Source: Tribonema minus
Taxonomy: Eukaryota; Sar; Xanthophyceae; Tribonematales; Tribonemataceae
NCBI GenBank assembly: GCA_017506865.1
Contig: JAFCMP010000077.1
Location: 62,001-126,000 of the forward strand
Length of the DNA stretch: 64,000 nucleotides
Reading direction: 5' to 3'
How positions within the stretch are numbered: the first letter of the stretch is position 1; every line of letters starts with the position of its first letter. Below the pieces are notes generated by a model, which made no database searches, was not told the origin of the DNA, and was given only the letters and a program-made list of their open reading frames with translations. This document shows, piece by piece, positions 1 through 64,000 of this stretch. Made by a program: the position numbers and the translations under genes.

Positions 1-1717
1 CAGCACGGCGTCGGCGTCGCCGGCTACACATATATATGTATATATACATATATACATACATACGTGCCTACATACCATCACACACCCCTACCCCTCACCT
101 CTCCGCCCGCGGCGGCTACGCTCATCGCGCCGCCGCCCGTGCGCGGGTCCCACAGCCGCAGCACGCCGTCCGCGCCGCCGGTCACAACACCGAGGCCGCG
201 CGGCAGCGCGCGCGCCGCGTACACCGTCGCCGTGTGCCCCCTGAACAGCGTCAGCGGCGCAGCAGCGGCGGCGGCGGCAGGGGCGGCGGCGGCGGCGGCG
301 GCAGCGTCCCAGACGCGCACGGCAAAGTCGCCGGCGCCTGCGGAGATGAGCTGAGCGTTGCTGCTGAGGAAGGCGACGGCGCGGACGGTGCCGCCGTGGC
401 CTGCACGTGCGGTGTGCGCGCAGAGGAGTACTGATGAGATGATGAGAAGTTATTGAAGTAAGGGAAGAGATTCTTCAAATGGGATGCAAACAGCGATTAC
501 TGTCCAGATTGCTGGGGTCGAGAACCGCAATCGCCATTGAGAACTGCAGAGATTGCAAGGTACGCAAAGAGTGATGGCCATCGAACAGCAAAGGATGCCG
601 CCGTCGCCTACGTGCGTCACGCCGCATACAAGTAACGACGCAATGAGGAATCATTGAAGGTGGAACATATCGTTCACAAGGGATTTGAACTGCCATCAAC
701 AACGGAGTACCAGCGGACACTGGAAGTCATCAGGAGGGATCTAAACAGCAATCACCATCGAAAACTGGAAGACACTGCAAGGTACGCAAACAGCGGTGGC
801 CATAGAAATATGGAAGCGATTACACGCAAGGGGCGCGACCAGCGACGAACCTCGAACCTCCAAGCTGGACGATGCTGCACGGGAACTGAACAGCGGTCAC
901 CACTGTGAATCAGAAGAGATCACAAGGTGATCAGCGCTAGCAGCGGTCATCTTGCGCTTGCGCCAGCTGCGACGGACAGACAGGCTCGCTCGTGCCGCAG
1001 AAAGCATACAGTGCTGCCCCGCTTGCGCCTCCGAGGGTAGGGTTGAAGTTACAGTTTAGCGATGGCGCCAGTGCGTGGTGCGACTGTGGCAGAAGAGGTC
1101 ATGTGGCAAAAATGCTCTGGTGTTCGCATGCGATGCGCAACGTGTGCGCACGCAATGCGCATCTGAGCGCGGTGGCACTAACGCACGACAGAGGGGCCGG
1201 CCTCGCCGCCGCGCGCCGACTGCAGCGGAGACGCGCTGCCGTCCGCTGATGGTGACGCTCCGCTTAACAAGGAATGCGCGCACAACTTCAACAGTGAAAT
1301 GAAGTATGACAGCAGCAGAGATGCGCCGTCCGTCGACAATGCGCGCGCGACTTCGCCAGTGAATTGGGGTATGCATGTGACACGACTGGTGAGCGCTGCC
1401 GCAACACGACGCGGCGTGCGGTGTGCCGCCATCGCCAGCGCAGGGCCACGGCAGGTGACACTAACAACTGCACACCACGGCATTTCGCTTTGGACGCCCA
1501 TTGGGATTGAACGTGTTGGAGCGGGTGAAACAGTGTCGCAGTTGTTGCGCGGCGACAATACCGGGCAACCCGACCATTATCTTGATCGCCTGCTTTGCTG
1601 CCTCACCTGCCACACAACTCCTGAAGAAAACAAAACATACTGTACTAACAAACCGTGCCATCTACTCACCCATCAATGTGACGCCGTCGTCTCCCTCCAC
1701 ACCGCCGCCGTAGCCGC

Positions 1718-1748
<31 letters not shown>

Positions 1749-1913
1749 GCTGCCGCCGCTGCGGAAGCGCGTTACGCGCACGCTCTTGTCGTTGGAGCCC
1801 GTCGCAATCAGCGCCGCGTCAGCGCTCCACGCGACGCAGTACACGCTGCCGCCGTGCCGCGTGCGCGCGTGCAGCGCGACGTCCGCCTGCAGCACGCGCA
1901 GCGCGCCGCCGCA

Positions 1914-1946
<33 letters not shown>

Positions 1947-1964
1947 GCCGCCGCCGCTGCCGTC

Positions 1965-1995
<31 letters not shown>

Positions 1996-3276
1996 CCGCC
2001 GTTGTCGTAGTCGTCTAGCGGCGCGGCGGCGAGCGCGGCGCGCGGCGGCACGCGCGCGACGGTGAGGCTGCGGTCGTTGCTGCCGGCGGCGAAGAAGGCG
2101 CCGCACGGCGAGAACGCCGCGCAGCGCACGGGCTGGCGCCCCTGCAGCACGACCGCGGGGCGCAGGTTGATGGCGTCGCGCGCGCGCAGCGGGGCGTAGC
2201 CGGGGCTCATCGTCGGCTGCGCGCTGCTGCCGCTGCGTGCGGCTTCGTCGCAGCGGTGTTCGCCATGGCCGGCGCCTCCTGTCGGACTGGAGTGGTGCCG
2301 TGCGTCACTGCTGCTGCAGGGCTCAGCTGTGAAATCCATGCGCTGAGCGCTGTGACGGGCACTGCGGCTGCGCCGCTGCGGCGACGCGCCGCCGGAGCTT
2401 GGCGTGCACGGCGCTGCGGCCGATACGCTGCCGCCGCCGCCGCTGCTGCCCTGGCTGCAGCGCTGCGCCGCCGCCGCCGCTGCGGGCGTCGAGGGCGCGG
2501 CCTGCTGGGCGATTGCGCTGCTGCCGTCGTTGCCGCCGCTGCGCGCAGCGCGCCGCCGGTACAGTTCGGCGTCGGTGCACTGCAGGGTGTAGCCGGGGCT
2601 GGGAGTGCGCGCGGCGGCACTGCTAAAGTCCTGAGCGCTGCTGCAACTAGCGGGCGTTGCGAGCCCACGCTCTGCGGCTGCCCGCGGCTGCGGCGAGCGG
2701 CTGCGCTGCAGCTCTATGTGCTCCCACTGCTGCCGCCGCTGCTGCCGCCGCTGCTGCTGCTGCTGCGGCGGCGAATGCTCCTCCCAGTCGCAGTAAGGCT
2801 GGTGCTCGTTGTCCGGCGGCGCGCCATCTCCACGAGCCACTTCCCTGTGACCATCATCAAATGCGGCAGGGCTCAGCTGCTGCTGCCGCTGTCGCCGTCG
2901 CTGCTGCTGCTCGCGGCGCGCGGAGCGCGGCGGCGACGTGCGTGACCCCTGTTGAGCGCTGCGGTGCTGAGCGCTGCCGCTGGCGGCGGCGGCGCGGCCA
3001 GGCGAGCAGTGGCGCACTGGCTCATCGCCGAGACTTATTTCCCAGGCCACGGGCGCTGGCACTTCACTGCGGCGCGCTGCTGGTGCCGGTGCGTCGTCCA
3101 CATAGTGTTGATCTCGCTGCTGCGCTGTCGACTCTGCGTACTCACCATCGCCGTCGCCGCCGCTGTCGCTGCCGCCGCTGCCGCAGCTGCGGTCATCTCC
3201 GCCACTGCCGCCGCGGCGGGCGCTGCCGCTGCGAATTGGCGCGCGCTGCGGCTTTGGCGAGCGGCACTGCTGGTGG

Positions 3277-3307
<31 letters not shown>

Positions 3308-4280
3308 GCGGGCCATCTGCTGCGGCGTTCAGCTGCTCCCATGCCGCCATGGTCCCGGCCACCGACTCCCCGCGCGGCGACGGCACGCCTGCCACCGGCA
3401 TGCGCTCGGGCAGCAAGCGCACTGCGCCGCGGCTGCCGCCGCCGCCGCCGCTCTTCTGCACATCCGCCGTCGCCCAAGCCGCTTCCTCCGCCGCTGCCGC
3501 CGCCGCCGCTGCCGCAGCTGCTGCGCCTTGCCGTTGCGGCGACGGTGACGCGGCCTGGCTGCGGCGCGGCGGCGGCGGCGCTGCGTGCTGCGCGACGCGC
3601 GACGCGCGGTCTGGCGATGGGGACCGTTCTTGGGGGAATGCGCCTGAGAACGCGCCCGCCGCCGACGCGATGCTCGTGTAGAGCAGGAGCTTGCTGCGCG
3701 GCGTCGCGGGGCCCCGCAGCTCCGCGCCCAGGCCCAGCCCTAGCCCTAACCCTAGCTCATCACAACTGTTGAGGCTGGCTGCGGCGGCTGCGCCGGCGGC
3801 AGCGTCGCCGCCGCCACCGCCTGCTGCTGCGCTCTCGCCGTCAAACAGGGTAGAGCTGCTGCACGCGGCGCCGTGGCGGCGCGCAGCGACGGCGGCGGTG
3901 GCGGGCCGCGCCGCCAGCGGCTGGCTCGCTGCCGTCACTGCGCGCCGCCGCGACGGACGCTCCTGAGCATTGCCGCAGTGGCGGCGTCGCTCTGGCGACG
4001 CGCACGTTGCCGGCCGGCGCAGCTGCTCATCATCACCGGTATCACAGGTGAGCACTGCGGGTGACTGTGCGGCGCTGCTGCTGCCGCCGCCGCCGCCGCC
4101 GCCGCCGCTGCCAATGCGGTACCCCCCCACGCGCTCCCCCAGCAGGTCTGCGACCACCGCCGCGGGGGCGGTTGAGCGCTGCCCACTCGCTGAGCGCTGT
4201 GCACTCGCGTCGGCCGCGGCCCGCTGCGCGACGCACTGCTCGCAGAGGTCGACGAGGCGGCGCGGCGGCACGCGGCGCGT

Positions 4281-4312
<32 letters not shown>

Positions 4313-6497
4313 TGCCGCCGCCGCCGCCGCTGCCGCCGCCGCTGCTGCCGCGGTGCGCGTCCTGGCCAGGGAAGATGGCGCCGACGCGCGGGAGGACTGC
4401 GGCGAAGCACGCCATGCGGCCGCGGTGGACTGTCCAGTCCCTGCGCCGTGTTCACGTGAAATGGTGATGGTCATAAACATACATGTGTATGTATATGGCA
4501 TCATATCATTGGTGAGAGGCGCCTTCCAATGTCTTCTGTACTCATGGACTTGCAGTTGGAAAGGCTCCGAGGGAGGCAGGGCAGGGGGGGGGGTGTCGCG
4601 TGCGTTCCGGGGGGTTGACTCCTTGCAGCAACCCTAACCCTAGCTGTACGTTTTTGTGGAACGAGGTGCACGACAGACTGCGCCCACACGTCAAACGTGG
4701 GCCAGGCGCTTTATGAGGTGCTCAGGCCCGGAGCTGAAGCAGCACGAATTGATACATGTTTCATGTTGCAAAGAGACGTGGGTGGCTCACAAACAGGCGG
4801 CGTTAAGCGCCCTGCGGCGGTACTCGGGACGCCATTGCTCACTAACCAAAGCACTGTTGCTCACTGACCAGCGCGCGTCGGCGCTCGCACGAAGATCCCG
4901 CAGAGCGCTGGGCCCCCTGCGCTGCCCGTAAGCGCCGCGGTGCGTTGTGACACCGTAGACCGACCCCCCCTCGGCATTCGACCGGAACCACCAAGCCACA
5001 TTTAAGTGCTTCGAAAGAAGTTGAAGTATGCGGAGTATGTGCGCATCTCTTCAGCTGGGCTTATTTTGCATCCTCTCAGCGAGACCGAATGAACAGTACA
5101 TCGAGTACACACACTGAGTACATCACAAGTACGCACCTGTACTCGGGCAGCGCCGTGACGGACGGCAGCGTGAGGCAGAAGCACAACGCGTGGAACTCGC
5201 GCTGGCTGCAGCCGCCCTCCATGGCGCGGAGCGCGGCGACCAGATCTTCAACTTCAACTTCAACTCCTGCCGCGGAGCCGTGCAGCAGCTCCAGGAAGCG
5301 CTGCTTGGCGAGCTGAAAGGCCGCGCGCGAGTGCGCGGCGGGGCTCCTGCGCAGCGGCCGCAGCATGACGGCGGCGTCGTCCCAGCGGCCGTCGAGAATC
5401 AGGGACCTGCGCGCGCCGCGAAGGACACGGCAGTTAAACATCAATGAGGGAAGAGGCAGATGGTGTGTGTGTGTGTGTGGGGGGGGGGGATGTCGTCGGG
5501 AGCAAGTGCCGACGCAGGCAGGAGAAGGTGCCAACGCAAGGTGTCTTGCATCAAAGACCTGCACTGGCCGGCAGCAGATGAATTCAACGGACACTGATGA
5601 AAGTTTTGCAGCAACTAGAATGTGCCAAGCGGCTTGCCAGCCAACGTCTGTGCTGCGTCAGCAAGGACACGCTGAGTGGGGCTTGCTCACGCCGCAGCAG
5701 GCGGCATACGGAACTGCCGTTCTTGTGCCTGTGAGGTTCTAAAGGATGAGTTGGCTCACGGAAGCTGGTGATTGCTGCCACCACCATGGCATGACTGTCG
5801 CATTTGGAAGATGGAGTGTCAGTGCCTGGCGATCGCTGCCGTCATCAGAGGCTTGCCGGGCCGCCAAAGCGTCAGCAATGGCATAACTCGTTGGGCGCTG
5901 GCGCAGTGAGAATGCGTAGCAGCCTGCACCATGTGCGGACCTCACTCCTAAACGTACCCCCACTAATGCTTGGGATTCGAGTGACGGTGATGTCCGTGGG
6001 ATGTGGGGTGAGCTCAGCGTTCATGACATCCGATGAGGTGCCCCCCCCGGGGGGGGGGGTATGGCGCGAAGCATTGCCGCCTCTCAGAAAGAAGTCGCTG
6101 ACCCCTTGCGAATGCAGTCAGCGTTTGAGTAGTCCCATCATAACTTCTTACTGCGGCTTTACCGCATGCAACTTCAACTGTGCTACCGGGACGCTTAGTT
6201 GTCCCGCCAATCAAAAATGCATGAGGTGTTTAGTGGAGATGACAATGGCTGCCATGATGAGTTTCGCTCGGACTGTATCTTGGAATCGGCTCTTAAAAAA
6301 TAGTTCACCCGTGCCTGGAATCCCTGGATCAACCAGCAACGATGCACTCACCTCAAGATCATGACATCGTCTCCAAAGGCGTCCACCGACAAGCGTGATT
6401 CCGTTTCCAGAGCACGCACCGCTGCCATATACCCTTGGCTCTGCAAGTACTCCAAGCACACCAGTGTGAGCTCATCGTGATCAATTTCTACCAACAT
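1..6497 (-). CDS. WDR47/nemitin-like LisH-CTLH-WD40 protein, 3' end off window
   Basis: Exons read on the minus strand: 6497-6352, 5406-5137, 4440-1670, 400-99, and probably a piece at 24-1. The first four join in consistent phase with GT-AG introns (donors GTGAGT, GTGCGT, GTGAGT, GTGAGG); the join to 24-1 is uncertain. Exon 1 starts at the ATG at 6497 and encodes a LisH motif (VCLEYLQSQGYMAAVRALE, residues about 13-31). Exon 2 and the start of exon 3 encode a CTLH domain (LILDGRWDD, LCFCLTLPSVT, EYRDW). The long exon 3 holds about 750 low-complexity residues (Gly, Ala, Gln, Ser), then WD repeats from about residue 905: VRCAAFSPCG...GSNDRSL, VYCVAWSADA...ATGSNDKSVRV, then across the intron VRAVAFLSSNAQLISAGAGD and LRLWD. 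Domain order and motifs such as CVAWS, ATGSNDK and ISAGAGD match the WDR47 family, known in animals as a microtubule-associated, dimerising protein. Function here is inferred. More WD repeats should follow off the left edge. Confidence 0.9.
401..1669 (-). repeat. Long intron of the WDR47-like gene with degenerate internal repeats
   Basis: This 1.27-kb intron separates two WD-repeat exons. Between about 500 and 960 it contains loosely repeated units of roughly 110-130 bp sharing phrases such as aacagcg, gcaaggtacgcaaa and gatggccat. A second loose repeat occupies about 1080-1460, sharing gtggcactaac-like and ggcgtgcggtg-like phrases. Open frames across this stretch are short and show no protein-like conservation, so I call no gene inside it. 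Confidence 0.5.
3735..3758 (+). repeat. Telomere-like CCCTAA/CCCTAG run inside coding exon
   Basis: A short run of ccctag/ccctaac units lies within exon 3 of the WDR47-like gene. Read on the coding strand it gives alternating Leu-Gly residues (LGLGLGLGLG) in the linker before the WD repeats. The same motif occurs as non-coding interstitial runs elsewhere in the window. Confidence 0.7.
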
Positions 6498-8991
6498 GGG
6501 CTTGCTCGTGCTCAAAATTAGCAACAGAGTGGCTGACTACCACCTGTTTGATTTTCACATTTACCGCCAGTGGCCATCACCACCTCAAGAGCCCGTGGTT
6601 GGTTGCAGCACCACTGGCACTGTCCTAAAGTATTGAGACCCCGCAAAACCACGGTTGGAGATCCAAACTTCAAGGAAACCTTGAAGTCTTGAGTCCGCGC
6701 TTGACGAGTGGCGCCTGGCGCATGTGGTGGGACATGACAAAGATATCGCTAGGCGCCTTGATGGTGAGTGGTTGTTGCTGTTTTGGCTCCCCGGTGAGGT
6801 CGCGCATTGGCAGAAAGCTGTGAGCCGCTTGGCCAGTGTCGTGCTCGAGCACGCAGATGGGCACATCTGCGATGATTGTGAGTCTGACCTGCAGAGCGTT
6901 GCTTCTGTCCCTGAAAAGGCCTAAACACGATTGACACACACAGACGCGGTTGCCTTGCTTAGCTGGGCCTGGCGCATACTTGCGCTCGGACGAGCCTATT
7001 GTATAGCCAGGCGCCAAATGGTGAGTGCCTACTGCTGTTGCATCAAAGCCTCCATTGCTTTTGAATAGTTGGTTTAGGGACGGAAACACAAGTGTGGGAG
7101 TAGGCGCGCCCTGCTTATGCATAAGCAGATGGCGCGAAGACAGCACGTGTCCTGGCAGATGGACCACGAAGGCACGCCGTTGATCACAGGCTGCCAGTTG
7201 ATTACACTTTTGTGCGTGCCGGCAGAATGCAGGCAGAACTGCAGCCCCGGCAGCAAGGCAATCAGCAACGCTTGAATCCATGTGCGGCACTCATCGGTGC
7301 CGCCGCTGCCATTTTGCCGGTGCGCGTACGCGCGCCATGGTCTGTGCGCGAGCACAGTTCGCACTCAACGCAGCAGACAGCAGGCTATCGAATGATCAGT
7401 GCGCGACACTGCGGCGACAGGCGCAGACTTCAACCTGTTACCTGTTCAATGGCTTCCATGATGACAGAGGTGGCCAGTGTCAGCTTTGCCTGTGTAGCTC
7501 GTGAGCGCTGCAGTGGTCGCCTGCAGCTGTGCGACGTGGCATCTGACACCAGCGCTCGCTGTACGAGTGAGAGGGCGGCTTGACGTGTCTCCCTGCCAAG
7601 CGTGCTGCTGCGCCTGCGCACCACCCCTGCAGCAGATGCTGCATCGCTAAACGGGTGGTCGCTCAAATGTAACTTGTGCACCTGCAGGTTGTTTGCGGAC
7701 TCTGCAGCAATGCAGCTGCTGTCAGAATGGTAGGTGTACAAGATGCTATACAAAGTGCAATAGGAAACAGCGCACTTCCTTTTCGCCCGCTGCACCAGCA
7801 CGCAGTTGCTGCTCGTCACAAGGAGGGAGTCAGTACTATAGCTCCTGTAAATTTCATATGCGCTCGTGGAACTGTGCCGACGCTGTGCCAATTCAATGCA
7901 ATACCCGTAAACCTGCAAGGTTGCAAACGACAATCCTCTCGGCTCCGACTTGCGCCGCACGCTGTGCGAAATTGTTCGCAGGCTTGCAAGCTGCCAATGT
8001 GCTGCTGTCACGACGCAGCAGTGTGCAAGTGTCCCTGCATCGACAACGCTGTCTGTTACTTAGCACAGGTCAGCGCAATCGTGTCACACTTGTTGGACTT
8101 TGCTTGCGACACTGGTCAAGTGCATCCACAGACGCGGGGCAGCAACCGGCGGCGTTGAGCTTTTGCATGCCAGGAACACTGTTGCTTTGAGGTCATGAGT
8201 ATGCCAAGCTGTCTTGCATGCAGAGTGCTTATGCACACACTTATGTGGCTCCTGCATTTCAGCCGGTCTTCTCTCTGCCTGTGCTGCATGCTGCATACTG
8301 GCCCTAGTCTATGAGGTGCTAGCAATTCGTCAGTGCTCCTGATGCCGTGCCTCGTCATCTGCCAGCAATGCATGCATGACTGCAAACGCATGGCATATAT
8401 TGTTTCACGAACATGGGCGCGGCACCGCAGCAAAAGATCACGTCGACGCTTCTTGGCAGCAATTGCTCAAGATATGTACTCCATCGTAAGGGGGGCATGG
8501 GTCATGTTGAAAGCACGAGTTGATGTGTTGATCAACGATCTGAGCTGTTTTGCACCCTTGCAAGATCACATTCCAACTCCCATGGCATGCTAAAAGCTAT
8601 GTTGTTTAAAAAACGCATTGGTTTAGCCCCCCCCCCCTCCCCCCCAGCAAGAGGTCAGTGCATACATCCTCAGGGGGATTCGGGGGGGGCTGACTATTGC
8701 GCTCGCTGGCAGTTGTTGCTCGAGTCTGCAAAACGAAGGTAGTGGTCTGCCGCGCACTCGTCTGGCCCGCAAGGAGTGTGCCAGCTCAGCCTGCAGTGGT
8801 GGCTCGCATCGCAGCCGCAGCGGCGCTGGCAGGTGTGCGCCCTCTGTTGCCTTCCAGAGCTGAGAAGCTCGGTGACATCCGCCTAGCAGTTGGCAGGCAG
8901 AGGAGGTGTAGCCGGGGAGGGCATGGTGACAAGGCCGTGAGGCCACTGCGAGCTGAGAGCAGCAGCCTCCACCATTCCGGGCTTCAGAGGC
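6498..8991. other. Divergent intergenic region, no gene called
   Basis: These 2.5 kb separate the start codons of the WDR47-like gene (minus) and the MYB gene (plus), and so should contain both promoters. Open frames here (for example on the minus strand at 6670-7290 and 7430-8011) lack recognisable domains, have weak coding character and overlap one another. A poly-C stretch lies at about 8626-8645. I could not define a TATA box or transcription start. Confidence 0.5.
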
Positions 8992-11900
8992 ATGAGGCTC
9001 AAGTGGACCAAGGCGGAGGCAAGACACCGCATGTTGAGCTCGGGGTGCACCCTTGCTGCCCGGTTGCACGCGCACGACCTGCCGCGCCTGAGCACCTGTC
9101 TCTCCTGTCTCTGTTTGCTCTCAGGATGAGAAGCTCAAGGCGCAGGTCGAGGCCCACCAGAGCGCCGGCTGGAACAACAGCAGTTGGAGGATTATTGCAG
9201 GGCAGATAGGCAACGGCCGAACTGAGACGCAGTGCCAGCATAGGTGCGGCCGTCTGCTGCCTTGGCATGCCTGAATCGTGAGACCTCACTGCGTGCTGCT
9301 GTTTTGTGCACGGTGGGCTCGTGCTGGCTGCCAGGCGCTCCTCGCAAGCCCTAGCCTGCTACGCACGATCGCCTGCTGCAGCCGCACCCCTCGCACTTGC
9401 GCGGAGCCCCCGTGATCATCGCCTCCCCTCCATAACCCCCTTTCTTTGCCGATGCGCCAATCGCCAGATGGCAGAAGGCCCTCAACCCCGACGTCCACAA
9501 GGGCCCCTGGACCGCCAAGGAGGACGCCAAAGTCATAGAGGTCGTGGCCGCGCTGGGTGCGCAGAAGTGGACCAAGGTCGCGTCCTTCCTGCCCGGGCGC
9601 ATCGGCAAGCAGTGCCGCGAGCGCTGGCACAACCACCTGAGCCCGGACGTGAAGAAGGAGCCGTGGCGCGACGAGGAGGACCGCGTCATCGTCGCCAAGC
9701 AGAGCCAGTGGGGCAATAAGTGGGCCGACATCAGCGCGCACCTGCCCGGGAGGTGAGCGCGCGGCGGCGGCGTCGGTGTGCGCGCTCTGCGCTGCAGCAC
9801 GCCATTTTACACGTGTTTAGGACGCTTCGCAGGGGCGTCGCCTGTCGGCGTCGCGCGGCGCGGCCGGCGGCGCCGCGGCAGCAGCGCGCAGCGGCGGGCG
9901 AGAAAGCGTGCGTGATATTGCGCGTTTCTGCGTGCGCGCGGCCGGTGCGGGCGCACGTTATGCTAAAACGTGCTATCCCGTACGCGCGTCAGGCGTTTTT
10001 CTGAGGCGTCGTCTGCAGCGGTCGCGCGGCGCGGCGGTGGCCGTTGAAGCAAAACCGCCAGCAGGGGTATGTATCGTGGCAGCGCGCGCGCGTGCGCCTG
10101 CCCGCGTAAATCGTCTGCCGTCGCAGCGGCGACGGCGGGCGGCGCACACGCAAGATCGCGCGCGATCGCGCATGCAGCACAAGCCACTGCAGCTGGGTGC
10201 GCGCGCGCGCAAGTGTACCTGCCTGCTTGCCGTTGGTGCGTCGGCGGCGTGCACCGCCCTGATGCGAGATTTGCCGGTGCGCGCTGCCAGTTGCCACGTG
10301 TTGGCGCTCCGCGGCAGCATGCGGAGCGTCACTCGAGTGGGCAGACGCGACAGTCCGCTTCTGGACCCACTCTGCCGCTCCCGTATTGGCCATGCGCCGT
10401 GCTGCACGTGCATGCACGTTCCACTTACTGTTTATGTTGTTCGATTTTGTCACAAATTTTTGTGGCATGCACGTCGCAGATGCTGCTGTCCATGCTGACT
10501 GCGTGCCTCCAGACACTGTGTGGTGATGATGGCCAGCAGCAGCAGCGGCGGCAGCAGCAGCAGCAGCACCGGCAGCGCAACAGCTGCACAGGCCAGCACA
10601 GCACCGCTAACTCTGCAGTGCCAATGGCGCCCTGCACAGGCCAGCCCACAGCACGCATGGACTGCCACGTCAGTTGCGGCACAGGAGGGCAACGCTCAAC
10701 GACTCTTGCATCATCGCTCTGCACCAACGCAGCCCGTGCAGCGCCGCGCCGCTGTCTGTGCGCGCAGGGTTTCTCACATGCGCCCTGCCCCCCCTGTTCC
10801 CCCTCTCCCCCCCACAGAACCGACAACGCCATCAAGAACCGCTGGAACTCCTCGCTTAAGCGCCACATCGTGCAGTACCTCTCCACGCACTACGGCTCGG
10901 AGTTCACAGACCCCAAGGACCCCCCCGCGGACGGCCGCTTCGACCTGCGCAACGACATCGACGGCGTCATGGCCTTCCTCAAAGCGGAGCGCGCGCCGCG
11001 CGAGCGAGAGGAGGCAGCGGCGGCGGCGGCAGCGGCAGCAGCGCCCGCGGCAGCGCCGCGCTCAGGCCGCGCTGCTGCCGCAAAGAGCCAGTCCAAGCTG
11101 CCGCCGCGGCCGCCGACGCGCGCCGCAGCGGCAAAGCCGCAGCGCAAGGCGCGCGCGGCCTCGCAGCGCCGCGCCGCCGCGGCCGCGTCCCCCATGGGGG
11201 GCTCTGCTTTCGGCGCAGACGACGACGATGATGACGGCGAGGAGGTCGACGAGGATGACGATGAACGCTGGCACAACTGCTATTCGTCGGAGGAAGGTGG
11301 CGGCGGCGGCAGCAGCAGTGCGGCGGCGGCGGCGCCGCGGAAGCGGGGGCAGGGGCGGGCGGCGGCGAAAGCGGTGGCCGCGTCGCCGCCGACGCGGCGG
11401 CAGCCGCGCGGCGGCGGCAGTGCGGCGGCGCGCGCGGAGGGCGCGGCGGCGGCAGCGCCCGGCAGCGCACGTAAGCCGCGCGGGCTGTCGAACGCGCACC
11501 CGTCGAAAGCAGATCTGCTGGCGGCGTCGGCGCTGCAGGGGCTTGGCAGCGCAAGTCCCACGGGCGACGCCGCAGACTCACGCGCGGCGTCGCCGAGCGC
11601 ACCGGTCCTGCCGGGCTTCAGGGCGCCGATGCTGGAGACGGCGCGCGGGGGCGTGCTCTGCATGCACGGCGCCGCGGCGGCGGACGCAGACGCGGCGCGC
11701 ATCGGCGTCTCCACGCGGACGCGCAGCAGCAGCATCGCCGCCGCCGCCTCCACCGACAAAGGCAGCGGAGGCGCTGCTGGATGCAGGGACGCGGCGAAGG
11801 ACGGCATGCTCATGCTGCTGCAGGCGGCGGGGAACCGCGGGCCCGGTGCGCGCAAGGCGGCGGTGCCGCCGGGCGCGGCCGCGCTGGCGGCGGCAGCGGC

Positions 11901-13011
11901 ATCGGCGGAAGCGGCGGCAGCGGCGGAAGCGGCGGCGACAGCGGCTGCGCCGGTGCTGCAGGTGCCGCGGCTGGGGACAGCAGCGCCGCACCACGGCACC
12001 CCGCCCCCCAAAGCTGCTGCTGCTGCCCTCTCCGCAGCGGCAGCGGCAGTGGCAGCCGCCGCGGGCGACGACGACCACGCAGATGCCGCGGCAGCGCGCG
12101 GCGGCTTTGGCAGCGACGCGCAGAGCCTCGTGCGGCTCGCGGCGGCGGAGCGGTCTTTTCCGCAGAACGGCGCCGCGGGAACGTTCAAGACGCCGGTCTC
12201 GGAGCGCGCGTCTGAGGAGCGGCCGACACAGACAGTGAAAGCGGAGCCCGGCAGCAGCCCCGCGGCAGCGCTCATGGCGGCGTGCGGCAGCGGCGGCATC
12301 GCCGCCACCAGAGAGCCCGGCGCCGCCGCAATGGACGTAGAAGAACCGCCGCTGTCGGCGCGCAAGGCGGCGCCGGCGCGCGACGGCGGCGGCGCCGCTG
12401 CTGCCTCCGCTGCCGCTGCCACGTCGCCACTGCCGCGCGCAATCCTGGCGGCCGCGGCGGCGCCGCCGCCGCTGCCGCGGCGCGCCGCCTTCAGCACGCC
12501 GCCGCCGTCCGCGGCGTCGCTGGACGACGACGATGACGCCAGGCACACGCCGTTCTCGGTCGCGCGGCCTGCCGCAGGGGGGCTGCTGAGGGGGCAGGGG
12601 GACGCTGCGCGCAGGGGGTGGGCGACGCCGCCGAAGCGGCAGCGCTCCGAAGACGGCTCTGCGGAATACGCTGGTCGCCTTTCCTCGGGGCAGGAGTTCG
12701 CGGCGGTCACCGGCAGCGCCGCCAGTAGCAGCGCAGCGGCGGCGGGCGCGTTGGAGGCGATGGGCTGCGGCAACGGCGGCGCCAGCAGCGCGAAAGCGGC
12801 GGCGGCAGGCGGCGCGGGCGGACCGCTGCTGACGTGCGTGAACGGCGGTGTGGCTGGCTGCGGCAGCGGCGGCGGCGGCGGCGGCTTCGGCGGCAGCAGC
12901 GGCGGCAGCGGCGGCGGCGGCGCTGCCGCGTCCTCGGTCGTTGCTAAGAGGATGCGCTTGGCTGACGATGTGCGCGGCAGCGCGGTGAAGGGCAAGTGTG
13001 TCAGCGTATGA
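8992..13011 (+). CDS. R1R2R3-type MYB transcription factor (3R-MYB)
   Basis: Exons 8992-9018, 9125-9243, 9468-9752 and 10818-13011 join in phase to a protein of 874 residues. Residues about 4-50 form R1 (KWTKAEDEKL...WRIIAGQIGNGRTETQCQHRW), 56-101 form R2 (KGPWTAKEDAKVIE...GRIGKQCRERWHNHL), and 107-154 form R3 (KEPWRDEEDRVI...GRTDNAIKNRWNS). The regularly spaced tryptophans of all three helix-turn-helix repeats are present. 3R-MYBs bind MSA/MBS-type DNA elements and in plants and animals control cell-cycle genes; that role is inferred here. The remaining 700 residues are mostly low complexity (Ala, Gly, Gln), with an acidic block (DDDDDDGEEVDEDDDE) and several Ser/Thr-Pro sites (GWATPPKRQ, HTPFSV) that could be phosphorylated. 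Intron 1 begins with GC rather than GT (gag|gcaaga). The ATG at 8992 is the first in frame after a stop at 8938-8940. Confidence 0.95.
9753..10817 (+). other. Intron 3 of the MYB gene
   Basis: This is a 1.07-kb GT-AG intron (gtgagcgc ... ccccccacag) that splits the arginine codon of the R3 motif LPGR|TDNAIK. It is rich in CpG and contains a CAG-rich stretch near 10535-10570. A long open frame runs through it into exon 4 (10069-13011), but the intron part has no MYB-like or other recognisable sequence. Confidence 0.85.
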
Positions 13012-16000
13012 TTGGCTAGGGCTTGGGGCGGCGGCTGCCTCCAACCCTAGGTAGCCGCGCTCTGAAGCCTCGCCTACCCCCATTGCGCGCCACTCAGCTG
13101 CGCGATGCGCACCCGAGCCCTAAGGAAGGCCACGTACGTGTCTTATTTCCCCCTGAGCATGCCCTTGATTGAGTGCGGAACGCGGTGGCATATCCGTTGG
13201 TTACAAAAGGTGGCACGTGCTGCGGCTTGTAGGCTAGAGGCGACGACGACCCGCGCAGCCGGCAACGGCGATTTTTACTCTGTGTCTGGTAGAAACAATG
13301 TACACATGTGCAAGTGCTACATATGCAACTGTTTGTGTTGCTGCATGTGCCGTCATTTCACTTGCGAGCGTGTTTTCGGCTCTGCACTTGGTGAACACGC
13401 GCGCAAAGCGTTCCTCGTCCTGGCTCACTGCGCCATGACGTTCGCCTTGCAATGCGCTTTAGATTGGTTGCCCTCTCTGCCGTGAAACACAGCCGGTCAG
13501 AAGCCCTGCATGCAGCAACTCTACGCTCCGCTGTCCGCACAATGCACGAGCCAACATCCTTGCCAAGTACATAGACTTCAACTCCGCGCATGCTAGGCGG
13601 TTGCATTGACACCATTGTCCTGCTCAGTCATATGTCCTCATCATATATGTGACCTCGACATTGGCTGCTTTCTCGCCGACGGACGCGCGCGCGGCTCCCT
13701 GAGCGCTGAGTGCACGAGGCTGCACACAGGCATTGCGCGTGGGCTTTGGTTGAGGCTCAGCAGTTGAGAGGCTGCCTGCTGCGCGACGCGCCAATTGGCC
13801 GCTGGCCGCCTGCAGGCGCTTCGAGCATAGGGTATGTATGCACTAAGCATTGACCATCTCATATTCCAACAGGTGCCGTCCAAGACGCAGTAAAGTGCAG
13901 TGCAGACTAGGCTGCTTGCTGCAGAGGAGCAAACTTGACGATGGCAGACGACACCGGCACTCCCTTGGGGGCTTTATGAGTGCAAGTCCATACGCAATGC
14001 ACGAGCGGTTGCGGCCACGGGAGTGGTGATCAGAGAACCACGCAAAGCATGAGTGGCCTACTCAATTCGCTGCGACTGCATGATATCATACAGTCCACCG
14101 GGGATGCTTCGCGCTGTCGGCGTACAATGTAAACCAGACCAGCACATACATGCCGCCCTTCTCATACATGTTGCCCCATACGGGGCAGTGAAGCGGTAGC
14201 ATGCCAACAGGGGCCGGCGCGTGCAGTACAGGCAGACATTGTGGCATGTGGCCATGTGTAGGTGCACATGTCATGGTATAATCGTGTGGCGCGATGTATT
14301 TTGATTTGCGCGATGTACTTCACAGGTTGTACCTAGGCGTGGCATAGAGTCAGCTGTAACTGCAGAATTCATGCATATAGAGGCAAGTTGCCATGCGGGA
14401 AGTATGGCCAGTATGTATGCCCTGTACGCTTCTCATATATCACACAGCAGCCCTGAAAGACCATTGCGGCGGCAGTGCAGGCAGTAGTGCACGCAGCCAC
14501 AACAACACTGCGATGTGCGATTCACGAAGACCAACCTGCTGCATTCATGATGAGATTTGAGCTCCTTCGGGAGAGGCAGTGTTTCACCTGCGGGGGGCAA
14601 AATGATCAGGCGACAGACACATCAGGCGACACGAAATTTGAGCAGTTTGTGTGAAGTTGGTGCCGACTTGCTGTGCACGCGCGTAGCAGAAGCAGGTGGA
14701 GGCTTCATCTTCTACACTAATGATTGAAAAGGGGTCGAGCAAGTGCTGACGCTCCTTGTTGCATCGAATGGCAGCCCTGGCGGCGGATATGCCACTTCAA
14801 GAACGTCAACTTGGCGCTAGCGCTACAGCTGGGGCTAGCCTTCTTGCTGGCGTCTCTTACAGGCAGCAGATGTTGGCCATGCTTCAGATTTTTGCCGCAA
14901 ACGAAGTTGCACCAGCCTTGCAGAAAACGGCGTGCGCAGCAGCTCACAACTGGATGTTGCCGGGCGGCGCGGCATCGCTTATAGAGCTGACGACAAGCTG
15001 CGGCGTTGATGCCAGGGAGATCATCAAGCGCTGGCGATAATGGAAAAGGAGAAAACATGGCACAGGAGCTTGTGGCGCGCTGTGGAAGCTGCTGCGCAGT
15101 GAGGTGCTCCTGCTGGAGGCGCGGCCAGCGAAAGGAGGTGCTGCTGTCGGAGGCTTCTGGAGTGGAAGTGTTGTGCGCCTGCACTGACGTCTCAGGCGAG
15201 CTGCTGGATTCTGCGCTCGCACAGGCTGAGCAATCACGCATTGCATCACAGCTGACGTGCTCTTCTGACACCTGCCAGAAGGCCTGCTCTCTGTTGCAGT
15301 CACTTGACAGCTCGCGCAGATCTGCTGCCGCAGCTGCTCGTGGCATGCCCGTGCGTCGCTACTTAGTGATGACGCATAGCTGACGGCGGCGCGCGGTGAA
15401 ACAGCTCAGTGACGGTGCACAACATACGCTGCGCCCACATTCGCTAGCGGTAATGTGCATATGCATCACCATGCAGTGGCGGTGCGCACGCGTGCTGCCC
15501 CACCATTGAAGCATGCTAGCAGCGGCGGCGCGCATATGCATGGCTGTTCATGGAGGTGCCGGAGGCGCGCACATGCACTGTCACCTTGTGTAGCTGCGGA
15601 AGTGCACATGCACTTTACTGATATTGCAGCCGCACGTGGGAGCAGCGGGGCGGGGGGGGGTCACGTGTTACACGTTGCTGCCTTTGGACTGGCACTGGCA
15701 CGCACGCGCACTGCAATGCCGCACATGAAATCTGGTGGCGTTGTGCAGGTGCGGTGCTGCACATATATGTGGTGTGCATCAGTGCTTTGCCCATTGGTAA
15801 CGCGGCACGCATCCGCAGCGCTGCCCATATCGCTGCCCAGGCACCTGGTGGCGGTGTTGCATTTGCATTCCGTACGATGTGTCTCTGCAGCGCGCCCGCA
15901 AGCTTCCACTCTTCGAAGCCTCCTGTGGCTGGTAGCGGGTGCCACGCTGCGCACAGGCAGCAGAGCTTGCTTGCCTGGGCGGCGGCACACACTGTGCTGC

Positions 16001-17800
16001 TTGGCTTGCACTTGAAATGCATGTCAGCTTGCAACTTGAAGGTGCAACAACTGTTTTGCTGCAGCAAGTGCTAGGTGTGCGTAGCTTGTTGAGTCCATCG
16101 CACTGCTCACAAATGTCATATGGATTTATGGCCTCTGATCAGCGGTGCGGATGTGCTACTGTTAGGGGCCATTCTAATGCGAGCATGAGGGTTTAAGGGA
16201 GTTGCCCTAACTTGAAGTAGCATCAGGGCCAATTGAGCAGCTGAGCGTTCTGCTTGTGCAATACTCTTGTTTCATCAGGTGTGCAGTGTAAATCACAAAT
16301 GCACATCGCAGGTTGTGTGCGCAAATGCTTCACAACGTAATGAACACCAATGTGGACAACTGTGGCATGAATGGCGCTGCTTTTGCATGAATTCTGCAGC
16401 TGTGACCAGGCAACGGCTGTTACATGCGCTGTGCTGCACATCTTCATAGATTCGCAAACTAGATGCAGAAAAAAAATTGAGCTTGCAGCCGCGCTGCGCG
16501 CAGCTGGCACACCCGCAGCGGCGGCAGCGAATTTAGCCAAAAATACTTCTTTTTCCTTCTCTTCTTCCCCTTTTTTTTCCCCTCAAACCCCCATGCTAAA
16601 AATTTGCCTCATTCTCATCTTCACGCACAATATTGCCAAGACGCCACTGCATACACGCAACGCCAGTACTGCGTTGGCAGCGGCGGGTCGCAAAATAGCG
16701 CACGCTACACAGACTAGCAAACCATGGGTGCAGAAACACGCATGCTACACGAACCAGCAAGCCATGGGCGCATCATGCATACATACCTCCGCACGTCACA
16801 GCAGCACCACACAGCTCCGCAGCAAGGTGCACAATGTGAAGCAGATGAAGCGCAGAGTCGCAGCGCACGCGGCAAAGGGACGCCTTGAAGTTGCGAGCGC
16901 AGTCATCGGGTGTGTCTCATTCAGAACTTGCGTGCCCTCACACCAGGCGCCCCGCCAATCGCCGCCGCCGCGTCGTCATTACCAAGAATTGAGTCCGTTG
17001 CACGCGCGGCCGCAGAATCGTGGTCAAATGCTGCCCACTCTTCAAGCGAGCAGCCGTTTTTACTCTACAGGTGGAGGCACCCGCGACCCTGGACGTTCAC
17101 GCCCAGGGGGCGACTCTCCTACTTCAAGTGAAGTTCTTGCGGCCGCCGTTCTGTATGCACGCGTTGCTCTATACTAAGTAGATCGGGAAAGACCCTGGCC
17201 CCCGCTCTCCCTGCGTATACCCTAATTACCCCCTCGCGTGCGTGCGCAGACACACACATCGGCAGTGCTCATGCACTGCATGCCGTGGCATATTATCCCC
17301 CCCCCCCCCCCCCCCCTCCCACCCACAGACGCTCCACAAGAGAGAGGCTTGGGTGGAGAGGGGGGGGGGCGGCGTGACCGAGGCAGCAACTTTTGGCCAC
17401 GGTTGGCCTGCCCTTACTGGCTGCACAGGCAACTGCAGCCAGCATCCTACTTGAGTTTTCTGGAAATCGCATTGCGGAACGAGGGCATCTGGACTGTGCC
17501 AGCAGTGGCGGCCGGGCATTCATGTAGATTGCGGTGACCCATGCGACAGGAGTCTGGCTCTCGAGTACATACTGAACCCCCCGCATCCGCCCCCCCCTGC
17601 CTTAACATGGTACAATCACTGCGCAGCTGGTACAATCACTGCGCAGCGCCCCGTGCATACGCGGTGCTGCCAAAATGCGGGCCACCGAGGAGCGCTGCCA
17701 TACGGGCCGGACGACCCTGCGCGCACGTCACGCTGCGCGGCGGCGGCGGCGGCACCGCTTCTGAGCGCTGCTGCCGCCACCGCGCGGAGCACTGCCGCAC
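13012..17800. other. Long intergenic region, no confident gene
   Basis: The first few hundred bases should be the 3' untranslated region of the MYB gene. Beyond that I see scattered short open frames on both strands. A 15430-15640 stretch is rich in gcatatgcat and gtgcacatg phrases. Poly-C/poly-G runs lie at 15650-15660 and 17297-17317. The best coding candidate is listed separately at 14765-15040. A frame at 16371-17177 (268 codons) is open but shows no domain and is probably chance. Confidence 0.4.
14765..15040 (+). CDS. Possible small helical protein, unrecognised
   Basis: The frame from the ATG at about 14771 to the TAA at 15038-15040 reads like a genuine helical peptide (phrases AALAADMPLQERQL, YRQQMLAMLQIFAAN, REIIKRWR) of about 90 residues. 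I recognise no family. A second open frame in a different phase follows directly (15006-15383; phrases GELLDSALAQAEQS, KACSLLQSLDSS). The two could be parts of one decayed or spliced gene, but I found no splice pair that joins them cleanly. The opposite strand is also open here (14717-15346), which weakens the call. Confidence 0.25.
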   Translation, partial: RMAALAADMPLQERQLGASATAGASLLAGVSYRQQMLAMLQIFAANEVAPALQKTACAAAHNWMLPGGAASLIELTTSCGVDAREIIKRWR

Positions 17801-19574
17801 TTACAAGGACAGCAGCGATGCCGTCGCCGCCGCCGCCGCGCCGTACACGGCGGCGGGCGACGCAATGCCGGCATCGAAACCCTCGGCGCTACCGCCGCTG
17901 CCGCCGCTGCTGCCGCTGCCGCCGCTGCTGCCGCTGCTGGCGAGGCTGCTGCTGTAGGCGGCGAGGCGGCGCAGGCGGCGGCGCGCGACGGGTGCGGAGT
18001 AGTAGTCGACGCCCATGTCCTCGTCGGAGTCGTCGAGCAGCGCGGGCGTGCCGCTCGCGAGCAGCGCCTTGTGCAGGCTGGGGGAGATGCCGTAGCGGTC
18101 AAAGTCGGTGTGGAGGGGGGGCAGGGGGTCGGGGGGGAGGGCCTCGTAGGACAGGGGGATGGTGTAGATGGCGGCGCCGGCGTTGTTGTGCTCCTTGAAG
18201 CTGGAGGGCCAGGCGTTGGCGAGGCTGCTCGGGGGCGCGGGGGGGGGGTGGGGGGAAGGGGCAAAGGGGGGGGGGCTTGAGCACTAATTCGTGTTCAATA
18301 TGAAGCTCTCGAGGTGTAGTGGCAGTGTGTAGCTACTCGCGAGACCTCCACGTTGAGGTATGAGCATGTTAGAGACGGGGCATTCAACAGCTCTGCTTGC
18401 AGCGCCAGCCGGGCGTGCACTGGCGCTGCTCAGTGCCGGAGCGACTGATGTTGAAGTAGCCCGCGTGAGTGCGATATCGTGAATGAAGTTCAAGATGAGT
18501 GATCTGAAACAGTAGCAGCACTCAGCGTGCATGGTACGCAGCGAAATCACAACTGCAGCGATCGGTCTGCGTGGCCGCACTTGGTGGCCACCGAGGCAGC
18601 CGGTGCTCAGTGTGAGTGCCTGCGTCGCGCACACAAGGGCGGGGTGTGTGTGTGTGCACATACATACCCTCAGGAACCGTTGCCCTGTTAAATTGCCAAC
18701 TTTGCGCATTACTCTGGCGCGCTGCAACAGACTGGGGCCCCGGCGCGCCAGCAAAGTGACAATATGCATGATCAAAAAGCGTGAACTTCCTCGAACTCGA
18801 GTTCCCTGCGTGGGCATTACCTGAAGTCATTGTCAGGGTCAACCGGCTCTGGCTCCGCGACATACTGACTGCTCACTGGTGGGCTGGAGTTATATTCGCC
18901 TTGGTCCTCCATGTCGTCGATGCCGCCGTCCCCGAATGCGAGCAGGTCGCCATCGCGCTTGCGCTTGTTCAGCAGGCTCCGGAACCCGGTGCCCCCCGAG
19001 GGCTGCCTCTGCAGCGACCCGGGCGCAGCGAAGTGGGGCACAGCTGCGCTCGGCCCTGACGGCCTCCTGCTGTGGCCCATGTCCAGAGCGATTGCCGCTG
19101 GGGCGCGGCGGTCGGCGTCGGCAGGCCGCGTGTCGCTTTCAGCGGGCAGGGCGGAGGAAGGCTGGGGCTGCGGCTGGTCGGAGTGCTTGAGGCGAACGTG
19201 CAGATTCAGGGAGGAGGCGTTGCCGTACCCCTTGAAGCAGTGCTGGCACGTGTGCTTCCTGTCGACTTCGTGGGCGCGCCTGAGGAGATGGAGCAGGTGG
19301 CAGGGCAAGCAGCGCAGCGCTGAGTGAAGCTGGCGGTGCTACCGCGCAACGCGCCCCGGCATCACGCAATCAGTAGCCAAAGGTTCAATTGGACGGCGCG
19401 CCGCAGAGCGCCATGCGAGACTCAGTTGGCATGCTGCACCCACGCTGTTGGTGAAGGGAAAAGTGGCATCTATGATCTAGCGAGCTGCACTCACTTCCTC
19501 GGGCGCTTGTACTGCTGCTTCATGCGGGAGCTCGATGCTGCGAGCGCTGAGGTCCTAGGCGCCGGAGGCTTCAT
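17801..19574 (-). CDS. C2H2 zinc-finger protein
   Basis: Exons on the minus strand are 19574-19495, 19279-18821 and 18224-17801, joined in phase (donors GTGAGT and GTAATG) to 320 residues. A basic N-terminus (KQQYKRPRKR) leads into one C2H2 finger at about residues 35-58: CQHC, then the linker and helix GYGNASSLNLHVRLKH. A stretch like RKR...LNKRKRDG could be a nuclear localisation signal. Downstream are acidic residues (DDSDEDMG) and Ser/Gly/Ala-rich low complexity. A DNA-binding regulator is likely but the target is unknown. The ATG at 19574 directly follows a CAG, so an upstream exon with further fingers is possible. The final TAA overlaps a perfect GTAAGT, so the exon could instead splice onward. 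Confidence 0.78.
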
Positions 19575-22500
19575 CTGCGCAGAGAACGCGAGAGATGGCG
19601 ATTGCGTGTGAGTGATGTGCACGCCAAAGCCATCTGTCTTCAACCTGACTGGCGAAAAATCTGCATGCTACTCTCGCAGCGCAGGCGCACGTGAAGCGCT
19701 AGTCGGGGCGCGTGGAGGACAGCGACCATCATTGCCACCAGAGCACATGGTGCGTCCCTCGATAGAGCCATGGCGACCATGCACGGTAGCACCGCCAGCC
19801 GCCAAGCCCCGGCAAAATTATTCAAACATGCTCCTCCGACCTACCTCTACCTCTGTCTTCGTGTTGACGACGACCGCGCGCTATGTCGCTGTCGGTGATG
19901 TTCCTGTTTGACTGCGGTCACGTGTAGAGAGTTAGCGGCACACTTTGCACCGACGTCAACGCCGCCCGCGAGAGCTTGCTCCTGATTTAGGCGAGCGGCT
20001 GTTCACATACATACCCAAAAAAAAATGGCTGGCGAACTTTATTCTGCCTGTTGTGGCACTGGAGTACATGTACACCGGATGTGTATCACGGCCGCGGAGC
20101 GTGCAACCCTGGCTTGGAGAGGTGCAAGCAGGTTGGAGAGCGAGCGCAGCCATCGAACCAACGTGAGGATCTCAGGCTTTAGCTATAGCGTACCTCGCAG
20201 CAGTCGAGGCTCGACGCTTGCTCATCGCCCCAAAGCGGCGGCGGCTGCTATGCAGCTGACGAGACTTGGCAGCGCAACGTCCTTGCCTCATCAAATCAGT
20301 GCCGCTTTTATTCTCTTGCGAGCAAACGAACGTCGGTACAATGCATACAGGATATTTCTGATGTGTAGAGTTTGACTCTGTGCGTGCGTGCGGACAGGGC
20401 AGCGGGGGCCCTCCTTCATGAATGGCTAGCGATCGTCGCTTTAAAGTTTTGTGCAATATCACCACCTCGCCAGCATCGTTGTTGCTGTTCACGCGCAAGT
20501 GATCTTGTTGGTTTCGGTTTATCCTTGTACTACGATAAACGTGGCGCAGGTAAGACCTCAGCACATATGGCACTGCCGCATTTGTACAGTGTTATGATGG
20601 TCACCGTGGGCGAGACTCATCATTCTTGCCGACAGCTTTGCGGCTACTAGAGCCTTGCAACAGTACTCGCTTTGCAGCGACTGGTTGAACCACTGCTTCG
20701 GTCAACAGGAATTCCTACACGCAATATCATCATGAGCATGGAGCGTGTCTCAGTCTCAGGCACAGCAGACTTTGTAGCGACTGAGTACTGCTTCAGCAAA
20801 TAATCTGCATCCCACAACAAAAATGGGTATGCGAACTATGGGGCCTGAGCAAATGTCATGGCGTGTATTCTGAGAGGCTTGTGGAATTGACGCTCAGAAT
20901 GGTGTGCGTGTTGTAGATATAGACATTATCCACACCAGCTTTGATGTCTACTTGACACCTGTACAGGAACCTGGAGAGAAAATCACCTTCATCACCTGAC
21001 AGGTGGTGTCATCGCCCCCTGTTCTCGCCTCCTTCACACTCTCATTGTGCAGGTTTCAGTGATGCCCTTGTATATTACAAGTTTGGCCTAGTTGAGCGCT
21101 TTAATTTGTACCGTGTCATTTCACAACCGTTGAACCTGCGTGTGGGTGTTGTGGGTCTGTCCTGCAGCACTTTCTGCAACGGCACTATTCGGCATGCGGC
21201 CTGAAAACAGAAGGGGGCAGCGCTCGGCACTGTGCTGAGCATCAACAGCATATACATGGGCATGCTGCAGCATTCATATGTGCTTTGACTCTTGCCGTGC
21301 TTGCAGGTGATTGCAGCGAGCGTGGGTGACAATGCGTACGCGCTGTTCCCAGAGTATTGCAGAGGCATCAACATATATGCACCATGGAACACAGCGACTG
21401 TCACAGGCTGGGGCGCAGACTGGCAGCTTGAAGTTCAACAAAGCTCACGGCGTGTGCAAAAGATGCGTCAGCGACGCCAAGCCACCATACGACTGCCGGC
21501 AATGCCTACAAGCGCACCACTTCTGAAATGGTGTTTGTGCCAGCGATGATGAGCACTGCTGTCAACACAGCGACATGCAAAGAGCACCAGTTGGCGCCAG
21601 CGGCTACCGATGCGGGGGGAGTTGCGGTAAGCGCAGGCACGTCGCGCTTTACGGAGCACAATACGTGACAGCACCAGCGGTCAAGTGGTGACCAAATGTC
21701 AGTCTACCCGCCCACTGCAGTTAAAGTTGAAGTCGTCCATGGCGCTGGCTCCACATGCCGTTGGCTCCACATGTCGTTTGCGAAGTAAGTGCAGTTCAGG
21801 GCGTACCGACGGACAGGCAGAGTCCGTGTGTCAGGCATGTGCCATGATGGCCAGAATGTACATTTCATGCATGGCGATATTGAGCGGGTGGATGCGCACT
21901 CACTGACTGAGTGAGAGATGAGACCTAGCAGCGCTGTGGTGATATGCCCGACGAACGGGGTGTCTGACTCTGCCCCCCCTCCTGCCAAGAGCCGAAGCCA
22001 TAGGCATTTGCTGAAGTGCTGTGAGCGCTCAATTACTTCTCTGGCAGAGCCATACTAGATTGCTTTCCGAGAACGGTTCTCAAACCCGGCAGCCCTCGGC
22101 GTGCCTTGGCCGCAATGCCAGACCCATAATCAACTCCACCTGCTGTGTCCGGCGCTGAAGGGGGGGGGGGGGATGCACCTTTTTCTCCGGTTCCAGCTGC
22201 AGGCGTTGGTATTGCACCTGTAGTTTTAGCTACGTCTCCGATCGGTTCTGACACGAGCAGCAGCCGATATCAGTGGCTCACACACTGCAGTGTGGTCTCT
22301 GCCCTCTCTCACTGCCAGCAACACTGCAGTGCCAGTGATGGCCCAGGACAACACCATTTGCATCATGGCCATGTGGAAAAGGCAGCGTCCGTCACTTGAG
22401 CTTCATAGGATGGATCCATTTTGCATGGCAGCCGTATGCTCTTGTGTCATGTCATGCGCTCACTTGGGTGCCAGCATGATAGTGGCAGTGTGTGCGTACG

Positions 22501-23391
22501 CGAACGTGATGCACTACACATGCACAATTTGTGCAGAACAAATGCTGACAGTTGTAGCCACGACAGGCGTGATGGCCTCTTGGCTGATGTCTGCATCAAA
22601 AAACTGGCGCCGCTTCAAGTTGTATCACCGTGATAGGCAGCTCACATTGCAACTCACTTTGCCATGCCACAGATACGAAGCCCATAGCATCAGCGCTAAC
22701 ACATACCACCCAGACAGCATGCATGGCTTCACAATTACATGCCTATCGTCAATGTCACAGGGGGGCATTCATCACCCCTCACATTGGCCTGCAAGTCTGC
22801 ACAAGATGCTGTCTGTGTGAGCTCGTGTTCTGGACTGTGTTGGATACATGTGAAGGCATAAGGTGTGATGTGAGTATCGCGCGGTCATCATGGCAACGTG
22901 TGCAACGATTTGAGCAACCGATGACCACTGGCAGGAGTGCAGCGGCCGACGTCAGCATGCTCAGAGTGCACATGATCGAACTGCAGCAGCTGTTTCAACA
23001 TGTGGTATTTCTGCTGGCCATGAACATGTGTGGCTCACTAAGGTACTAGATCTATTATAGCAGAAATTTCATGGGCACAAGCGGGGCAGCATGTGTGTAC
23101 CCATCGCAAGCACTTCTCAAAGTGTCCACTGAGCTTGGGGGTTACCCCAAGCACCGTGACTGAGTGATGCAAAGTTGTGAACGACATAACGCTTGTGACA
23201 CGAGTTTGCAACGTCTGCAAAAGCTTTCAAAATGCCTGATCACGAATAATTCCACAAACCTTACCAACAAAACCCGACAGAAAACAGACAAACCAAGGCG
23301 GGGCGCAACTTCCACCAAAGAAACTTCAAGTCCTAACTTGAAGTCTGACAGAAAAAACCGACGACACGACTTTGCTGACTGCCGGAGCTGA

Positions 23392-23475
<84 letters not shown>

Positions 23476-24419
23476 AGCAGCGCAAGGAAGCGAATCTGCG
23501 GATTGTGGGTTGCTTGTGGCCTGTACCTTCTCGGGAGAAGTCTGTTGCACAAGGTACGCAGCAAAACCGAAACACTGATCATTCATCCTTGTGCTCTAAG
23601 CTGGGTGTAGGCATTCTCTGCGTCTCCTTGCACAGCTGAAGGCACACAATACTATCTGCACTAGTGACATACGCCTGGAGGATCACATCGTTTGCAGTCA
23701 GGCTATCTGTCCAAGTAGGCCGGTGCAAGGTGCATACTTTACGATCTTCATAGCACGCAATGGCAACGCCATGCCCTCAGCTTCCTGCAACGCCACAGTA
23801 GCTGAATGAGAGACAGAGAACGCGCTTCATTCAAGAAGACCACGGTCTTGTGAAGTACAATCGGTTTGATGATTTGCTTCGCTGGTTTTCTTGCAACCAT
23901 CTGGTTGAAGTCACATTCAATGTTGCTATGGCATTCAAGTGGAGAGCTCGCACATTTCGCTGCACCTGCAGCTAGTGCCAGCTTCTCAGCGCAACATCTC
24001 ACCATCACGCCAATGATGCATACTTCTATGAATGTATTGCAGCACACCCACTCAATATTCACTACTGCTTCACTTGCCTCACCACATCTCACCCAATCGC
24101 AATCGCCTAGAAGAAGCTGAAGTTCAGGAAGAAGCCCAAAAAATTGCACACCCGTAGAATATGCACGGCAGTGCTGAGCGATGTCACCTGTTTAGCACGA
24201 ATATTAGCAACATTGCGCCTCGTCGCCACACGCAGCTGCGCCAATCGTGGCGCTGTGGCGAGTCGCTGACACACACAATACCTGAAACATGAGAACTGCA
24301 ACATCAGACACTGACTCTGATGCACCTTTGTCCGTGACACCGGGCGTACCGCGCATGCTCCCCCGGCCAGTGCCGTTGACAGCAAAGCTAGCCGATGCCC
24401 CATGTTGTGAACCGAGAGT
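19575..24419. other. Intergenic region, no confident gene
   Basis: This holds only weak open frames of 60-180 codons on both strands, none with recognisable motifs. A GA microsatellite at 23402-23474 (listed separately) produces artificial Leu-Ser and Arg-Glu frames. The rest is moderate-GC sequence with many TGCA and CATG words and scattered TTGAAGT/ACTTCAA motifs. The minus-strand frame at 23748-24149 is the most protein-like, but I cannot support it. Confidence 0.4.
23402..23474 (+). repeat. (GA)n microsatellite
   Basis: An uninterrupted GA dinucleotide run of about 73 bp, preceded by a short GT run at 23391-23401. Confidence 0.98.
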
Positions 24420-25322
24420 TCTGATGCGCATTCGATGCTACGCGCAGGCTCGGGGAAGGCATGGACTCCCGACCGGCGCCGCAGCCGGTGGGACTGAGCC
24501 ATGTCGTGTCCGAATGTGTTACGAGTCTAGCCCTATGTGAAATATCAAACCCCAGAGACAGGGCTGGGGTTAGCCTGTTGGCATTGCCAAAAAAGATGCA
24601 AACAAGTAGCTGACGTCAGGCGCTGTTTTGCAAACCCCACTTCTCGCTGATCACATCCCTGACTTCGAACAGCACCCAGGAACAGTACAGTACCCATGCT
24701 GAACTTTTGGCGTGCACATGACCGCGCTCTACGCGCAGCCGACTTTGAACAGTACCCATACTGCATTCCTGACGCATGTTTTACGCGCATTCAGCGCTAC
24801 GCGCAGACCTCGGGGCAGGCATGGACTCTCGACCGACGCTGTAGCCGGTAGCCAATCAGGCTAAGATTCTGGCCGTATGCGATACATCAAACCCTAGAGG
24901 CAGGGCTTGGTTTAGCCTGCTGGTATATTGCCAGAAACGATGCAAGCAAATCACCGACATTGGCGTTCATCTTCAAACCTCGCTTCTCGCTCAGATCATC
25001 CCCGACTTTGACCAGTACCTGTACTGGATGTCTGACACGATTCAACGCCGCGCAGGGGCAGGCACGGACTCCCGACCGGCACCGCGGCCGGTGGGTCTGA
25101 GCGATGCCATGTCCGACAAGATTATTATTCTAGCCCCAATGTAGAATATAAAATGCGAGATGCAGGGCTTGGGGTAGCCTGTTGGGGTCGCCAAAACGGC
25201 TGCAAGCAAGTCGCCGACGCCAGCGCTCGTCTTGAAGCCTCACTTCTCGCTCACAACAACCTTGGCACCTATACCGAACTCCTGACGCCTATTCGACGCT
25301 ACGCGCAGGCCTCGGCGCAGGT
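24420..25322 (+). repeat. Three degenerate copies of the 5' part of four-span exon 1
   Basis: The sequence around the start codon of the four-span gene (gcatggactcccgaccgg, then ccgcagccggtg) occurs three times upstream, near 24456, 24815 and 25060, and a fourth time as the real exon at 25320. Each unit of roughly 250-380 bp also shares tracts such as cagggcttgg, agcctgttgg and cacttctcgct. Each copy breaks off after the first 15 or so codons, so only the upstream region plus the exon's beginning is duplicated. Confidence 0.85.
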
Positions 25323-28300
25323 ATGGACTCCCGACCGGCGCCGCAGCCGGTGGGTCTGAGCGATGTGATGTCTGACGTCAAGAGGAACCCGGGGCGCTGC
25401 GTGGGGTTCTCGTGGTTCGTCACGATCATATTTGTGCTCGCCATGGTGGTGGTGAGCATCGTCACGGCGTCCAAGAATTCGCAGTCGGAGGCCATCGGAG
25501 GAGGTGCGTCACCTATTGTGTAACTTGAACTTGAAGTTGAAGATAGAGTGAACTGCATCACGCTGGCAATGGTGAGCCTCGTCACGGCATTCAAGGACTC
25601 GCAGTAACAGGCCATTGGAGGAGGTGCGTCAATTTTGTGTTACTGTGACTTGAAATTGAAATTAAGAGTTCGAGGAGTGCATCATGCTAGCCATGGGTGT
25701 CGGGAGCATCGTCACGGCATTCGAGGACTTGCGGTCGGCGGTTGGAGGCCACGAAAGAGAGGTGAGGCGCGGGGTCACCTGCGCAATTTCCACTTGAAGT
25801 TGGCATACCCATTGAAGTGTATCGCGCTGCCGCGCATGGTGCAAACGACGTTGCCTTTGAGTGCACGACACCTGCGTTCATGCGTCCCGTTGCGATATTC
25901 TTTTGGACCCGAGCATGCAGTATGCTTCAAAACCACGTTCACAGTTTCCCGTGTCGCATTGCACGCCCTCAGACACGGCGGCATTCACAGCCCTCTGGGT
26001 GCTGCTGGTGCTGCTGGTGTTGCCATATTCATTTGGATTCAAGCTTCCGTCCTTCAATCCCATGTTCACATTTCCCGTTTCTCATTGTATGCCAACAGAT
26101 GCGGCGGCGTTCACAGCCCTCTGGGTGCTGCTGGTGCTGCTTTTGGTGGGCGTCACGGGAACCGTCATACTGCGCAAGTACCACACGCCGCTGGCGGTGG
26201 GGCTGCTGCTGGGGCTGACGTCCATGGTGAGCGCTGCTGCTGTAGGTGAAAATTCGCCAAATTATTGCGGCCTGAACGGTGCTTTGAATTGAGCTGTGCT
26301 GTCAGTGGCCTCCAGGGTGCGCAGCACTAATGCTGTGGGCTAAAATTGACCATTTTGTTGCGGGCTGGATGATGCTGTGAATTGAGCTGTGCTGTCAGTG
26401 ACCTCCATGGTGAGCGCTGCTGCTGTGGGGTGAACCAATCAAATGCTCGCGGTCTGAGCGATGCTCTGAATTGACACACTGAACCGAGTCATGCTGTCAG
26501 CGCCCTCCGTGGTGCAAGTGCTCATGGTCTGAGCCATGCGGATACTCAAGGCACGCCGACGTCCATGACGAGCGCTGCTGCTGTAGGTTCTCAAACAGCT
26601 CCAGGTTGCGCACCTGCGTGATCGTCATGCAGGACATTTCACCCTAACCTTAGGGCTGGATCATCCTCAACAACCTAGTACCTGGCTGCGGCTGTGCCCT
26701 GGCCACGACCAGCTGAGACGTGCTGCACACGCCTGCACCAAACAACTAAGCCATGCTGCGATCAGCAGCTGAGCCACGCTCAGCGGCTGAGCCGGGCTGC
26801 GCCGCGCCACAAGCTGAGGCGTGCTGCGCACCTCTGTGTACCTGCGCAATGTTCAGCTGAGCCATGCTGCCAACTGCGCATCGTGCCGCGCATCTGGCAT
26901 GAACATCAGCGACATTGCAGATGCTGAGCCTCACCGCAGCCGTGCTTACTGCTGCTGTTCGCTGTTGTTGTTGCTCCGTTGCAGCTGAGCCAGCTGCTGT
27001 TCGTGCTGTTTGCGGTCTTCCTGGCCCTTGGGCAAGAGTCTGGCACGTGAGTACCTCGAATTGCCACCTTTTGAAACTGATGTTGCCGAAGAAGCATCTT
27101 CTTCAGGAAGTGTTTTTTTACCCTGCGGGTTTAGGGTTGGCTGCATGGGATTGAGATCGCTGGAAAAGGATACGCATACGTGTCTTGCTGGCGCAGGTGG
27201 GTCTTCCAATTACTTGTGCTCACTCTCACCGCGCGCCTCAGATCCCACCGAGAGCGTCATTGAAGTGTGCTCACCCACGTCAAGTTTTTGTGTTTTGGCT
27301 CAAGAGTAGTTATTTTTACTTGTTCAATAACACTTCAAGCTATTTCTTAGTACTGGGGAATTACAAACCCCACATTGACCTGAGATTATACCTACTGACT
27401 TGACTAGAAGCCCCTGCATAGCGTTTGCCCAGTCTTTGCTCGGTGCTCGACGCGCACACTTTGTCTCAGCTCAGGGTGCTGGAACGGGACATTGAAACAT
27501 ATGAAAAACGAATCAAAAAGATCGTTGAGCTCTAGGTGACAAGGGATGGTTAGCCGCAAGTGCCTTCCACCAATAACCGTGGTCGCCGCTGCTGCAGCAA
27601 TTGGCCACGAGTAAAACAATACCACCGTGTCCACCAGTCAAAATGACTTTTGTGTGCAAGCTTTTAGCGTTCGAGGCGTGGGTGTTCAGTATTGGAAAGG
27701 TCTCACGTGTCCGAACAGATGGCCGGGGAGGCGTTGTGATCGTGGACCACTTCTGTTGCGAACTGTATCATTGCTTGCTGCGGATCTCATCATGTTTGCT
27801 GCTCATACTGGATTTGTAGCTCATCGTCTTGCTGAGAGATACTGACAGTCAGTCTACTTGCGGCTGCCAGCCGTACAGCCGATGTCGACGTTGCCAGATT
27901 GCAACGTGCACCCATCGCGCTTTGCCTCAACGCTCAGCAACAGAAAGCCTGAACACGTTCATGCATGTACCCCCTTGGATCTGAGATTGGCCATCAGCGC
28001 ACAGCAGTAATTGTGTGCTTTCTCTGGTCCAGAGCGTCCCTGTGCCAGAGGCGCTCGCCACCTCCAGATGCTAATCACTTCAACCTAAGAAACAGCGCTC
28101 TCGTCGATGAGCTTCAGATCTCTGTTGCCATGACCATCATGCTGCCCTGTGGATCGCATCCTTGCACCACAGGCCCCCAATGAAATATTGGCCCAAAGGG
28201 CGCAATTGCTGCGATCGTACAAGCATTACTGAAATGCTTGCCTGTGTTGCTGTTCAGCATAACAGTTTTGTGACCTCAGGCAGACTGCATTGCCGCGCGT

Positions 28301-28697
28301 TCGCCTGGCATCCTGAAGCACTTTGTTCAGCTCTGCTAGCGCGACTGACCCAGCGCATCGCGCTTCACATTCTGCTTCTGTCAAAAGGTGATGATTGCTT
28401 GTGTGCACTCAGGTGCTGTCAATTCATTGCATCTTGGTACACTGTACACTGCCAGCATCAATAACTGTCAGTCCTTGCACAATGTTCAACCATGATATAT
28501 CTGTGCTCCAATGTTGACCCCCCTCCGCTCTCCCCCATTGTCGCCCCTCTGTGTCGGCCGCATTACCTGTCTGCCGGTGATGCAGGCACCAAGACAGCGA
28601 CCACGCAATGGCCGCATTTATGTTTATACTATTCTTTTTGTTCTTGCTGTTCAGCATCGTCCTGGCAAAGTTCCGCATGACGGTGATCGAGACATGA
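25323..28697 (+). CDS. Four-span small membrane protein, unrecognised family
   Basis: Exons 25323-25503, 26099-26226, 26985-27046 and 28586-28697 join in phase (donors GTGCGT, GTGAGC, GTGAGT) to 160 residues. Predicted membrane helices lie at about 29-49 (FSWFVTIIFVLAMVVV), 65-85 (FTALWVLLVLLLVGVTG), 90-118 (spanning the exon 2/3 junction) and 131-151 (MAAFMFILFFLFLLFSIV). The N-terminus (MDSRPAPQPVGLSDVM) and the last residues (KFRMTVIET) would both face the same side. The tetraspan layout recalls MARVEL-type and other small integral membrane proteins, but I cannot assign a family. No signal peptide is seen. Every intron except the last is filled with tandem copies of the flanking exon ends. 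An upstream exon cannot be excluded because a CAG lies shortly before the ATG. Confidence 0.85.
25504..26098 (+). repeat. Intron 1 of four-span gene: exon-edge copies
   Basis: Downstream of exon 1, two degraded copies of its end and donor occur near 25565-25630 (gtgagcctcgtcacggc ... ggaggaggtgcgtca) and 25695-25765 (gggagcatcgtcacggc ... gagaggtgagg). Before exon 2, one copy of the intron end plus the first part of exon 2 lies at about 25930-26020 (cagacacggcggcattcacag, then ccctctgggtgctgctgg). The copies preserve the splice-site regions but not complete exons. Confidence 0.85.
26227..26984 (+). repeat. Intron 2 of four-span gene: exon-edge copies
   Basis: After exon 2, the exon end plus donor (tccatggtgagcgctgctgc) recurs in altered form near 26310, 26405, 26505 and 26570, each followed by similar intron sequence (gtgctgtcagtg, ctgaattgagc). 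From about 26700 to 26870 the acceptor of exon 3 (cagctgagccagctg) is echoed in at least four short units reading agctgagccatgctgc or close variants, ahead of the real acceptor at 26984. Confidence 0.75.
27047..28585 (+). other. Intron 3 of four-span gene
   Basis: This 1.54-kb intron has a GTGAGT donor and a tgatgcag acceptor. It contains a piece of a dispersed repeat at about 27480-27640 (see that entry) and no exon-edge copies that I could recognise. No convincing nested gene is present. Confidence 0.7.
27480..27640 (+). repeat. Dispersed repeat, copy 1
   Basis: A stretch with the phrases gagctctaggtgacaaggg, gtggtcgccgctgctgcagc and aattggccacgag. The same block recurs inside the sulfotransferase intron (43970-44080 and 44230-44345, plus strand). 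Part of it recurs inverted at about 46722-46785. The minus strand reads a short peptide phrase (LRLTIPCHLEL) conserved between the 27.5-kb and 46.7-kb copies, so it may be a remnant of a coding mobile element, family unknown. Confidence 0.7.
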
Positions 28698-29846
28698 GTT
28701 CACCAGGTCGTCATTCACGGAAGGCTCGGGGAGAGAGGGGCAGGAATCCAGCGGTGTCCACATTGGTGATCGATAATATTGATGTTGGTGTACAGTGTCT
28801 CATGTATGGGCTCCCGTGTTATGTCGTGTTTTGTCATTTCAATGTTTGTTACTGTTTGCTCCAGTTGTGTAACCATCCAATCTTGTGACCTGTGCATGCA
28901 TTTCTTATTCACTGGATAGCATTCCTGCTACATGCAGTTTGTGACATAGCATCCCTGCCACACGTGGCTGTGCACACTAAATGCAGTTTCAACCACAGCT
29001 GACTTCAATGTCTGAACGTCAATTTGACACTTGGGTCGTCACTGATTCATCAGTTCATGACAGCTTGACTATGTGTCCGACACTGTGCCACAAATGACTT
29101 TCAGAGCTTCAACCTGCCTCCATCATCATAGAAGCAACATGTGCTGTGTTGCAGTATTGGAGGAAACTCTCCCCGCAAGAAAATTGTGAAAGCTATTGTG
29201 TCACAGCAGCATCAGGCAGCTCATTGACATCAGGCCATCACTGCAGTACGAAAACTGGGCTTGACCACATAGCATCAGCACCATCTGTGCACTTCCATAT
29301 CAAAATAATGGTTCAAAGGGACAGCTGATGTTACAATGACTTCATTGTTCTGTGTTTGCATGCTGTGCTTTGTGTGCTTTACACGACAAAGACCCCCCAC
29401 CCCACCCCCCAGGAATCCCGCTCCCTTAGCTTCCCTGCGGGGACGGCCAGCAGCAGATGCATGGGTCGTGTCGGTGCGCGGTGCTGCAGCGGCGGCTGCA
29501 GCGCCGTGACGGCAATGCAGTGACTTGCGGCGATGCCAACGCAGCGTCGCAAGTGGTTATTAGCAGTAACGTGCGCGCGCACGCGTTTTTTTTTGGGGGG
29601 CGGGGGCGGGGTCGGATACGAAGCGCGCCTCAGAGCGGTGACGTGCGCGCGCGGCAGCCCACCGCAGCGCTGCAGGTCCTTGTCAGCAGAGATGCGCGCG
29701 CGCGGGGTGTTTGGGGGGGCCCCGGGGCGGGGGGTGTGTTGTCGACTTTGCATGTGTTGAATTATGCCGAGTTTAGATTTTAACGTTAATCAACTCAGGC
29801 TCACCACTTCTGCCCCCCTGTTTCAGGGCCCGCGACCTGAAGAACC
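28698..29846. other. Region between genes, low-complexity patches
   Basis: After the four-span gene there is about 700 bp of moderate-GC sequence without a supported gene. A GC-rich patch at 29440-29740 holds two loosely related units of about 110 bp (gtgacggcaatgcag... and gtgacgtgcgcgcgc...) around a poly-T/poly-G run at 29586-29600. Confidence 0.4.
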
Positions 29847-30540
29847 GTGAGAAGATCCTGGTCCAAGCAGAAGGTATTCTACCAACAGAACCGCGAGCGG
29901 ATCAGGGCCAAGCAGAATGGCTACTATCTCTCGCAGCGGAAAATTGTCTGCTCAAAGCTGCGGTCGCTTCAAGATATCCGCTATTGGGAGCTGTATGAGG
30001 AGGAGGCGGAAGGGTGGGAGCCGGTGCGCAAGGCCAGCGACCTGCTCGAGGACGTCTTTGCAGTCGAGAACAACAAGGCGCTTCTGGACGGTCTGGTCAA
30101 TAAGAAGGTACCGTTCTACATCTATTTGGCCTCGGCGCCCCGTGAGGAGTGGGGCTAGCACGCGCGGTTCGCCTCCAACATCAGCTGCATCACCCCCCTC
30201 TTCATCAAGGCCAATGGCGACCCGCTCACCCACACCGAGGCGAAGGAGCTCCTCAACCACCGTGTGCTCAGCTCTAGCGATTCACTGGTCAACAAGGACA
30301 AGCGGGAGGCCCAACTGTAGTGGCACTTCATGCACCTCCAGCCATACCACCGCCTGTGGCAGTGCAACCGTTGTGACGGCTTGCCGGCCGAGATGCCCAA
30401 CGGGCAGCTGGCGTGCCCGCTGGAGCTGCGCTCGAAGGCCGAATCCTTAGATGAGGACGTCACCTTCGCGTACTGGATGCACGGCGATGGCGTGGAGTGC
30501 ATTGCTACACTGCAAGGCGGCTGGTGCCGGCACCGGCGCA
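29847..30540 (+). pseudogene. Decayed open frame with NRE-repeat start, unknown family
   Basis: Translation gives protein-like sequence with the phrases YQQNRERIRAKQ, GWEPVRKASDLLEDVF and HARFASNI, then ANGDPLTHTEAKELL and RLWQCNRCDGLPAEMPNGQL. The N-terminal Tyr/Asn-Arg-Glu pattern resembles the basic repeats seen at the start of many algal and large-virus proteins, but I cannot name the family. The frame carries several breaks, so it is not a working gene as read. A partial copy lies inverted just downstream (30600-31054). Two short CxxC-like residues (CNRC) could have been a metal site. Confidence 0.6.
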
Positions 30541-30599
30541 CTGCCACACTGTCAGGTGGGGGTACGGCACCAGGTGCATGAAGTGGCACTGCAGTGAGG

Positions 30600-31054
30600 C
30601 CTCCAGCTTGTACATGTTCACCAGCAAATTGCTGGAGCTGAGCACACAGGGTTGAGGTTGAGGAGCTCCTTCGCTTCAGCGTGGGTGAGCGGGTCGCCGT
30701 TGGCCTTGACGAACAGGGGGACGTTGGTGCCGATGTTGGAGGCGAACCGCGCGTGCTCACCCCACTGGCACGGGCACGGGCGCCGACGCCAGATGAATGT
30801 TGAAAAACAGCACTTCTTGTTGACCGAATCGTTCAGGTGCGCCAAGATCTTCTCGACTGCGAGTCGCTGACTTTGTGCACGGGTTCCCACCCCTCCCCGG
30901 CTGGGATCCAAATCCCCCGTGAATTCATGTCATCGCCCAAGGTTTGGTTTACGGCTCTCAGGGCCTGCCACGTGGTGGGCGGAAACCATAGGGAATTCAA
31001 AACATCGTTGTTAGCGAAGGCCTGCATAGGTATTGTCGAGCTGCTGCACGCCAC
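30600..31054 (-). pseudogene. Inverted partial copy of the 29.8-30.5 kb frame
   Basis: On the minus strand this encodes GEGWEPVHKVSDS, HARFASNIGTNVPLF and ANGDPLTHAEAKELLN, clearly paralogous to the plus-strand block and arranged head to head with it about 300 bp apart. Its upstream part (phrases LWFPPTTWQALRAVN, DDMNSRGIWIP) has no match in the other arm, so the two copies derive from different members or different parts of the family. It is decayed. Confidence 0.6.
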
Positions 31055-31237
31055 ACACCTGCTGGCTCTTGCTTTCGCAACCTGCGCAGGCGCGTACTGC
31101 GCTCGAGGCGCAAGCGCTGGTCACAAGCAGGTGAGGCGTTATAAACGGAACGGGGGTGGTTTCCACCCCCCGATTCACGGGTTTACGGGGGGGGGGGGGG
31201 TTCCGGGCTGAGCGAATGGAAAATAGGCCCTCCCCCA

Positions 31238-33395
31238 GAGGTACACATAAGTACAGCACAGCGTCCCAAGCTCGTTAACGCCGAAAGGCGTGGCAGCGAA
31301 TGCGGCTGGTTTGGTGGGTGGGCTGGGCTGCAGGGCTTGCAGGAGCTAGCACCAGCGGCCCTCAGGTGATGCCAGCGTGCGTAGCCCCTTCGAGAGAACT
31401 TCAAACGTGTGGTGGTGTCTCGGAAGCCCTGGCTGGCGTGCGGAGGAGGGACAGGCAGCGGCTTGGCGTGCTTGGAGAGCAAGCGGAGTCGGCTGCACGC
31501 CACGGCACCAACCACAAGTTACTCGCAGCGGTAAATGGCAATATCTTGTCAGGCTTGCAGCCTGCGGTGAGCCGTGACCTCGCTCATCAAGGAGGCGATG
31601 CTTTACTTAGTTATATAGCCTTTCTCTCTAGCGTCAGCGCCTGGCGCCCAGTGACTCCCTCTGCTTATCTCTATGATATCGGGGTTCACGTAGATAGCCA
31701 CAATCTCCAGTTCAGGGCCCATCATGGTGACCTTGGCCTGCATGAAAACTTTGAGATGGAGTCTGCGTGGAGCTGGGTGGCCCTTAGAAGGGTCTGTCTG
31801 TGGGGGGAGAGTCTTGCAGCTTTGTTTGGTATCCCTGCTAGTGTGTGGGGGACAGTCGCTTGCGGATGCTTTGTTGGGGGTGATATGGGAGGCCCGGTGT
31901 ACCACCGTCCCGCTCATCAAGGAGGCGATGCTTTGCTTAGTTATATAGCCTTTCTTTCTAGCGTCAGCGCCTGGCGCCCAGTGACTCCCTCTGCTTATCT
32001 CTATGATATCGGGGTTCACGTAGATAGCCACAATCTCCAGTTCAGGGCCCATTATGGTGACCTTGGCCTGCATGAAAACTTTGAGATGGAGTCTGCGTGG
32101 AGCTGGGTGGCCCTAAGACGGGTCTGTCTGTGGGGGGAGAGTCTTGTAGCTTTGTTTGGTATCCCTGCTAGTATGTGGGGGACAGTCGCTTGCGGGTGCT
32201 TTGTTGGGGGTGATGTGGGGGGCGGGGTGTGGCGTGCAAGCTTTGCATGCTACATCCAAGAGTGAGAACAAGGCGACACACCTTCAACATGGCATTTCCA
32301 CAGCCACAAGTGGAATATAATAAAAGTACAACGCTCGTTAACGCCGAGAGGCGTGGCAGCGAATGCGGCTGGTGTGGTGGGTGGGCTGGGCTGCAGGGCT
32401 TGCAGGAGCTAGCACCAGCGGCCCTCAGGTGATGCCAGCGTGCGTAGCCCCTTCGAGAAAACTTCAAACGTGTGGTGGTGTCTCGGAAGCCCTGGCTGGC
32501 GTGCGGAGGAGGGACAGGCAGCGGCTTGGCGTGCTTGGAGAGCAAGCGGAGTCGGCTGCACGCCACGGCACCAACCACAAATTACTCGCAGCGGTAAATG
32601 GCAATATCTTGTCAGGCTTGCAGCCTGCGGTGAGCCGTGACCTCGCTCATCAAGGAGGCGATGCTTTACTTAGTTATATAGCCTTTCTCTCTAGCGTCAG
32701 CGCCTGGCGCCCAGTGACTCCCTCTGCTTATCTCTATGATATCGGGGTTCACGAAGATAGCCACAATCTCCAGTTCAGGGCCCATTATGGTGACCTTGGC
32801 CTGCATGAAAACTTTGAGATGGAGTCTGCGTGGAGCTGGGTGGCCCTAAGACGGGTCTGTCTGAGAGAGTCTTGCAGCTTTGTTTGGAATCCCTGCTAGT
32901 GTGTGGGGGACAGTCGCTTGCGGATGCTTTGTTGGGGGTGATATGGGGGGCCCGGTGAACCACCGTCTCGCCCATCAAGGAGGCGATGCTTTGCTTAGTT
33001 ATATAGCCTTTCTTTCTAGCGTCAGCGCCTGGCGCCCAGTGACTCCCTCTGCTTATCTTTATGATATCGGGGTTCACGTAGATAGCCACAATCTCCAGTT
33101 CAGGGCCCATTATGGTGACCTTGGCCTGCATGAAAACTTTGAGATGGAGTCTGCGTGGAGCTGGGTGGCCCTAAGACGGGTCTGTCTGTGGGGGGAGAGT
33201 CTTGTAGCTTTGTTCAGTATCCCTGCTAGTATGTGGGGGACAGTCGCTTGCGGGTGCTTTGTTGGGGGTGATGTGGGGGGCGGGGTGCGGCGTGCAAGCT
33301 TTGCATGCTACACCCAACAGTGAAAAAGAGTGAAAACAAGGCGACACACCTACAACATGGCATTTCCACAGCCACAAGTGGAATATAAGTACACA
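31238..33395 (+). repeat. 1.06-kb direct tandem repeat with nested 330-bp repeats
   Basis: Two nearly identical units start at about 31271 and 32334 (ctcgttaacgccg...aggcgtggcagcgaatgcgg), a period of 1063 bp. A diverged third start is seen near 33421 (ctcgccaacatcgaaagg). Within each unit a block beginning gctcatcaaggaggcgatgc or a close variant occurs twice (about 31583 and 31913; 32645 and 32974), about 330 bp apart. Units end with ggcatttccacagccacaag and aataaaagtac, which resembles a polyadenylation signal. Because 330 is a multiple of three, both strands stay open over long distances. Low divergence implies a recent duplication. Confidence 0.9.
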
Positions 33396-33399
33396 TACT

Positions 33400-34440
33400 C
33401 TGGTTTTGCCCCCCCCGGGCCAGCTCGCCAACATCGAAAGGTGTGGCAGCGCCATGAAGTGGAGGGTGGGGGCTGCTTGTCTGGCGCGCCTAGCATGTTT
33501 CACTAGCCATGTGCATCTGGCGCGCCGCAGCAGCACCTGCCACATTAAATTTTCAGCCGCACATTTGGAGCCCCTTATCACACAGCACCAGCAGGCCAGA
33601 GGAGCATTACGTTCGAGCTCGCGGCATCGGCAAGGACATGGAAAGCTTTGCAGTTCGCCTCTCAAGCAGCACGAGCAGCTACTTCCCTCCCCTCACGCCA
33701 CCCAAGGATACTATCTTCGGGCCTTTTGGCACCGTTGATTGTCATACCAATTGCTCTTCGAGCTGATCCGTGGCTGAAGCAGAAGGAGTGGGGCTCATGC
33801 AGCTGTGCGCAGCTGCTGCAGACTACGCCTGCTCGGCCGTCGCCAGGGCTCGTGCCTTTTCCGCCATGTGCCGACAAACCTGCGCTTGAAGTTCGCCACC
33901 AAGGACACTATCCCGGGGCTTCACGGCACCCTGGATTGTTGACCCTACTCCTATGGAGTGTTGTTCGTGTGGCGGCAAACCGCAGCTTCTGCTGGCACCT
34001 CTGGCCCCGACTGCTGCATCGGCGACTGTGGACATCGGACCTGCGCTGCCTCCACCAGCACTTGCCGCCGTACACCGCATTTGCTGCCCCAGCACCTCAC
34101 ATCTGGACACTATCTTGGGACCTAGCGGTACCCTTGATTGTTGTTACACACACTCTTTCAGAGTCTTGTCCGTGGGGAGGGTCAGCGATGCGGCGACGGC
34201 GCAGGCAGGTGGCGGCTTCGCCTGCTTCAAGTTGGTGGCCTACGCCGACGCAGCGACCGAGTGTCAAGCCTGCTGCCTGCTGCGCCAAGATCATCAACGC
34301 GAACACCAACACTTGCAACCACACCGTCGAAGACCGGAGCCTATCCGCCGCCGTCCCTGCCGCCGGCGATGGCGCACGCCTTCAACCCACAACCGACACA
34401 AGGACACTATCTTGGGCCTCGCGGCACCGTTGATTATTAG
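33400..34440 (+). repeat. Array of about 200-300-bp units with a conserved 45-bp core
   Basis: The core aaggacactatcttgggcc, followed by a caccgttgattgt-like tail, occurs four times, near 33705, 33899, 34102 and 34402. The spacer sequences between cores differ. Frames through the array stay open by chance of composition, and one spacer has a protein-like phrase (GGFACFKLVAYADAATE). I cannot tell whether the core marks an exon edge of a lost gene. Confidence 0.7.
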
Positions 34441-34639
34441 TCATACAACTCTGCGGAGTGTTGTCCAAGGCATGTGGTAGAGAGCGGCGCCTGTGCGCGG
34501 CGACGGGGCAGGCGGCGGCAGCTGCTTGGCGGGAGCGGCGCGGAGGAGCAGGAGCAGGAGCAGCAGGAGGAAGGAGTTCGCAGCAGGGGTTCCAGTGTGC
34601 GGCCGGGGACACCGGGGGGGGTAACACTAGCAAATAGAA

Positions 34640-35110
34640 GGGCGGGTTTAGTAGATATGCTTGCTGGAGTGACAGCATCAGCCTTTGCAGCACCAGTGCC
34701 TGGCACTTAGTGATCCATGACCATTGTCCTCAGTTCTGGGCGCTGCTACCGGTAGCCCAGGCCTGCACAAAGCTGTTCACGGTTAGGACCATTTTGGCAG
34801 AGACACGGGAAGCCTCAGAGTGGGTCTGGTCGTGTAGAGGCAGTACCTGAGGCACTTTGGTGCAGCATGATAGTGGGGACCGATCGGGGTTTGGGTGGGG
34901 TTTGTTGGGGTTGGGTTGGACTCTTCGTAGCAACAGCATTGATACCCTTAGCACCAGTGCCTGGTGCCCAGTGATCATTTTGCCTAGAGGCGTGATTCAG
35001 ACGTGTCAGCATGGTCCTCAGTTCTGGGCGCTGTCAAAGGCGACCCAGGCCTGCATGAATCTCTTTCAAGACGGGACAGAGTGCTTCACGGCTGGGCAAC
35101 CCTAAGTAGG
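34640..35110 (+). repeat. Diverged relatives of the 330-bp repeat
   Basis: Two blocks (about 34665-34760 and 34920-35105) match the 330-bp unit of the 31-33-kb array at lower identity (agcaccagtgcctggtgccc versus agcgtcagcgcctggcgccc, then tcagttctgggcgctg and gcctgcatgaa). A third echo of the unit's end, aattaataaaagtacac, lies at about 35243-35260. The minus-strand peptide HWAPG(A/T)(D/G)A(R/K) is preserved between the diverged blocks. Confidence 0.65.
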
Positions 35111-35723
35111 GTTTGGTTGTGGGGTGTTGGTGGTAGTGTGAAGAGGGGGAGCCTGTTTGCGGTTGAGTCTCTCTTCGGAGAAGGAATGTTGCATTGAGTG
35201 CACATCCAAAGAGAGGGCTTTTCGCGCCCCTTGCGAAGCGAAATTAATAAAAGTACACTCGGCAGACAATCTCGTAGTACCCATTCTGCTTGGCAAAGAT
35301 CCGCTCACGGTTTTGATGGCAGGACACCTTCTGCGTGGCCAAAGTTTGGCACGGTTGTTCAGGTAGCGGCCCTGAAACAGGAGGGGACAACACTGCGCGC
35401 CTCGGAACTTCGAGACTAGTTCAACAGTTCAAGTTAAGTTCAAGCCATTGAAGTTCACTAAAATCTATCGGAGCGGCGTAGGGCCCTGATGTTTCGCAAC
35501 AGTCAAAAAGGAGATCAAAGCATGCAGCCACTATGGAGCTGCCAACCGCTCAGGTATTCAAACTGCTGGCATCACTCTCGTTGCTGCCGAAAGCCGCCTG
35601 GGACCTCACCTACTTTACTTTGCTTGTTGGCTGCTGCAGTAGTGTGGGCAACAATACGCTCGCACCCACACGGGCTGTTCCTCACACCCTTGTCACGTCA
35701 CCAGCAGGTGATTCGAGCACATA
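35111..35723. other. Region upstream of the 35.7-kb gene
   Basis: This holds the aataaaagtac-containing repeat end near 35250 and otherwise no supported gene. It should include the 5' region of the gene starting at 35724. A cluster of ttcaagtt/ttgaagtt words lies at 35430-35456. Confidence 0.4.
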
Positions 35724-37393
35724 ATGCGCAGCGAGGCGCTGCAGGCGGCGTTGTCAGACAAGGCGCAGCTCAGGCGACTTGCGTTCCGCCGAGAATGCGG
35801 CTTCCTATCAGGACACAATTCACGGCAGCTAGAAAAGGCAAAGAGGAAGCTGGCGGAGTCGTGGCTGAGCAAAGCCGAGTACATTGCTGAAATCCGTTGG
35901 CGGCAGTATATGGCGGACGGGCTGGCTCAAGCTGCAGTTCAGACGGAGCTGGACAAGGAGCTGCAGGAAGAAGTGGTGAAAGATGGTGAGTGTGTGTCAT
36001 TGCCATAGGGCTTGTGTTGCTGCTCCCTTCGCTGCTGCTGCTGCCGCAAGACTGCAGCTGGCTCCATCTTGGCGTATCAGCTTGTTGCAGCTGCTGGGGT
36101 AGAAGCATCGTGAGAGCTTGTTCTTGTGTGCACCTGCTGCCGCACACTGACTACCTTCACGTTGTGGAAGTGTTATCTCCTAATACATATACTGCGAGCA
36201 AAGTCGCCAGTTCTATCTGACCGAATATCTGTTGATGTGTGCTTGAGCGGATGCCATTGCCATGCAGCAGCAGATGATAGGAGAACAAATGTGTTTGGCC
36301 TTGAAGTATATTCACACTCGCATGAGTTGTGATGCAAAGGCATAGTGGTCGGGTAGTGCTTTTGTGTTGTGTCAGCGCAAATGAAGGAGGGCAGACGCTG
36401 CTGCTGCTGCTGCTGCTGCTGCCAAATCCACACCCGCACCGCAGCAACCATAAGGCTTGATTGAAGTCTGTCGTTGGCTGAGGACCATATTTCCACAGCA
36501 TGAACACCGCAACGTCCACCGTCCAGCACGACAAAGGTCGTGATTGTGCAACCTGGCGGTGCAGACAAGCGAATTGAGCCCTGCATTTCGCGCAACATGA
36601 GTGCGGCCTTGCCGGTATAGAAAACATGGATGGACCGTGCACAACACGACCTCATACTGTAAAAGGCCATGGCTGCTTGTGCAATCCTTTCGCCGGCAGA
36701 CATCTGCGACAGCTACCACTGACCACCAACATTAGTATACCTGTTCACGCTTGGAGCTCACAGCTTGTAGTGCTATCGGTCTGAGTAGTATTCATATCGT
36801 ATGACCCTGCCTTGAGCGCTGCCACAGACACAGTAGAAGGTAGCGAGCAGACAGGGGACAGGGCTCAGGCCGCGAAGCGCTCATCACGACAACACGCAGA
36901 GAAGAGGCTGCGGCGGCAGGCGTAGTGCAATAGTGAATGTATGCATGCTCCCAGCGATAGCATCCTCATTGAAGTGGGCAGAGCGCTCACGGAAAGGTCC
37001 AGAAGGACGCAGAGAGAATGCTGGGCAGCCATGTCTTCCAGCACCTTATGGTACAGCTGCCATGGGCGCACTCTTTGAATTGCCGGCATGTGTTCTTGAC
37101 CGTAAGCTGACGCTGCCGTGCTGCATGCTGCGCTTGTCGCTCTGCAGCTGAGGTGGCATCCTCCGTGATCGAGTTGACGCAGGTCAACCCCGACCTGCAC
37201 AGCCTTCTGCTCAGACGCGGGCTACCATGCGACATGCTGTATTTCTGCGAGATCTTGCTGGCGGGTTTTTGACACCTCTCGCTGGAGGAGGATGCCCTGC
37301 TCAACGCCGCGTTGCCCTGCTTTGAGCACGTGCCTGCAGACCTTGCGCAGACGGTGCTCCACGCAGTGCGCCCAGAGGAGCCGCGAGCGAAAG
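35724..37393 (+). CDS. Unrecognised helical protein with in-frame TGA, incomplete
   Basis: Exon 1 is 35724-35985 (donor GTGAGT) and exon 2 is 37148-37393 (acceptor ctctgcag, donor GTGAGG), joined in phase 1. Exon 1 encodes about 87 charged helical residues (KAQLRRLAFRREC, KAKRKLAESWLSKAEYI, ELDKELQEEVV). Exon 2 continues with EVASSVIELTQVNPDLHSLL, then a TGA codon at 37270-37272, after which the frame stays protein-like (HLSLEEDALLNAALPCFEH). The TGA may be a decayed Trp codon, a sequencing error, or less likely a selenocysteine. A further exon is implied by the final donor but I did not find it. No family recognised. Confidence 0.5.
35986..37147 (+). other. Intron of the 35.7-kb gene
   Basis: A 1.16-kb GT-AG intron. 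On its opposite strand an open frame (36703-36173) contains protein-like phrases (GSIRLSAPPGCTITTFVVLD) followed by a CTG/CAG run at 36398-36420 that would encode poly-Gln. I judge it too weak to call as a nested gene. Confidence 0.4.
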
Positions 37394-40041
37394 GTGAGGC
37401 ACATGTAAAGCGATCAGCATCTCTGGACGTCCTCGAACCCAAAAAGTTCTTGTGTCATTGCAAGTAGTAGAGAATTTTGTGGGGGAGGACCGTCCTTCGA
37501 GAAGGGGAGGAGCTAGGCTGGCATTGTCTGTAGATGTTACAGATAGAGGCGTTTCATTGCAAATCGCATGTTTTGCAGTTGTCATCAGCTGGTCAGGCCA
37601 GGGGGTTGTAGACCTACCCATGATAATACATAAAAGCAGTGTGGCTAGATCTGGACGTGGTGTTTGCGTAACCATTTGTGTATTTTGCCATCGTAGTTAG
37701 CTGGTCACGGCAAGGGTTGCGGACCTACACGTGTTGATCAGAGTAGAATTGGGGATTGTGTGGGGGAGGGCTCTGGAGGAGGGGAGGAGCTACATAGGGA
37801 TCGATTGTTAATGCTAGAGCAAGATCTGGGCGAAGTGTTTCCTTACGTATGGAAACGCACAAAGAGTGCGTAAGGCTCTCAGTTATCTTCTTACCATCGC
37901 TAACTTACTATAGGTCGTTTGCTAGGAGAACCCTAACAGACACGCAAGCAACTAAAGCGAGCCAACTGTATCAAGCACATCGCTGTGCTTTGCAAGCCTT
38001 TGTGGTAGCGCGCATGCAAGGTGATCAATGTAAAGTTTGGAAAGCTCTCACGTGTTTCAGCTCTCCTTCAGTTCCCTGGCCAAGCACGCGAGTTGCAGCA
38101 GCAAGTCTTGATAGCGCAGATGATGCAGACCACGGACAGCTTCCGATATGATACTAGGGTTGTCAAAACGGTGATTCTAAACAATTACGGTCAATGGTAA
38201 TTGTAACGTAAGCCTTAGAGATCTTGACCACAGCTTCTGGTGCCCTGAGGTTTATCTTTGAGCTTACTGTGCCAGACGTAAAAATGGCATTGAAGTTCTC
38301 TAGTTGATATGCAGGAGTTTACGGTTGAATTACGGTATAATTTACGTTGTAAAACTCCAAAAAATTACGATTCCGACAAGTTGAACCCTATACATATCGC
38401 ACATTGTGCCATCGTAGCTGGTCGGGCTATGGGGTTGTGGATCTACACATGATAATTCAAGTATACGCACTTGTTGCATTGTTATACGCAAGAGGTATAA
38501 GACAGCAGCAATGCTGGCTGGCGTGGAGCCTGTGCGTTGTGTGGTATGTGTCGACATCTCTGACTCTGAGTCTGACTCTGCCTTTGACTCCGAGAGTCTC
38601 AGTCTGCCATGACAGCTGTCAATGCAGCGTCCTTGCTGAGGCAGGTGTTTCTGAACCATATTGCATCCATTAAAAACAGACTTGAGATGTGCATGCATAT
38701 TCTGTAAGGTGTTGTGTTTACTTGGCATAGTTTTTGTTCACGCGCAGTGATTCTACGAACAGTGATTCTACGAGGTCTGTGAATTTTGTGTATGGGCTGT
38801 GATCATCGATGGTAAGAAAAAGCTTGCACGCTGTGTAAGAGAGAAATGAGAACCTCACGTCCTCCTCGTACGTTTGCTCGCATGTTTGCTTGAGGTGTGT
38901 GAATAGTGCGACCCAAGGGCACAGAATGAACTCCGGTCACACTGGTGTTTGTGCTGTATACTTCCGAGGCATACTCATGGTGCCCTCTTACGGAAGGGGT
39001 AGAGCAGTGACGACAGCATCAGCTGTGCCTCAGGCAGCACATTGAACATTGAATGGGAACGTACCACTATTTGCATGTGGCTCTAGGATCGCTGCTGTGC
39101 AAGCACACCAGCTCAAGCGTCACTTCACCTTCAGTGCCAGGAGAACCCTGGAAAAACTGCGGAAGTAGTGACATTGAGCAACCTCTTAACATGCGCATTG
39201 GCGTGTTCCGTATATCGTGCAATTGTGAAGACGGTGCACGTGAGGTTCGCCACGAGGTCAGGTGTCCAGCGGTTCCTGGTCCGGGCTCAGTGAGTTCCAG
39301 CTGTCAACTGGTCCTGATATGCTTCGTATAACGAGAAGTACATGCGAGATTGTGTTTGGGTGATGAGCAGTGTATACACATGTCCATAGACACATGCCTT
39401 CTCAGGTTACTACAATGCACACAAATGCCTGTTGCGTATGCGTCATGCGCAGGTTACTATGCGTATCCACAGAGCTCTGTAAACATGTATTCAGTCAAAA
39501 ATGCAACGCATCCCCCTTGCAAGGAATTCACCAAGTTTCCGACGTTGGTTTCTCCTGTGCGTAGGCTGGCTGTACCAGCTGCTGGCACCGCCATCTTCTC
39601 CCTCGCACTCCACCGCAAGTCAGTTTGTAGACACCTCATGGCGTGACATGGAGCGTGGCCATGGCCAATTCGCCAAGCTGAAGGCGGCATGATGGCACTG
39701 GTGTCAAGGCGCGAGATGTGGCCAGGGGGGCGGACGCATATCATAAATACAGTGTGTACATATCAGAGGGATGAACGTGGCACTAGGCAGTACTACGTGG
39801 TACTTGCAGGCTGCTAATACAATACATCCTCTCACGCATCAACTCAATCATGGTGATCTTGCTGCGTGCTGTGTGACAAGACCTGCGTGCAGTTTTTGAT
39901 ACGTATGATCAGCCACACTCTGGCTCACGCTGAACTTCGGCGACAGCCAAACTTCAACCCCAGAGAGTTTATTCTCTTTTTTCTCCAAAGCGCTGCTGCT
40001 GCTTAAAGGGGGGATAAGTCCCCCCCAAGCTGCCAGGCAAC
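37394..40041. repeat. Non-coding stretch with roughly 250-bp degenerate tandem units
   Basis: Between about 37460 and 38460 the phrases tgtgggggagg...ggaggggaggagcta and atc(g/a)tagctggtc...gggttg(t/c)(a/g)gacctac recur two to three times each, with the look of an intron-type tandem array like those in the right half of the window. From 38460 to 40040 I see nothing I can support. Short frames at 39350-39690 have no domain. Confidence 0.45.
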
Positions 40042-40535
40042 GTGGCCATGATGTTCGGAAACTGGCGCCCTTGGCGCAAACATCACCCGTGCTCTGGGCC
40101 GTGTGGCGCTGATACCGTGGCGGGGCTGCCCTACAAACGTCGCACCGACTACCATGTGTCCATCTACTTTTCTGAGCGCGACGTGGTTACCGGCGTCAGC
40201 AGGGCATTTAATGTCCAACGGCGGCAGGGGGGATGAGGTTCGACTGGTCATACAGGATAACGTACCGCAGGGAGCGGCGACTGCTCCACGTCAAAATCCG
40301 CAAGGTGCCACTTGACGGCCTGGAGCCACTTGTAGCAGACAACACCTACTTGTGCCCAGCTGACCTGGAGGAGATCTTAAGCAACACATCGGCGACCCAC
40401 TCGCACTCGCAAACCGTGATTCACCGCCACATTGAGGACTTGATGATGTGCCACGGCGTTGTCTACACGGAGAAGGCCACTGGGAGGGATATACAGGGCA
40501 TCGTGTCCAGAGCACCAACGCAGCACTCAGAGTAA
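40042..40535 (+). CDS. Two overlapping short frames, unrecognised
   Basis: The first frame (40042-40236) contains YKRRTDYHVSIYFSERDVV. The second (40233-40535) overlaps it by four bases (ATGA) and reads RFDWSYRITYRRERRLLHV, then PLVADNTYLCPADLEEIL and VIHRHIEDLMMCHGVVY. Both look like real protein sequence rather than random frames, so they may be one protein interrupted by a frame change, or two exons. No family recognised. The opposite strand is also open over the first part. Confidence 0.35.
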
Positions 40536-43060
40536 GGCCAGTGCAACATGCACTGCAGGTGAGGACTCTCAAAATAGCATATCATGGACAATATGCATCA
40601 CTACTTGCTTCAAATGTGATCAATGTCCAACCCCAAGGCTTGGTTGATCCAGTGCAACTGATGGCAAGGCGGCAGCTGCTGCATCAGCCGTAGAGTTGCA
40701 GAAGCAGCAACAACAATAACAAGTGCTTGTTCTGTGGTTTCTTCCTGTCCGGACCTCATCAACCTGTCCATTGTTGCCTCATCAGTGTTCTGGTCTGCGC
40801 TTCGCTTTGAATGGCTGCACGACAGCAAGTGCCTTGACGCAATGCTTCAAATTGGTGAACAATCACCATGGTGCAGCCACCATTCTCTTTGCGACGTTCG
40901 AGGAGTGATTGGCTGACTCTTTTGTTGAAACGTGGGCAACTGTGCCGTTGTGCGTCAAAGCTCTATATGGCAGCAGCTGCGCATCCAACATGCAGAAGAG
41001 GTTTTCTTCGCGAGCGCACAAAGAGCCTGCATACTTGATCACAAAAGTCGCCATGGGCAATCATGCCAGTAGCAGCTGTCCCCAGATGTGCCGTAAACGG
41101 CACACAGGTTGTAATAGTCCTGCTTACGTGCACATACGGCTTTGAAGTTCTTCTTCCACCTTCAACTTCAAGATGTTGGAGTTTACCGGAAAGAAGGCGG
41201 TTCCTGCCCGCGTTGCAAGCAGGCAGACATGGACTGACACAACACTTCAATTGTGGCTGCAGGATTGCCCTAACGAGCGTTGTTAAGGAGATATCGTGTA
41301 AATTGCCCTACAGTGCGTTGGTGGAGAGAATTGAAAGCATGGAACAGGGAACACAGCAATTGCACCTGTAAAAGTTATCACACGAGCCGCATTGGTTGTG
41401 TGGCATCAGGTTTGAAGTTTGCGCCTCAAGCACAACGCCTTTGTGATCCAAAGAAGGTCGGAGCGGGAGAATGATCCAATAGGATTAGGGGGACAAATAC
41501 GACACACGCTCAGGTGCATGTAGCAGTGTGTGAGCCATATTTTGGCTGCAAATCGCCTGCAGGCCACGCACGCTTCACTCAAAATCGTCAGCAATGTGCC
41601 AACTCGACAACAGCGTACATCGCGAAAAAAGTAAGCAAGCAGTGTAACATCAGTGGTATCATGCAAATGCGCGGGGACCAACATGAAGCGCATGGTCCTA
41701 AAAATGTGTGCGATGTGTAGACCGCGAAGTTGTCAAGACAATTGTCTTGAGATGAAAAAGAAAGTGCCCTCCGGGCCTTCACAAGTACAGGTCCAATTGT
41801 TCGAAGACCCTGAACAGCAACAATGATCTAAGCAATGAAAGTGACGTTATTGACGCGCAAAGCCAAAAGAGCTGGTGGCCATATGGTGTGCAAGAGACAC
41901 TTGTGACCCTTTTTTCGTGTCAGGACTGCACGCCCGAAAGACCGCCAAGTGGCTGGCTCCAGAACAGTATTGTCCAGGGCGTGGGGGGGGGGGCGACGGA
42001 TGTTGCAGTCGACAGCGAATGCTGATGTCTGTTGACAGCCGCTGCATTCACCCTGCCAGCGAGCCGCAACATCATCAATTGGGGCGGCCATCTAGGCGCG
42101 CACTCACGGAGGTGAGCGCACGCTGCAGCGTCACACGCCCCCCCTCCACCATGTGCGGCCGCAGCGCTGTTGCTGCCGTCGCAGCCGGGCCCTGCGCACG
42201 CGCACTGCCACGGGCAGCCCACCGTATGCAGCCGCTGCGTCCACTCTGCAGTGCCTGTTCGTTCAGCAAAGCGGTGAACCGCACTGTCTGACTTTGCACG
42301 AGTGCGCACTCTGCTGATGCCCGTACACCGTGACGCTCCCCTCAGGCAGCCAAATCCGACTCCAGGCGCACCACGCCCGCATGGATCCGGGGGTCTCGCG
42401 CTTGTGAGCCATCGTGAGCGCACGATGAGCAGAGCCACACTCTGCGTCCATCTCGCGCAGCGGCCACTGGAGCCTGACGGCATACACGAGCGTCGACGCA
42501 TACAAACCTGCGATGAATCGGACACGGGTGTTCTGAATCTGTCCGCGTCGCCACTTCAAAACTGCCTTGGAGCTGCATGCGTGTTGTCTGATGTGATCCA
42601 GGGTCCCCGCCTGATTCCACTCGATGTAACATAACAGTCGCCAACATGAGACGGGGACGGTACCACTCCCTCTCGGTGGCCCCTGCCGTCCACGCAGGGG
42701 TACTCATGCGCATGATCCTAGGCATTTCAGATCTACATCTGCCAAACTTCAAGGTTTTATTCTCCGCTCACACAATGTCAACTTTGAAGTTGTGCAACCG
42801 AGAGTGGTCTGTGGCGTGCCTTCGCAGCGTGCTGGCGCAGTCTGGTGGTGCTGACGCTCTGCTGCTGCTGTCACATCTCGTACCATCAAGGTGCATTTTC
42901 CAGCAAGTCTCGAGGTCCTGTTTCTCAGCTTCATCATATCAGGGTGCTGCTGCGAGTTTCGTGTCCCCAGGTAGTGACTGTTTGATGCTGACATGACTCA
43001 GTCGAGCAAGCTAGACACCGCAGGCCGCAGCACTAACCGGTCTCGGGCAGCCTCGAGCCA
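40536..43060. other. Intergenic region, no confident gene
   Basis: Only weak frames occur here. A GC-rich block at 41940-42420 gives long overlapping frames on both strands (for example minus 42525-41920), but these look compositional. A run of acttcaagg/cttcaactt words lies at 41145-41170. The last few hundred bases should include the promoter of the sulfotransferase-like gene. Confidence 0.4.
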
Positions 43061-45160
43061 ATGAGTAGGCCCAGATGTACATCGCCGAGGCGCAGCCCGT
43101 TGCTGGCCCGTAATTGGCGAGGTCTGCTGCCGGTTGTAGTGCTACTTTTGCTAATAAAAGGCCTGCAGGCAACAAGAGACGAAGAGCTGGTAGAACTGCA
43201 GGTTGACGTCAGCGGGGAGCTAGCGCACAGCATCGATGATCAAGCGCATAACCCGCCCGCGATCAACAGCGTCAACCCCGACGTGCTGCGGGAGGGCGAC
43301 TTCGCCCTGGACCACCTCCTGATCGTGCCGGAGTACAAGCTCATCTTCTGCTTCATCGCCAAGGTCAGCTCGCTGAGCTTCAACGACCTGCTGCGCTCGC
43401 TGCGCGCGCCCTTTGACCCCGGCATGCTCGAGGGCGAAGCGTACGGGCGCATCATCCCCTTCGGCCGCAACAGCTACCGCAGCCACAACTGGTCGCTGCA
43501 GGACCTGACGGACGCCCTCCACGACCCCGCCTGGCTCAAGGCCGTCTTCTACAGGGAGCCGCTCACGCGCTTCGTGAGCGCGTACAGGGACAAGTGCGGC
43601 AAGCGGACGCACGGCGCGCGCGGCCTGCCTCCGCGCAACCGCCGCCGCCGCGCCTGGAGCCCGCTGCACGAGCGCAAGGCCAACCACAAGCACGACAAGA
43701 TCTGCCTGCGCAGCTTTGGCGAGGACTGGCCGTCATTCGAGACGGTGGTGGATCGCCTGCTGCGGGAGCCGCGCGTGACGGACCCGCACTGGCGCAGGCA
43801 GCACGAGTTCTGCGGCGGTCTGGATCGCTTCATAGGTATGTAGGTATGGTGTGGTGCGTTTCGCACTCAACTCATTTGCTTGAATGATTGTCCGTAATGG
43901 TGGGGATCTGCTTGGGCGTACTTGATTGGCTGCAAGACAGGCCATCATCAATCACAGTCATGGAAGCGATTCAGAAGATCGTAGAGCTCTAAGTAGGTGA
44001 CAAGGTGTGGTTAGCCGCCAGTGCCTTCCATCGATGACCGTGGTCGCCGCTGCTGCAGCGATTGGCCACGAGTCCTGCGGCGGGCTGGACCGCTTCATAT
44101 ATATGTAGGTACGACGTGGTGCATTCGCAATTAACTAAAAACTAATTCGCCTTTATCATTGTACGCGGTGGTGGGGATCTGCTGTGGACGTGCCTGATTG
44201 GCTGCAAGACAGGCCACATCAATTACAGTCATAGAAGCGATTCAAAAGGTCATAGAGCTCTAGGTGACGAGGCGGGGTTAGGCGCCAGTGCCTTCCACTC
44301 ATGTGGTCGCCGCTGCTGCAGCAATTGGCCACGAGTCAAACAGTGCCACAATATCCAAAGGAGCCAAAAGGCTTTGAGGTACGGTGCGTTTGCGATCAAC
44401 TCATTCGCTTGTATGATCGGCCATGGTAGTGTGGGATCTGCTATGGACGTTCTTGACTGGCTGCAAGACAGGCCATCCTGAATCGCCTTCACGGCCATAG
44501 AGTGGTGCTTCAGGTCGCGTGCTCTTGCTTCGTGCTGCCGGTCTAGCCTGCATGCCACGGCCTTCTACTCCTCTCAAGGCCTGCAGAAACGCACGTCAGG
44601 CAGAAAGGCAGCAGGTTGAGGGCTCATCCGGGTCGGTGGTGTAGCAGCTTTGCGCCGCGCTTGCAGCTCTATCGAGGCGTTGTAGACACCACACCCGGAG
44701 TCCCACATAACCTGGCACACTCCATAACCCTAATCCAAGCCCAGTAGCCTGCGCAAATCTCAGCCTTCAGCCCCCCCGCCCCCTCGATCCCCGCCATCTT
44801 ACAGGAGAGTTCCAGTTCGTGGAGGTGCTGGAGAGGGCCACGTCGCGCGAGAAGGTGGGAGAGCTGCTGGCGCGCGCGCACGTTCCGAACTTCAACAGCG
44901 ACGCCGCCTTCAACTTGAGGTTCCCGCCCACCGCGCCCGGCGACGCCTCGCGCGACCCTCACGCGACCAACGCCGACGCCGCCGCACGCAGCTACTACAC
45001 ACCCTATCTCGCATGCGTGGTGTTCCAGTACTATTACGATGACTATGCGCTGTTCGGGATGCAGCTGCCAGAGTGGGCGCGCGCGTGGGGGCTCTACGTG
45101 GAGGGGTGGCGGATGATAGACTGCCACACGCTGCGGGGGGGGGGGGAAGCCGGGGGCTAG
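43061..45160 (+). CDS. Sulfotransferase-family protein, type II membrane
   Basis: Exons 43061-43835 and 44805-45160 join in phase 1 (donor GTATGT, acceptor cttacag) to 376 residues. After a basic N-terminus a single hydrophobic helix (GLLPVVVLLLLIKGLQA, about 23-39) fits a Golgi-type signal anchor. The lumenal part has features of the sulfotransfer_2/carbohydrate sulfotransferase fold: a PAPS 5'-phosphosulfate-loop-like KVSSLSFNDLLRSL at about residue 100, a 3'-phosphate-binding-like REPLTRFVSAYRDKC at about 165, and the C-terminal HWRRQHEFCGG...RFIGEFQFVEVLE pattern seen in HNK1/chondroitin-type enzymes. It probably transfers sulfate to a cell-wall or matrix glycan; the substrate is not inferable. 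The final 15 residues run into Gly-rich sequence. The intron carries tandem copies of the exon 1 end. Confidence 0.82.
43836..44520 (+). repeat. Sulfotransferase intron: about 245-bp tandem copies of exon 1 end
   Basis: The end of exon 1 with its donor (tgcggcggtctggatcgc, then ttcataggtatgtagg) is repeated in diverged form near 44068-44110 (tgcggcgggctggaccgc). A third unit near 44375 retains only the intron part (ggtacggtgcgtttgcg). Each unit continues with actcaactcatt, ggtggggatctgct and gattggctgcaagacaggcc, and two of the three contain the dispersed block gagctcta...gtgacaagg. The unit length is about 245-300 bp. Confidence 0.88.
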
Positions 45161-45912
45161 GGTTACGGTGCGTCTTCTCGGGCCTGGGGCGGTGGCAGTC
45201 GCGGGCGCGCTGTCACATGGGTCTAAGAACGGCAAGCTCCTGTGGTGTATGCCTGACGCTGGCTGTGCGCAACTGCGTACCTCTTGCCGCCCCTTGTGTA
45301 CTTGCGTACCGCCTGAATATGACAATGGATGGTCGTCACACGCACGGTCGGCGCGCATGTGATGCAGTGGTGGTTTGACAGAAGTGCAGCTGTTTCTTGC
45401 AGTTCGCTCCATGCGATGACGTTTACCAAAGTCCATCCAAGCCTGTTGCACGGCGGTTTGACTACTAGTCGATTACCATCGACCTGTTATACTCACAGTG
45501 GTCAAGGGCTGGAAGATGGCAGAGGTGCAGAACTACGCCGAGCTGATTGCAATCGGGGCGCCAGAGCTAATCGAGATCAAACACAATTAACATGGCGTTT
45601 ACCTTGATTTGAGCATACGACCTTCTTCTGGCTTGTCCACTGGGCTGCCAGTCGTACATACACTTTCGTCTTGTGCATAATCCGCTGACGTTGACTGCTA
45701 ATTGCGCAGCAGATCTCTGGCAATAAGTAAATATTCAGGCAGGCTGTATTGGTTGCCATGCTCACGTATCAGACACACCAGTGAGGAGTGCAATGCCCCT
45801 GTGGTCTCCCCCCCCCCCCCCCCCCCTCCTAGATAGAGGCTGTTGGGAGCCCCCGAGTTGAGGTTCAAGATCATCCCTTGTGAAGCCTGGAAACACGACA
45901 GCTGAGGAAGCC
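45161..45912. other. Intergenic region between sulfotransferase and DUF493 genes
   Basis: It holds the likely 3' untranslated region of the sulfotransferase gene and the upstream region of the DUF493 gene. A poly-C run of about 18 bases lies at 45808-45826. No gene is supported. Confidence 0.5.
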
Positions 45913-48900
45913 ATGACAGGTGCCTGGCAGGCCGTGCGCTCCCTTCTGCTGCTCCTCTCCATATCCTCGGCAGGCGCCTTCCTGTCGGCGGCTTCCGGCA
46001 CCGCACTCACTGGCGGAATTGGATCTTCGAGGCAAGCACTGTCCATGATCTTGCGGACGGATGCGGATAGGGAGGGGCGCAAGATGGGCAATCCTCGCGC
46101 CTTCGAGTATTTGGTGGATTACCCCTGCAAGTTCCAGATCAAAGCAGTGGGCCACAACAAAGGAAACCTAGCAGATGATCTGGTGAGAAAGACGTGGAAC
46201 ACTGCCCGGAAGCGTGTGCTGCCATGCAAATAGTAATTTGCCCTACACATTGCGATAGTTAATCGCTGCTAATGAAAGCCCTTGTCCGAGGGGGCCACAG
46301 GACCGTGCTGTGCTGCTGTTGACGATTTCCGAGGCGACGTGGGTGGCGGCAATCCGGAGCCATGCTTGCGTGTACGTCGCCATACAATGATGAGATTTCA
46401 GGCAGTCTTGTCTGCACCCTATGTTGACACGTCAGTCGTAGTGGGCATGGCGGAGCTGATTTGGACGCAAAACCGACAATCAGGGCAGTGTTGATCAGCA
46501 ACCTCTAGCACACAGCAACTGTCACTGTTCTGTAGCGTGCCTGTTGGGAGCACTGGCATGGATAGGTGTATTGGTTGTGCAGCTGTGCATCGGCTGCAGC
46601 CCGTGCGCTCGATTGCACAAAGAGCAGACCAGCCTGCCAACCTACGGTGTAGTGCAGAATGCCACCAACTGCCCATAACCCACCTTGGTTGCTTTCCATA
46701 CACTTCAACGTACACACATAACATACTGCGGCTAACCATCCCTTGTCACCTAGAGCTCTACGATCTTTTGATTCGTTTTCATACACTGTAGCACAGTATG
46801 CACGTCATCTAAATGATTGCGGTCACATGTGCGCCAGGTGCAGAGTCATAGCCGATGCGCCCACATACGCCAGCCGCACACGTGGGTGTCACATCGTTCA
46901 ACAATAGTGTAGGCTCTTAGAGCCTGTCGTCCTGAGCTGGTGAGTTTCCTGCTCAAGTGGCTACACATATCGCCGTCACAGCAGGCATGACAGAAATTCA
47001 ACAACCCTTTTTACCTACCCAAGCCGAAGCCGCGCCGCATATTGACAAGCGTGTCGCCATCAGCGGGCGCGCTACTACGGAACCGGCTGCGTGTGTCTCT
47101 GCAGGCCGCGCTAGTGGCTATCGTGTGCAAAGTGCAGCCCGGGACACTAATTCACAGTTTCAAGGCATAATAGCGCTCATTGAAAAAATTCCTACAGAGA
47201 TGTTCAACTCCTGTGACTGTCAGGGGTTCGAGTGGCTGCCTGTGCATTCCATGCCTGCTTGTGCATTCGTGGGGCCTGCTGTCAGGGTTGGGGCTAGGGT
47301 TTAGAATCGGCCTGCGGCGATTGAGGTGGGACACAGCCTCACAGTCACAAGACGCAACAGCGTTCATAGCCAAAATGTACATATCAGGGCCTGTCGTCAT
47401 CAGCTGGTGCACTGCCTGCGCTTCCCTGTGTCAACGATTATAGATCTTCAAGCCAGTCGTCATCAGGTGGTGCAAGAGTGGATGCCTGTGCTTCCATGCT
47501 TCACGCAGGCTGCGCTGATGGGGAGCGTGTGGGACTGTGGCTAGGGTGAGGGTTAGGGCCAGGCCTGCGGCGGTTGTGGCGCACAAGACCACAACAGCGT
47601 TTTTTTGGCAAATTACAGATCTTCAAGCCTGTCATTATCAGCTGGTTCAGGAGCGGCTGCTTGTGCTCCCTTGTGTTGCGCAGGCTGCGCTGGTAGGCAG
47701 TGTGTGCGAAGTGGAGCCTGCGGCCGTGGAGTACACCGTGCGCGACACGGACTCCGGCAAGTACAGGAGCGTGACGCTCATGGCGCCGGTCAGCAATTCT
47801 GACATGCTGTACAAGGTGAGCTAGTGACGTTGATGAATTTCTGCAAACTTCAACATCGTCGCGCGCAGCTCTGACATGCTGTCTAAGGTGAGACGGGCGC
47901 GCTCTGGCATCTGAAAAACAGTGGTGAAACTGCTACAAACATCAATGTTCTGGATTTGAAATGAAGAAGCGCTCAATGCGTGGTTTACGAAGCAACGGCG
48001 CCGGTCAGATGCTGTACAAGGTGATACGAGCGTGCTCTGGCATCAGAAAACAGTAGCGAAACATCAATGATTTGGATTTGAAACGAAGAAGCGCACAATA
48101 CGTGGTTTAAGAAGTGATGGCGCTGGTCAGCAACTCTGACATGCTGTACAAGGTGAGACCATCACTGAGGCGAGCTTGCTCTGGCACGAGAAAACAGTGG
48201 TGAAACCGTTTCAAAGATGCTGATATGGATGAATGGTTTCATCTGGAAGAAAAAGCGATGCATATGTGGTTCGAAGAATGATGGCGCCGGTCAGCAATTC
48301 TGACATGCTGTACAAGGTGAGAAAGAGCTCTGGTCAAGCGAGATAAAGCAGTTGTGCATTGCAAGGTGAGAAAGAGCTCTGGTCAAGCGAGATAAAGCAG
48401 TTGTGCGCAATGCGCCATCAGCTGGTTGAGATGTGCTACGTGCTACTCATGGCTGTCAGCAACTCTGACATGGGCCAGTGGCCACATTGTAAGGACCACA
48501 CTGGTCAAGCGAGACAAAGCAAGTGTGTGCAATGACAGTGAGCTGGTTGAAATGTGCTATGTGATGCTCATGGCGCCGGTCAGCAACTCTGACATGCTGT
48601 ACAAGGTGAGGTAGTGACGTTGATGAATTTCTGCAACTTCAAGGGTTCACCCCAACATCGTCGCGCGCAGCTCTGACATGCTGTCTAAGGCGAGACGGGC
48701 GCGCTCTGGCATCTGAAAAACAGTGGTGAAACTGCTACAAACATTAATGTTCTGGATTTGAAATGAAGAAGCGCTCAATGCGTGGTTTAAGAAGCAACGG
48801 CGCCAGTCAGCAACTCTGACATGCTGTACAAGGTGATACGAGCCTGCTCTGGCATGATAAAACTGCGGCGAAACCGTTAGACTACAAAGATGCTGATATG

Positions 48901-49977
48901 GACTGCTCTGGCAGCAGAGAACAGCGGTGAGACCATTCCAAACATGCTGATGTTGACACATTGCACAGGGGGAGAAGAGCTGGCTCTTGCATATGGAACA
49001 GCGGCGAAAGCGTTACAAGCTTGCTGATATGCATCAAGGACTTGATTTGGAGCTCTGCATGCGTTGTTCAAAGAGTGATGGCGTCAGTCAGCAACTGTGA
49101 CATGCTGTGCAAGGTCAGAAGAGTCTTCTCTAAGATCAGGAAAAAGTGGTAAAATGAAATAAAATAAAAACTACTATGGCATCACAAACAGTGGTGAAAC
49201 CATTCCAGCTTGCTAATACGCCTACAGTGGAACGGCACTGTGTCAAAATATGAGGTTCAATGTGATATTTATGGGACTGGTCAGCAGCACTGACATGCTG
49301 TTCAATGTACGAGCGTGCTGTGACGTGGTGCAGCTCGGTTTTCTACAACAAATGCAAATGTTGCCCATTGGCATTTTCCCCTACTTTGTATCGACAGCAC
49401 CGGTCAAGCGTTAACAATCACGTGTGTGCAGACGCGCAATCAGCTGATCCAGGCTAGTCATGCTGCCCTGCTTGATCCCTGCTGAGCTATGATGGCTTTT
49501 GGTACGTCGAAGCATGCATAGCCAGCAATGGGACTATGAGCTGCACAGTTCTACGTTCTCCCTCTGCACTGCGGGTGCACGTCCTTCAACTTCAAGTTTC
49601 AACCTCAACATTGTCGCGCAAACAATTAGCCAAAACCCCTTGGTTTTGGCTAATTGTTGGCCACAGTAGGTACCGCTGTGGTGGCACGGGGCAGTGATTC
49701 TTCGTTCCAGAAGTAGATCGATGATGCTCAGCACTGCATGGAGGGAGCGAAGATTCAAACGATTGTACGTTTGCAAGCATCCTTCAAGTGCGTACATGCT
49801 GTAGAAATATATGTACCGCAGCATAATCTGACGCCAGCGCTTTGCTCCATCCTGGCTAGCATATACACGGGAAGCTGCTGATATCTTGTTGCTGTTTTGC
49901 CCACTTGCGTTGTTGCCCCGCTATCGCAGTGCTACGAGGTCATCGGACAAGACGAGCGAGTGAGATTCAAGTTTTGA
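45913..49977 (+). CDS. DUF493 (YbeD-like) protein with plastid-type presequence
   Basis: Exons 45913-46182, 47684-47815 and 49930-49977 join in phase 0 to 149 residues. Residues 70-149 match the DUF493/YbeD fold: YPCKFQIKAVG at 70, SVCEVEPAAVEYTVRD in the middle, SGKYRSVTLMAPV at 114-126, and the terminal DERVRFKF. Bacterial YbeD and its plant relatives are small ACT-like domain proteins of uncertain role. The N-terminus (AVRSLLLLLSISSAGAF, about 7-23) looks like a signal peptide ending in an SAGAF motif followed by a Ser/Ala-rich stretch, as in bipartite presequences of complex plastids. Plastid import is therefore inferred. The frame is also open upstream through a GTG codon, but the ATG at 45913 gives the best presequence. 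Confidence 0.92.
46183..47683 (+). repeat. Intron 1 of DUF493 gene with copies of exon 2 acceptor region
   Basis: The sequence before and into exon 2 (gtcattatcagctggttcag ... ttgcgcaggctgcgctggtagg) is echoed at about 47390-47435 and 47445-47535. The latter includes a copy of the acceptor and exon start (cttcacgcaggctgcgctga) that soon runs into a stop. An inverted fragment of the dispersed repeat lies at 46722-46785. The rest has no supported gene. Confidence 0.75.
47816..49929 (+). repeat. Intron 2 of DUF493 gene: about ten copies of exon 2 end and donor
   Basis: The exon 2 end with donor (gcgccggtcagcaa, then tctgacatgctgtacaaggtgag) recurs in more or less altered form near 47873, 47998, 48118, 48280, 48463, 48568, 48670, 48800, 49080 and 49275. 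Spacing is 85-210 bp. Copies near 48280 and 48568 are almost perfect. A longer segment, 47816-48000, is repeated nearly identically at 48607-48800, showing a second, more recent duplication of about 790 bp. A 41-bp piece beginning gtgagaaagagctctgg is doubled at 48317-48400. Confidence 0.92.
49621..49658. repeat. Perfect 17-bp inverted repeat (hairpin)
   Basis: The arms aacaattagccaaaacc and ggttttggctaattgtt are exact complements separated by four bases. It lies in the last part of DUF493 intron 2, about 270 bp before the final exon. No T-run follows and no terminator role is implied. It could be the end of a small palindromic element or fold in the pre-mRNA. Confidence 0.9.
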
Positions 49978-51625
49978 TCCCTTTTTTTAGCCAGCCTCTG
50001 GCACAGCAGCTCAGCAGCCGTGTGGTATTCGTTCATTAGACCTCAGCCGCACAGGTGTAAATAACCGTGTTCATCGACGCCTGTCACACAGACTGGTCTT
50101 GACTGACGGGATAGTGTGACACTGCCGAATGGTTTCGCTTTGTGCCAGTCAAGGCAGATAGTCTGACACTGCCGAATGGTTTGGCTGTCTGCACTTGGCA
50201 GACAGTAGGTGCACTGGACAAGAGCGCAGGGCTGCTGGCTACGCTGCTGCGCGACACACGGTTTCTCACAGATATCAGACAGATTGTTGATATTGTGACA
50301 GTAGTGTGGCACGGCATGGCACAGTCACTGAGGCAGTTGTCCTCAGTGTTTCTGTGTCACTCATCACAAAAGGCCCAGTGCGCAATTACGCTTGCATCTT
50401 ATGTGGTTCACGTACTGCCGTTGTTTGCCTGTCTCACATGCTGGGGGAGCTTGGCGTCTTAGCATTACGTAATATGTATGCGAATGTATGCACATGCATC
50501 ACATGGATGCTTTGTGCCCCCTGTACAACGCTTGCTGCATCATGTCAGTATGTCAATACACTTGTGCGTTTTAATGTAAGCAGCCCCGCTTTTACCAAGA
50601 ACGCACAGGAAGTGACCATGAAAGCCTGATCTCCCAAGTTCACCACAACACCGTCAGCGCCGCAACTGAAACATTGGTGTCCACCACAGCCAACATGAAG
50701 ACTTCCATCAGTTCGTTAAGATGAGAGATACCACCTGATCAAGAGCGCCAGTATGATCGCAAACTGAGACAAAGCCATTAAAAGCTGAACTATGAATTGC
50801 ATGTTAGCAATAAACAACTGTAGCGAAGGCCACATGCATCTCTGTGCCACCTCAAGACTGCACATGGGAAGCAACACCGACTTGCAGCAACAACGGTGCG
50901 CAGCACAACTGCTGAACACGCTCAAAGATACTGCTGTAAACAGTGATCGTTATGATTATCCTCTCTTGCGCTCTGGGAGTAGCACTGCACACGCTTGTGC
51001 AGGCGCAAACACGCATCCTAAACGTTCAATTGCTGCTGTATACAAATATCTCACAGGCTGTACATACTCAGCAACGCTCAACGCGCATGGGGCATGGAGG
51101 GCGGGACCAAACCCCCCGCTGAGTGACTGAAAGTGGCCACTCTCTGGGTCAGCACGTTGGAGGCATGCAGGCTGCTACATGATGATAAATCAGGTCTCAG
51201 GACCTTCAGTTGCTGAGTTGAATCTCCCCAAAGCGCCTCTCAAGAGACTGAGATGCAAGGCGCCTCGCTGCAGAAACTAATGCGGCTCGGCTTTGCTGAC
51301 GCTTGCCATCAGACAGCCCAGTGTGAGTTGGATCCTCTAAAGCGTGTCTCAAAAGACGGCGAGGCAAGGCGCCTCGCCGCAAGGAAGCGCAACGCGGCTT
51401 CGCTGACTCTGCCATCAGACAGGTGCACCTCCCGGCGCGCTTGAGCTCCTGCCGCCCCTCTCTCCACGCGTACGCTGCTGCCGAAACTGCTCTGACGCCA
51501 TCGCGAACCGCGCTGCACATGCCCCTAGAATGCATGGGATGAAAAACCTGCCACAAACTCTTTTCACACTTGACGTGCAGCCGACACCTGATGCACGGTG
51601 CGCTATCACGAAACGCCGCGCGCGA
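49978..51625. other. Convergent intergenic region
   Basis: It lies between the stops of the DUF493 gene and the symporter. Two 23-bp repeats with tgtgacactgccgaatggtt or a close variant lie near 50115 and 50163. A frame at 50142-50462 has protein-like phrases (TVGALDKSAGLLATLLRDTRFL) but no recognised domain. A roughly 115-bp direct repeat (gaatctcc..aaagcg..tctca..agac..gag, then gcaaggcgcctcgc) occupies about 51208-51427. Confidence 0.45.
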
Positions 51626-54600
51626 TCACGCGATGGGTATGCGCGCGGTCTCAGGCAGCGCGCCCTCCGCGGCGAGCTTCTCCGCGCCCTTGCCGTCCGG
51701 AGCGTCACCTTCAACAGCAGCATCAGCAGCACTCAGCTCGTGCCAGCGCCGCTCATCGCCGGCAAAGTCGCGCCCCCTGTGGTTCTCCAGGCTGAAGACG
51801 AGGTACACGGCAGTGCACAGCAGGATGCCAAAGAGGTTGACGCCCAGGAGCTCGGCGTAGTGGCCGCTGCCGATGGCAAAGTTGCTGTAGTCGATGTTGA
51901 GCTCGGGCTTGTCGGTGGAGAGCTGCAGCGTGATGCCTGGGGGGGGGGGGCGGTGGGCAGTTGAGGGGGAGGGGTCTCAGCATGGGCAACGCTGTTACAG
52001 CGCAGAGGGAAAGCGCGGAAAGACAAGAATACTCTGCATAAATGCTCGAATGATGTGGTCCATGTTCAATTTGGGCCTGGGGGAGGGGGGCGGGATCAGC
52101 ATTGGCCAATGATGTCACAGTGCAGAGGAATGGCCACTTTGAGCTGCTGCACTTGGTTGAGCCCCTGTCGGCAACGCTGGATTCAGGGTTTTTAAACAAC
52201 GTCCGCGATGCGATGCCTGCAGCACGCGCATCGCCCCAAGGGGGGCAGGATGTGGCAAGGGGAATATGGGGGTCCGACTGTCATGACACTGCATCAAACA
52301 TCTGTATGTGCGGCAGCTAACGTTCTTACAGCAGAACCGATGCCGGTGATCAACAACACCGGCGGCCGCTGTGGTGCTGAGCCGTGAGGCCTGCGGCACG
52401 TGCGCCGGGGTTGAAGATGAAGGTGAAGGTGCTGCGGCAATGTCAACTTGAAGGGGAGCAAGGCTCACGATCTGCCAGCGCCTCTGTTTAGCAGTGGCAA
52501 AGTCACTGCAGTTGCGTTCACAAGCTGCAGGGCTCCCGCTGATCCTCACCCTAAGGAGTGCAAACTAACCTTATCACTGACCCTGAGCCATACAGAGTAC
52601 ACCCCGCTGACTACACACCTGTGCAAGGGTCACGGTTAAGGTAACAACTAGCAGTTTTCAGAGCGTTGCCGGCAATACATACTGCATCCAAAGCCAGGAC
52701 TACTAATACCACCAGCATCAGAATGAGCATCTGCCACTGTGGCGCTTTCTCTGCGTGTGAAGTACAGAGCACCCTAGCCAGCCAACACTATCAACTCATT
52801 CAGCAGCTGAGAAAGCGCTCCCAACAGCAGTGCTCACCGAGAATCGCGCCAACCCAGAACGACATGTGAAACGCCAGAGGGCGGTACCCCGGGAATATTC
52901 CGCAGAAAATTACGGGCGGTCCCAGGCCCATCACTATGGTGCCGCTCACAGTGGTCGCGCTGAGGACCTGCGCAGCGGCGACGGCAGGGTAGCAGTGATC
53001 AGTGCAGTATGTCAGTGTGTGCAACAGCGTTCCGCAATGGGCGTCTATGACGACCGGCGGTGCGTTCAGGTCAGGACCTGCGTAGCCGCAATGGCGCAGG
53101 GGCAGTGCTCAGCGTAAGAGAACGGGCGTGCAGCAGCGCTCAGCAATGGAGGTGCATCACGAGTTGAGTCACTGTGGCACGACTGCTGGTCGCGTTCAGG
53201 ACCTGCGCAGCGGCGACGGCAGGGTGGCAGCGATCAGCACGAAAGGGCTGGTGTGCAACAGCGCTCGGCAAAGGACGCGCATCACACCCGGCGGTAGCCG
53301 TGCTCTGGACCTGCGCAGTGGCGACGGCAGGGTGGCTGTGCTCAGCATCAGAGCGTGTGCAACAGCGCTCAACAATGGTTGTGCATCGCGAGCTGAGTCG
53401 CTGTGGCACAACTGCTGGTCGCGTTCGGAACCTGCGGAGCAAGGATGGCGGAGTGGCAGTGGCAGTGCTCAGTGTGAGAGTGGGCATAAGAGCGCTCGGC
53501 AATGGACCCGCATCGCAACCGGTGAACGGTCGCACTCAGGACCTGCGCAGCGGCAATGGCGGGTGGCAGTGGTCAGCAGAAGAGTGGGAGTGCAGCAGAG
53601 CTCGGCGATGATCGCGCATCACAAGCGGCGGTCACGCTGAGGACCCGCGCAGCGGCAATGGCAAGTTGGCAGTGCTCAGCACGAGTGTGTGCAACAGCGC
53701 TCGGCGATGGATGTGCATCACAGCGGAGCGGGCGCATCGGATCGAACGTGCAACGCAAGATCGGACGCACGCCGTTATGGCGCTCGAGAGGTGGCAGCGC
53801 AGGTGGCAGCGCTCAGGTGGCAGCGCTCAAACAAGCGCAAGTGCAACAACCAATGCACTCCACGGCTCATAGGACCGCGTGTGCGGGGGTTTCCTCACTG
53901 GCGCGTGAGATAGCCAGTATGCTGGGTATGTACGTATGCTCTCTGAGCACTGAGCACTCGCTGTCAGCATGCTTGTCTTCAACTACGAGTACGGTGCTGC
54001 AGTGTTGCACGCACGCACCACAGAGCCTGGCAGCAGCGGACTGCATGGGTTAGGGTTAGGGTTAGGGTTAGAGGACCGACCACGGCCCAGCACCGTCATG
54101 CTGACGCAGCCGACACGAACGTCGTTACTAACGTCCAGGGGTGCTCTAACTCCCCCTGACTTGAACCTCGATTGAAGCCCTGAACAAAAGCGCTTGCCGA
54201 GCGGTTTGTCAGCAGCGGCAGTTCGCTGGCAATGGGGCCATCTGATCCACTGATGATTCACCGTTGTGCTGATGCAGTCAACGGTGAACATTGTTGACTT
54301 CGACATCCAATGGGCTCTGAAGGCTCGCTCTTACCCTGACCTTCACCCCGTACACCGAGGGGTCTGACAGCAGCGGCAGCGGGCCGACCAAGGCCGTCAC
54401 ACCGCCGTGCGCATGCGGCCAACGAGAACGTCATTTGCATACGTCCAGGGAGGTCTTGCACCCCAACCAATGTACCTAATGTAGCTGTACCCAACCCCAC
54501 TAGTAACTGTAACCCTACCAGAGCACTGACTGAGGGGTCTGACAGTAGCGATAGTGTGCCAACGATGGCCATGACTGCCATGCTGATGCGGCCAACGAGA

Positions 54601-57600
54601 ACGTCCAGGGAAGGCCTCCGCGGACACGTGCGGGCTTTGAATCCCCACCCCCTTTATTGCAAGATTAACCCCGACAAAAGCACTCGCTGAGGGGTCTGAC
54701 AGCAGCGGCAGCGTGCCAATGAGAGCTATGACCACCATGCTGATGCGGCCAACGAGAACGTCTCGGGGGGCTTCAAACCCTTCAACAACCCCTGCTCTCA
54801 ATGCTAGACAATTACGCACCGAGGGGTCCGACAGCAGCGGCAGTGTGCCAACAATGGCCATGACAATCATGCTGATGCGGCCGATGAAAACATCCAGGGG
54901 GGAGGCCTCCGCAGGCACATGTGGGGCTTTGAAATCCCACTTTGAACTACAAGTTCAATTCTAACATAATCACTCACCGAGGGGTCCGACAGCAGCGGCA
55001 GCGTGCCAATGATGGCCATGACGACCATGCTGATGCGGCCCACTAGAACGTCCAGGGCGGAAGCCTCTGTGAGCTCGTGGGGGGCTCTGAACCTCTACCG
55101 CCATTGCACCTACAACCCTGTAGTTTTAACAAAGCACTCACTGAGGGGTCTGACAGCAGCGGCAGCGTGCCAACGATGGCCATGACGACCATGCTGATGC
55201 GGCCAACAAGAACGTCCAGGGGGGAGGCCTCCGCAGGCACGTGTGGGGCTTTGAAACCCCACTTTGAACTACAAGTTCAATTCTAACATAATCACTCACC
55301 GAGGGGTCCGACAGCAGCGGCAGCGTGCCAATGATGGCCATGACGACCATGCTGATGCGGCCCACTAGAACGTCCAGGGCGGAAGCCTCCGTGAGCTCGT
55401 GGGGGGCTTTGAACCTCTACCGCCATTGCACCTACAACCCTGTAGTTTTGACAAAGCACTCACTGAGGGGTCTGACAGCAGCGGCAGCGTGCCAACGATG
55501 GCCATGACGACCATGCTGATGCGGCCCACTAGAACGTCGAGGGGGGAGGCCTCCGCAGGCACGTGCGGGCGGCCGCGCCGGAAGAAGCCTGTAAGCTCCA
55601 GCCCCACAAGCTTCGCGGTTGAGCTGCGGACGCAGGGCAGGGGGGGTAGGCAGGGTTTGGCGTCAACTAGGGTTTGGCGTCAACCAGGGTTAAGGTTAGT
55701 CTAGGCTCAAAACGGATGCAGTAGCGTTTGGCACTGACTATGCAGGGTCACAGCAGGCACAACAGGGGGAATTGGAGGCCTTTGAGCTGCGAGTGCTGGA
55801 CAGAGTGGGGCTTGACGTCGACTAGGATTAAATGAGGGCTGTGTAGGTCAAACCTGGTCCAAATGCGGGCAGAACTTGGAGAATTCGGCACTGGGGTAGA
55901 AATCCAACAAAGCGAAGCAGGCTCCACCCACGAGCTTGAGCTGCGCATGCAGGCCAGAGTAGGGCTTGAAACTTGTTACAATTTGGCGTTGTTGCACAAT
56001 TAGGGTTATATGCCCTACTTGAGGTCAGTACCTCTTGAGAGGTTGTAGTTGAAGTGCAGTTTTGTTTGCGAGCTGTGTCGACATCAGCTCCAGATCATTG
56101 ATGTAGGTAACTCAGCAATCCTGAGCTGGCACGCGCAAATTTGCTGGTGATAGTCACATCACTTCCTTCACCACCCTCCAGCGGTGTGTGTGTTACTTGT
56201 GGCTGCCTGTGTTTGCCTCCGCGCTACGCATTGGTGCGGCGTGGCGTGCCAGCCTGCGCGCGTAGCTTTCTATCGGTTATGATAAAAGTAGGAAACGTGA
56301 TCATGCCCGACTGTGACATGAGCAGGTGGTACCACTCAAATGGTATGGAAAACCATCAGGTACGCCATCAGCTGTGGATTGGTGATGAGGCGGCGAGGGG
56401 ATATTTATTCTGACTGCAGGAAGGCAGACGAGGCGCGAAATCAGGCCATATACGACGATGCCCAGCAGCAAATCAAAGCAGCACGCGAACGTGTCTTCAC
56501 CCGCGTGCACGAGAAGCAGACAAACCAACAGCGCGCGTTGCGCAGGCTGGTGACGGAAGGGGATATGAGACACGCACAGGCGCGGCAGGCAGTGGCAGAA
56601 ACGAAGAGCAGAGAGCTGTTGTGGCGCTGTGTGCATGAAGATGCTTCCGTCACCGTGCAACGACGGAAGCATCTTGGTGGGGATCTGTGCACGCGTTGGT
56701 GCATGCACACAGCGCCACAAACATCTTGGTTGGGATCTGTCCACGCCGCCGTGCGTGCACACACTCCCTGCTCTTCGCTTCTGCCAGTGCCTGCTGCGCC
56801 TGTGCGTGTCTCACATCCCCTTCTGTCACCAGCCCGCGCAACGTGTGCTGTTGGTTCGTTTCAAATTGCTTATCGTGCACGAGGGTGAAGACACGCTCGC
56901 GTGCTGCTTTGATCGGTTGCTGGGCTTCGTCGTGCATGGCTTCATTTTGCGCCTTGTCTGCCTCCCTGCAGTAAAAACATCCTCTCGCCGCCTCTTCCCA
57001 ATCCACAGCAGACAGCGTACTTCCTGGTTCTCCTACCGCCTGAGAGGTACTACCTGCTCATATCGCAGTCGGGCATGATCACATTTTCTATCATAGCAAT
57101 AGAAAATCTCACCCAAGTTCTAACCCCGACACAGTGTCTTCATCCGCAAAGCGAAACGCACAGTGGTACACACATGCAAGAGATGCCAGCAGCATGCTGC
57201 ATTAGGTCAATTGAAATGCGTGCGCCGCGTTGCACTACATACAGTACAACCACCAGAGAGGGTTTTTTGTGCGTGCCTGTGTAGAATGCAGCTCAGAGTC
57301 AGGACTAGGATGAGGGTTACAGGAAGATTGGGCACTCGCATGCAAGGTACCTCTTTGCAACAATGCCACTGCAGCACATTGCTGCCCCGCAGGGATGCCT
57401 GGTGGCGCACTGCAACAGATGCCAAGAGCTAGGGTTAGCGCCAGAATTAGGGTTATCCGTGCTTTTCCGCCGTACCTGAAGGTGGAGTCTATGGTCGACA
57501 AGCTGCTGGTGAGGAAAACCAAGTTCATGATCGTGAAGAAAGCTGTTCCGATGGACCGCGCAATGCTGCATGGGACGTGACAAAACAAGGACATGAATCC

Positions 57601-60600
57601 AACAATGAGTCCATGAACGGATTCAAGACGTGAATGAATGCATGAATAGCCTTGAAGACGCTCTGTGCACATGTTGCCACCACCCAATTGTAGCCGTTCT
57701 CAAAGCTCTGGCCCTACCCCTATCTAACTGTCAACCGTGACCTGGGCTTGCCATGATTAGTTTCCCTAGGGGCCCCCGCGTAGGTGGGGTCCCTGGGGAC
57801 AGGTGGGGCGTTGCACGCATTTGAGCGTGCGTGTCGCCCCACCAACAAAGTTTAACATGCATCATTATCCTGACACAATTGCCTAATCCTAGGCAGTGCT
57901 CAGGCCTGAGCTCACCTCGAGGGGACGCCCCCGAAGTCCCCCTCGTAGCTGGGGTCATCAGGGGACAGGTTGAGCGTTGCGCACACATGCCATCCACTCA
58001 CCCTAGCCCGGAACACTAGCTCTACACCTTTTCATGACTGAATGCCCCTTCGAAGGCTTACCTGGAGGGGACGGTCCCCCTCATTATTAGGGTTGTCGGG
58101 GGACAGGTTGTGCACTCGTGCCATCCACTAACCCTAGCCTGAAACCCTAGCTTTACACCTGTCCCTAATTGAAACCCTGAAAAAAGCTCACCCCCCCAAG
58201 TCCCCCCCGTAGTTGGGGTCGTTGGGGGACAGGTTGAGCGTTGCGTGCATTTGACCTACGTGTTGCCACCATCAAAACCTGCATCGTTAAGCTGACAACT
58301 GCCTAACCCTCAGGCGAGCTCAGGCCTGAGCTCGCCTTGAGAGGACGCCCCCCAGGGCCCCCTCGCAGTTTGGGTCATCGGATAACAGGTTGAGCGTTGC
58401 GGACATTCGAGCGCTGCGCGCATTTGAGAGTTGCCTATGTGTTGCCTCCAACAAACATTCATCCGTACGCTGACAACTGCCCAAGCCTCAGCAGTGCTCA
58501 GGCCTGAGCTCACCTTGAAGGGGACACCCCCCAGGTCCCCCTCGTAGTGGGGGTCGTCAGGCGACAGGTTGAGCGTTGCGTACATGGTGCCATCCACTAA
58601 CCCTAGCCCCAGACCCTGGTTCAACTCTATCTGTAAGTGAAATTCAAAAGATGGGCTCACCTGGAGGGGACACCCCCCATATCCCCCTCGTAGTTGGGGT
58701 CGTCGGGCGACAGGTTGAGCGTTGCGTACATGTTGCCGTACACGCCAAAGAGGGAGAAGAGGAAGATGAAGACGGCGGCCACGGTGCCGCCGCCTATGAA
58801 CGACTTGAGCATCATGCGCGGGCTGCCGAGGAAGGCGCGGTCGACCAAAACCTGCGCACGTGCACCACCGCCAAAAGGTGTGATTGGTTTAGTTCTAGTT
58901 CAGTTCTGACGTGACTCATGCACTACAGTGAGGGTTTGTCCTGTGAGCATGCATGGTCATGAATGACAGTGCCGCCGCCGACTGATGGCTTGAGCATCAG
59001 AGCGGGCTGGCAAGGAAGGCGCGGTCAACCAGGACCTGCGCACATACTGGTGCCCTAGCGTTAGCGTTTGACCTGACAGTGCAATGGTCAGGAATGAAGG
59101 TGAACGCCACCGATACACGACTTGAGCATCATGCGCGGGCTGCCGAGGAAGGCGCTGTCGACCCGAACCTGCGCGCATGCACCGCCGCCACAAGGTGTGA
59201 TTGGTTTAATTCTATGTAGTTCAATTCTGCCGTGAATCATGCACTGCAGTTAGAGTTTGACCAGTGATCAAACTCATGAAATGACGGTGCCGCTGCCGAC
59301 ACACAAATTGAGCATCGCTATCCAGAGGACGACGCGTGTGACCACTGGCAGGACCTGCGCACATAATTTTGCCCTAGCGTTAGGGTTTGACCTGAATGTG
59401 TCAGCATGCATGGTCATGACTGTCAGTGCCGTTGCTGACAAAAGACTTGAGCATCATGCGCGAGCTGCCGAGGAAGGCGCGGTCGACCAGGACCTGCAGC
59501 GCGCGCAGATTTTGCCCTAGCATTAGGGTTTGACCTGACAGTGTGAGCACGTAAGGTCATGAATGGCGGTTGCTTCTTACGATGCCGCCGCCGCTGAACG
59601 ACATGAGCATCATGCGCGGGGTGCAGAGGAAGACGCGGTCGGCCAGGACCTGTAGTGGGCGCAGAATGGTGCCCTAGAGTTAGCGTTTGACCTGTACGCA
59701 TCGTCTTCCAATGACGGTGCCGGCCCATCACTAAACCACTTGAGCATCGACTGCGGGCTGCAGTGAAAGGCGCGGTCAACCAGTAGTCAAAGTGCTTTCG
59801 GTTAGGGCGGCCCCCGCACCGCATCATAGCTCCAGCAGCCGGAGCTGCCCAGCAGCTACGCCATGAGAACATACTTCCCCAAATGAATTCCTGCAGTGTG
59901 CTTCAACTCGTGAAAGACTTCACTGCGTGCACTCTGAATTGGTGTCCAGTGCGGTCACTGTGAACGATCGTCATTCGCTCGCGCACTGCGTAATAAAACC
60001 GGTACCTGAAGCTGCCCCGCAGCAGCCCCGCAAGAGCACACTTCAACAATTATCACAATCAGAATAAACTCCGGCGCTGTGTCTCTGACTTCAGTGGTCA
60101 CTTCTGAACAAAGAACCCGTAGTTGAAGCTGCCCTGTAGCAGGCCTGAGAGAGCACACTGTGGCAAATGAGCCCTTGCAAAGCACATCATAGCGCCTTGC
60201 ACTTTCAGTACGTTCATGTTATCGACTGCTCATTCGCTCACGCACCGCATACGTTCATTCTATCGACTGCTCCTTCGATCACGCACCGCATCAAAGAACC
60301 CATAGCTGAAGCTGCCCTGCAGCAGGCCCGTGAGAGCCAGATCCAGCCCTCCCTCGAGCGAGAAGGGCTTGATGCCGGGGCTAGGGTTCCACAGGAACAG
60401 GTTGCAGTTGTCAACGCCGTCGCAGTTGAGGTCTCGCGTCAGTGCTCCGACGACGGCGAGCATCGCCACGAGCAGCAGCACAACCAGCACCGCCTGTGCA
60501 ATGATACAAGAAGCGCGTCGAGAGGGGAAGACAAATCTTCAACTGCGACTGAGCGTTGAGGTCAGTTGAGGTTGCGCATCAGCGCTCCGAACACGGCAAG

Positions 60601-62208
60601 CATCGCCACGAGCAGCAGCACAACCAGCACCGCCTGTGCAATGATACAAGAAGCGCGTCGAGAGGGGAAGACAAACCTTCAGCTTTGACTGAGCGTTGAG
60701 GTCAGCTGAAGTTGCGCATCAGCGCTCCGACCACGGCGAGCATCGCCACGAGCAGCAGCACTACGTGCACCGCCTGCGCGCGTCAATACGAGGGCGCTTC
60801 CGATTGTAAAAACGGTATCGCGCATGTTTGTGTATTGTTCAAATGCTGGATAATGTACATCGACAGATCTGTAATTTTAACTTGGCTGAGCGCTCCGATG
60901 ACGGCGAGCTGGCCAAGAGCAGCAGCGCCACGAGCACTGCCTGTACGTAACGAAAAGGGAAGTCAAGACTTGAGCTGTGACTGAGCACTGAGGACATGCG
61001 TCAGCGCTCCGATGACGGCGAGCATCGCCACGAGCAGCAGCACCAACAGCACTGCCTGCATGCGCCCAAAAAATAGCTGTTTCACTGAGCGACAGTGCAG
61101 CAGCGGTCTGACGGAACAGACAGAACAGAAGCATGCTGAGCGCTGAAACACTTTTGATATCAAAGTTGCCGCAGCCTGGTGGCCTGATACCACCGCCAAC
61201 CCTCCCTTGCTTGGTACTTAGCACTAGGTCTGACCTAACCCTAGCACTAGGTCTGACCTGAACCGTGTCCGACACTATGGCGGAGCGGATGCCACCGGTG
61301 AGCGTATACACGAGCGGAATCGCCGTGGAGACGCACGCGGCCAGCCACCAGTCTGCCGAGCCGTAGTCGCCTGCGCGCACGCACGGGGCGATACCACGGG
61401 GGGTTAGGCGCCTTACGGGGGGGATAAGGTTAGTCGCCATGGGGGTTGCGGTGAGGCGACTCATGAGATGAGGTCAGTCGCCTGCCCACGCGCAGAGCGA
61501 CGCCGTCTTTTTGCGGGATAAGATTAGTCGCCTGCGCACACGGGAGTGTCGCCTGCGCACACGCGGAGCGATGCCACGGGGGGTTGTAGTGAGGCGACAT
61601 ACGCATGAGGATGCGCCTAGCAATTCGTTCCTGCAGCAGACCCTCCCAGAACCGGCGGCCCCATTCTTGGGTCCAAAACCTGCAGTCATCTCTCGCTGCG
61701 CTGCCGAAAAACGCACCCCTTTGTGGCACGAGAGGACATGCTCCAAGTGCACGTATTCATGGATGAGATGAGGAAACGGTCTGCGTAGGGTCGTTTGCAC
61801 GCGCCCACATTGTAGCCCAAACTAGAACCCTAACCCTAACAAAGCTGGTGACCGCGCCAGGATCGGCCGTGTCTCCCCGGTAGCTACAACAAAACTGCCT
61901 AGAGACACGAGATTTGATGCCACTTCTGACTAGCGACTTCATCACTCTCCATGTCTTGAGTCATGACATGAATCAAAGTAGCTGTGACTAGTTGTGGACA
62001 CTGGCTACCAATGACACAAATCCACGCAGTAAATGAACCAATATGCACGATGACAAAACACAACCAGTCCACGCCAATTGTGTTGACGCTTATATGTCCC
62101 ACAAATGTGTTGTCTTGCCAACACTACGGTCTCTGTTTGCGGGGCAAGATTTTTCCTCTTCTCCAACACCATCAGAAGCATCGAGCAGCCGCTGCAGCGT
62201 CGCCCCAT

Positions 62209-62246
<38 letters not shown>

Positions 62247-62268
62247 CCACCACCACCACCACCACCAC

Positions 62269-62304
<36 letters not shown>

Positions 62305-63726
62305 CGGCGCGCAGGTACTCGTCCCCGAGCACACACCGCACACACTCATCCGCATAGCGGAGGAGCGCCTCCGCAACTGTCAGCCTCAACTGCCGGAGGA
62401 CATCCTGCAGTCCATCCAGGACCCTAATGGGCGCATCCCGCACTATGTCTTCCAGCATGAGTGCGGCGCGGCTGGGCGATTCTGCATTATCAGCGGCGGC
62501 GATGGGGCTAAGCTGGCCAATCAGGGGGCAGGGGGCAGGGGGCAGAGGGCGCGCAGGGGGCAGGGGGCGCGCAGGGGGCAGTGGGCAGGTCTCAGCTGGC
62601 CGACCTCCCCCTGCACGCCAGCCGGATGTGCCGTCGGCCGTGCGTACTGCCTAACCCTAATGCGTACTGCCTAACCCTAACCCGAGGGCCGGCGTCGCGC
62701 TCCACCGGCTGCGCGCGCACGTCATCGCCAGCCGCAGCAACGTCACGCGTGCCTTCCAGCTGTCGCCTCTACTGCAGCTGTGCCCAACGCTTGGTGGCTG
62801 CCTGTCAGCACGAGGTGTGATTTGGCAGCCGGACGCGCTGTCGGCCGCATATTGCGCGAGGGCCGGCATCGCACCTCCAGCGACTGCACGCGCACGTGCG
62901 CACGTCGTCGCCAACCACGACAGCGTCACGGCGTGGCGCCAGCTGCGCAAGGGGGAGATCAACACTGGCAGCAACCGACTTGCCCCCTGCCCCCTGTGCA
63001 CCCCATGCCCCCTGCCCCCCGCCCCATGCCTCCTGCGCCCTGGTCGGCGAGCTGAGCCCCGTTGCCGCCGCTGATGATGCGGCACCGCGCACTGGCAGCC
63101 GCTCCGCACTCGCGCTTGAAGGCATCAGCGTCCTTGATGGACTGCAGGATGTCCTCCAGCAGTTGAGGCTGGAAGGCGCACAGGCGCTCCTTTGCTGTGC
63201 GTATGAGCGTGTGTGGCGCGTGCTCAGGGACAAGTGGCGGCATGCCGATGCGGCCCGAGCTACTGCTGCTGCTGGTGCTGGTGGTGGTGGTGGTGGTGGG
63301 GCGCACCACTGTCATATTTGAGATATGCAGGCGTGCGCACAATACTTCCAAAGTTCGCGCTGACAGCCCATGATCCTTCCGCACACACAGCGCGCGGCCA
63401 GGCATCAACGCTGGCGCTCTGCAAAAAACAACTTCAACTTCAACACATCGTGCGCGTGCGCTGTGACGAAGAAGAAGGTGAGCACATGATACTTCGGCGC
63501 TGACGGCGCACGAGCCTCCTGCACCGATGGCGCTTGGCCAGGCGTCATGATCAGTGCTCATCAAGTTCAAACTTCAACTTGAACATGCATTGCATGCGCT
63601 GTGACGCACCGTAGAAGCCGGCGACGACGCTCGAGTTGGACCAAATCTCCTGGTAGAGCCTGAACAGCACTGCCAGGCAGTAGGCGAGCGTCGCGCCCTG
63701 TCCGTAGTTGTGGTTGATCGCCTCCG
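51626..63726 (-). CDS. Sodium:solute symporter (SSS family), 5' end off window
   Basis: Eight exons on the minus strand, 63726-63610, 61370-61258, 60493-60287, 58851-58661, 57565-57476, 55623-55464, 52967-52838 and 51936-51626, join in matching phase to 439 residues ending at TGA 51628-51626. The order of motifs is that of SSS carriers: LYQEIWSNSSVVAGFYG, WWLAACVSTAIPLVYTLTGG with IRSAIVSDTVQ, LLQGSFSYGFFDA|VLVDRAFL, FTIMNLVFLTSSLSTIDSTF (the TM8 region that helps bind sodium in the family), VGRISMVVMAIVGTLPLL, ATTVSGTIVMGLGPP and YRPLAFHMSFWVGAIL. A final helix (YAELLGVNLFGILLC) precedes a hydrophilic tail. It should be a plasma or organelle membrane cotransporter; the substrate is unknown. 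The first about 100 residues are missing and probably lie right of 64000. Nearly all introns consist of exon-edge repeats. Confidence 0.93.
51937..52837 (-). repeat. Last symporter intron
   Basis: One diverged copy of the segment 5' of the last exon lies near 52075-52130 (ggcctgggggaggggggcgg, then gatcagcattggccaa), matching 51935-51990. The rest of this 0.9-kb intron shows no repeat pattern or gene that I can support. Confidence 0.65.
52968..53850 (-). repeat. Six copies of the acceptor/5' part of symporter exon 7
   Basis: The exon start with its acceptor (gctgaggacctgcgcagcgg on the plus strand) recurs near 53075, 53196, 53308, 53430, 53538 and 53638, at intervals of about 100-120 bp. Each is followed by the same intron-type sequence (gacggcagggtggcagtg, then tcagca). 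Only the first few codons of the exon are included in each unit. Confidence 0.9.
53851..54340. other. Part of symporter intron 6 with telomere-like run
   Basis: This stretch contains an interstitial run of TTAGGG units at 54046-54070 (gggttagggttagggttagg). It links the acceptor-side array of exon 7 with the donor-side array of exon 6. No gene is seen. Confidence 0.7.
54341..55463 (-). repeat. Seven copies of the 3' part of symporter exon 6 plus donor
   Basis: Units of about 160 bp repeat the exon end and donor (plus strand actgaggggtctgacagcag, then cggcagcgtgcc). They begin near 54350, 54530, 54690, 54820, 54980, 55140 and 55300, followed by the true exon at 55464-55623. Most units keep an open frame over about 30 codons (VGRISMVVMAI, GTLPLLSDPS) and a GTGAG donor. 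Units alternate between two subtypes (tgtggggctttgaaa and cgtggggggctctgaac), so larger blocks of two units were also duplicated. Confidence 0.93.
56278..57098. repeat. Inverted duplication with coding-like arms in symporter intron 5
   Basis: The arms 56278-56665 and 57098-56680 are inverted copies at moderate identity, both reading atgcccgactg.gacatgagcagg and caggaaggcag-like phrases from outside in. The centre is a 14-bp perfect stem (aagatgcttccgtc) with a 10-base loop. Translated outward-in, each arm gives a charged coiled-coil-like peptide: KAARERVFTRVHEKQTNQQ in one and KAARERVFTLVHDKQ in the other, followed by LVTEGD(M/V)RHAQA. The family is unknown and the arms do not form a complete gene. 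Confidence 0.85.
57750..58660 (-). repeat. Six copies of the 3' part of symporter exon 4 plus donor
   Basis: The exon end (plus strand ccccctcgtagttggggtcg, then tcgggcgacaggttgagcgttgcg) recurs near 57766, 57920, 58069, 58193, 58340 and 58519 at 125-180-bp intervals before the real exon at 58661-58851. The unit includes the codons for LNLSPDDPNYEGD and the donor region. Several units continue with accctagcc-type intron sequence. Confidence 0.93.
58852..59800 (-). repeat. Six copies of the 5' part of symporter exon 4 plus acceptor
   Basis: The exon start with acceptor (plus strand ttgagcatcatgcgcgggct, then gccgaggaaggcgcggtcga and acctgcgcac) recurs near 58990, 59122, 59310, 59450, 59602 and 59740. 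Units are about 130-190 bp and share the intron phrase ccctagcgttagggtttgacctg. Together with the preceding array, this exon is flanked on both sides by partial copies of itself. Confidence 0.93.
59985..60286 (-). repeat. Copies of the 3' part of symporter exon 3 plus donor
   Basis: The exon end (plus strand catagctgaagctgccctgc, then agcaggcccgtgagag) recurs near 60110-60165 and 59995-60045, with the donor-side sequence cgttcattc...cgactgctc also repeated at 60210-60275. Units are about 120-130 bp. Confidence 0.85.
60494..61060 (-). repeat. Four copies of the 5' part of symporter exon 3 plus acceptor
   Basis: The exon start and acceptor (plus strand gcgagcatcgccacgagcag, then cagcacaaccagcaccgcctgtgc) recur near 60597, 60740, 60905 and 61020. 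The first copy is almost identical to the functional one over about 140 bp, including the intron end (aatgatacaagaagcgcgtc), so at least one duplication is recent. Use of that copy's acceptor would soon meet a stop codon. Confidence 0.92.
61371..61640 (-). repeat. Copies of the acceptor of symporter exon 2
   Basis: The block with gcgataccacggggggtta and gtcgcctgcgcgcacgcac recurs near 61470-61500, 61530-61550 and 61550-61600 as gtcgcctgcgcacacg-type units of about 25-110 bp. Each ends just inside the start of exon 2 (GCGAC). Confidence 0.75.
61826..61846 (+). repeat. Interstitial telomere-like repeat
   Basis: A short CCCTAA run (accctaaccctaac) in symporter intron 1. A similar paired run (tgcctaaccctaa) occurs at 62648-62682. 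Confidence 0.8.
62205..63305. repeat. Inverted duplication with triplet-repeat ends in symporter intron 1
   Basis: The arms at 62205-62545 and 63305-63015 are inverted copies. Each begins with a CAG/CAC triplet run (62212-62302; 63300-63255 as CTG/GTG) and continues with cgtccccgagcacacaccgc-like sequence, a ccggaggacatcctgcagtc-like block and a ggggcaggggg-rich end. The spacer holds two direct repeats of about 190 bp (gagggccggc(g/a)tcgc..., near 62685 and 62868). In both arms one strand reads TLIR(I/T)A(E/K)ERL...EDILQSI and the other VLDGLQDVL(R/Q)QLRL. I cannot tell which strand was coding, and no family is recognised. Confidence 0.85.
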
Positions 63727-64000
63727 CTGCAGCGCGCGGCAGCAGGCGACGCCGTTGCAGAGACAGGCGTGTCAGCACAAGTGGTGATTACAGGTGTGCC
63801 ACACTTGAAGACGGCGACAAGTGCGTAATCACTTGGAGTGAGCGCTGCGCCCTGTCCGTAGATGTAATTGATCGCCTCCGCTGCGGCGCGGCAGCAGGCG
63901 ACGCCGGTGCAGAGGCAGGCGCGTGAGCACGAAAGGTGCCTCACCGCTTGACGATGAAAAAAGTGGTGACGACAGGTGCGTCAAACCTTGAACAGGCAGT
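63727..64000 (-). repeat. Copy of the acceptor/5' part of symporter exon 1 (first visible exon)
   Basis: The intron end and exon start (plus strand gttgatcgcctccgctgc, then agcagcaggcgacgccgttgc or a variant) recur at 63830-63940, with the peptide start AEAIN-YGQGA preserved before the copy breaks off. A further echo of the intron part begins near 63960 (gtggtgacgacaggtgcgtca). The true preceding exon is therefore expected beyond the window. Confidence 0.85.

Follow-up and report, generated by a model that had tools for sequence, protein, structure and literature searches.

Many introns of the xanthophycean stramenopile Tribonema minus contain tandem arrays whose units are decaying copies of the introns' own splice junctions with part of the adjacent exon. 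In our assessment, it is likely that tandem duplications of roughly 50 to 200 bp arise or survive preferentially at exon edges and that the introns lengthen from both ends. An earlier note on a 64-kb stretch of T. minus DNA (the window) had described tandem units across the exon edges of four genes (a four-span gene, a sulfotransferase, DUF493, and a symporter), and self-alignment, gene models, and copy searches confirmed the presence of these units. The same note had proposed that duplication recurs locally and is tied to splice junctions. This proposal is supported by the current analysis, in which junction-crossing arrays, counted as events, exceed the number expected from random placement.

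Genome, gene models, and sample

The genome searched is a eukaryote assembly of 158 Mb in 554 contigs. The spliced sulfotransferase model from the window (353 amino acids) is 100% identical to the annotated T. minus protein P0054, which is marked partial and has the same junction (43835|44805), and the spliced DUF493 model (149 amino acids) is 100% identical over its full length to T. minus JKP88DRAFT_206811 (P0067). The exon models therefore agree with the annotation at the sulfotransferase and DUF493 junctions, including the donor that precedes a nine-copy DUF493 array. At the level of annotation, the published models of these two genes use the first donor and the last acceptor and skip the copies in between. 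The exons of the symporter were set by reading frame and GT/AG sites and were then compared by eye with homologues; a Pfam scan with a rough symporter concatenation as the query gave no match.

The sample comprises the window and one gene family from a single assembly. Kinesins (PF00225) gave 132 matches genome-wide, and 20 of approximately 46 loci (counted by eye) were taken; they were chosen for the presence of several matches, which may favor genes with partial copies. A profile made from the kinesins of this genome was used to call the exons and 68 introns, and L002 to L031 served for this profile only. Seven introns whose splice calls were poor or unusual (ids 0, 15, 16, 20, 27, 29, and 37) were dropped, and the other 61 were used. 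One intron with a probably missed exon (id 64) was excluded from the fully masked test onward, and its donor was also excluded from the codon-position test.

Anatomy of the arrays

A junction-crossing copy was found with blastn probes at 12 of the 24 splice junctions of the window, and self-alignment of the whole region showed 12 of 25 listed junctions to be crossed. The exons and arrays are listed below by gene, each with the evidence for it.

24411..25375, + strand: start-codon array of four units, the end of which comprises the initial ~45 coding bases of the four-span gene (self-alignment)
25323..25503, + strand: exon 1 of the four-span gene, from the ATG to the donor at 25504 (frame, GT donor)
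25570..25741, + strand: end of four-span exon 1, copied twice downstream, with exon parts at 25570-25623 and 25685-25741 (copy search)
25976..26015, + strand: upstream copy of the start of four-span exon 2 with its acceptor (copy search)
26099..26226, + strand: exon 2 of the four-span gene (AG/GT, frame)
26311..26580, + strand: degenerate downstream repeats of the donor region of four-span exon 2 (self-alignment at 26311-26474)
43836..44475, + strand: downstream array (265 bp) that copies the donor of sulfotransferase exon 1, with the donor at 43836 and an exon-part copy at 44067-44099 (self-alignment, probes, copy search)
47437..47534, + strand: upstream copy of the acceptor of DUF493 exon 2 with the initial bases of this exon, pairing with 47612-47709 (self-alignment, probes)
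47684..47815, + strand: real copy of DUF493 exon 2 (annotated protein match)
47816..49307, + strand: downstream array of DUF493 exon 2 with nine donor copies (self-alignment, pattern, copy search)
60563..61055, - strand: start of symporter exon B, copied four times upstream (self-alignment, copy search)
60287..60493, - strand: real copy of symporter exon B (gene model; comparison by eye with homologue P0014)
59820..60154, - strand: end of symporter exon B, copied three times downstream (copy search)
58966..59782, - strand: start of symporter exon C, copied six times upstream (self-alignment, copy search)
58661..58851, - strand: real copy of symporter exon C (gene model)
57773..58591, - strand: six downstream copies of the end of symporter exon C (self-alignment, copy search)
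55464..55623, - strand: real copy of symporter exon E (gene model; comparison by eye with Heterococcus homologue P0013)
54355..55379, - strand: seven downstream copies of the end of symporter exon E and its donor region, with a period of ~160 bp (self-alignment, pattern, copy search)
53187..53728, - strand: five upstream copies of the symporter exon F acceptor, with a short exon part of 12 to 16 bases (self-alignment, probes)
52838..52967, - strand: real copy of symporter exon F (gene model; comparison by eye with P0013)

For the four-span gene, the blastn probes placed a donor copy of exon 1 at +120, an acceptor copy of exon 2 at -126, and a weak donor copy of exon 2, with 13 exon bases, at +341. 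The donor copies 3' of DUF493 exon 2 number nine by pattern and seven by alignment, and exon E has two weak downstream copies besides the seven clear ones. Arrays of junction copies are thus present in all four genes, as the earlier note had stated, but the array at 24411-25375 copies the beginning of the first coding exon, including the ATG, rather than a proven splice junction. The modeled introns (16.0 kb) hold 13 arrays versus 12 in ~39 kb of the window outside them; this remainder may contain further genes, and several of its 12 arrays are simple repeats or one repeat counted more than once in nested form.

The same anatomy occurs in other gene families. In the 20 kinesin loci, crossing copies were found at 30 of 122 junctions, i.e., at 15 donors and 15 acceptors, and the surplus matches to the kinesin profile are partial exons, e.g., in L042, where model positions 246-273 occur four times ahead of the exon covering positions 249-327. 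Chaperonin PF00118 (56 matches) has partial copies of the same polarity at three junctions, as judged by match positions only. A Markov shuffle of the 20 kinesin loci, one per locus, gave no matches, compared with 287 in the real loci at an equal threshold. The crossing kinesin arrays have periods of 53 to 210 bp, and their head-to-tail units are in the size range of intronic minisatellites (~10 to 100 bp and more), in agreement with the rows given by Tandem Repeats Finder.

The polarity of the arrays, with only the first part of the exon in upstream copies and only the last part in downstream copies, had been taken as a clue to the process. It is not evidence, because a tandem duplication whose unit contains a single junction must place partial exon copies on the intron side, with the full exon staying attached. 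The reported lack of complete exon copies holds for the kinesins as well, where none of the 38 exons with both junctions called has a complete copy with both splice sites, the hallmark of tandem exon duplication. This absence carries no information, because only 0.9 whole-exon copies are expected from the unit and exon lengths of the 28 crossing arrays, and strong selection against such copies, which had been offered as an alternative, is not needed to explain it.

Position of the arrays relative to splice junctions

The earlier note had suggested scoring tandem units at junctions against intron and exon interiors, and the outcome depends on what is counted: there is no enrichment per covered base but a clear one per event. 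In the kinesins, base coverage has no peak at junctions, since the crossed junctions are 14 donors and 15 acceptors, out of 61 each, compared with interior values of 0.245 (position-weighted) and 0.178 (intron average). We read this flat coverage as the consequence of arrays filling the intron interior, yet it counts as a result against junction bias. Because copies that arise at a junction accumulate inside the intron and thereby inflate the coverage there, arrays were counted as events, and the position of each array was compared with random placement within the same intron.

In the kinesins and the window together, 40 of 59 arrays cross a junction. Of those with at least two separable copies, 39 of 56 cross versus 14.8 expected (kinesins, 27 of 43 versus 10.7; window, 12 of 13 versus 4.1), where the expected values rest on estimated unit lengths and are inexact for grown arrays; three more arrays lack separable copies, and one of them crosses. 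The called junction at position 3584 of L032 may itself be a copy, and 38 of 55 arrays cross versus 14.3 expected when it is left out. The share of crossing arrays is higher among those with three or more copies (26 of 28, 9.0 expected) than among those with two (13 of 28, 5.8 expected; Fisher P = 3e-4).

Exons, and then also exon-derived copies, were masked in order to lessen the advantage of slowly changing exon sequence. With exons masked, 20 of 44 kinesin arrays cross versus 9.2 expected (P = 6e-5) and 10 of 13 window arrays versus 4.0; for two-copy kinesin arrays alone, the excess does not reach significance (7 of 22 versus 4.1, P = 0.094). Once both kinds of sequence were masked, 23 of 49 arrays from the kinesins and the window cross versus 11.2 expected (P = 6e-5). 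The kinesins on their own retain a modest signal in this test (13 of 35 versus 7.3, P = 0.014), and the window has 10 of 14 versus 4.0. Among arrays with at least 85% identity in the masked test, 13 of 19 cross versus 4.1 expected. An edge lies within 50 nt of a junction in 52 of the 59 arrays. Six of the 19 noncrossing arrays have an edge past a junction but no single repeat arm that extends 12 bases to each side of it; crossing and abutting are therefore not sharply separable. Overall, the support for junction bias is moderate, and the sample is small.

Simulations of duplication provide a second standard of comparison. Under uniform placement, the four runs with more than 10 arrays of three or more copies gave crossing shares of 0.43 to 0.54, compared with 0.93 observed. 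Uniform placement with growth feedback gave shares of 0.21 to 0.44 for such arrays, and long feedback runs gave 0.00 to 0.25; in runs with seven or fewer of these arrays, the share was scattered from 0 to 1. No setting with more than 10 arrays of three or more copies exceeded 0.54 within the small range of parameters simulated. For two-copy arrays, uniform simulations came near the formula for expected crossing in most runs, so the formula is roughly calibrated for this class; for grown arrays, it was mostly too high compared with the simulations. When duplication and deletion were equal, most settings lost their arrays, and growth settings built large internal arrays.

It is conceivable, but rather unlikely, that the excess reflects persistence instead of formation, i.e., that duplications start at random and that only arrays with a constrained exon piece keep their template and continue to grow. 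The greater excess among arrays of three or more copies agrees with this view, as does the relation between distance and age: of the 19 arrays that hold three copies or more, 16 have an alignment score to the exon that drops with distance (mean rho of 0.46), the trend being negative in 3 of the 19 and weak in others. In short simulations, anchoring to the exon raised the crossing share of grown arrays from 0.21-0.22 to 0.38-0.44. However, the settings with anchoring and feedback that yielded more than 10 multicopy arrays stayed far below the observed share over the small parameter range, and two-copy arrays are enriched too, although not significantly in the exon-masked kinesins alone.

We consider it improbable that tandem duplication is uniform, with exonic duplications removed by selection, a junction pattern of purely geometric origin, and exon-derived copies that stay recognizable for longer owing to the slow change of the real exon. 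Such a process would account for the flat base coverage over junctions and for the geometric nature of both the polarity and the missing whole-exon copies. In the simulations, the share of arrays with an edge at most 50 nt from a junction was 0.16 to 0.67 where measured (0.44, 0.57 to 0.67, and 0.16 to 0.67 in three sets of runs), and part of the proximity seen in the real arrays is therefore expected in short introns; the observed proximity is nevertheless higher than the upper end of this range. The event-level excess, which persists after masking, and the ceiling of simulated crossing in arrays of three or more copies likewise speak against uniform duplication.

Divergence and possible use of the copies

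Comparison of the real exons with their copies gave 0.093, 0.091, and 0.183 changes per site at codon positions 1, 2, and 3, respectively. The corresponding ratio is 1.99 (CI, 1.60 to 2.42) over 42 junctions, with a third-position excess at 34 of them and the reverse at 7. This 2:1 ratio is as expected for a constrained real exon and a freely decaying copy. A ratio of ~1.6 was obtained between copies, which is expected if they departed from the functional junction at different times. Changed bases in the copies amount to 8 of 102 for the donor GT and 8 of 92 for the acceptor AG, near the value of 0.092 for codon positions 1 and 2. The decoy splice sites anticipated in the earlier note do exist, but with this approximately neutral change nothing shows them to be important; the decoy GT and AG sites are neither retained nor purged.

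A function of the copies as alternative exons, backup splice sites, or selected regulatory decoys is very unlikely in general. The codon ratio over 42 junctions fits a constrained exon and a free copy, the GT and AG dinucleotides change at about the neutral rate, and the annotated models of two genes skip the copies. The best case for function is the array of symporter exon E, in which the exon part is far more conserved than the intron part, with a strong codon-like conservation, and in which the changes in the copies nearest the exon are mostly synonymous or conservative as judged by eye. Based on this sequence pattern, the exon E copies may be in use. On average, the identity between copies is also higher in exon parts than in intron parts (30 junctions; P = 0.008 and 0.024), a comparison that is confounded by short exon parts and unit borders, and the codon-position test was relied on instead.

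Relation to known systems

Rogers has reportedly put forward the gain of introns by tandem genomic duplication, and the study of Hellsten et al. 2011 is said to be linked to it. The T. minus arrays resemble this process in that duplication is local, takes place beside or inside exons, and is silenced by splicing. However, tandem genomic duplication makes a new intron from an exon, whereas existing introns grow in T. minus and the positions of the exon copies are mostly opposite. Intron gain by tandem duplication is discussed in PMC3443670, and potato RdRp is presented as a case of it in PMC4974935. It is highly implausible that the introns studied here were born by such a duplication of an exonic AGGT segment. 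The route is documented elsewhere in these two papers, and duplication in T. minus is local and involves exon sequence as well, but intron birth of this kind predicts an intron that begins with sequence of the downstream exon and ends with sequence of the upstream exon. Most copies contradict this prediction, since 52 of 66 upstream-exon copies lie in the first half of the intron and 47 of 54 downstream-exon copies in the second. An intron start matching the downstream exon start, together with an intron end matching the upstream exon end, is not the prevailing signature in the 72 introns.

Introner elements form a dispersed mobile family. They are similar to the T. minus arrays in their widespread effect on protist introns, but the latter are built from their own junction, and no single family in many unrelated introns was detected in a search that covered exon ends and, genome-wide, one 1-kb stretch. 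Invasive intronic elements are reported in other protists (PMC7789003). Dispersed introner-like elements or an assembly artifact have a next to negligible chance of explaining the arrays, because the copies are local (120 direct and 0 inverted copies of own exon ends in 72 introns versus 2 with the exon ends of another gene), positions 24420-25420 of the window match the genome once in a search that skips very common words, and misassembly would not yield codon-patterned divergence between copies.

Rogers and Bendich 2025 (PMC11782384) describe direct repeats of 4 to 30 bp, one at each intron border, that are taken as insertion scars. Those repeats are likewise located near splice sites, whereas the T. 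minus units are ~50 to 200 bp long and arrayed at one junction. Among the literature matches listed, i.e., titles and abstract openings with few subscription papers, no arrangement of junction-tied arrays is described. Intronic minisatellites have tandem units of this size, and tandem exon duplication also takes place within genes but copies whole exons with both splice sites. We know of no report of minisatellites that are tied to splice junctions.

Intron growth and proposed mechanism

Intron lengthening is usually ascribed to transposons and random insertions. In the current sample, introns with arrays have a median length of 909 (n = 35), compared with 591 for those without (n = 25). Recognizable local tandem arrays span ~38% of the sampled kinesin intron DNA, and arrays crossing an exon edge account for 73% of this span. 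The earlier note had suggested that the duplications would explain intron growth; introns with arrays are longer, but long introns also hold more room for arrays.

According to the mechanism that we propose, a duplication over one junction would remain silent provided that splicing continues to use the exon-attached copy, i.e., the first donor or the last acceptor. The surplus copy would come to lie within the intron and decay. Repeated events at the same junction would drive older copies inward, and the intron would lengthen from both ends and fill with pseudo-junctions. The first duplication may result from the repair of staggered nicks or of a break with little homology, followed by reduplication. 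Among 16 young tandem pairs listed, 5 have an alignment length that differs from the period by no more than 4 bases (-4 to +3), which is consistent with little microhomology, although these pairs are too few for a conclusion.

The symmetry between donors and acceptors argues against a mechanism that depends on one splicing step and for a cause located at the exon edge or for preferential survival there. The excess among two-copy arrays favors biased formation, and the stronger excess among multicopy arrays favors some persistence. We tentatively put forward, as a possibility of less than even probability, that exon-intron edges are a specific target of duplication in T. minus and that the introns grow from both ends like a conveyor belt. 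Breaks or nicks tied to cotranscriptional splicing or the chromatin of exon edges are examples of what could direct duplication to these sites. If edge targeting is true, intron size would be set by the balance between junction duplication and decay. If the arrangement described here is general, it would represent a second, testable path of intron growth and a natural record of silent splice-site duplication. It would also provide a natural experiment on how the spliceosome chooses its site among many near-identical copies.

Other repeats in the window

Two long inverted repeats lie in the window. In the one at 30060-30860, which overlies a single coding-like stretch, four pairs of nested arms measure 27-111 nt and are 77-87% complementary. 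In the other, at 56299-57080, there are five such pairs, with arm lengths of 36-111 nt and 74-90% complementarity; it overlies more than one coding-like stretch. A 1,063-bp segment is tandemly duplicated at 31270-33388, the copies being 97% identical and each containing two repeats of ~330 bp, and this duplication does not coincide with any exon edge of the modelled genes (four-span, sulfotransferase, DUF493, and symporter). A perfect GA repeat of 36.5 units is located at 23402-23474.

A second annotated sulfotransferase (P0055; 61% identity) is encoded on a contig of 325,817 bp, as long as the contig that holds the window; a gene family on a single contig is possible.

Partial copies at coding edges

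Two regions hold such copies:

Kinesin locus L042, 6878-8243: a kinesin exon and, upstream of it, four partial copies of its first ~75 bases
Window, 24411-25375: four-unit array repeating sequence of the four-span gene, namely the region 5' of its start codon, that codon, and the initial ~45 coding bases

The kinesin array is among the clearest cases beyond the window. Since the array of the four-span gene includes the start codon, the proposed duplication process may also act at coding edges other than splice junctions.
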